A DNA stretch of 28,183 nt from a virus: positions 1 through 28,183 of IMG/VR virus record IMGVR_UViG_3300046532_003546. One strand, 5' to 3'. The notes under the pieces were generated by a model that saw only the letters and a list, made by a program, of their open reading frames with translations, ran no database searches and was not told the origin of the DNA. Numbering within the stretch: position 1 is the first letter of the stretch; each line of letters starts with the position of its first letter. Of this stretch, positions 1 to 28,183 are shown in pieces. A program made the translations under genes and the position numbers.

Positions 1-318
1 GTCCTGTTCTGAAAGTTCATTTAAAAATGCTCTTGCAATTACAGTACCAGCTTCAACGTACTCAGCTACTTTTTCTTGTGCTTCTTCTTGCTCAACATCG
101 TTATTGATTAATCTTTGAGCCAACTCTACTACGTCATCCTCATTATAATCATCACCATATTCTTCTGCAAGTAGTGTGTCTGCTGCAGAAGCATACTTAT
201 TCAGAACTTCAGCTCTTTGATTATCTTGAGCTTCAGCTTCTTTATTCATAGCTTCTTGTTCAGCGTCATTGTGGCTAGATGCCACCATATTTTCATATGT
301 ATCTAATAAATTAGCCAT
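1..318 (-). CDS. Acidic scaffold-like head protein, 5' part (runs off left edge)
   Basis: The first 106 codons of a minus-strand gene are visible; the rest lies beyond the window. ATG at 316-318 follows a good GGAGG Shine-Dalgarno inside the preceding gene, and the start overlaps that gene's stop by 8 bp. The product is strongly acidic and helical (MANLLDTYENMV, then many E, D and A). Near residue 80 it carries EKVAEYVEAGTVIARAFLNEL-type sequence that resembles QKIAAECDSQGRIMARSFVDEI-type sequence in the gene before it, so the two look like paralogues or share a tag. An acidic helical protein just after a prohead protease fits a scaffolding or prohead-core role (inference). Confidence 0.8.
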   Translation of the reverse strand, partial: MANLLDTYENMVASSHNDAEQEAMNKEAEAQDNQRAEVLNKYASAADTLLAEEYGDDYNEDDVVELAQRLINNDVEQEEAQEKVAEYVEAGTVIARAFLNELSEQD

Positions 319-778
319 TGTTTTCTTCCTCCTTGAAGTAAGTGTTATAAAGACTACCAATGATGTAATCGCTAGATGAAATTTCTTCTTCTTCTGCGAC
401 TTTTTCTTCCTCTACTGTTTCTTGAGGCTCTTCAGTTTCTGCTGCCGGCTCATCAACATTACCTTCTGAAGTATCTTCTTGACCTTCAGCTAGTCTGTTA
501 ATTTCATCAACAAAAGATCTTGCCATAATTCTGCCTTGTGAATCACATTCAGCAGCAATTTTTTGCATGTCATCTTCTGTTAGTTCAACCGTATCATCTG
601 TAGATGTTTCTGTTTCTGTTTCTACAGAGCTTTCTTCTGAAGTAGCTTCTTCAACAGGCTCAATTGGGGTCTCGGTTGCAACTTCTTCTGGGGCAGAAAG
701 ATTATCTGCTAATGTTTCCTCTGCAGTCTTTTCTGTTTCTTCAAGAGATGCTAAGATCTCATCGATATTTACTCCCAT
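311..778 (-). CDS. Acidic scaffold-like head protein
   Basis: A 155-aa, extremely Glu/Thr/Ser-rich protein, largely disordered in appearance. It starts MGVNIDEILASLEETEKTAE, with GGAGG about 9 nt upstream, and ends in TAA. A C-terminal segment (about residues 72-95, IMARSFVDEINRLAEG) matches the related segment of the next gene and resembles the AFVDELEKIA tag of the gene at 11317-11688. It lies directly downstream of the prohead protease gene, where phages often encode scaffold or core proteins that the protease degrades. No family was recognised. Scaffold is an inference from position and composition. Confidence 0.85.
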   Translation of the reverse strand: MGVNIDEILASLEETEKTAEETLADNLSAPEEVATETPIEPVEEATSEESSVETETETSTDDTVELTEDDMQKIAAECDSQGRIMARSFVDEINRLAEGQEDTSEGNVDEPAAETEEPQETVEEEKVAEEEEISSSDYIIGSLYNTYFKEEENNG

Positions 779-801
779 AGTACTAAACCTCCGTTTAACT
801 G

Positions 802-2628
802 TTAATTAACTAGTTCATGGTATAATGAATCTATTGACTCATCATCCATATGAGCGACCACACTGGCTACTCGTCTTTCAACCACTAATCCTGGATTGAA
901 ATCTGCTCGTTTTCTAAATCCACCTTTAAGCTTGCTAATGGCTCTCTTGGCTTTAACTCCCACTTTCCCGCCTATTAATGTTCCAAGTAAGGCAACTAAT
1001 GCTGGGTGCTTTCTAACGAAATTTTCTTTTTTAGAGATTGGTATCCTTCTTCTAGCTTTCTCTTCGGCAACTGCTCCAAAATAATATGAAGCTGGTATTG
1101 ATATTGCTGCTGCTCCTGGATACGCTCCTTCTTTATCAAAATTATCTGGTTCTCTTTCTTCAGAGGAAATTCTTTTAAAGGCCTTTTCTTGCGCTTTTAA
1201 AGTTCCCCCAACCCCTGCTCCTACCATTATAGGTAGTAACCAAGGATGCTTTCCTAAAAAACTTTTAAACATTCCAGTGTTGGCTTTGGGTATCATTTTA
1301 GAGTAAGAGTAGTATAAACTGGCTAATACCCCTAACGGTGCAACCGGATTTTTATAAGAGCTTAATGCCGGATCGTCTCTATGTCCAAAAACAGTCTTAC
1401 TTACAAAACTTGGCTCTTTTTTCTGATGGTCATAAATAAACCCATGATCCGTGTCTTTAAATCCCTCATTAGCTATTTTTAATATACCTCGTGTAACCAT
1501 AGCATTTTTTGATAAGGAATATAAGGGTACGTCTTCTTTTAGATACTCTACAATCTCAGAATTAAACCCATCTAAACTAACACCCTCGATATCCATAATA
1601 GGTGTATCTGGTGTTACTTCAAACAAAACCCCTTCCTTCTCTAACTCATCAGCTTGTTTAGCTAATCCTTGTGAGTATAAAGCTAGCTTCTGAAAATCTG
1701 CTCTATGTGGTAAAATTTGTAATCCCATTAACGTAGATAAAACTTCTGAAAATGGATGAGAATTTAACTTTTCCATCTGTTCTTCCGTCATCTTCTTAGG
1801 ACCTACTAAATGATGCTTATCAGCTAATTTCTTGTTAGGGATAATAGCATCTAATTTACCAACTATTCTTTTATTCAAATAAGCTCTAGACTCTAAATTT
1901 GCTACCTTCTCTAAAGTTTCCTTTAATTTCTCTGTCCCATCAATTGTACTTCTAACTAATTTTGGGCCAGAATTATCAGAAGCTACTTTAGATAAAAAGC
2001 TAGCTGTTCTATCTGCTGGAATAGTCACAACACTTATGTCAAAAAACTTGGGCATAGTATTTACTGCATATACCCTCTTACCGTCTGACTGAACCTTGCC
2101 TATACTCTTTGATAAATGCTCGCAATATTGGGCTCTAGTCTTAGCTTTGTTATTACAAATCGAACAAACGTCGTAAGGAACTCTACATCCCATTGATACT
2201 GAAGGCAAATGTCCTTGTTCTAGTTTATATAATACGTCCTCAGCCTTGTTGTTGTCAAGCTCTAAAATTAATTCTACTCGTTTCATTTTTGGATTATAAT
2301 GAGAAAAAACTACTTTACCCATAGACTTTTGAGGATCTTTGTTAACGTGGTGTCTATATACATGGGCTAAAGCTTCGAAAGTTTTGTGGTATTGGTGTAA
2401 AACATCTTCAGGAAAATAATCACCATTCTTATTAGCGCCAAAATATTCCCCCGCACCTAAAGCATTTACTAATGCATAGCTTTTATCGTCGTTACCTTTT
2501 AATGCCTCTATAAACCCACTTAGTTCATCGGAGTACTCTGCAGTTTTTGTTAGATGGCCGGGATGTAATAATCTTAAAATTTCAGAATTATTATCCCCAT
2601 AATCATATGTGAGTACTTTTTCTATCAT
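802..2628 (-). CDS. Prohead (capsid maturation) protease with long C-terminal extension
   Basis: A 608-aa protein. Residues 50-210 look like a phage prohead protease of the HK97/U35-type herpesvirus-protease fold: GANKNGDYFPEDVL, a catalytic-type His at 93/94 (YRHHVNKD), a Ser in LPSVSMGCRV (143/145), and a final strand with FFDISVVTIPADRTA. A Cys/His cluster (C155, C158, C169, H171) next to the Ser motif looks zinc-binding. The C-terminal half holds hydrophobic segments near residues 430-480 and 540-570 and is not recognised. The role would be to cleave scaffold and tagged head proteins during head maturation. The protein itself carries LTKTAEYS near residue 28, the same motif as the putative tags elsewhere. 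A weak GGAAG precedes the ATG. The gene ends in TAA and contains no TGA. Confidence 0.82.
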   Translation of the reverse strand: MIEKVLTYDYGDNNSEILRLLHPGHLTKTAEYSDELSGFIEALKGNDDKSYALVNALGAGEYFGANKNGDYFPEDVLHQYHKTFEALAHVYRHHVNKDPQKSMGKVVFSHYNPKMKRVELILELDNNKAEDVLYKLEQGHLPSVSMGCRVPYDVCSICNNKAKTRAQYCEHLSKSIGKVQSDGKRVYAVNTMPKFFDISVVTIPADRTASFLSKVASDNSGPKLVRSTIDGTEKLKETLEKVANLESRAYLNKRIVGKLDAIIPNKKLADKHHLVGPKKMTEEQMEKLNSHPFSEVLSTLMGLQILPHRADFQKLALYSQGLAKQADELEKEGVLFEVTPDTPIMDIEGVSLDGFNSEIVEYLKEDVPLYSLSKNAMVTRGILKIANEGFKDTDHGFIYDHQKKEPSFVSKTVFGHRDDPALSSYKNPVAPLGVLASLYYSYSKMIPKANTGMFKSFLGKHPWLLPIMVGAGVGGTLKAQEKAFKRISSEEREPDNFDKEGAYPGAAAISIPASYYFGAVAEEKARRRIPISKKENFVRKHPALVALLGTLIGGKVGVKAKRAISKLKGGFRKRADFNPGLVVERRVASVVAHMDDESIDSLYHELVN

Positions 2629-2658
2629 AATTTTATTGCTTCCAGTTGTCTAATTTTA

Positions 2659-3759
2659 TTACGGTTGTGGCCTAGGCTGTGCAGGTTTTATACCCCAAAA
2701 TTGTGGGTTATTCTGAACATCTTGTTTCATTAAAATAGATGCTACATCTGTTCCTGGGTGTGCACTAGCAACATCAATAAATTTGGTTGAAGGTTTTCTT
2801 TCTTTCATAGTTCTTGCATGCGAACTATCTATATCAGTAAGATTTTTAACCATATCTGCTGAAGGTCCGCCAACCTCTTCTAATCCTTTATCAATTGACT
2901 GTCGTATATAGGCTCCAGCTGCTAAAGGGTCTTGACCCATTGATGGGGCAAAATGATATAAAGATTCCCAGTACTTAGCTACTACATCTGGATCTTCTTT
3001 TGTAAGGGTTGGATGAGCTTTAAGCATTTTTTCAAAATAATCTTTTCCTTTAGCCTTATGACCATGCTCCTCAATCTTATCAATAACTTTGTCTATAAAG
3101 GCTTGAACAGACTGTAATACAGAGCCAGCTACGATACTAGCGGCAATATAAGGAAGCCATCCCTGTGCTTTTCCCATCATTCCACCTACTTGTGCTTCCT
3201 TCTTAAATTCTTCCATATACTTAGAAATAAATCTTTGTTTAAAAGATGCTTTTTTATGGAATGGATGGGATGGGGATTTTTTACCTCTAATAGCTCTATC
3301 TCCTATATCATATGCAAAAGCTCCTACACTAGCTACTACCTTTCCTACATCCTGTGCCGGTTTAGAATTAGTAATTTGTTTTGCCATTGCTTTAATTTTG
3401 TTAGCAGGCCATTTAGGGTATGCTTTTTTAACAGCGTCATATGGCTTCATTCCAGCCTGTAAATTGTGTTTTACTTTATCGTAATTAGCAACTTTTTTTA
3501 ATTTCATTCTATAATTAGGCTGCCCCATATAAGATAGTGCTGCTACTGCTGGGACTACTATTCCGCCAAACTTAGCTCCATGTTTTAAGGCATTAGGGTT
3601 TCCAGCATTAAATAATGTAGTTAATACTCCAGAAGAAACACCTGTGCTTACTCCACGTTTTAGAGCTCTCTTAGCTTTCTGTTTTTTAGATTGTTTTTTC
3701 TTTTTCAGGACATACTTTTGTTCTGCTAATTTATCGAAAACTTCTGCTGCTTTGCTCAT
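2659..3759 (-). CDS. Unrecognised head-region protein with N-terminal KLA tag
   Basis: A 366-aa basic protein beginning MSKAAEVFDKLAEQKY, the FDKLA form of the recurring tag. A Lys-rich stretch follows (residues 18-35), then hydrophobic Gly/Ala segments (about 45-80 and 195-220) that could contact membrane. Internal HKKASFKQRF and EEFKKEAQVGG repeat the K-x-A motif near residues 170-190. The last third is soluble and helical. The start overlaps the upstream stop as TAATG, so translation is probably coupled. It sits between the terminase and the prohead protease, but its length and lack of portal features do not support calling it a portal. Function unknown. Confidence 0.82.
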   Translation of the reverse strand: MSKAAEVFDKLAEQKYVLKKKKQSKKQKAKRALKRGVSTGVSSGVLTTLFNAGNPNALKHGAKFGGIVVPAVAALSYMGQPNYRMKLKKVANYDKVKHNLQAGMKPYDAVKKAYPKWPANKIKAMAKQITNSKPAQDVGKVVASVGAFAYDIGDRAIRGKKSPSHPFHKKASFKQRFISKYMEEFKKEAQVGGMMGKAQGWLPYIAASIVAGSVLQSVQAFIDKVIDKIEEHGHKAKGKDYFEKMLKAHPTLTKEDPDVVAKYWESLYHFAPSMGQDPLAAGAYIRQSIDKGLEEVGGPSADMVKNLTDIDSSHARTMKERKPSTKFIDVASAHPGTDVASILMKQDVQNNPQFWGIKPAQPRPQP

Positions 3760-4808
3760 TAACGTTTTCCCCTTTTTCCAGTGTAAGCCAAAATAGTTGG
3801 TTTTCTATTTTTGTACACCATACTTTTTTGTAAAATCTCTCCTTGCTGTCCTTTTCCAGCTTTCTTTCCGGCCTTACGACCAACAGCTAGTGCTCCAGCT
3901 CCTATAGATGTTTTAGGATGATTTTTTATAAAACCAAATAAGTTTGATAAAACTCTTTGTATATTACCACGTCTACCACCTTCATAAATTATTCTTACTC
4001 TTCCTGCAATTTTTTGTAGTGGTAATTTATATGAATCTTTTAATTCTGTAAAATCTCTTGCATACTTTAAAATAGCATTTTCAATTTTTGTTCCTCTAGT
4101 AAAATAATGCTCTATAGATGCTGCAGACTTATAAAACTCAGACTCTGGATTAACTACACCGCTAACCTCTGCAGTTTTATCTAGCTCAATATGAGGCGCA
4201 TACTTCTCTATTCTAGGAGTTAAGTGATCTATAATGGCATCACTGGTAATTGGGGCAGCAGCCTTTATAACCTCTGTTATATTGTTATAAGGGGTGTCAC
4301 CTAAAATTCCTTGTTTAGCTTGTTTTTCTAAGTTAGCATACTCTTGTTCTACGTTAGCTTCAGTCTCTACTAATGCTTCTTCTAAAAATGGTATTGCATC
4401 TCTTAGTTCTTTTGCAGCTATCATGGCTGTAGAAGTTGTTTCTTTGGCTGAGGCTACTTTTTCTTGAGGCTCTTCTTCAGAAACCGATTGGCTCATCTCT
4501 GATGCTACATCTTCGTAGTCTTTATCATAATCATCTATTTCAAATGGATCAGTCACAGCTTCTGTATTTTTATTATATACTGTTCTAAAATCAGCTAAAT
4601 CAAATTGAACATAATTATCTTTAGCAGTTTTTAATAAGTTTAAATAAGTCTCAGTATTAGCCATTTCAGCAACCCTTTGTAATTGTTCTTTGTTTAGGCC
4701 ATTATCTGACGCAACTTTACTAAGTCCATCATTTAATGGTCTGTTCTCTGAAATAAAGTCTTCAGAAAGTTTCTTACCTAATTCGTCTAGTTCGTTTACT
4801 GTTATCAT
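3759..4808 (-). CDS. Unrecognised head-region protein, probably leaderless
   Basis: A 349-aa protein. The N-terminal 150 residues are acidic and helical with repeated K-x-A motifs (LSKVASDNGL, LQRVAEMAN, LLKTAKDN). The C-terminal 80 residues are basic and Gly/Lys-rich, ending TGKRGKR. No domain was recognised. The start ATG at 4806-4808 lies only 9 nt beyond the -10 box of a strong promoter and has no Shine-Dalgarno, so the mRNA is probably leaderless. It is the first gene of a transcript running into the 366-aa gene and the prohead protease. The position directly after the large terminase is where portal genes commonly lie, but nothing portal-like is visible. Confidence 0.8.
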   Translation of the reverse strand: MITVNELDELGKKLSEDFISENRPLNDGLSKVASDNGLNKEQLQRVAEMANTETYLNLLKTAKDNYVQFDLADFRTVYNKNTEAVTDPFEIDDYDKDYEDVASEMSQSVSEEEPQEKVASAKETTSTAMIAAKELRDAIPFLEEALVETEANVEQEYANLEKQAKQGILGDTPYNNITEVIKAAAPITSDAIIDHLTPRIEKYAPHIELDKTAEVSGVVNPESEFYKSAASIEHYFTRGTKIENAILKYARDFTELKDSYKLPLQKIAGRVRIIYEGGRRGNIQRVLSNLFGFIKNHPKTSIGAGALAVGRKAGKKAGKGQQGEILQKSMVYKNRKPTILAYTGKRGKR

Positions 4809-4817
4809 GTTAGTTTT

Positions 4818-4846
4818 AATATAATTTAATGATGACCATATGTCAA
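4818..4846 (-). promoter_or_regulatory. Sigma70-like promoter for the 3759-4808 gene
   Basis: On the minus strand, TTGACA (4841-4846) and TATATT (4818-4823) are separated by exactly 17 bp. The -10 box is followed by AAAAC, as at the 22972 promoter. The start codon begins 9 nt beyond the -10 box, so the transcript would carry almost no leader. Confidence 0.75.
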
Positions 4847-4853
4847 GTTATTT

Positions 4854-6401
4854 TTAGAATTTTGCCATACCTGTTTGAAGCTCTAGAGCAGTACTTGCAA
4901 ATAAAGTGGCGTGTACTGCATCATCTGGGCCTATATTTATATATCTAGACACATTTCTATCTTCATCATATTCTATTTGTACATTTAAAAAGTCATCTGC
5001 AAAATGGCGTGTATGGTCCCATTTTGGTAAAATTATCTCCCTTTTTTTAATTTTCGAAAAAAAATTGTCCATAGCCTGGTTTTTACTTAGTGTATACGCA
5101 GGCATCTTAGCATTCCACTTAATTCTTTCTTTCTGGTTTGGTAGGTGTTGGAAGGCAATAACTTTCGTGTGTCCTAATCTATTTCGTAACTCGGCATTAC
5201 TTGCTTCTCCCATACCATAGTCTGCTGCTACATGTATACACTTCCACTTTTTAAAAAGTCTTGGAAGTTCTCTATGTATAAAAGCAAAGTCAGCTTCTTT
5301 GCCTATAAACTTCTTCATATAAACAACTTTGTTTTTGTCACCCTGTCTTTGCATTATAGAAATAACTGTATTACTGCTATCACTATTTACAGGACCGTAA
5401 TCAACCCCCATTATAGAATGGTAGTCTTTCTGTGGTCCCTGAGGATCTTCGTCCATAGATAAGTCGGGATCGCAGATGGAAATAAGTTCTGCTTCAGATA
5501 CAGGCGTTACTCCTGCATCATATTCCATCCCCAATGTTTCATTATAGAAAATGCCTCTAGAAGTGTTTTGACGCTTTTCTAGTACGTCCTTCTTCCAATC
5601 TACCCATGGGGAATTTGCAAAGTGAAGTAAGCAGACTCTATATCCCTCTAAATCATTAGAATCATTGTTAGGTGAATGTCCTACCCACTCCCCTGTTTTA
5701 AGGTCTAAAAGTACGCCACATTTACTGCAAATAACTCCAGCATCACCAATACAGTCCTCATTTAGTAAATTCCAATGATTGCACGCTTGGCATTTAGGCA
5801 TAAATTCACACATAGTAGATCGACGCCAAATATTAGCTAATGTCCCTCTAGTTCGTTTGGGAGTTCCACAAAACCATGAAATTTTATGTTCCGATCTTGA
5901 CATAGTTTCTTGTATCACTGGTATTACATCCTCACGTAAATCCTGAACCTCATCAAATAAATTCATATCTGCAGAATACCCTCTAATTCTATCCGCACTT
6001 AATAAAGCATATCTTAGGTACATTCTACTTCCATTTAAGAATTGCTTCATAAAGACGTTTTGTATTAGGGAGGAATTAGTATAGTGTTTAGTTAAAAGGG
6101 GGCTTCCCTCTATAACTGGGTTTACTCTATCGTGAGAAAATACTTTGGTTTGGTCTACAGTAGGAGCAATATATAAGGTTTTAAAGTGGTTCATCATGGC
6201 ACTGTTGCTTACCATGATATTTGCTAAAGTAGTACTCTTAGCAGTTTGTCTACTAAACATCAAAACAACTTGTTTAGCACCTGTGTTGTATATTTGTCGC
6301 ATATGCGGGTAATCATCTAAAGAGAACGGTTGTCCATTTAAATGGAGAAAATTCTCTGCAAACTGACTACGGGTTAATTTGACTTGTTTTTTGTCTGCCA
6401 T
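4854..6401 (-). CDS. terL: Terminase large subunit (GpA-like ATPase-nuclease)
   Basis: A 515-aa DNA-packaging motor protein. The ATPase part shows a Walker A variant FSRQTAKST (residues 49-57) and Walker B MNLFDE (146-151), followed by a C-motif-like WFCGTPK (176-182). Residues 204-228 form a zinc-ribbon insertion (CQAC and CSKC), typical of the lambda GpA type. The C-terminal nuclease has GVDYGPV (D334), AADYGMG (D394) and a late acidic GPDDAVHATL. It would cut concatemeric phage DNA and drive it through the portal by ATP hydrolysis. All nine Trp codons checked are TGG and there is no in-frame TGA. The 5' end overlaps the S21-like gene by 28 bp, with only weak GAGA upstream. Confidence 0.93.
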   Translation of the reverse strand: MADKKQVKLTRSQFAENFLHLNGQPFSLDDYPHMRQIYNTGAKQVVLMFSRQTAKSTTLANIMVSNSAMMNHFKTLYIAPTVDQTKVFSHDRVNPVIEGSPLLTKHYTNSSLIQNVFMKQFLNGSRMYLRYALLSADRIRGYSADMNLFDEVQDLREDVIPVIQETMSRSEHKISWFCGTPKRTRGTLANIWRRSTMCEFMPKCQACNHWNLLNEDCIGDAGVICSKCGVLLDLKTGEWVGHSPNNDSNDLEGYRVCLLHFANSPWVDWKKDVLEKRQNTSRGIFYNETLGMEYDAGVTPVSEAELISICDPDLSMDEDPQGPQKDYHSIMGVDYGPVNSDSSNTVISIMQRQGDKNKVVYMKKFIGKEADFAFIHRELPRLFKKWKCIHVAADYGMGEASNAELRNRLGHTKVIAFQHLPNQKERIKWNAKMPAYTLSKNQAMDNFFSKIKKREIILPKWDHTRHFADDFLNVQIEYDEDRNVSRYINIGPDDAVHATLFASTALELQTGMAKF

Positions 6402-6592
6402 TTATGTCTCGATAAACTCTTTTGTTTTCTACGCTTGTCGCTAGGTTTAATATAATACATTCTAGACTTTAATTCATCAAAAAATTCATTAGCCTCTAAT
6501 GTTTTACTTAGCTGTCGTAACGCACTCTCTATATTATTGTTGCGTACCTTGACGTGAAATGGCATGTAATAATGTTTTTTTATCTTCATCAT
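6374..6592 (-). CDS. Phage homologue of ribosomal protein bS21
   Basis: A 72-aa, strongly basic protein. From residue 10 on (MPFHVKVRNNN) it follows the bS21 pattern: a KVR start, ESALRQLSK in the first helix, then FFDELKSRMYYIKPSDKR and a Lys/Arg-rich tail. Cellular bS21 sits in the small subunit near the anti-Shine-Dalgarno region, and phage-encoded copies are known from large phages, where they are thought to bias host ribosomes. The gene overlaps the upstream nucleotidyltransferase gene by 59 bp and terL by 28 bp, in different frames. The true start could be the first Met at 6592, the second at 6589 (weak AAGG nearby), or Met10 at 6565, which gives a bS21-like 63 aa. Confidence 0.82.
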   Translation of the reverse strand: MMKIKKHYYMPFHVKVRNNNIESALRQLSKTLEANEFFDELKSRMYYIKPSDKRRKQKSLSRHKWQTKNKSN

Positions 6593-7397
6593 CCTTGATT
6601 GTTTTTAGTTGTTCAAATAAGTTACCGTGTATTCCATGCTCAATCATCTTGAAAACAATATTTTTAAATGATTCTCTAGGAATGCCAAACCCTAATCTAT
6701 ATGCATCTTTTCTATCTGACTTTATAGACTTAGCTTGGCTAATTAGATCAGTAAGATCATCTTTTACCTCTCGTAATTTTCTATCTGTTCTTGCAGTATG
6801 CATTTCTGTTTTAGTTCCTAACTGCCTAAGAACCTTATAATCAGCAATATCTTTTAAGTACTCCTCTGCTTCTCGATTAAACTTATTTGCTATAAGCTGA
6901 GCAGTCATTAACTCGTCTCTAAATTGTTCCTTGGGTGCTCTAATGGTATCGACTGATGGTGGTGCTTTTAGCCAAGAGTCTTTAAGAACATCATATACCC
7001 CAAATTTATAATCTGCTCAGGTTTCGCTAGTAGATGGATTCTCAAAGTCATGTTCAACAATAAAATAATTTATAGGCCGTCTAGTTCCTTCTGCTAAATC
7101 ACCATTTAAAATATCTTTTTTATCATGGTAAAAGGTAGATAAGTTTTCTAACCTAACATTTACATCTATATCAGATGTTTCGGAATACTTAAAACCTGTA
7201 ATAGATCCTATAATAAATACTTCTTTTATAATGTTTTTAGGTAGAGAGCTGTTTAGCTTGTGTAAAATTTGAGATCTAATTGCAGGTAAGAGTCTTGATG
7301 GAACTATGTCACCATTTTCTTTAGCTCCTCAAACATCTCTTGCTATTTGGGGTTGTATGGGGTCTATAACTCCTGAAGTTTTGTAAAATTTTCCCAT
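6534..7397 (-). CDS. Nucleotidyltransferase-like protein (two in-frame TGA)
   Basis: A 287-aa protein seen only when TGA is read as Trp (codons at 7329-7331, residue 23, and 7017-7019, residue 127). It starts MGKFYKTSG, a version of the MGKFFKTA tag. Residues 58-82 carry a Pol-beta-type nucleotidyltransferase signature: GS (64-65) in VFIIGSITGF, then SDIDV with D76 and D78 as likely metal ligands. INYFIVEHD may hold the third acidic residue. The C-terminal half is charged and helical. Members of this superfamily transfer a nucleotide to nucleic acid, protein or small molecules; the substrate here is unknown. The gene fills the space between the 264-aa gene and the S21-like gene and ends in TAA. 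Confidence 0.85.
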
Positions 7398-7402
7398 GCA
7401 GA

Positions 7403-8197
7403 TTACTTCGAGTTCTTTATAGTATCGTATATGTTCTTAGATTCTTTTGAGTCTATACTCTGGCCATAGTATCTTTTAGTTAATTTTGGATCAGCTTTAT
7501 CATGCAAACCTTGGTAAGTATTACCCTTATTATTAATTAAGCTATCACCCACTGAAAAATCTCATCCTGCAGACGTTTGTGGATTAAATTGTTTATAAGT
7601 ATATTTAGACCCTAAAGTGCTTACTGATGGATATAAGCTTTGTTGAATTTTCATATTTCTATTAACATCGCCTTGGCTATAGTTAGTTCCCATAACCCTA
7701 TTAATTTCATCTTTGTTTGGAGATCCATAAAAGTTATCATACTTGTTAGCTGCTACACTTTTTAAATCAGTTGAATCTGTATCGCTGTGGTTATAAGCCC
7801 CTTTTAAATATGTTTTTCTTTTATTGTTCTCGTTAATAGCGTTTCAACCCATGATTCCGCCTGCAGCCATTATGGGGTGTCTAACAGGCATTCCTACAAC
7901 TTGTCCAGATCTCTGAACTAGTTTTCTAGCTATCGGACTCTTTATATACATTGGAGATTTTTTATTAGTGGTTGCAAATGCTTTGGGATTATCAACAAAG
8001 TTAACTGTACGCTGAACAGCGTTTCCTGCTTTAGTCTTTTTGGCCTTGTCTATTCCTTTGACAAGAACCTTTTCAACCTTAGACGCTCCAGGGAGTTTAC
8101 GCGCTACTCCCTTTAGTAACGTACGAATAAGCTTTACTCGTGCAGTTTTCTCTATTGGTTTGGAGGTTAATCCATCTATATTAAAAAATTTCGCCAT
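7403..8197 (-). CDS. Unrecognised tagged virion-type protein (two in-frame TGA)
   Basis: A 264-aa protein, MAKFFNIDGL onwards, with IEKTARV near residue 16 as a second tag-like motif. TGA codons at 7844-7846 (residue 118, IMGWNAIN) and 7562-7564 (residue 212, TSAGWDFSVG) are read as Trp. The first 110 residues are very basic with a short hydrophobic piece before the first TGA. The remainder is polar, rich in Asn, Tyr and Ser. AAAGGA lies upstream of the ATG and the gene ends in TAA, 5 nt before the nucleotidyltransferase start. No family was recognised. Confidence 0.83.
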
Positions 8198-8214
8198 GTA
8201 ATAAGTTCCTTTAC

Positions 8215-9282
8215 TTACGCAAGGTTTGTATTATATTGTTTTCCGTTCCAGCTAAACTCTTTCTTTCCAGCTTTTCTTGCTGATGCAAATGCTGGTCCAA
8301 ATTTACCTGATCCAGCGTTTGATGCTTCGGCTGGTGGTGTTTTTGCTGGCGGTGTTCCTGAACCTATTCCTGATGCTTTTCCAGTTGTATCGTCAGTTTT
8401 AGCACCTGTTCCTGAACCTATTCCTGATGCTTTTCCAATATTATTTTCAGGTTCACCTTTAATTTCTCTTTTAGTTACTTCACCTTTTGTTATAGTGGCT
8501 TTACCTGTTTTACCAGTTAACCCAGCTTTCTCTACATTCGCTTTAAGCTTGTTTTTTTCTATCTCTAGTAATTGTTTTTGTCTATTTACTGGTTTATTGT
8601 CTGGTTCCTTACCTGCCGGTTTAGCCGTATTTCCTGCTGTTGCTGCTTCACCTTTTGAAAAATCTTCTTTTAAGTTATCTCCCCATTTCTTTCCACCTTT
8701 AGCAACGGCTGCGCCTGCTGCTGCTGCACCTGTTGCAACTGCTTTACCTCCAGCTTTTGCTACATTTGCTCCAGCTTTAGCTACATTAAGTCCGGCCTTA
8801 GCTGCATCGCCTGCGATACCAACTGTGCCCTTAGCAACACCGCCAACAGTTTTAACAGAACCTTTAGCTACATCGCCTACACCTTTAGCAACTTGTTTAG
8901 CTCCAGCTCCTACATCTTTAAATTTATCTCCCATGTATTTACCAGCTCCAACTGCGCCTTTACCTACTGCCTCAGCTCCACCTTTAATTACTTTTCCAGT
9001 TCCTTTAGCTACAGCCCCAACTCCTTTACCTACAGCTTTTGCGCCTGTTGCAACTGCTTTACCTGTTCTTTTAACAGCCCCAACCGCAGCTCCTGCTGCT
9101 CCGGCTAAGAATTTTCCTGGATACCATTTAGCTAACTTTTCAAGATCTTCCTCTGAAAGATTGTCCCAATCTAATTCTGGAAAAACTTGGCTAGCTGAAA
9201 TCTTTAACATCTCATCATTGAATGCTTGAGTTATGATAGCTTGCTTCTGCGTATCTAGCTCATATGCCGATAATTTAATCAT
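8215..9282 (-). CDS. Ala/Gly/Lys 11-mer repeat protein with AF.DE..KI tag
   Basis: A 355-aa protein. Residues 17-31 contain ITQAFNDEMLKISA, an extended tag, followed by LEKLAKWYPGK. Residues 60-195 are low-complexity Ala, Gly, Lys and Val with a clear 11-residue rhythm (units such as AVGKGVGAVAK, VAKGTVGIAGD), like LEA or synuclein-type amphipathic repeats that bind membranes or nucleic acid. A linker holds two copies of GKASGIGSGT, matching a 30-bp DNA repeat. The C-terminus, FASARKAGKKEFSWNGKQY, is a compact motif that I recall from the ends of phage virion proteins. GGAGG precedes the ATG and the gene ends in TAA. Internal or ejected virion protein is an inference. Confidence 0.82.
   Translation of the reverse strand: MIKLSAYELDTQKQAIITQAFNDEMLKISASQVFPELDWDNLSEEDLEKLAKWYPGKFLAGAAGAAVGAVKRTGKAVATGAKAVGKGVGAVAKGTGKVIKGGAEAVGKGAVGAGKYMGDKFKDVGAGAKQVAKGVGDVAKGSVKTVGGVAKGTVGIAGDAAKAGLNVAKAGANVAKAGGKAVATGAAAAGAAVAKGGKKWGDNLKEDFSKGEAATAGNTAKPAGKEPDNKPVNRQKQLLEIEKNKLKANVEKAGLTGKTGKATITKGEVTKREIKGEPENNIGKASGIGSGTGAKTDDTTGKASGIGSGTPPAKTPPAEASNAGSGKFGPAFASARKAGKKEFSWNGKQYNTNLA
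8354..8383. repeat. 30-bp direct repeat, copy 1
   Basis: This is identical to 8408-8437 and begins gttcctgaacctattcctga. It encodes the duplicated GKASGIGSGT linker of the 355-aa protein, a recent in-gene duplication. Confidence 0.85.
8408..8437. repeat. 30-bp direct repeat, copy 2
   Basis: Second copy of the 8354-8383 repeat, 54 bp further on. The spacing is a multiple of three, so the protein frame is kept. Confidence 0.85.
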
Positions 9283-9283
9283 T

Positions 9284-10135
9284 TTAATTAACCTCCGTTA
9301 TGTGTTTTATCTGGCTACCCATAAGTTCGCCAGGTTTTACTTCCGTACTTTTGCCGTCCGCGTTGACAACTAAAGTTTCTATCTGAAATTGTATAGCCTC
9401 AAATAAATCTTGCTTATCCCCAGTTTCTTTTTCTAATCTCTCTAAACGATCAGTAAGCTTAACTGCTAACGCACCCCATTTCTGAGCTGTATCTGGATCA
9501 ATCTTTGACCTCTCTTTAAAATTATAATAGCTGTCTACCATCATATCTCTTAACATACTATTAAAAGACTTGTCTGGGGCAGCTCCTAATTTTCATACTA
9601 AATAATCTTTGTCTCCTAAGAGGGCCAATTTATAAAATTTTAATAATCCTGTATCTTTAATAGATGCAACGTACTCTTTCTTTTGGTCTAAGTTCCAATT
9701 AGACACATTAAAAAAGTAATGTAAAAATTGTCTTATATCATCAGAGCTATAATGAATATTATACTTTCCATTAACTATTAGCTCTATATCTTCTTCAGTA
9801 ATTCCTGCTAAAGCCATACTCGTAATTAATCGGTACATTAGAGGATCGTTTAATACTTGAAAAGCTCCGTCAACCCCCTCTATACCTGAGGCTACTTCAG
9901 CTTTAAATACATATCCGTACATTTTTTCTACTTGCCAATCAGCTAATCAAAGAAGGTCAAGAACTTCTTTACCTTTAAAGTAGTCTGGTTGCTCTGATAA
10001 AAATCTTTGGTAAATAATAGAAAGGCCTTTAGATGGGAAGTCTCTATTTATTTTAGATAGATTACTTTCAATATCCGTTAAGGACATTTTCCCAATTACT
10101 AGGGCCTCGATATATTTAATAAATGGTACTTGCAT
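9284..10135 (-). CDS. Unrecognised 283-aa helical protein (two in-frame TGA)
   Basis: One gene made of three fragments joined by TGA read as Trp at 9947-9949 (residue 63, VLDLLWLADW) and 9593-9595 (residue 181, KDYLVWKLGAAP). The frame is kept exactly across both. The protein is soluble, mixed charge and mainly helical; the region around 185-240 (SFNSMLRDMMVD, PDTAQKWGALAVK, DRLERLEKE) looks coiled-coil. A small terminase or neck role is conceivable for a gene of this size upstream of terL, but no diagnostic motif is seen. ATG overlaps the stop of the zinc-ribbon gene as TAATG. It lacks an obvious N-terminal tag, unlike most neighbours. Confidence 0.83.
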
Positions 10136-10284
10136 TATTTATAGACTTTCCTACATTTTCCGTTTAAGCAAACATTTCTTTTATGTACCTTTCCTCTATC
10201 ATCTCTCACTTGAGTACTTGAAACATGACTACCACCACACGCTCTACAACGTAATCTTTTACTTAGAACTTTTGAATACTTCAT
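10135..10284 (-). CDS. Small zinc-ribbon protein, 49 aa
   Basis: A short basic protein, MKYSKVLSKRLRCRAC onwards, with two Cys pairs: CRAC (residues 13-16) and CLNGKC (39-44), about 22 residues apart with GG after the first knuckle. This is a zinc-ribbon layout, as in many phage proteins that bind DNA, RNA or polymerase. The start lies inside the upstream 101-aa gene (26-bp overlap) and the stop forms TAATG with the next gene. Both overlaps and the intact Cys pattern support it as real. The partner is unknown. Confidence 0.72.
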   Translation of the reverse strand: MKYSKVLSKRLRCRACGGSHVSSTQVRDDRGKVHKRNVCLNGKCRKVYK

Positions 10285-10564
10285 TTAATCGAGTCCTATC
10301 TAATACTAGTTTATCTCCCCAGCTATCCAGTTTCTCATCTAACTTTCCATCAAACGTATCATGGATAATATCTTTTAATTCTGTGAAATTTGTAGGAGAT
10401 TCCTTTGCAGCAATCTTAGTAAAGATATTTTCATAGTCTGAATCGGTTAAAACTACTTCTCGTTTAAGAAACTCAAAAGACTTATGAGAGCCTTGTTTTA
10501 AAAACTCATCAAGAGCCGCATCCTTATTAACATCTCTATCATTTAGTATAATTTGCTTGGCCAT
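10259..10564 (-). CDS. Unrecognised 101-aa acidic protein
   Basis: A soluble, charged, helical protein starting MAKQIILNDRDVNKDAALDE, with FTKIAAKES near residue 48 matching the K-x-A motif. GAGG precedes the ATG. It ends in TAA inside the zinc-ribbon gene. No family was recognised. Confidence 0.82.
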   Translation of the reverse strand: MAKQIILNDRDVNKDAALDEFLKQGSHKSFEFLKREVVLTDSDYENIFTKIAAKESPTNFTELKDIIHDTFDGKLDEKLDSWGDKLVLDRTRLNEVFKSSK

Positions 10565-10567
10565 ATT

Positions 10568-10798
10568 TTATTCCTCTTCGTTATAAATTAAACCGCAGTA
10601 GAAGTGTAAGTCACTCTCACTGGGAGAATCTGTAAATGCTGCTACTTTTTCAAGAGTTTCTGTATATAAAGTTATACAATCATCATAAGATACTGTGTCT
10701 TCACAAGTGGCACCAAAAGTATCTTCTGCATACGTTTTTATATGCTCAGCTATTTTTACATGGTCTTTTGTACCATTATGCTCAACAAGTAGGTACAT
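10568..10798 (-). CDS. Unrecognised 76-aa acidic protein
   Basis: A small acidic protein, MYLLVEHNGTKDHVKIAEH onwards, with three Cys (about residues 32, 41 and 68) and LEKVAAFTD near residue 50 as a K-x-A motif. It is 3 nt upstream of the 101-aa gene and follows the 164-aa gene by one base, so it is part of one operon. No family was recognised. Confidence 0.78.
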   Translation of the reverse strand: MYLLVEHNGTKDHVKIAEHIKTYAEDTFGATCEDTVSYDDCITLYTETLEKVAAFTDSPSESDLHFYCGLIYNEEE

Positions 10799-10799
10799 A

Positions 10800-11294
10800 C
10801 TAAACCTTAGCTTTTTTCAAAGCTCTTAATACTTTTTTATCGCTAGGTAATATTCCTTTTCTTTCTTTTCGGCTTCTACCTATATTAGCTCTTGATTTCA
10901 CAGCTCTAACTCCTGTCATTATTGCTCCTGCCTTAAGTCCGCTTTTCAGGACGGCTTTAGGGCTAGATTTTAAACCGATTACTTTTCGGGCCAATGCAGT
11001 ACCTCCTGCGAATAGAGAACCGTGAAATAATGGGTTAGTGCCTAGCCTACTTATAGGGTAAGTTTTTCCACCAGTATTATGCTTCTTACTAAGAGCATTT
11101 AACATTATTCCTTCGTTAGGAGTTATGCCTTGTTTTCCTTGAGCTGCTCTTCCCATAGCTGCTCTTTGGTGTATAGTTCTATCTATCCCCAAAGAATATG
11201 CATTCATGAAGCTAGTAATACCTCTACTTACAGGATACGTTTTCTTCTTAGATTTTTTAGCTATTTTCTCAAATATGCTTTCTGCTCTAGTCAT
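10800..11294 (-). CDS. Tagged basic protein, 164 aa
   Basis: It begins MTRAESIFEKIAKKSKKK, one of the clearest class II tags (compare MTRAEQVFDKLAEK at 18832). The rest is very basic with Gly/Ala-rich hydrophobic pieces (about residues 88-130) and two copies of a KTYP[VI]SR motif (about residues 19 and 78) that mark an internal duplication. A strong AAAGGAG lies upstream. The stop is TAG. Internal head protein is an inference; no known domain is visible. Confidence 0.83.
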   Translation of the reverse strand: MTRAESIFEKIAKKSKKKTYPVSRGITSFMNAYSLGIDRTIHQRAAMGRAAQGKQGITPNEGIMLNALSKKHNTGGKTYPISRLGTNPLFHGSLFAGGTALARKVIGLKSSPKAVLKSGLKAGAIMTGVRAVKSRANIGRSRKERKGILPSDKKVLRALKKAKV

Positions 11295-11316
11295 AGATAT
11301 CTCCTTTAAAACTTAC

Positions 11317-11688
11317 TTAATCCTTTATAGCTTTAGCCGTGCCTTTAGCTGCTACTGCTCCAGCTCCAATTGCTCCAAGCCCTAAAAGTCTTTTAGTTTT
11401 TTTCTTCCGAAGATCTGCGGGCCCAAATTTACCTTTGCTAGCTTTTCTAGCACCTTTTCCAACAGCCGCTCCAACGCTTCGGACACCTTTATCTATGGCT
11501 TTAGCTCCTTTTTTAGCAGCTTTTGATCCACCTTTAGCTATGTTTTTAACAGCTTTTACAGCCTTAGCAAATAAGGCTCCTTTTCCAGCGATCTTTTCTA
11601 ATTCATCAACAAAAGCGGCTTGTGTTATTTTCATGCCCTCTTCAGTCAGCTCATTATAAGAAGCTGTTTTAGTTAATTCTTTGCTCAT
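11317..11688 (-). CDS. Tagged basic Ala/Lys repeat protein, 123 aa
   Basis: The N-terminus carries LTKTASYNE and then ITQAAFVDELEKIAGKG (residues 22-38), the fullest form of the extended tag. Residues 40-90 are Lys/Ala/Gly repeats like those of the 355-aa and 170-aa proteins, with KGKFGPADLRKKK after them. The C-terminus is Gly/Ala-hydrophobic. It is the first gene after a good promoter, with an AAAAGGGGAA ribosome site about 10 nt before the ATG. The role is likely similar to that of the other Lys/Ala repeat proteins. Confidence 0.83.
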   Translation of the reverse strand: MSKELTKTASYNELTEEGMKITQAAFVDELEKIAGKGALFAKAVKAVKNIAKGGSKAAKKGAKAIDKGVRSVGAAVGKGARKASKGKFGPADLRKKKTKRLLGLGAIGAGAVAAKGTAKAIKD

Positions 11689-11734
11689 ATCTTTATTCCC
11701 CTTTTAAAATAAGTTTGTGATTAGATACTGATTT

Positions 11735-11763
11735 AATATAATGCCTACAAGTCTGACAGTCAA
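11735..11763 (-). promoter_or_regulatory. Sigma70-like promoter for the 11688 operon
   Basis: Minus-strand TTGACT (11758-11763) and TATATT (11735-11740) with a 17-bp spacer. The leader to the 11688 ATG is about 40 nt and contains AGGGGAA. The promoter starts a transcript covering 11688 down towards terL. Confidence 0.75.
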
Positions 11764-11772
11764 GAACATTTA

Positions 11773-12102
11773 CTAAAAGCCTCCTAAGGATTTAATAGTT
11801 GCAATAGTTAATCCTATCAGCCCACTAAACATAAGTCATAGTGCTTTAGTTATCCCACTTTTTCATATAACTAGACTATTTACTTTAACTATAACCCCAT
11901 CATCAGGATTATATAATCTTTTTTCTAAACTTCTTATATGTTTAGAAATGCCTTCAAACTGTTCTTCTTGTTTTTTTGTATGTGCTAATTGGCTGGCCTG
12001 TAGACGTTTAACTTCTCTACATAACTCTTTAACTTCACCGTTAGGAAGGTGCGATTCTATATTATCTAGTCTATCCATTATCTGTTTATTTGTTATTGCC
12101 AT
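11773..12102 (-). CDS. Holin-like coiled-coil plus C-terminal membrane protein (two in-frame TGA)
   Basis: A 109-aa protein. Residues 1-70 form a charged coiled coil (MAITNKQIMDRLDNIESHLP, later KRLQASQLAHTKKQEEQFEG). Residues 85-104 form one hydrophobic span (ALWLMFSGLIGLTIATI) and then KSLGGF. This layout resembles XhlA/BhlA-type phage lysis or virion-associated membrane proteins. The membrane segment exists only if TGA at 11863-11865 (residue 80) and 11836-11838 (residue 89) are Trp; with normal code the protein would be truncated before it. All its Trp codons are TGA. The stop is TAG. AAGGGGAG precedes the ATG. Holin function is an inference. Confidence 0.78.
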
Positions 12103-12116
12103 TTAGCTCCCCTTAA

Positions 12117-12428
12117 TTACTTGGCACTTGCCACAGTAGTATTTTGATTATTTTGTATCTTCGCATTAAGTTGCTTTATAGTTACCTTAGTTCTAGAAGG
12201 CTCTGCACTAAAAAATTTTGGGCCACTTACTTTATTAGTGGTAGCCTTATTAATATTTAGATTTGTATCTTTTTCAGGGTTAAGCTGCTTTATATACTTA
12301 TGAGGCGCGCCTGTACTACCCTCATCAAAAGTCACCTCTTCGTCTTCTGGTGTAGACTGCTTATCCTCCATACCAGTGGGGTGTAGATCAGAAGCTAGTT
12401 TATATAAAGACTCGGTAAACTTATTCAT
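12117..12428 (-). CDS. Unrecognised 103-aa tagged protein
   Basis: MNKFTESLYKLASDLHP at the N-terminus matches the tag (YKLAS). The remainder is polar and low-complexity (Asp, Glu, Asn, Thr), probably disordered. The start overlaps the stop of the 157-aa gene as TAATG, and the gene ends in TAA, 14 nt before the holin-like gene. No family was recognised. Confidence 0.8.
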   Translation of the reverse strand: MNKFTESLYKLASDLHPTGMEDKQSTPEDEEVTFDEGSTGAPHKYIKQLNPEKDTNLNINKATTNKVSGPKFFSAEPSRTKVTIKQLNAKIQNNQNTTVASAK

Positions 12429-12901
12429 TATTTAATCCCATGGTTTTTAATTATAGTCTGCACATTTTTACGGTATTTCTTTTTAACCGCATTAAAGGCC
12501 TTATCATCTGGATGAACCCAATCTTTCATTGGTACAGGATTTCCATATCTTTCTTTAGCTCTGTGTCTAGCATAGGCTAGTGGTTTTACGGAAGGGTTAA
12601 TTATTCCTTCTTTTTCATCTGCCACCATATCATCGGTTCAGTCTTTAAATGTTCTTTTTTCTGGAGGGTCTGGGTGTGTTATTACTGGCTCTGTTTTTGG
12701 TTTTGGTTTTGGTTCTGGTTTTGGTTTTGGTTCTGGTTTTGGTTTTGGTTCTGGTTTTGGTTTTACCGGTTCTTTTGGTACATTATCCTTCTCATCAACT
12801 ACAACCGGGAATCCTGTGATTTTGTCAGGCTTAAATTCAGAACGTAGTGGGTCTCCATAAATATTATCTAAATCATTTGCTGCTTTAAAAAATTTACCCA
12901 T
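12428..12901 (-). CDS. Tagged protein with KPEPKPKP spacer (one in-frame TGA)
   Basis: 157 aa, starting MGKFFKAANDLDNIYG. Residues 45-70 are a Pro/Lys/Glu repeat (KPEPKP units) encoded by an 18-bp tandem DNA repeat; such rods often act as rigid, TonB-like spacers. TGA at 12638-12640 (residue 88, TFKDWTDDM) joins this to a basic C-terminal domain of about 65 aa (YARHRAKERYGNPVP, NHGIK). Good AAAGGAGAG lies upstream and the start overlaps the previous stop as TAATG. Reading TGA as stop would split spacer and basic domain into two ORFs with no clear separate ribosome site. Confidence 0.83.
12699..12766. repeat. 18-bp tandem repeat, 3 full copies plus a partial one
   Basis: The unit on the plus strand is ggttttggttttggttct, at 12699, 12717 and 12735, followed by a partial copy. 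It encodes the KPEPKP rod of the 157-aa protein and is prone to copy-number change. Confidence 0.9.
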
Positions 12902-13788
12902 TATCCTCTCTCCTTTTCGACTACTGCATCAGCGACAGACTTAACATCATCAGTAATATTTAATCTACTTTTATTTTGTTGGTACCAGTCCGAGAATCTT
13001 AATGTGGTCTGCTTATTAGTTTTATTAACAGAATACCAATCACTTAAAGCTTCTAACTGATTCTCTAGTGGTTGTGGAGTACCAATTTTATGTGCATGGT
13101 GTAAATTCTGTTGGTAATGTGTATCTACCGTATCTCTCCACTTCTTATGAAGCGCCGGATCTTTACTTCCTTTTAAACCTTTAGAACCATAAAACCAGTC
13201 AGAGTACTGTCTAAATCTATTAGGCTGAAGTTTGTCTAAATCGTGTTTCAAGAGTGTACTCCACTTAACACCTAACTGTCTACCAGGACCGATCATGTTT
13301 GCTTTGTGCTTAACAATATATTTTAGATAATCCCAATCATGCATCTTTACTGCAGAAGTTTTATTTAAAGCACTGCTGCTTCTAGTAGTAAGTAAATCTT
13401 TAGCTGAAATTGGTGTAGGTCTAATATTTGGTATTTTAGCAGCGGCTATACTTGGCGCCTTAGGGGATGCAACTGGCTTGCTCCTAGTTTTATACTTCGC
13501 ATCTTCTGCTGTTTTAAAAAATTTTCCTAAATGCCTGGCGCTATTCAGTAAGCTTGGAGACACCTTGTCTAAAATTTTCTGCATTTTTTCAGGGTACTTA
13601 GTAAACTGCTTCGTTTTTCCAAGGCTTACCATTTTAGGATCATGTACAGCTTTTTGTCACTCTAGAAATTTATTATATTTTTCAGGAGTTGATACTCTTA
13701 ATGCTTTTGTATTTCACTGCTTTATAGATTTAGTAAAAGAGCTTAAAATGCTTCTCTTCAAAGAGGCAGTTTTAAAAAATTTTCCCAT
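12901..13788 (-). CDS. Doubly tagged DUF5662-like protein (two in-frame TGA)
   Basis: 295 aa, starting MGKFFKTASLKRS. TGA at 13714-13716 (residue 25) and 13657-13659 (residue 44) are Trp. A second tag, LGKFFKTAED, occurs at residues 87-96, so the N-terminal 86 residues look like a separate tagged protein fused in front. Residues 147-270 fit the DUF5662 pattern as I recall it: KHDLDKLQPNRFRQYSDWF (H182, D183), then THYQQNLHHAHK (H224, H230, H231), a His/Asp set that could bind metal. The start forms TAATG with the upstream stop. The biochemical role of DUF5662 is not established, so I give none. Confidence 0.82.
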
Positions 13789-14201
13789 TACTTACTAGCC
13801 ACCATATTAGATTTAGCTTTTTCTTTTAAAGACTTAAAATAATCATCTACTGCTGCAGGATAGGTTTGTCCAGAATTAACAAGGCTTAACGAATCCTTAG
13901 TATGTACATCTTTTATATTTGGAAGAGTCATCTTCTTCATTGATTTTAACGTTAAGTCTTTATATTTTGAGTCGGTTATATCACCAAAAGTATTATTAAT
14001 AAACTTACCGTGCTTTTGTTTGTTTTTAGAAATTAGTACCTTGGTAGCTGCGTCTACAACAAACTGAGGTGAATAAGCCTTTACGGTATTATATCTTTTA
14101 ATATTTCTCATAGTCTTTTCATCCTTACTCCCCTCGAGAGCAATTCGAGACGTAATGGCCTCTTCTAATTTTTTATCTGCTGTTTTAAAAAATTTACCCA
14201 T
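13788..14201 (-). CDS. Unrecognised MGKFFKTA-tagged protein, 137 aa
   Basis: It starts MGKFFKTADKKLEEAITSR. The rest is basic, helical and soluble (SKDEKTMRNIKRYNTVKAY, later VHTKDSLSLVNSGQTYP). No domain was recognised. It abuts the upstream gene directly (its ATG follows that gene's TAA) and overlaps the next by TAATG, so it is part of a coupled run of tagged genes. Confidence 0.82.
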   Translation of the reverse strand: MGKFFKTADKKLEEAITSRIALEGSKDEKTMRNIKRYNTVKAYSPQFVVDAATKVLISKNKQKHGKFINNTFGDITDSKYKDLTLKSMKKMTLPNIKDVHTKDSLSLVNSGQTYPAAVDDYFKSLKEKAKSNMVASK

Positions 14202-14558
14202 TTATAGTTTCCAAGTTAAATTAATTCCCTTATAAGGGTGCTTAGGGTCTCCCCCCAACCATTTTCCCATATCTCCTATACTAACTGAACCTTTATCCCC
14301 TTTACCTATAGGAATAGTTACATGTCTATTTTTATATAGTTTATATAAGTCTTTCGCCTTATTTGCTAGATTACTAGATTCAACCCAAGTTTTCTTAGGG
14401 GATGGTTTAGCTGGTATAAGTGATCTTAAGCTAGGGCTAGGTTTAGTCAATCTCATCCCTGTTGGGAATTGGCTTACATGTTCTAAAGATTTCTTAGTTA
14501 GAACCTTCTTTATTTTTGCAGTTTTTACAAACCCTAAATTAAGCAAACTCCCTGACAT
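14202..14558 (-). CDS. Unrecognised 118-aa basic protein
   Basis: MSGSLLNLGFVKTAKIKKVL: the tag appears as FVKTA at residues 10-14. The rest is basic with Ser/Pro-rich linkers and a Gly-rich C-terminus (PIGKGDKGSVSIGDMGKWLG). GGGGG lies about 10 nt before the ATG. No family was recognised. Confidence 0.78.
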   Translation of the reverse strand: MSGSLLNLGFVKTAKIKKVLTKKSLEHVSQFPTGMRLTKPSPSLRSLIPAKPSPKKTWVESSNLANKAKDLYKLYKNRHVTIPIGKGDKGSVSIGDMGKWLGGDPKHPYKGINLTWKL

Positions 14559-14582
14559 TTAACAAACCCCCATTTATACTAT

Positions 14583-15317
14583 CTAAATACCTAAATCTTT
14601 CATTTTCCCTCTGAGACTATCAATACCTCTTTCATACATAGCTTGATCAGGGTGGCTATCATATACATCTGCCTTTTCTCCTTTAGATTTATTGATATAT
14701 CTATTAGCTATATCTTTGTCAGGCTGCTTCATTGACTCTCTTCTTTTCTTAATCTTTGAAGCTTCTTCGTCCAAACCCTCTGGTGCCTGTGAAAAAGGCA
14801 TATTCCCTGCATAAATTCCTGCTGGAGAGTCTGTTGTGTTGGTTGAAGAAACGCCTTGCTCTTGCTGACGTTGTTGTATTTGTTCCATCATATCATTAGC
14901 CGTTTGTTGACCATCACCTCCACGTGTCCAATCAAGATTACCTTCATCTCCAAACCAATCGTCTTTTAATGAAGCTATGACACCTTCCGGTAGTCCACTA
15001 TCTCTAAGGTTCTTATATACTGCGTGCATATTATCTATATTAGTTGATGATGACCCTATATAAGGATTAACATTTGCTACATATTTTTTATAAGAATCAG
15101 CTCCACCAGATACTGTTTCAAGAGTTTTACCGATAATTTCACTCTTCTTAAGAGTAGGATATTTTTTCACAAGCTCTCTTGTTGTATATTTCTTACTTAC
15201 AATGTCTGCATTAGCCTTATCTTTTTGAGATACTACTTTTTTAGCTGCTGGTTTTTTAGCCACTGGCTTTTTCTGTGCCTGCTTTAGTAATCCAAAAAAT
15301 GGTGATAGTGTTCGCAT
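14583..15317 (-). CDS. Unrecognised 244-aa protein
   Basis: The N-terminus MRTLSPFFGLLKQAQKKP has a tag-like FFGLLKQA, followed by a Lys/Ala/Pro-rich basic stretch (KKPVAKKPAAKKV). The middle is mixed helical (TTRELVKKYPTLKKSEIIG). A Gln-rich stretch near residue 150 (EQIQQRQQEQG) precedes a charged tail. The stop is TAG. AAGGAG lies upstream and the start overlaps the 284-aa gene as TAATG. No family was recognised. Confidence 0.82.
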   Translation of the reverse strand: MRTLSPFFGLLKQAQKKPVAKKPAAKKVVSQKDKANADIVSKKYTTRELVKKYPTLKKSEIIGKTLETVSGGADSYKKYVANVNPYIGSSSTNIDNMHAVYKNLRDSGLPEGVIASLKDDWFGDEGNLDWTRGGDGQQTANDMMEQIQQRQQEQGVSSTNTTDSPAGIYAGNMPFSQAPEGLDEEASKIKKRRESMKQPDKDIANRYINKSKGEKADVYDSHPDQAMYERGIDSLRGKMKDLGI

Positions 15318-16171
15318 TATTTAATCTCCTTATTTAGTTTGATTGGGCCCTCGGGCTCCTCTTTAAGCTTTCGCTTCATTTTATTAACATGTTGATCTAT
15401 ATACCCGGATAGAGCGCTTGGTTCTGTAGAACCCTCTATTTTTTCACTCCATTTATTTTGTATCTTTGCTGGTTTGTTAGTATCTTTGGGTACTGCTCAA
15501 TGGTGTATATCCATCCCCTTTAAATTTTTTCCTGTATTATACTTAACAGTATCAGCAACTGCCATAGAATAGTCGTTAGGATTTAATTTCATAGACTCCA
15601 TAACTTTATTATATCGGTCTGATCCTGGACGATGCTTTCATAGTGGGCCCATGTATGTGACCTCTTGATCTCCATCTTGAGCCTTCTTTATAAATGCACT
15701 AGCAATCTTTTTTAATGATTGTGGGAGTGCTTCTCCAGTCTTTTTTAAAGCTCTTTTTTTACGCGCCTCTTCTTTTTTACGCTCATAATCACTTTGTATA
15801 TCGCTACCCTCATTATAATTAAATCGAGGTGGGGCAGGTAAAGCTTCAAAAGGTTCATTAGAAGTTGAGTCTTTTGGGTCTTTTTTAATATCAGTCTTAA
15901 AAGGTTTTGATGGAATCTCTATCCCTTGGCCATCTGTTGTACCAACTTCTGTAGGTGCGCTTGGGTCTTCAACTGTTGCGTCTGGCATAAGTTTTTTAGT
16001 TACAAGTGCTGTAGTACCTATAACAGCTGCTGGTGGTAAAACTTCTTTTACTATTTTTGGGGTGGCTTTGTTAAATCCTTTTAATATTCCCTTCCATAAA
16101 GCTCCAAAACCCCTTTTTGCTTGTTTCTCAAAAAGGTGTTCTGCCTTTACACTGTGGAATTTATTAGGCAT
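15317..16171 (-). CDS. Unrecognised 284-aa tagged protein (two in-frame TGA)
   Basis: The N-terminus has AEHLFEKQAKRG (tag) and then a hydrophobic segment (about residues 40-62, VLPPAAVIGTTALVTKKL). A Pro/Asp/Ser-rich linker follows. Residues 150-172 hold two more tag-like motifs (LKKIASAFIKKAQDG). TGA at 15638-15640 (residue 178, MGPLWKHRPG) and 15497-15499 (residue 225, DIHHWAVPKD) are Trp and extend the protein to a TAA that overlaps the next ATG. GGACC precedes the start. The internal K-x-A sites just before a change of domain look like candidate processing sites (inference). Function unknown. Confidence 0.82.
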
Positions 16172-16173
16172 GC

Positions 16174-17067
16174 TTATTGGTCCTTCTTTTTATTTAGAAT
16201 ACTATTTATATTATTATATGCTTGTCTTCTTACAGCTCTTCCAGGTTCATCAATAAAGGTATTGCTTTTAGCAGGCTTAGGATCCGATGTAGTAGTCTGC
16301 TTAGAAGAGCCCGCTCCAGAATTAACTACATTATTTATAGTACTATCAGCTTTAGTAATTGTCTTATTTGTAGAGCTTGGTGAAACATTTTTTGGATCGG
16401 TTGGCATAAACTGCCCAATACCATAACCAATGCCTTCTCCAACTTTTCCAACAGTGTTATCCAGTACAGCGTTGTACCCAGTGTTAAGAGCCTTAGCTCC
16501 TGGAACACCTGCTCCTTCTCCACCTTCTAAAAGATTTTCAACACCTCTAAATCTTGCAAAACTCTTTACTAGAGCATTTGATTTTCCTCCTGGCTTAAAT
16601 GGTTTTAGGCCAGTAGGTACTTTACTAATGGTTTCACCTATAGTATGCGCACCTTTATTTGTAGCCTTTATTACTTTTTGTACTCCTAGTGGTGCTTTTG
16701 AAATAGTCTCTGCTGTCTGTTGAGTAAGTTTAGTGCCTATAGCATTTTTAGTTTTATTTAATACTTTGGGTGCACCTTTGGTACCAGCTTTAACTGCTTT
16801 GTATCCTTTAGCTGTCCACTTAGCTCCTTTAGCGGCGGAAGCTCCATACCCAACTCCTGGTACAGCGGCTGCTAATGATAGTGCTGCATTACCGGCTTGT
16901 CCTCTTGCTCCGTATATTCCAGCATTAGCTAAGTCGGCTACATTTCCGACAAGGGGTACCAGACCAGCAACGTCTAAGCCTCCATGTAATAAATTCCATC
17001 CCCAACCATCTTTGGCGCGTTTTTCTAACGAGGCATATTTATATATTAATTTCTCTGATTTAGTCAC
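16174..17067 (-). CDS. Tagged protein with polymorphic-toxin-type hydrophobic hairpin
   Basis: 297 aa. The start is GTG (17065-17067), overlapping the upstream TAG as TAGTG, with AAGGAA upstream. MTKSEKLIYKYASLEKRAKDG carries the tag. Residues 27-80 (GLDVAGLVPLVGNVADLANA, then Ala-rich, then AAVPGVGYGASAAKGA) closely resemble the hydrophobic pre-toxin region found ahead of toxin domains in bacterial polymorphic toxins, thought to help membrane entry. Here a basic Gly/Lys region and a disordered Ser/Thr tail follow, with no recognisable toxin domain. A role as a membrane-active ejected virion protein is an inference. Confidence 0.8.
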   Translation of the reverse strand: MTKSEKLIYKYASLEKRAKDGWGWNLLHGGLDVAGLVPLVGNVADLANAGIYGARGQAGNAALSLAAAVPGVGYGASAAKGAKWTAKGYKAVKAGTKGAPKVLNKTKNAIGTKLTQQTAETISKAPLGVQKVIKATNKGAHTIGETISKVPTGLKPFKPGGKSNALVKSFARFRGVENLLEGGEGAGVPGAKALNTGYNAVLDNTVGKVGEGIGYGIGQFMPTDPKNVSPSSTNKTITKADSTINNVVNSGAGSSKQTTTSDPKPAKSNTFIDEPGRAVRRQAYNNINSILNKKKDQ

Positions 17068-18152
17068 TATCTTCTTTCCTTCTTCATTTTCGAAATGGTT
17101 CTATTAGAAGTCTTGTTTGCTACTACACTAGTAAGGGCGGCTGCTGCCACACCTTTATCTGTTTGTCTACCTAGTTTATAAGCAAGGCCTACAGATGGAT
17201 CCTCTATATTACTAACTTTTTTATTTAACCATCTATTAGAAGTTTCTTTAATATCAATTCCTAGCCTTTTTACTGCTTTAGTAAACTCTCCACCTTTTAC
17301 ATTCTTTTTGGCAGTAGCTTTTCTTACAGCAGTTGCTGTTGAACTATCTTTAAGTCCCATAGCAAATGCTTCTCAAACATGTTTAGCTTTATCTGCTTTA
17401 GAAGCTTCTTTTTTTATTCCTTTTCCTACTAGAGCACCAATTCCTGCTCCAAGGGCTATAGCAACACCCGCAGTTGGAACTTTCAGAGCTTTAGTAGCTT
17501 TCAAAGCGCCTCTATGTATTATAGGCCCAGCTTTCGTTTTTTTCCTAGTAAACAGTTTTCTCATAGTTCATTTTATAGCGTCGTCTTCACTCGCCCATAA
17601 CTTTTTTAATGCTGTTTGTGTTTTAGGCTTTTTTATATTCTTAAGCTCTCTAACAGTTTCTGCTACTCCGGCTGCTGCTCCAATAGCTGCACCCTTTTTA
17701 GCATTAGTTTTCTTCTTTTTCTTTTTAGCAGCTTCTTTTTCAAATGTATCAATAATCCCATTAGCTCAGCTAGCTGTTTTTTTAAAGCCTTTCATATCCG
17801 TCTTTCTTAGCTTAAAAGTTTTCTGAATATGGTCACTTGCTTTTTTTGATCTTATAGCCGAGGACCCCTTAGATGTTTTATAAATATGGTTATATACCAC
17901 TAAAATCTGGTCTACCTTTTTAGCTGGCAGCTCACTCATTTTATATTTATACAAATTTAATTTAGATAGTGTCTTCTTAACAGGTGTGTTAAGAGCTGTC
18001 GTTATAGCTTTTCTAGATTTTGGGTGGGCCATTGCCGCTCCCATTGCTGCTCCACCTATACCTCCAGCTAATGTAGCATGCGCTGCTTGGTCTATTGTTA
18101 CCGTCTTTCTCTTTGCGGCAGTTTTATAAATTAGCTCTTCAGACTTAGTCAT
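17067..18152 (-). CDS. Tagged 361-aa basic membrane-like protein (three in-frame TGA)
   Basis: Three TGA codons (17766-17768, residue 129; 17568-17570, residue 195; 17373-17375, residue 260) join four fragments in one frame from ATG 18152 to TAG 17067. The start is MTKSEELIYKTAAKRK. Gly/Ala-rich hydrophobic segments occur near residues 28-43, 150-162 and 227-247. A second tag-like motif lies just after the first TGA (GIIDTFEKEAAKKKKK). The C-terminal part is basic and helical. GGGGGAAG precedes the ATG, which overlaps the upstream stop as TAATG. No family was recognised; a multi-segment membrane-interacting internal protein is the best inference. Confidence 0.82.
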
Positions 18153-18832
18153 TACTCTTCCCCCGATACTTCGTTAATAAGGCCCCTTATAAAAGACTTC
18201 TGTATAATTACTGCAGCTTCTTTTTTAAATGGGTCTTTGTATTTTTTTGATAATCTAGACTGTGGATTCTTAAACGCTTCCGATAGACTAGAAGTGGGAT
18301 TCTTAAACGATTCCCTAGTAACTCTAGGGTTAGTAGCGGGATTGCTTGGAGGAATATTACTTTGTGATAATCTGTGTCCTCTTTCTAAAGACTCTCCCTC
18401 GTATGATACTTTGGGTGGTGTCATCACTTTAGGGGCTTTCGCGGTTTCAACGGATTCTCCATCATAGTTTCCTACTTCAACTGATTCCCCTTCATAGAGT
18501 CCTACCCCAGAAGGGTCGCTAGTAACATTTGATTCTGTACTTTCTGCAGTGCTTATTGCAGCAGGTTTTTTTACTATAGCAGGGTTTTCCTCTGCATTCT
18601 CTACATTAGATCCGGCTAGATCCTCTTGTGCAAATTGATTTCTATATTTTTTATTAAAAACGTGCTTTCCAGCCTCATGTCTTTTTCTAGCCTTAGCCTC
18701 AGCTTTAGCCTTCCACTTATCCATAAGATTACCAGCATTTTTTTCTATTAGCTGTTCGGATTTAGACAAAGAGCTTGTGTGAGTAGCGCCTTTTTCTGCT
18801 AATTTATCAAATACTTGTTCTGCTCTAGTCAT
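18152..18832 (-). CDS. Tagged 226-aa protein with EGES and FKNP repeats
   Basis: MTRAEQVFDKLAEK is followed at residues 22-33 by a second tag copy, LSKSEQLIEKNAGN. Residues 36-60 are a charged helix. The middle is disordered with three [YN]-[ED]-GES units (YEGESVE, YDGESVE, YEGESLE). Near residue 175 come FKNP-type repeats (ESFKNPTSSL, EAFKNPQSRL, KKYKDPFKKEA). The C-terminus is a helix ending EVSGEE. AAAGGAG lies upstream. It appears to be a flexible, repeat-built virion protein; no family was recognised. Confidence 0.82.
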   Translation of the reverse strand: MTRAEQVFDKLAEKGATHTSSLSKSEQLIEKNAGNLMDKWKAKAEAKARKRHEAGKHVFNKKYRNQFAQEDLAGSNVENAEENPAIVKKPAAISTAESTESNVTSDPSGVGLYEGESVEVGNYDGESVETAKAPKVMTPPKVSYEGESLERGHRLSQSNIPPSNPATNPRVTRESFKNPTSSLSEAFKNPQSRLSKKYKDPFKKEAAVIIQKSFIRGLINEVSGEE

Positions 18833-18833
18833 C

Positions 18834-19346
18834 TTAAATATCTCCTTTACTCTTAGTTTGTGGTTTAGTGGCTGCCAAATAGCTGCTATCTACCTTATCT
18901 GATACTGTCAGATGTCCTACCCTTTTAGCTGCTGGGGGTTGTACTAAAAAATTTGCGTATTTAACGGGTTCAGGCAGTTTCGCTGGTTTAGCGGGTGCTG
19001 CTTGTGGTGCTGGTTTCACCGGTGCTGCGGGTGCTGCGGGTGCTGCGGGTGCTGCTCCAATAGCTGCTCCTACATCTTTGGCTACTCCTTTAGCTGCTCC
19101 GGCTATACCTTTGGCTGTTCCGGCTGCCGCTTTGGCTGCTGATCCTACTCCTTTAGCCGCTGCTCCTACATCTTTGGCTACTCCGGATCCTACAGCTTTA
19201 ACTGCTCCGGCTATACCTTTGGCTGTTCCGGCTGCCTTTGCTCCTACAGCTTTAGCTGCTCCGGTTACACCTTTAGCTATATCTTTAATATCTGGTATTG
19301 CGCCTCGTTTTTCTAAAATTTTATCTAATGTTCTAATTCGTCTCAT
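18834..19346 (-). CDS. Ala/Gly/Lys 11-mer repeat protein, 170 aa
   Basis: MRRIRTLDKILEKRGAIPD, then residues 22-95 made of Ala/Gly/Lys/Val repeats with an 11-residue rhythm (AKGVTGAAKAV, AKDVGAAAKGV) very like the 355-aa protein at 8215-9282. A PAAPAAP rod encoded by a 9-bp tandem repeat follows, and then a short globular-looking C-terminus (KYANFLVQPPAAKRVGHL). AAAAGGGGA lies upstream. Membrane or DNA binding by amphipathic repeats is an inference. Confidence 0.82.
   Translation of the reverse strand: MRRIRTLDKILEKRGAIPDIKDIAKGVTGAAKAVGAKAAGTAKGIAGAVKAVGSGVAKDVGAAAKGVGSAAKAAAGTAKGIAGAAKGVAKDVGAAIGAAPAAPAAPAAPVKPAPQAAPAKPAKLPEPVKYANFLVQPPAAKRVGHLTVSDKVDSSYLAATKPQTKSKGDI
19021..19056. repeat. 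9-bp tandem repeat, 4 copies
   Basis: Three ggtgctgcg units followed by ggtgctgct. It encodes the AAP rod of the 170-aa protein. Confidence 0.85.
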
Positions 19347-19624
19347 TATTTAGTCCCCTTTTTATTAATCCTTTTACTTCCTGATAATAGTGTTGCTGCG
19401 GCTGCTAGTCCTAAAAGACCTCCTGCAGAAAAACCTTTTTTTGCTCCAGTAAATTTTGGCATGCGAGATAGCCGGCCGTCAGCTGCTACATTCCGTTTCT
19501 TACTTCAACGCTTCATATTTACTTGAGCACCTATAGCTCCCCCAAGTATTCCTGCTGCGCCAACAGCTTTCTTAGACTTTTTCTTTTTAGCTAACTTTTC
19601 CATTATATGTGCTGCTTTAGTCAC
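19346..19624 (-). CDS. Tagged 92-aa basic membrane-like protein (one in-frame TGA)
   Basis: It starts with GTG at 19622-19624 after AAAGGGGAA and reads MTKAAHIMEKLAKKKKSKK, a clear class II tag. TGA at 19505-19507 (residue 40, NMKRWSKKRN) is Trp. Two Gly/Ala-rich hydrophobic segments (about residues 20-34 and 64-81) flank a basic middle. The stop TAA overlaps the next ATG. The tag, ribosome site and overlap support the gene even though both its GTG start and its TGA hide it from standard gene finding. Confidence 0.78.
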
Positions 19625-19802
19625 TAATATTATTCCCCTTTATATCCAACTTAAAAATTTTTAAAAATATTTCCCAAAAGGGCTTTTTTAAAAAAACCTA
19701 AAAAATTTTCTAGGCTCGAAAGAGGTCGGTTGGGACCTCACTCTGTGTGTACATACTGTGGTAAAAGGCGGGGGGTAGGTAGGGGACCCTAAAGTCTTGA
19801 TC
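19625..19802. other. Intergenic region with hairpins
   Basis: A 178-bp non-coding gap between two minus-strand blocks. It holds a terminator-like hairpin (19690-19714), a perfect 6-bp stem GAGGTC/GACCTC with a 6-base loop (19722-19739), and a G-run at 19770-19795. No good promoter match to the four others was found here, although the 19624 gene needs one. Confidence 0.6.
19690..19714 (-). terminator. Probable intrinsic terminator
   Basis: On the minus strand a short stem (CCTA...TAGG, extended by A-T pairs) is followed directly by seven T. It lies downstream of the 19803-22924 block and before the 19624 gene. The stem is AT-rich and short, so strength is uncertain. Confidence 0.5.
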
Positions 19803-20012
19803 CTAGGTTTGGACCCTTTCTAGCTGAGCTAACTCTTTTGCTGCTTCGCTATACCTAAACACTCGCTTGTATCCACAATCACTGCAGAGCCAAATACACT
19901 TCAATAAACAGATTCTCATAAACTTCTGTGAGTTTTCCCCACATTTTTCGCATTTCTTGTTGTAATTTATCATTTTGTTGTCTTTTTGTACATTTACAAT
20001 TCCTTTTGACAC
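19803..20012 (-). CDS. Small Cys-rich zinc-binding candidate, 69 aa
   Basis: CEKC (residues 21-24) and CSDC (43-46) form a treble-clef or ribbon-like pair, with two more Cys between (ICLLKC). The C-terminus is a charged helix. The longest reading starts at GTG (20010-20012); an in-frame ATG at residue 14 (MINYNKKCEKC) is an alternative. The stop is TAG. No family was recognised. Confidence 0.6.
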   Translation of the reverse strand: MSKGIVNVQKDNKMINYNKKCEKCGENSQKFMRICLLKCIWLCSDCGYKRVFRYSEAAKELAQLERVQT

Positions 20013-20029
20013 ATTTTAAGCGTTTTGAA

Positions 20030-20164
20030 CTATTTAAAGTTGCTTTTCGCTATAAAACTACTTAACAACAAAACATTCGGCTTATTTTTATTACGTAGCT
20101 TACTCTCTATAGTAACTAACAGCGCTATAAAAGCTATGTACGCTGTCCACGCCATATACGCCAT
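20030..20164 (-). CDS. Possible small single-span membrane protein, 44 aa
   Basis: An open frame from ATG 20164 to TAG 20030: MAYMAWTAYIAFIALLVTIE is a good membrane helix, followed by a basic tail (SKLRNKNKP). No clear ribosome site precedes this ATG. The frame stays open upstream, where GGAGG lies 7 nt before an ATT codon overlapping the previous gene's end. It may be real, but support is modest. Confidence 0.35.
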   Translation of the reverse strand: MAYMAWTAYIAFIALLVTIESKLRNKNKPNVLLLSSFIAKSNFK

Positions 20165-20196
20165 CAGATACAGAGGAAGCTTAACGTAATTAATCG

Positions 20197-20631
20197 CTAC
20201 GCCTCCGGCACATCGGCCAGCGACAGGTAGACCGGTAACCCGTCTGGCGACGCTAAGTAGAATGAGTCGTCATAGTAAAGAGTTCTGCCTGTTACCAACT
20301 TAATTGTGTCTTTATCTAAAATAAATAAGATCTTGTTACTCAAATAAACAATGTCGTTTCCATGTAAACAATCATCAAAGTAAACCCCGAGTTCTAAATC
20401 CCCCGAGACGCCGGTTTCCTCACATTCAATTCTAATATATGCATAATCTGGTGCCTTAGTTTTACGCTTTAAACGAGTAAATTGCCTCTTAGCCTCATCA
20501 CTAACTTCTAGTGGGGAATTGCTCGATGCACGGTATAGCTTTACACGCGTTCTACGTACGTTTTTAAGCCCTTTCTGCACAATTTTGGCCTCCTGAGGTT
20601 TATTAGCATATGTTGATGACATTATTACCAT
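20197..20631 (-). CDS. Unrecognised 144-aa protein
   Basis: A soluble protein with a basic N-terminal half (KGLKNVRRTRVKLYRASS) and a beta-rich acidic C-terminal half (YFDDCLHGNDIVYLSNKILF, later YYDDSFYLASPDGLPVYL). Two candidate starts lie close together (MVIM, then MSSTYANKP four codons in), with no strong Shine-Dalgarno. Its composition is more GC-rich than its neighbours. It has no tag motif. The stop is TAG. Confidence 0.75.
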   Translation of the reverse strand: MVIMSSTYANKPQEAKIVQKGLKNVRRTRVKLYRASSNSPLEVSDEAKRQFTRLKRKTKAPDYAYIRIECEETGVSGDLELGVYFDDCLHGNDIVYLSNKILFILDKDTIKLVTGRTLYYDDSFYLASPDGLPVYLSLADVPEA

Positions 20632-20692
20632 TTAATTAACTGCGCGAAACCAGGTAACACTGTTTATAAGCATGTCTGTCCATTTACCCATA

Positions 20693-22924
20693 TTATTTTG
20701 TTTCTGAAACAATAGTTTCTAACTCCCTTAGTACTCTGGAAACACGAGCTAAGCTGTGCATAGCTGTTTTAACAGGTTCCTCTGGAACATGGGATAATCC
20801 CATTCGTACTGTGATTAATGTTTTTGCTAAGTCTGATGATGTTTTTTCTAAGTTTGGTGCTAATTGAATATAATCCATTATATTTTCTTTATTCAAAAGA
20901 CCTAAAGATAGTACAGCATCTACTGTAGTTTTATCTTCAAGAACTGAAGCTTCTTTTACTAAGAACTCGTTTAATTCTGGTATAGAAGAAGAAAGCTTTT
21001 CAAACTTTTCGGTTATCGCTTCACCAATATTTCTTGTACTTTCAGGAGACTTGATATTAGACCTTAATCCAATTACTTCTCCACTTCTTAAGGAAGATAG
21101 CTTCTCTAATTCTGCGCTAGAAATATTACAATGGATTGCTGCCCAAGAAGCTCCAAGCTTTGTTAAGTTTCTAGTGTCATTACCATTTTTAGCATATTTC
21201 TCAAATTCGTTTCCTTCTAAATAATAAAGACCCGCAGTATCTCTCCCACCATAATGGCTAACCTTTTCAAAAGTCTGTGCATAGTCTACCTCTATTTGTT
21301 TGTGAAGAGGAATAAACTCTACACTTTTTGGTAAATAATGAGCATTTTTCTCATATATATGTGGTTTGATTCCACTTCCTTTTGAGTCTGTCGGTAGGTA
21401 TGTAGAAACTTTTCCACTATCTGTTTTTACTACTAATTTAATAGAGCTAAAGTTTGCTGTTTTTTCAATATTATCTGCTACATCTCTATGCATCTTTCCG
21501 CCGCTTAGTTTAACATAGTTTGCATTTCCAGGTACATAATAAGCGTTTTTTATAGTTTCGTGTGGAATAACTTCTTGAGATTTCATTTTAATAGGATAAT
21601 ATGTTAATTTTCTTAATCCATCATAACCGGTAATTTCGTAATTACCTATTGAAGCTGTTTTCTGTAAACTTACAATTTCAAATGGGTTTATTGCAGAGTC
21701 CCCAATTATAAAGGTTCCAGTTTCTCCTAACATCGGCTCACTGCCTTCTAAGTCAAAGCTAGAAAAGACTATATCAGATGAAGCTTCTTTAGTTTCATAC
21801 TTTCTATCAGAATTGACATATAAAGTTTCGTTTCTTCCTAATACTTTATAAGCATTTGTCGGTGTAATATCGTCTGTTTTAATTATATCAATGATTTCGC
21901 CTGGTTCAGTAACCTCATTCCCTACTTTAAACATTCCGTAGGAGCCTTTTACAGGTGTTTGTGTTGCAAGTCCATGATCTATAGCTTCAGATGCTGGAAC
22001 AGAACTTAATTGTGCATATTTATCAAAAGATGCCCAATCTTGGTTCTCTGTAACAACTAACGTAGCCTCACTATCGATTACCTTATAACTATTACTATAA
22101 GTTCTTTCTTTTGCTTCAACTTCCAGCTCTTTTGCTGTTGCATATTTACTCATTGAAGCTATTTCAGACTGAGTTACTGGTACTTCCCAAACATAGTCTA
22201 CCCTAGAATTAGCTTGTTTAATAAAATGGTTACCTCTAGAATCTTCATAAATCATGTGTCTATCAATATCAATACCTCTTAACATGTTTTGTGTAAATGA
22301 TTCTTCTGAAGATGTGTTGATTGCGGCTATTTTTTCAATAACGTCGTAAGTGCCAGAGGATTTATACTGTGTAACTACTTCTGGGTGTTTGTCAAGATAG
22401 TCTAAAATATTGTCTATATCTTTTCTATTAACGTTAGAAACTTTTTCCATAAAAGATGCAAGTTTTATTGCAGGTCTTTCAGCAAAAGTAGTCCCCTCTT
22501 TTTGTGCACCACTATAATTACCTAAAGCGCTATTATCAACTAAACCAAACAATGATAAGTTTTGACCAATTCCGCTATTAACTCCATGAAATGCGTCGGG
22601 GGAGGCAAGCATGTTTCCTAATGTTTCGGCTGTTAGCGGGTAAGCAGTTCCATTTAACATTACTACGTCCATATCAGATAACTTATAGTCATTAACTATA
22701 ATAGGTATAGATGCCGTTCCAATTTTTAGAAGTCCGACTCCATATCCTTTAGCGTTATCCTTTCTTTTTCACTCAATATTAACTCCACTATTCTGAAATT
22801 GCGGAAACTTCTCAAGAAACGATGTTATAATTTCTTTAACCCATTTTGTTGAATCTGTAGATAAGGCCATTGCAGCAGTCTTTTCAAACCCTGGGTATGC
22901 CTCTTTCATAAATAAATCTTTCAT
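20693..22924 (-). CDS. Large unrecognised virion-type protein, 743 aa (one in-frame TGA)
   Basis: TGA at 22769-22771 (residue 52, NSGVNIEWKRKDN) extends the gene 84 codons upstream to ATG 22924, which has AGGGGAGAA at good distance and lies about 40 nt from a promoter. The N-terminus holds FEKTAAMAL, and further K-x-A motifs occur (LASFMEKVSNV, VIEKIAAINT). The protein is soluble, mixed alpha/beta, with repeated short blocks of the form E/Y-x-V-x-G-x-x-x-Y and many Tyr/Lys. Size and position suggest a structural or ejected protein. No family was recognised. The other Trp codons are TGG. Confidence 0.87.
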
Positions 22925-22971
22925 TTTTTTTGTTCTCCCCTAAGTATAAACTTATATGTTTAGTCAGTTTT

Positions 22972-23001
22972 AATATAACGGTATATGTATGCTATTGTCA
23001 A
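22972..23001 (-). promoter_or_regulatory. Sigma70-like promoter for the 743-aa gene
   Basis: TTGACA (22996-23001) and TATATT (22972-22977) with an 18-bp spacer on the minus strand, directly after the stop of the 232-aa gene. The leader is about 40 nt and carries AGGGGAGAA. Confidence 0.75.
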
Positions 23002-23009
23002 GTCCAAAC

Positions 23010-23708
23010 TTACACAATGCCATCAGATGTCGGCAATGTTACCGCGGCTAATGCCGTAGACTCTGCTGCTATTGAAGTAACGTCTGTCCCTATTAGTCCT
23101 ACAGCTGTTGCTATTGCTGTTGCATTTGCCGTGGTTAGGGCTACTCTGGCTGTATGAGAAGCTGCTAAAGCAGTCCAGGACGTAACAAGAGTTCCCATAG
23201 TAGTTTGAAATGCTGTCACAGCTGCTAGTGCTACAACACCCGTGCCAAGTGGGTCTGGTGCAGATAGCCCTATATTCAATGTATTCCAAGCTGTGATCAT
23301 AGTTAATATATTAGCATTTATTAGTGCATCATCTGTCTCTGCCAAGGCCATGTTAGTGCATAAGGAGGTTAATTGGGCGGTTATGCTAGTCAAATTAGTG
23401 TTAGTGCTTAGTAACAAATTGTTAGTAGCAGTTAACCTGTCTTTTAAGAACACTGCTTGATTAGCCGACTCTAGACTTTGTGCATTAACTGTTGTGTGTG
23501 CTATAGTCGCTACTGCAATTGCATTACAAATTAATGTCCATTTATCGAGAGCTGCTTGCTGCGCTTCTGGATGGTCGACGAGGGAAGTGATATCCACTGC
23601 TATGCCTGGTAATACTTGCAGCCAAATCTCATAGGCCAAGCCGGCACCTACAACTCCTTCGCCGGCTGTTCCCCATGTTCCTCCTACTGTTCCTGTAATC
23701 TGTGCCAT
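23010..23708 (-). CDS. Ala/Thr-rich 232-aa protein, possible tail or decoration protein
   Basis: MAQITGTVGGTWGTAGEGVV, then long Ala/Thr/Leu/Asn-rich helical stretches with few charges (TATNNLLLSTNTNLTSITAQ; ALAAVTAF). This composition resembles parts of phage tail fibres or head decorations, but no family motif is visible. It is the last gene of the 27651 operon; its ATG directly follows the stop of the protease gene. It has no tag and uses only TGG for Trp. Confidence 0.8.
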   Translation of the reverse strand: MAQITGTVGGTWGTAGEGVVGAGLAYEIWLQVLPGIAVDITSLVDHPEAQQAALDKWTLICNAIAVATIAHTTVNAQSLESANQAVFLKDRLTATNNLLLSTNTNLTSITAQLTSLCTNMALAETDDALINANILTMITAWNTLNIGLSAPDPLGTGVVALAAVTAFQTTMGTLVTSWTALAASHTARVALTTANATAIATAVGLIGTDVTSIAAESTALAAVTLPTSDGIV

Positions 23709-24539
23709 TTAATCTCTATCCCCATCTTCTTTCTCTGGGCTTTGCTTCTTTCTTCTCTCTTTTCTGCACTCTGCTATAGTATAGGTATCGTCATATATAA
23801 ACTGATAGTCATTTTCATCTAACAAGTTACATATTCTATCTATAGGTATAAAATAACCCATATGAGTAATTGCATCTGCTGAGAAACCCATCGGTTGGAT
23901 GGAAATTCGTGATGGAACACCTATATACTCATAGCTTTTTCGTGAGTTTGACCACCTGTATACAGCCCCACCACTATTACCATAAATAGTTTGTGCAGAT
24001 GACATCCAGTACTTGTAGTGATCAATTTCATCGTCCATGTAGGATATTAGTCCTTCTGAAGCAATGGGTGGGTGTCCTAAAGACGCTCCAACGGCGTAAC
24101 AACTATCAAAGATGTGTACACTCTCTATTTCTTTAACAGGGAATAGTTTGGCTACATGGTCATTAATATTCTCTTTGTCTCTAATTCTTAGTAGAGCCCA
24201 ATCCTGTCCACCATCTACCTCAGAATAAGCAACGATATCTGCCTCCATTGCAAAAGACCCCACACAATGAGAGTAATTATTGTATCTAAAGAACTCTACA
24301 TTAACAGTGTCTAATTTCTCAGTATCAACTTTTCGTTTGAACGTTGGGTTCCATTTCTTTTCTACATCTATACACTTTTCAACTACGTGGTGATTGGTAA
24401 TAATGTATGTATGAACTTCTCCATCATGTTTTTTAGAATAGACTACTGTACCAGATCCGCCCGACTGCTTTGATCTAACCCTAACAGTGGGATAAAACAT
24501 CTCTTCGTGTTTTTGCTTTATTTCTTTAAATACTCCCAT
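23709..24539 (-). CDS. Trypsin-like serine protease
   Basis: 276 aa with a full S1-type triad: His in YIITNHHVV (residue 50/51), Asp in DWALLRI (D113) and Ser in IYGNSGGAVY (S189, GNSGG). GSGTVVYS precedes the His strand as in HtrA-like peptidases. It has no signal peptide and no PDZ domain. The C-terminus is highly charged (ECRKERRKKQSPEKEDGDRD). AAAGGAG lies upstream of the ATG. It sits in the tail-type operon between the amidoligase-SET gene and the Ala/Thr-rich gene. The substrate could be a virion protein or a host protein. All four Trp are TGG. Confidence 0.87.
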   Translation of the reverse strand: MGVFKEIKQKHEEMFYPTVRVRSKQSGGSGTVVYSKKHDGEVHTYIITNHHVVEKCIDVEKKWNPTFKRKVDTEKLDTVNVEFFRYNNYSHCVGSFAMEADIVAYSEVDGGQDWALLRIRDKENINDHVAKLFPVKEIESVHIFDSCYAVGASLGHPPIASEGLISYMDDEIDHYKYWMSSAQTIYGNSGGAVYRWSNSRKSYEYIGVPSRISIQPMGFSADAITHMGYFIPIDRICNLLDENDYQFIYDDTYTIAECRKERRKKQSPEKEDGDRD

Positions 24540-24562
24540 GACTTTCTCCTTTTTAATGGTTA

Positions 24563-25681
24563 TTAATCTATTATGTCGTATAGGGTATAATAAGTAGTTA
24601 ATTCTTCGCCTTTATCTATCTTACGTAAACTAACAATATTATTTACTCCTAGCTCTTGGTCTGTTATTCTACAATTCGGTTCTTCGGAATGATTTATAAA
24701 TCCACCTAAAGGTGTTCTAACAATAGTCCCCTCAAATATATGCCTAGGACCACTAAACCCTACATGTGACGGTCCGAAGTTATATCCCATCTCAAAGTTT
24801 TCCGTTACAAACAATCCTAACCCCTCTATATTGGATTTCTTTATTGTTACTCCCTTTGGTAAGGGTCTATATGTCTCCTGCTTTTCCACTTCTATCACTC
24901 CTTCTAATTCTTTATATTTATCTCCAAACTCTTTTTGCTCTATAAGCTGCATATATAAATTAGTTCATTTTTTTATAATATCAAACTCTAAAGTTGATTC
25001 GGCATATCTAAATTCTACTGTTCCAAAATCTCATAAACGTAAAAAGTTAAGCCCTGCCAAAGTATTTCTCATGAGTACATTAGAAGATACGCGCTTCCTA
25101 TTAAACTTGTCTTCTCTGGGGGCTCATACTTTGTGCGCCTTAAATCTTAAGCATTTTTCTAATAAAGTCTTGCGCTCTTCGACTGTCGATGTAATAGGTT
25201 TGCGAAATAAATTATTATAGTGTAATCCTATAGTTCTGCAAAACCTGCTTGCGGGATGTCCAGGCCTTCGCTTGATGGGAATAAGTTTTATAATTTTTAC
25301 TTCGTTTAATAAAACTGCCATTATTAGATCATAAAACTCATTAACATCCTTTTTGTCCCTCCAGTCACTGATATCAACATGTATATGTAATCCACAAGTA
25401 TATTTAGTAAAGCACTCAACCGACTTTAGATATTCTAAATAGGGTTTTAAGTCTATAAAGCTATCTCATGATAATATCGGAGAAACTAATTCTAGGGAGT
25501 GCTGTCCCAATTTACTGGGTATGCTATCATCTGGAACTATTTTTCAAAAAACCGTAATACTGTGTAATTCTTCTGGGTCTTCGATATACTTTACATCTTG
25601 TCCTAACGACACTAATTCTTCTTCTAACTTTTCTCCACTCAACGGAGAAACAAATTCTACTTCAACTCCAAACGATCGCAT
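24563..25681 (-). CDS. Amidoligase-SET domain fusion (five in-frame TGA)
   Basis: A 372-aa protein recovered only with TGA = Trp at residues 46, 72, 186, 217 and 239. Residues 1-240 fit the putative amidoligase family (PF12224, COOH-NH2 ligase): FGVEVEFVSPL at the N-terminus, FWKIVPDDSI, LELVSPIL, CGLHIHVD (96-103) and GTVEFRYAEST (220-230). Residues 271-372 form a SET domain: IEGLGLFVT, GFINHSEEPNC (327-337) and GEELTTYY (358-365), the SAM-binding and catalytic motifs of lysine methyltransferases. The ATG overlaps the spike-like gene stop as TAATG. One polypeptide would join amide-bond formation with lysine methylation, so both may modify the same protein (inference). Confidence 0.85.
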
Positions 25682-27651
25682 TACACTCCAGATTTAAAAC
25701 TAGTAGGTATTTCTCCCAGAGCGTTGGGTACCGCACCTAGAGTTAAAGCTGGTAATGCTGCTGGAGCTATTACGTTTGGTCCCATAGGTCCTAAACTGAA
25801 GAATCCTGCATTTTGTACTAACCAGTCAACGAGTCCTGCATTTGCAAATGATACTCCATTCATTTGAACACCTTTTGCTGCGTCTACGGTAAACTCAAGA
25901 AGCCCTGCTGTTATAGTAACTTTTCCAGCGGCTGAGTCTAATTTTATACTGCAGGCTCCCGCTGCTGCAGAAAGTGTCATGCTCGTAGCGTCCGCTTCTA
26001 TTGATGTTGCTCCATTAACAGACTGTAAAGTTGAGCCAAGAGCAGTTAATTCTAATGATGATGAAGTGCCACCCGTACTATGATTTAAAGTAGTGCTGAG
26101 TGCAGTGTGATCTGTAACTAGTGTTCCTACATCTACTCCAGCTGAGAAAAGACTCTCTAACTTCATTTCGAGTGGTGACATATCAAAGGTATGCTTATTC
26201 CCCGTTATATCAGTAAGTTCCATTGAATAATTAAGGCCCATTTTTGCCACATTTATTCCCACTCGTTCTGTGTAAGTTTGTTGGGGAACGAACCCTAGTT
26301 GATTATCTATAGTTCTCATATACATATCAGGGTCAGTGATTATTGCTTCTCCACCATATTGTTCATCTACAAACATACCTGTTCCGGGAGCAGATGTTGC
26401 ATGCATATGTTTTCTAGATATACTATTATAATAGGGTTGTGCTAATAATAAGGGGCTACTAAGTTTTCCTAAAGACTCTGTGTATGATTCTAGTGCATTC
26501 TCACCGTCAGCTTCTTTGTAGCCAACTCCTCTGCCTAACGGGTCTGCTATTGGTATCCCTAAAGGAATATTTAGTTGGAGTCCTTGATGGATTTGTTTAC
26601 GAAATACTTCTCCAGTTAAAAAGTCAGTTGGTATTACCGACGCTGCTGGAGCAAGAGGCACTTTAGTACCATGATCTCCATCCAACTTTCCATATCTCCA
26701 TAAAAAGGTTCCTACATTTCCTGGTACATTTCTTTTGGCTGTCCAGTGAATTAAATTACCAGAATTTCTAAAATCTGTACCTGATCCAGGATAATGTCCT
26801 CCTTGAAAACCTACCTCTAATTTTGTTACAGCATCTTTTTGCATAGGGTTAGCACCGGAGGAGTTTCTGGTATCTAATACATATGGGTGTGTTGCTATAT
26901 CCTCATATACTTGTGCTGCATTGTGTATTCTTCCCCCACGGACTACTGCTTTATTAATATAGGGTGACGTGAGTGGTACTAAAGCAACTTCTTCCGTATC
27001 CATTTTTTGGTCGGAGTCTATTTGTGTTTCCTGTTGTTGGACAAAAGAAGATGTATGAGAAGTTCTTTCCTGAATGCCTGGGCTAGAAAGCGGGTCAAAC
27101 TCTATATATTCGTTTTTATAAATCCCCACAGCACTACGCATGGTCAATCTTTTGTTAGAAATATCTATAAATTTTCTGGGACCGCTAATCTGTAATCTTG
27201 CAAATGTTCCTGCTGCAAGAGTCATTACCCCTTCTTTAGTCATTTTAAAAACGTTCTTAGCTCTTCCACCAATCTTAAGATAGAAATCTCCCTGCTCCAA
27301 TGTCTCTGCACTAAGTGATCCCTCGGTAGCTATGCCCAGATCAGGTAAAAAAGTAATTATTTGTGCTTTGGTCATCTGGGTATTACCTGCTGTAGGTACA
27401 TAAGCTAAACAATGTGACCCCTTAGGAGGTGCAGATTGTATTCCAGCTCCAGTAGCTTCAACAGCAGTAAAGCTGGGAACCTCTGCCTTTATATATGGGG
27501 GCTCTGGTAGAGCGCCATACTCGTTGATATATATGGTACGTCTTCCAGTATCTGGATCAATATCAATATCAGCAATATATGCCCTGATAATCTGGTATCG
27601 GTTTTCTCCTCGTTTGGATAGTCTTTGTGCGACTTTGTCTTTTAATCCCAT
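25681..27651 (-). CDS. Baseplate/tail-spike-like protein, 656 aa
   Basis: The N-terminal 120 residues are beta-rich and OB-like (YQIIRAYIADIDIDPDTGRR; KGSHCLAYVP). The middle is Gly/Pro/Asn-rich with many aromatic turns. Residues 525-610 show short repeats of hydrophobic-x-hydrophobic strands (SIEADATSMTLSAAAGACSI, KVTITAGLLEFTVDA), as in triple-stranded beta-helices of tail spikes. The last 40 residues are Pro/Ala-rich. No enzymatic motif is seen. It is the first gene of the operon, with its ATG 5 nt beyond a -10 box and no Shine-Dalgarno. No TGA is used. Spike or hub is an inference from fold-like features. Confidence 0.75.
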   Translation of the reverse strand: MGLKDKVAQRLSKRGENRYQIIRAYIADIDIDPDTGRRTIYINEYGALPEPPYIKAEVPSFTAVEATGAGIQSAPPKGSHCLAYVPTAGNTQMTKAQIITFLPDLGIATEGSLSAETLEQGDFYLKIGGRAKNVFKMTKEGVMTLAAGTFARLQISGPRKFIDISNKRLTMRSAVGIYKNEYIEFDPLSSPGIQERTSHTSSFVQQQETQIDSDQKMDTEEVALVPLTSPYINKAVVRGGRIHNAAQVYEDIATHPYVLDTRNSSGANPMQKDAVTKLEVGFQGGHYPGSGTDFRNSGNLIHWTAKRNVPGNVGTFLWRYGKLDGDHGTKVPLAPAASVIPTDFLTGEVFRKQIHQGLQLNIPLGIPIADPLGRGVGYKEADGENALESYTESLGKLSSPLLLAQPYYNSISRKHMHATSAPGTGMFVDEQYGGEAIITDPDMYMRTIDNQLGFVPQQTYTERVGINVAKMGLNYSMELTDITGNKHTFDMSPLEMKLESLFSAGVDVGTLVTDHTALSTTLNHSTGGTSSSLELTALGSTLQSVNGATSIEADATSMTLSAAAGACSIKLDSAAGKVTITAGLLEFTVDAAKGVQMNGVSFANAGLVDWLVQNAGFFSLGPMGPNVIAPAALPALTLGAVPNALGEIPTSFKSGV

Positions 27652-27853
27652 ACCTAAATATAGGTAGATTTATACTATATTGTCAACCCTTGAAAGTGGT
27701 GAATTTTGGGGGTAAATAAGGTATAAGATATATAGTTGTGGGCTTATAGCCTACGCTACTACCAAGCAATGGTTGACACAGAATATGCAAAATGTTCTGC
27801 GTAAAATTAGAATAATAACAAATGACAATAAACAAATAAAAGGAGAAATTCTG
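27652..27853. other. Divergent intergenic region
   Basis: 202 bp between the leftward 656-aa gene and the rightward 60-aa gene. Besides the minus-strand promoter it holds a small hairpin (GGCT-TAT-AGCC, 27731-27741) and a plus-strand TTGACA at 27773-27778 that lacks a -10 box at proper distance. The plus-strand promoter is therefore not identified. Confidence 0.5.
27657..27686 (-). promoter_or_regulatory. Sigma70-like promoter giving a leaderless transcript
   Basis: TTGACA (27681-27686) and TATATT (27657-27662) with an 18-bp spacer on the minus strand. Only 5 nt separate the -10 box from the ATG at 27649-27651, so transcription should start at or next to the start codon. Confidence 0.75.
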
Positions 27854-28036
27854 ATGAATTTCATTAAAACAGCAGGTGCAGTAGCAGCAGGAATAGTACT
27901 TTCAAATATAGTAGGTGATATCTTTAACGCAGGTGTTCAGACATTAGGTGGTCTATTTAATAGAACTGGCTCTGATGATCAAGATACTTCGGGAAACGAT
28001 GCCCCAGTGAAAGACGCTCCGAAACCAAAAAAGTAA
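27854..28036 (+). CDS. Small tagged hydrophobic protein, 60 aa
   Basis: The only clear plus-strand gene. ATG 27854 lies 8 nt after AAAGGAG; an upstream in-frame ATG at 27773 has no such site. MNFIKTAGAVAAGIVLSNIV joins the K-T-A motif to a hydrophobic helix (residues 8-36), followed by an acidic and then Lys/Pro tail ending KPKK. It ends in TAA directly after A AAA AAG, a slippery-type heptamer. Membrane-active small virion or lysis-related protein is an inference. Confidence 0.75.
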   Translation: MNFIKTAGAVAAGIVLSNIVGDIFNAGVQTLGGLFNRTGSDDQDTSGNDAPVKDAPKPKK

Positions 28037-28183
28037 GAACGCCCCCTCAACATACTATAAGCAATACCAAAGTAAAAACCTATTCTTTATAGGAGATGGC
28101 TCAGGCACTGAGATCCGGCAGCTGACGCGACAGGACCAGGAGGAACTGGGTACATAATTAAAGAAAGGTTGCCTCGTGCTCCT
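28037..28183. other. Unassigned right end with a GC-rich patch
   Basis: 147 bp after the last gene. Bases 28094-28155 are much richer in G and C than the surroundings. Two readings are open: a 21-codon ORF from ATG 28096 to TAA 28161 containing one TGA, and a longer frame reached from the preceding gene by a +1 shift, reading GDGSGTEIRQLTRQ and ending at TAA. Neither is convincing, and the piece may belong to something beyond the window. Confidence 0.4.

Follow-up and report, generated by a model that had tools for sequence, protein, structure and literature searches.

N-terminal tags ending in a predicted prohead protease site in an uncultured tailed phage and its relatives

In an uncultured tailed-phage fragment, 17 of 35 genes encode proteins with a five-residue motif, φ-x-K-x-A (φ, hydrophobic), close to the N-terminus, the K lying at residue 4–17. 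For this placement 1.39 genes are expected, and 7 was the maximum in 5000 shuffles. The window, as we call the whole stretch of DNA analysed, is the full 28,183-base virus record. From the enrichment of the motif, its placement, its lineage-specific reuse, the differing tags on homologous cargo and the fold of the protease, we propose that tagged proteins would bind the prohead core, be packaged and cleaved, and finally be ejected. The motif is highly likely the recognition site of the prohead protease, and the N-terminal extensions that precede this core, e.g. in MTRAEQVFDKLA and MGKFFKTA, are likely capsid-targeting sequences (CTS) of the T4 type. Overall, a protease site combined with a lineage-specific loading tag that is removed in the head is the best explanation, which we hold with good confidence.

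Genetic code, motif statistics and tagged genes

The genetic code of the window reads TGA as tryptophan. The frame starting with MGKFYKTS meets a stop after 22 codons in the standard code and reaches 287 aa with TGA as Trp. With this code, 35 genes cover 94.6% of the window and end in 29 TAA, 6 TAG and no TGA stops, and their Trp codons comprise 23 in-frame TGA and 62 TGG. Homologs in related phages mostly show W at the alignable TGA positions (80 of 128 aligned cells, five positions), one position having W in 35 of 35 cells. Several "proteins" of the standard code are therefore pieces of single genes, and the counts that matter are based on the corrected set. An earlier note on this DNA had reported a shared N-terminal motif on more than 20 proteins and proposed a large cargo set. 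The motif is real, and 26 of the 35 genes carry at least one site if internal ones are counted; the N-terminal form is confined to the 17 genes given above, several ORFs of table 11 being fragments of genes that had been split. The site is also more than a tag.

In a six-frame search all but one of the peptides quoted in that note were exact. On the minus strand, MTRAEQVFDKLA starts at 18832, MTRAESIFEKIA at 11294 and MTKSEELIYKTA at 18152; the class I peptides start at 14201 and 13788 (MGKFFKTA), 12901 (MGKFFKAA) and 7397 (MGKFYKTS), and the extended peptides AAFVDELEKIAG and QAFNDEMLKISA at 11619 and 9228. The exception, MTKAAHIMEKLA, is present in none of the six frames; its close variants in the window are MSKAAEVFDKLA and VTKSEKLIYKYA.

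Before the TGA=Trp gene set was used, φ-x-K-x-A occurred 66 times against 21 expected. With that set and composition-preserving shuffles the values are 70 and 24, so that the comparison with shuffled proteins proposed in the earlier note places the motif far above them. Several tagged proteins are rich in K and A, which would suit an artefact of composition or of helix repeats in such proteins. The shuffles, however, give 24 and not 70, a K-to-R control motif is flat in the window (8 vs 7.3 expected), K..A stands alone among all 400 φ-x-X-x-Y pairs (z 9.9; runner-up 3.4), and φ-x-K-x-A shows no excess in T4. Chance and composition are ruled out by the shuffles and the flat control, and the probability left to an artefact of any such kind is negligible. 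In the window neither the T4-type motif [LI].E[AGS] (12 vs 15.8) nor the SPN3US motif is in excess, which rules out a T4 or phiKZ cleavage motif there.

The site logo, built from 572 distinct sites of two scaffold-like families, reads [LMIF]-x-K-x-A-[S/E/A]. Its information lies mostly within −4 to +3 around K, and it shows no seven-residue (heptad) periodicity, ruling out a helix or coiled-coil repeat. The logo also bears on the idea that the tag is an amphipathic targeting or assembly helix which docks on the core and stays uncut. This idea draws on the amphipathic appearance of MDKAEIVFEKLA and similar tags and on the many copies in scaffold-like proteins, but it is at odds with the missing periodicity, with the confinement to −4 to +3 and with sites at the borders of the protease domain and close to the start of the capsid protein, places cleaved by related prohead proteases; we consider it very unlikely. 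By the same logo and by analogy, the cut probably falls after A, S being preferred at the next position.

The proteins that share the motif are otherwise unrelated, as the earlier note had stated: past the first 20 residues, blastp finds no match between window proteins at E<0.01. Together with synonymous codon differences among the class II tags, this speaks against tags as remnants of gene duplication. The DNA of the class I tags (MGKFFKTA) is almost identical between copies, and recent copying may be involved.

The tagged genes lie on the minus strand with the exception of the last. A nucleotidyltransferase-like protein of 287 aa (6534–7397, in-frame TGA) carries MGKFYKTS and has homologs with other tags in the related loci L033, L039 and L076. 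It is followed by a 264-aa protein with N-terminal PIEKTA and K at residue 17 (7403–8197, in-frame TGA) and by one of 355 aa with QAFNDEMLKISA near the N-terminus plus LEKLA (8215–9282). The MTRAESIFEKIA tag belongs to a 164-aa protein with no homolog among the related loci (10800–11294); the next protein (123 aa, 11317–11688) has two sites, MSKELTKTA and AAFVDELEKIAG, and MNKFTESLYKLA starts a protein of 103 aa (12117–12428). Three consecutive class I genes encode proteins of 157 aa with MGKFFKAA (12428–12901, in-frame TGA), 295 aa with MGKFFKTA and an internal LGKFFKTA (12901–13788, in-frame TGA; DUF5662, E 8.2e-14) and 137 aa with MGKFFKTA (13788–14201). Further tags are MSGSLLNLGFVKTA (118 aa, 14202–14558), MRTLSPFFGLLKQA (244 aa, 14583–15317), MPNKFHSVKAEHLFEKQA with additional LKKIA and FIKKA (284 aa, 15317–16171, in-frame TGA), VTKSEKLIYKYA (297 aa, 16174–17067), MTKSEELIYKTA (361 aa, 17067–18152, three in-frame TGA) and MTRAEQVFDKLA with an internal KSEQLIEKNA (226 aa, 18152–18832). 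An 85-aa protein starting with MEKLA (19346–19603, in-frame TGA) is a minimal and uncertain form, and MNFIKTA tags a 60-aa protein on the plus strand (27854–28036). Among the 17 tagged genes about one or two are probably chance hits, e.g. MAKQIILNDRDVNKDA.

Prohead protease, capsid and core proteins

The gene at 802–2628 (minus strand) encodes a prohead (head maturation) protease of 608 aa with a catalytic domain at about residues 44–217. It matches the PHROG head maturation protease (E 2.8e-8); no Pfam model was found at E≤0.01, and sequence search gave no solved structure. In an AlphaFold (AF2) model of residues 1–260 (mean pLDDT 79), the best match points to the fold of T4 gp21 and the herpesvirus assemblins: VIA-align ranks T4 gp21 (5jbl) on top with Z 10.6 over 127 residues (rmsd 2.8), and the next rows are all herpesvirus assemblins. 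Foldseek alone was weak on this model. H94, S145 and D197 are invariant in 33 homologs, and their individual catalytic roles would follow those in gp21-type enzymes.

In this protease the site directly flanks the catalytic domain at either end, as LTKTA at residues 26–30 (2539–2553, minus strand) and LSKVA at residues 212–216 (1981–1995, minus strand). K28 and A30 of the first site are invariant in 33 proteases within a variable region. A site before the catalytic domain is present in 27 of 27 protease relatives (3.3 expected), and one at most 20 residues past it in 25 of 27 (1.2 expected), while the catalytic domains of the 27 proteases show no excess. Both flanking sites recur at the equivalent places in phage G gp19. 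All prohead proteases studied trim the capsid N-terminus, and SPN3US gp245 also cleaves its own C-terminus (PMC7411985, PMC5694885); these known cut places match the positions of the sites in the window group.

The capsid gene is absent from the 28-kb fragment. In relatives it was assigned from gene order, the Arash annotation "major capsid protein" and a profile match to the capsid structure of phage G (6wkk, E 1.8e-14). Of 50 capsid proteins, 41 contain φ-x-K-x-A in the first 45 residues, where 4.6 are expected. The motif is missing from the capsid protein of phage G, although the protease of this phage has both sites.

Five core head genes in the window hold 34 sites against 5.7 expected. 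Next to the protease, an acidic core/scaffold-like protein with the site MQKIA (311–778, minus strand) belongs to a 66-member family that adjoins the protease in relatives. On the other side, a protein of 366 aa tagged MSKAAEVFDKLA with 5 sites (2659–3759, minus strand) is conserved between the protease and a scaffold-like gene of 349 aa with 9 sites (3759–4808, minus strand). Two of these 9 sites are conserved across homologs: at 34% mean identity, K117 and A33 are invariant and K31 and A119 nearly so, which places K31–A33 and K117–A119 among the few (near-)invariant columns of the family. A head-core-like protein of 743 aa (20693–22924, minus strand, one in-frame TGA) has an N-terminal MKDLFMKEAYPGFEKTA and 11 sites, its homologs in the related genomes G005 and G006 having 8 and 14. 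The terminase large subunit at 4854–6401 (minus strand; Pfam GpA_ATPase, 1.4e-14) gives context outside the tagged set.

By terminase, the nearest annotated relatives are Salmonella phage Arash and Vibrio phages D69, D148 and D181, all distant at about 30% identity; the protease relatives add Bacillus phage G gp19, and IMG/VR contains at least 80 related loci. Genes in the relatives were called with a simple longest-ORF caller and not taken from curated annotation. In the complete genome of the cultured phage Arash (263 ORFs), six genes show an excess of φ-x-K-x-A at p<0.01, namely the protease gp222, its neighbours gp218, gp220, gp223 and gp225, and gp242. The remaining genes show none (71 vs 78). 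N-terminal tags are likewise not in excess in Arash (4 vs 5 expected), so that Arash was dismissed as a tagged phage despite its cleavage motif, and tagging is not universal.

As a positive control, T4 was analysed in the same way with its own known motif. The gene at 104117–104926, by its position presumably the gp22 scaffold, ranks first and gp23 third, and the MKTYQEFI tags are recovered as well, with four CTS-like ORFs found. The method thus recovers a proven system, and the window signal exceeds that of T4.

Four lines of evidence, i.e. the protease flanks, the capsid N-termini, the scaffold-like genes and the specificity in Arash, led us to read the motif as a recognition site. A different signal, for import into a phage nucleus-like compartment, for membrane targeting or for degradation, is highly improbable: short N-terminal signals of such kinds are known and the tagged genes of phage G are scattered over its genome, but the identical core shared by the capsid, the protease and the scaffold-like proteins and the lack of excess in Arash beyond the top six genes speak against it. 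The mechanism of the earlier note, in which the 802–2628 protease cuts a capsid-targeting signal resembling that of T4, is probably right for the most part. The gp21/assemblin fold, the core shared with protease flanks, capsid and scaffold-like proteins, and the absence of an Arash excess outside a few head genes make it the best explanation; to be corrected is the conserved unit, which is the five-residue φ-x-K-x-A, the preceding residues being lineage-specific. Double and internal copies, which the note had mentioned, do exist, and the internal ones are better read as sites of maturation or scaffold shredding than as additional tags.

Lineage-specific tags and putative cargo

The residues before the core are common within a genome and differ between genomes. 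The window uses M[TS][KR][AS]E..[FI][ED]K.A and MGKFFKTA; among the related genomes, G004 has MDKAEIVFEKLA on at least 5 proteins, G005 has MKYFEKIA on at least 8, G006 has TYWELMTKEA and MLKKLGFEKQA, and G007 has MSNVYLEKIA. In phage G, MKRLIKKA and its relatives occur on about a dozen proteins. Pre-core similarity within minus between genomes reaches 3.03, a value to which paralogs among the within-genome pairs may contribute; 2000 permutations gave at most 1.09. Homologous proteins wear different tags. DUF5662 proteins start with MGKFFKTA in the window, MDKAEVLFEKLA in G004 and MKYFEKQA in G005, with no tag in L039; nucleotidyltransferases with MGKFYKTS in the window, MIKFLKKMA in L033 and MSNQYIKKQA in L039, some homologs having none; and SNF2 helicases with MRYFEKNA in G005 and MNPYLIKIA in G007, with none in Arash. 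For most cargo proteins of the window, the related loci contain no homolog. Judged by sequence, the putative cargo includes SNF2 helicases, nucleotidyltransferases, DUF5662 proteins, a ferritin-domain protein of phage G (E 1.6e-13) and a LigT-like phosphoesterase in L072 (weak match, E 0.003).

If the peptide were a cleavage site only, trimmed without any targeting role while the proteins enter heads by other contacts, the five-residue core would account for the sites in capsid, protease and scaffold, and the variation of pre-core residues across lineages would fit. Cutting, however, needs none of the pre-core residues that unrelated proteins of one genome have in common far above permutation, and homologous cargo wears the tag of its own lineage. 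This alternative is unlikely. Since the tag ends in the site of capsid, scaffold and protease, the tags very probably load proteins and are cut, which would make the list of injected proteins readable.

We propose that core and scaffold-like proteins would assemble first and that cargo would enter the pathway through its N-terminal sequence of about 8–18 residues, docking on the prohead core via the lineage-specific prefix (MTRAEQV, MGKF). Cutting at the two sites that flank its catalytic domain, the protease would free itself; it would also shorten the capsid protein by about 25 residues and shred the scaffold-like core proteins at many sites. As the final part of the tag would be a cleavage site, the tag would come off once the protein is packaged, and the cargo would then lie free in the head and be ejected along with the DNA. 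With less confidence, we lean towards a loading code shared by Bacillus phage G and a large clade of big tailed phages, most of them uncultured, with a common site and an own address peptide for each lineage. Genes would become injected effectors by gaining a prefix of about 10 residues, and cargo such as helicases, nucleotidyltransferases, a phosphoesterase and a ferritin-like protein could be read from sequence.

Injected phage proteins have as a rule been identified by virion proteomics, which to our knowledge covers only a handful of model phages. If the tag can be read, a sequence search would reach such proteins in phages never brought into culture, and for Bacillus phage G, which ranks among the largest phages grown in laboratories, it yields a list of predicted cargo. 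A role in early host takeover or in counter-defence would suit the SNF2 helicases, the nucleotidyltransferases and the LigT-like phosphoesterase. The reading further predicts a short tag that could be moved to other proteins to load them into heads of this type, and a protease specificity with K at P3 and A at P1, unlike the Glu-specific enzymes of T4 and phiKZ. In our searches of the open-access literature, neither a K-x-A prohead site nor tags of this kind had been described before.

Comparison with known systems

Similar to what is predicted for the window group, the prohead protease of the SPN3US/phiKZ system (gp245), from giant phages, processes the capsid and ejection proteins as well as its own C-terminus, with several sites per propeptide; unlike the predicted enzyme, it cuts after Glu (A-x-E or S-x-E), mostly in long propeptides of more than 100 residues (PMC7411985, PMC5694885). 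For DarB of phage P1, the N-terminal 30 residues suffice for capsid loading (PMC9024508), but P1 Dar proteins lack a consensus, whereas that of the window tags is clear. Phage G resembles the window group in the two flanking protease sites (gp19) and in its dozen or so starts of the MKRLxKKA type, and differs in its capsid protein (gp27) without a site, its genome-scattered tags and its tag residues.

The closest parallel is T4, where packaging and cleavage are proven, whereas in the window group both are predictions. In IPIII, the N-terminal ten residues are enough for packaging, with targeting and processing using different residues (PMC9026906), and this precedent of a ten-residue CTS joining both functions is the ground for proposing an analogous mechanism here. 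As with the CTS of IPI–III and Alt, a short N-terminal peptide with a processing site at its end, a predicted one in the window, is common to unrelated proteins, internal ones in T4, and as with gp21, one protease of assemblin-type fold is predicted to serve scaffold and capsid proteins. The motif differs (φ-x-K-x-A vs L/I-x-E), the tags are unrelated to MKTYQEFIAEA, and 17 of 35 window genes are tagged against the four CTS-like T4 ORFs of our scan. Because the T4 motif is not in excess and the tags differ, we say that the window tag works like a T4 CTS, not that it is one.

Reading of TGA in the window and in related phages

TGA is a sense codon, in all likelihood for tryptophan, in the window genes, which under code 4 contain 23 in-frame TGA codons and no TGA stops; the coding share is then 94.6%, and tryptophan predominates in homologs at the in-frame TGA positions. 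Genes with in-frame TGA are located, all on the minus strand, at 6534–7397, 7403–8197, 9284–10135, 11773–12102, 12428–12901, 12901–13788, 15317–16171, 17067–18152, 19346–19603, 20693–22924 and 24563–25681. The terminase, protease and 349-aa scaffold-like genes of the window are free of such codons. The altered code may be common to a subgroup of related phages, since the protease frames of L039, L040, L042 and L052 (G008) end early under the standard code. In G008 this stop is one in-frame TGA.

A gene beside the terminase, and a long terminase ORF in a relative

A small protein matching the PHROG ‘ribosomal protein S21’ (1.9e-11; 6374–6592, minus strand) adjoins the terminase gene of the window. 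The terminase ORF of the related genome G004 (L017; 127282–129888, minus strand) comprises 868 aa vs. the usual ~515, possibly owing to an intein or other insertion.

Unusual enzymes and candidate head proteins

With TGA as tryptophan, 24563–25681 (minus strand) is one gene, whose product has both a putative amidoligase domain (PF12224, 5.6e-21) and, at the C-terminus, a SET domain (2.1e-7), an unusual combination for a phage. The gene adjoins one for a trypsin-like peptidase (23709–24539).

A ferritin-domain protein of Bacillus phage G (255160–255879, plus strand, L143:15160–15879; PF00210, 1.6e-13) starts with MKRLFKKA and is a candidate DNA- or iron-binding protein packaged in the head. The related locus L072 encodes a LigT/2H-phosphoesterase-like protein (7998–8534, plus strand; weak Pfam match, E 0.003) with the tag MSTRTYWELMTKRA. 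Its injection and a counter-defence role are possible, because folds related to LigT/2H-phosphoesterases include phage anti-CBASS enzymes.

Follow-up and report, generated by a model that had tools for sequence, protein, structure and literature searches.

A phage gene read with TGA as tryptophan joins an amidoligase domain to a compact SET domain and retains a putative start signal between them

Results

As shown in Table 1, the window analysed here, which is the whole 28,183-nucleotide stretch of the viral record IMGVR_UViG_3300046532_003546, carries a single frame in which an amidoligase domain is followed by a compact SET domain when TGA is read as tryptophan. A preliminary description of this DNA had placed a 372-aa protein at 24563-25681, with an amidoligase in residues 1-240 and a SET domain in residues 271-372; the coordinates and the length were right, the gene lies on the minus strand, and the Pfam and PHROG profiles put the two domains at residues 2-245 and 270-372. 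The frame has 372 codons with five in-frame TGA codons and no TAA or TAG, and in 1000 dinucleotide shuffles of this region neither strand ever gave a frame of 372 codons without TAA or TAG, 176 codons being the longest; the length of the frame is not due to chance. Under the standard code the frame is split, the pieces of at least 60 aa being 129 aa (24563-24952) and 65 aa (25124-25321) long, and the amidoligase is lost, as the preliminary description had maintained. The one-base meeting of gene ends at the upstream side of the fusion gene recurs at other junctions of the window, e.g., at positions 3759, 12901 and 18152. As for the two neighbours, the one said to encode a serine protease does so, while the supposed spike-like gene found no backing, the 656-aa product of this upstream gene having no family match in Pfam, PHROG or NCBIfam at E values up to 1 and none by tblastn among 50,697 phage records. 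The fusion protein gave no anti-phage defence match in a PADLOC search, and the protease gave weak PADLOC matches to PDC-S45 (7e-7) and LmuA (1e-6).

Table 1. Features of the fusion gene and its neighbours in the window
Feature	Position	Strand	Remarks
Whole frame, 372 aa with TGA as Trp	24563..25681	minus	start ATG 25681-25679; stop TAA 24565-24563
Amidoligase_2 domain (glutamine-synthetase fold), residues 2-245	24947..25678	minus	profiles and model
Compact SET domain, residues 270-372	24566..24874	minus	profiles and model
Internal Shine-Dalgarno AAGGAG (24903-24898), 8-base spacer, GTG Val265 (24889-24887)	24887..24903	minus	probable start of a free 108-aa SET protein
TGA codon 46, first of five in the fusion gene	25544..25546	minus	Trp column in 39/40 amidoligases
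TGA codon 239, last of five in the fusion gene	24965..24967	minus	Trp column in 37/40 amidoligases
Upstream neighbour, 656 aa, without family match	25681..27651	minus	TAA/ATG one-base overlap with the fusion gene (TAATG)
Downstream neighbour, trypsin-like protease	23709..24539	minus	PF13365, E 5.1e-12

The reading of TGA was examined over the 34 called genes of the window, which together contain 23 in-frame TGA and 62 TGG codons; in-frame TGA is present in 10 genes besides the fusion gene. When window TGA sites were aligned by tblastn to four related phages (G051 to G054), nine sites could be compared, and the relatives carried tryptophan at seven, serine at one and a stop at one. Because tryptophan stands at seven of the nine aligned sites, TGA is taken to encode tryptophan in this phage lineage. 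In the stretches of the relative G051 (locus L097) that were checked, all in-frame stops were TGA, and no tRNA genes were found in the window. Within the fusion gene, strongly conserved tryptophan columns of 40 amidoligases coincide with TGA codons 46 and 239 (Table 1), and codon 217 aligns with a column that has tryptophan in 14/40, while codons 72 (0/40) and 186 (1/40) are not conserved as tryptophan. The SET half has no TGA codon, all five being located in the amidoligase half, ahead of the internal start. TGA and TGG are unevenly distributed over the window genes (permutation p 0.00045); five of the six tryptophan codons of the fusion gene are TGA, with p 0.004 for that gene alone, uncorrected for the 25 Trp-bearing genes. 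The terminase of the window uses TGA at none of its nine tryptophan codons, and a capsid-type gene is also without TGA.

The terminases of the four related phages are 55-63% identical to that of the window. In the aligned stretches, G051 holds seven in-frame stops, G052 and G053 none and G054 one (G052 to G054 comprise loci L098 to L113), and on these alignments the code change appears to have happened within one phage group. In G054 (L113:7291-9882) the match to the terminase falls into two segments, covering window residues 5-151 and 153-514 and about 1.07 kb from each other, as if an intron or some other insert lay between them.

The N-terminal half matched the Pfam profile Amidoligase_2 (PF12224) with an E value of 5.6e-21 (76 bits, the cut-off being 22; covering positions 3-243 of the 245-position profile), and the amidoligase family PHROG 2443 spanned residues 2-249 (E 1.6e-15). 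All of the amidoligase motifs are kept (ExE, W-K, D-x-S, E-VSP, CGxHxH, N and E-x-R), including E7, E9, D51, S53, E64, H99, H101, N212, E223 and R225, which are invariant or nearly so in the 40 amidoligases. An arginine that is invariant in 40/40 amidoligases is Thr207 in the fusion, with Arg205 two residues before it, so the ligase activity of the fusion is not assured. The two halves were modelled from separate alignments, and the models cover each half rather than their mutual arrangement; an alignment that combined 40 amidoligases with 36 SET proteins was dropped because it misplaced amidoligases onto the SET half. For most of residues 1-150 and 215-250 the amidoligase model was confident; it was poor past residue 262, a region for which its alignment contained no SET rows. 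Structural alignment with VIA-align matched this model to glutamine synthetases (Z 11.8, rmsd 3.0, 180 aligned residues) and, with lower scores, to YbdK (Z 9.7), gamma-glutamylcysteine synthetase (8.5) and the depupylase Dop (8.2). Foldseek gave no match at an E value of 0.001, its best (0.11) likewise being a glutamine synthetase. The amidoligase half is predicted from the model to have a glutamine-synthetase-like fold.

The C-terminal half matched Pfam SET (PF00856) over residues 327-365 (E 2.1e-7; 31.8 bits against a cut-off of 22.4) and all 100 profile positions of PHROG 28741 (E 1.4e-18), a family of 100-aa phage proteins with no assigned function. The residues that are invariant in the aligned phage SET proteins, G287, G289, N330, H331, P335, N336 and Y365, are all kept. 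Against the PDB, a profile of phage SET proteins matched lysine methyltransferases of the KMT2 type (best E 2.7e-11) and vSET (4.5e-10), among the matches listed. The SET enzyme BurB was not among the best 60 of 143 matches of this profile in a PDB set that may or may not include a BurB chain. The SET model had a mean pLDDT of 83.7, its top Foldseek match was vSET, and structural alignment gave Z scores of 12.4 with vSET and 12.7 with MLL1; by this model the half has a SET fold. In a tree of 90 SET proteins the window protein fell in a supported group of 47, where it had a long branch (0.87) and no close sister; its best identity was 54% (to L001). Two tandem SET genes were seen in one viral contig (L197:406-1127). 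Both domain searches of the TGA-as-Trp translation, against PF12224 and SET, which the preliminary description had proposed as checks, exceeded the curated cut-offs, and structure prediction, another of its proposals, set the SET half near vSET and MLL1 and the amidoligase half near glutamine synthetases.

A Shine-Dalgarno sequence and a GTG codon (Val265) precede the SET half in the same frame, six codons ahead of the invariant Tyr271. The anti-Shine-Dalgarno energy of this internal GTG was computed as -8.3, the third strongest among 210 internal in-frame ATG, GTG and TTG codons of the window; the fusion gene's own start is weaker, at -5.2, and 11 of the 34 called starts reach or exceed the internal one. 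With three of 210 internal sites this strong, such a site can arise by chance. We also examined where stand-alone phage SET proteins begin, using 167 distinct frames with the Y.PL motif, drawn from all of the SET loci, four loci without it being set aside. The best start lies 1-12 aa ahead of the invariant tyrosine in 150 of the 167, and the open frame ahead of this tyrosine never exceeds 53 codons. Since the SET proteins of the relatives start where the internal signal remains here, the single 372-aa protein may be just one of two products. In addition, residues 255-259 of the fusion (KYKEL) resemble an RYKEL sequence near the C-terminus of the nearest amidoligases; this likeness, an observation without a test, would fit a join at the natural end of the amidoligase.

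The preliminary description had looked to related phages for the same fusion, and none was seen. The fusion protein matched none of the four records of G051 to G054, which are fragments. A total of 203 viral SET loci were fetched, 80 with the whole protein as query, 43 with an alignment and 80 with a second SET alignment (contigs may repeat); in none of them was an amidoligase present, either joined to SET or elsewhere in the retrieved stretch. Likewise, none of 136 viral amidoligase loci (80 and 56 new, of which in all at least four come from a contig retrieved twice) showed a fusion to SET. Searching the viral contigs with the amidoligase half alone recovered no relative, and an alignment had to serve as query. 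Outside these viral loci, the genome contigs yielded a single locus, L237, whose only match was a weak one to SET, and plasmids gave two weak amidoligase matches. Overall, among the viral loci examined, the fusion was found in one contig only. The pairing of the two domains, for which the preliminary description knew of no precedent, was also absent from the literature searched. That description had counted separate genes in relatives, with a stop between the halves, as evidence against a fusion; SET is a separate gene in all relatives seen, and in the window no stop lies between the halves. Four longer fusions suggested by tblastn (query residues 82-370) were dismissed: in L210 the match runs through many stops in a primase-helicase gene and local tblastn retained residues 243-370 alone, and L212, L213 and L229 were dismissed on the HMM search alone, their open frames having no amidoligase match.

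A separate SET gene near an amidoligase gene was found in four of the 136 viral amidoligase loci (L152, L245, L248 and L279); a fifth with a SET match, L286 (E 9e-4), was not counted. By our reading of the open reading frames, the SET gene abuts or overlaps end-to-end a cyclotransferase-like gene of the amidoligase cluster in L245 (1833-2638) and L248 (5974-6765), and the distance between the SET and amidoligase genes is about 0.8 kb in L279 and about 3 kb in L152. The four loci have similar ParB-like and PAPS-reductase-like neighbours on the same kind of reading, and so may represent only one or two events. When 50 of the 80 loci of each kind were searched as records, PF12224 was found in 0/50 SET-bearing records and SET in 1/50 amidoligase-bearing records. 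With no amidoligase in the 203 SET loci and a SET gene in four of the 136 amidoligase loci, the neighbourhood link between the two families outside the window is weak. Both recur in hundreds of viral contigs, tblastn confirming at least 589 viral stretches for the phage SET and at least 363 for the phage amidoligase.

Phage amidoligase genes usually sit in a cassette: two clusters represented by gamma-glutamyl cyclotransferases lie near 43 and 10 of 86 amidoligase loci, possibly overlapping, and a class-II GATase cluster lies near 23 of the 86. Next to the ten nearest relatives of the amidoligase half (L114 to L123), sequence reading found a GATase-like gene following in all ten and a cyclotransferase-like gene in seven. 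A scan covering 30 of the 34 window proteins revealed neither a GATase nor a cyclotransferase, the fusion gene being flanked by the 656-aa gene and the protease gene; the contig is a fragment, so these genes may lie elsewhere in the genome. Near the SET genes of other phages the clusters include a primase-helicase representative with 32 entries, a terminase with 16 and a portal with nine.

Some other genes of the window were also of interest. A motif of the form hydrophobic-x-K-x-A, e.g., MTKSEELIYKTAAK, MTRAESIFEKIAKK and MGKFFKTA, stands in the N-terminal part of the products of 18 minus-strand genes between 802 and 22924; it is present in the first 30 aa of 18 of the 34 window proteins against 27 of 209 internal 30-aa stretches, is absent from the fusion protein, and may be a shared leader, for example for capsid targeting. 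A 144-aa protein (20197-20631, minus strand) gave a weak, below cut-off match to a HesB/IscA-type iron-sulfur assembly family (TIGR00049, E 1.2e-4), and a 244-aa protein with a lysine-rich N-terminus (14583-15317, minus strand) gave a sub-threshold match to the histone H1-like HC2 (E 0.006).

Discussion

In the present study, a gene was described in which an amidoligase and a SET domain, two enzymes that are usually encoded by separate phage genes, are joined. From the computed frame, code, domains and folds, and from the position and strength of the internal start, we infer, with a probability of about one half, a joining event, two catalytic sites and, probably, a free short form. An amidoligase gene and a mini-SET gene likely stood in tandem and were joined end to start when the intervening stop was lost, in a phage lineage that reads TGA as tryptophan, the second start signal being retained. 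Given intact folds and nearly all of the conserved catalytic residues, a two-activity enzyme with two active sites is predicted: the N-terminal ligase of glutamine-synthetase fold would use ATP to join a carboxylate and an amine, and the C-terminal SET domain would methylate an amine, most likely that of a lysine side chain, with S-adenosylmethionine as the donor. Since the ribosome-binding site and the GTG persist inside the frame, the free 108-aa SET protein is probably also produced. We would guess that the ligase acts on a gamma-glutamyl carboxylate in the cell envelope or in a peptide, and the SET domain on a lysine-rich protein of phage or host. The architecture in the preliminary description was right, and its interpretation as a single protein was incomplete because of the internal start.

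The internal ribosome-binding site is stronger than that of the fusion itself, and SET was never fused in the 203 viral SET loci, as would be expected if the gene mainly yielded free SET along with an amidoligase bearing an inert tail, the stop having been lost by drift, the internal start being the working start of SET and the link having no function. We regard this as rather unlikely, since no stop has reappeared, the frame is unbroken through both halves, and the separate SET gene near an amidoligase in four loci makes the link less accidental. The preliminary description proposed a dual modifier that adds amide-linked groups and methyl-lysine to virion or host proteins, and the one-base overlap with the upstream gene, the strand shared with the terminase and capsid-type genes, and the lysine richness of several window proteins (up to 20% Lys) are in its favour. 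It is nevertheless unlikely, because the supposed spike neighbour has no family match, in other phages the SET genes mostly have replication and packaging genes as neighbours, which argues against one fixed virion target and proves nothing, the GATase and cyclotransferase cassettes of the nearest amidoligases do not point to a virion target either, and the excerpts of the sources used here (PMC5498523, PMC11945000, PMC10945688) give known amidoligase cassettes a cell-wall or metabolic interpretation.

A small-molecule pathway, in which the SET half would methylate a free amino acid and the ligase half would couple it to a carboxylate, seems improbable. The bacterial SET enzyme BurB of Burkholderia thailandensis S-methylates free methionine to S-methyl-methionine according to the part of the source drawn on here (PMC12542666), so a SET domain need not mean a protein substrate, and phage amidoligases are found with GATases and cyclotransferases; against this, the phage SET proteins match KMT2-type lysine methyltransferases and vSET by sequence, among the matches listed, and lysine methyltransferases of this type and vSET are also the best structural matches of the SET model. 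Another, very doubtful reading makes the genetic code itself the switch: the host would stop at TGA and the phage would later recode it, so that free SET would come first and the ligase-SET fusion once TGA is read as tryptophan, the state of the code choosing between a roaming and a ligase-tethered methyltransferase. As far as the excerpt of PMC9523058 goes, a protein whose synthesis depends on a reassigned stop is thought to appear only late in an infection, and if this applied to the window, the free SET would come before the fusion. Against this reading, neither the terminase nor the capsid-type gene of the window has TGA, although on that view late structural genes would be expected to be recoded. 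Finally, that the gene is an assembly artefact or has decayed is hardly credible: it comes from a single metagenomic contig and has five stops under the standard code, but these are TGA alone and never TAA or TAG, TGA occurs in 10 further genes and is read as tryptophan, the conserved residues are kept, and the shuffles gave no frame this long. The joined gene with two active sites is the reading that we prefer.

Compared with known systems, the amidoligase half has the domain and the conserved residues in common with the phage Amidoligase_2 proteins of Arthrobacter phage Salgado (gene 98) and Blautia phage NatCom_24097, at 24-28% identity over the domain; known phage members stand alone or with GATase or cyclotransferase genes, whereas here the domain is fused to SET, as it is in none of the 136 viral loci. 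In the excerpts consulted, phage amidoligase cassettes are read as peptidoglycan modification, superinfection prevention or metabolism (PMC5498523, PMC11945000, PMC11318856, PMC10945688, PMC10580990). The SET half is 41-57% identical to the aligned mini-SET proteins of PHROG 28741, such as Pelagibacter phage Kolga gp27 and cyanophage P-RSM6 CPXG_00131, and shares with them the motifs YxPLP, INHS..PN and ELT..Y; unlike the SET of the fusion, these are separate proteins of about 100 aa. With vSET (A612L) of chlorella virus PBCV-1 the compact SET fold is in common (rmsd 3.8 over 93 residues, 26% identity), but vSET belongs to an algal virus, is annotated as a histone H3 lysine 27 methyltransferase and has no ligase domain, the phage SET proteins being of similar size or smaller. 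For BurB, a fusion to an amidoligase is not described in the part of PMC12542666 drawn on here.

Gene finding with the standard code would give a 129-aa SET protein at this locus and miss the amidoligase. We know of no substrate shown for the phage members of either family, and the fusion, together with the rare phages in which both genes are near neighbours, is a hint that the two enzymes may share a molecule or a site of action. If the internal start works, this would be a gene fusion caught with the old start signal still present.
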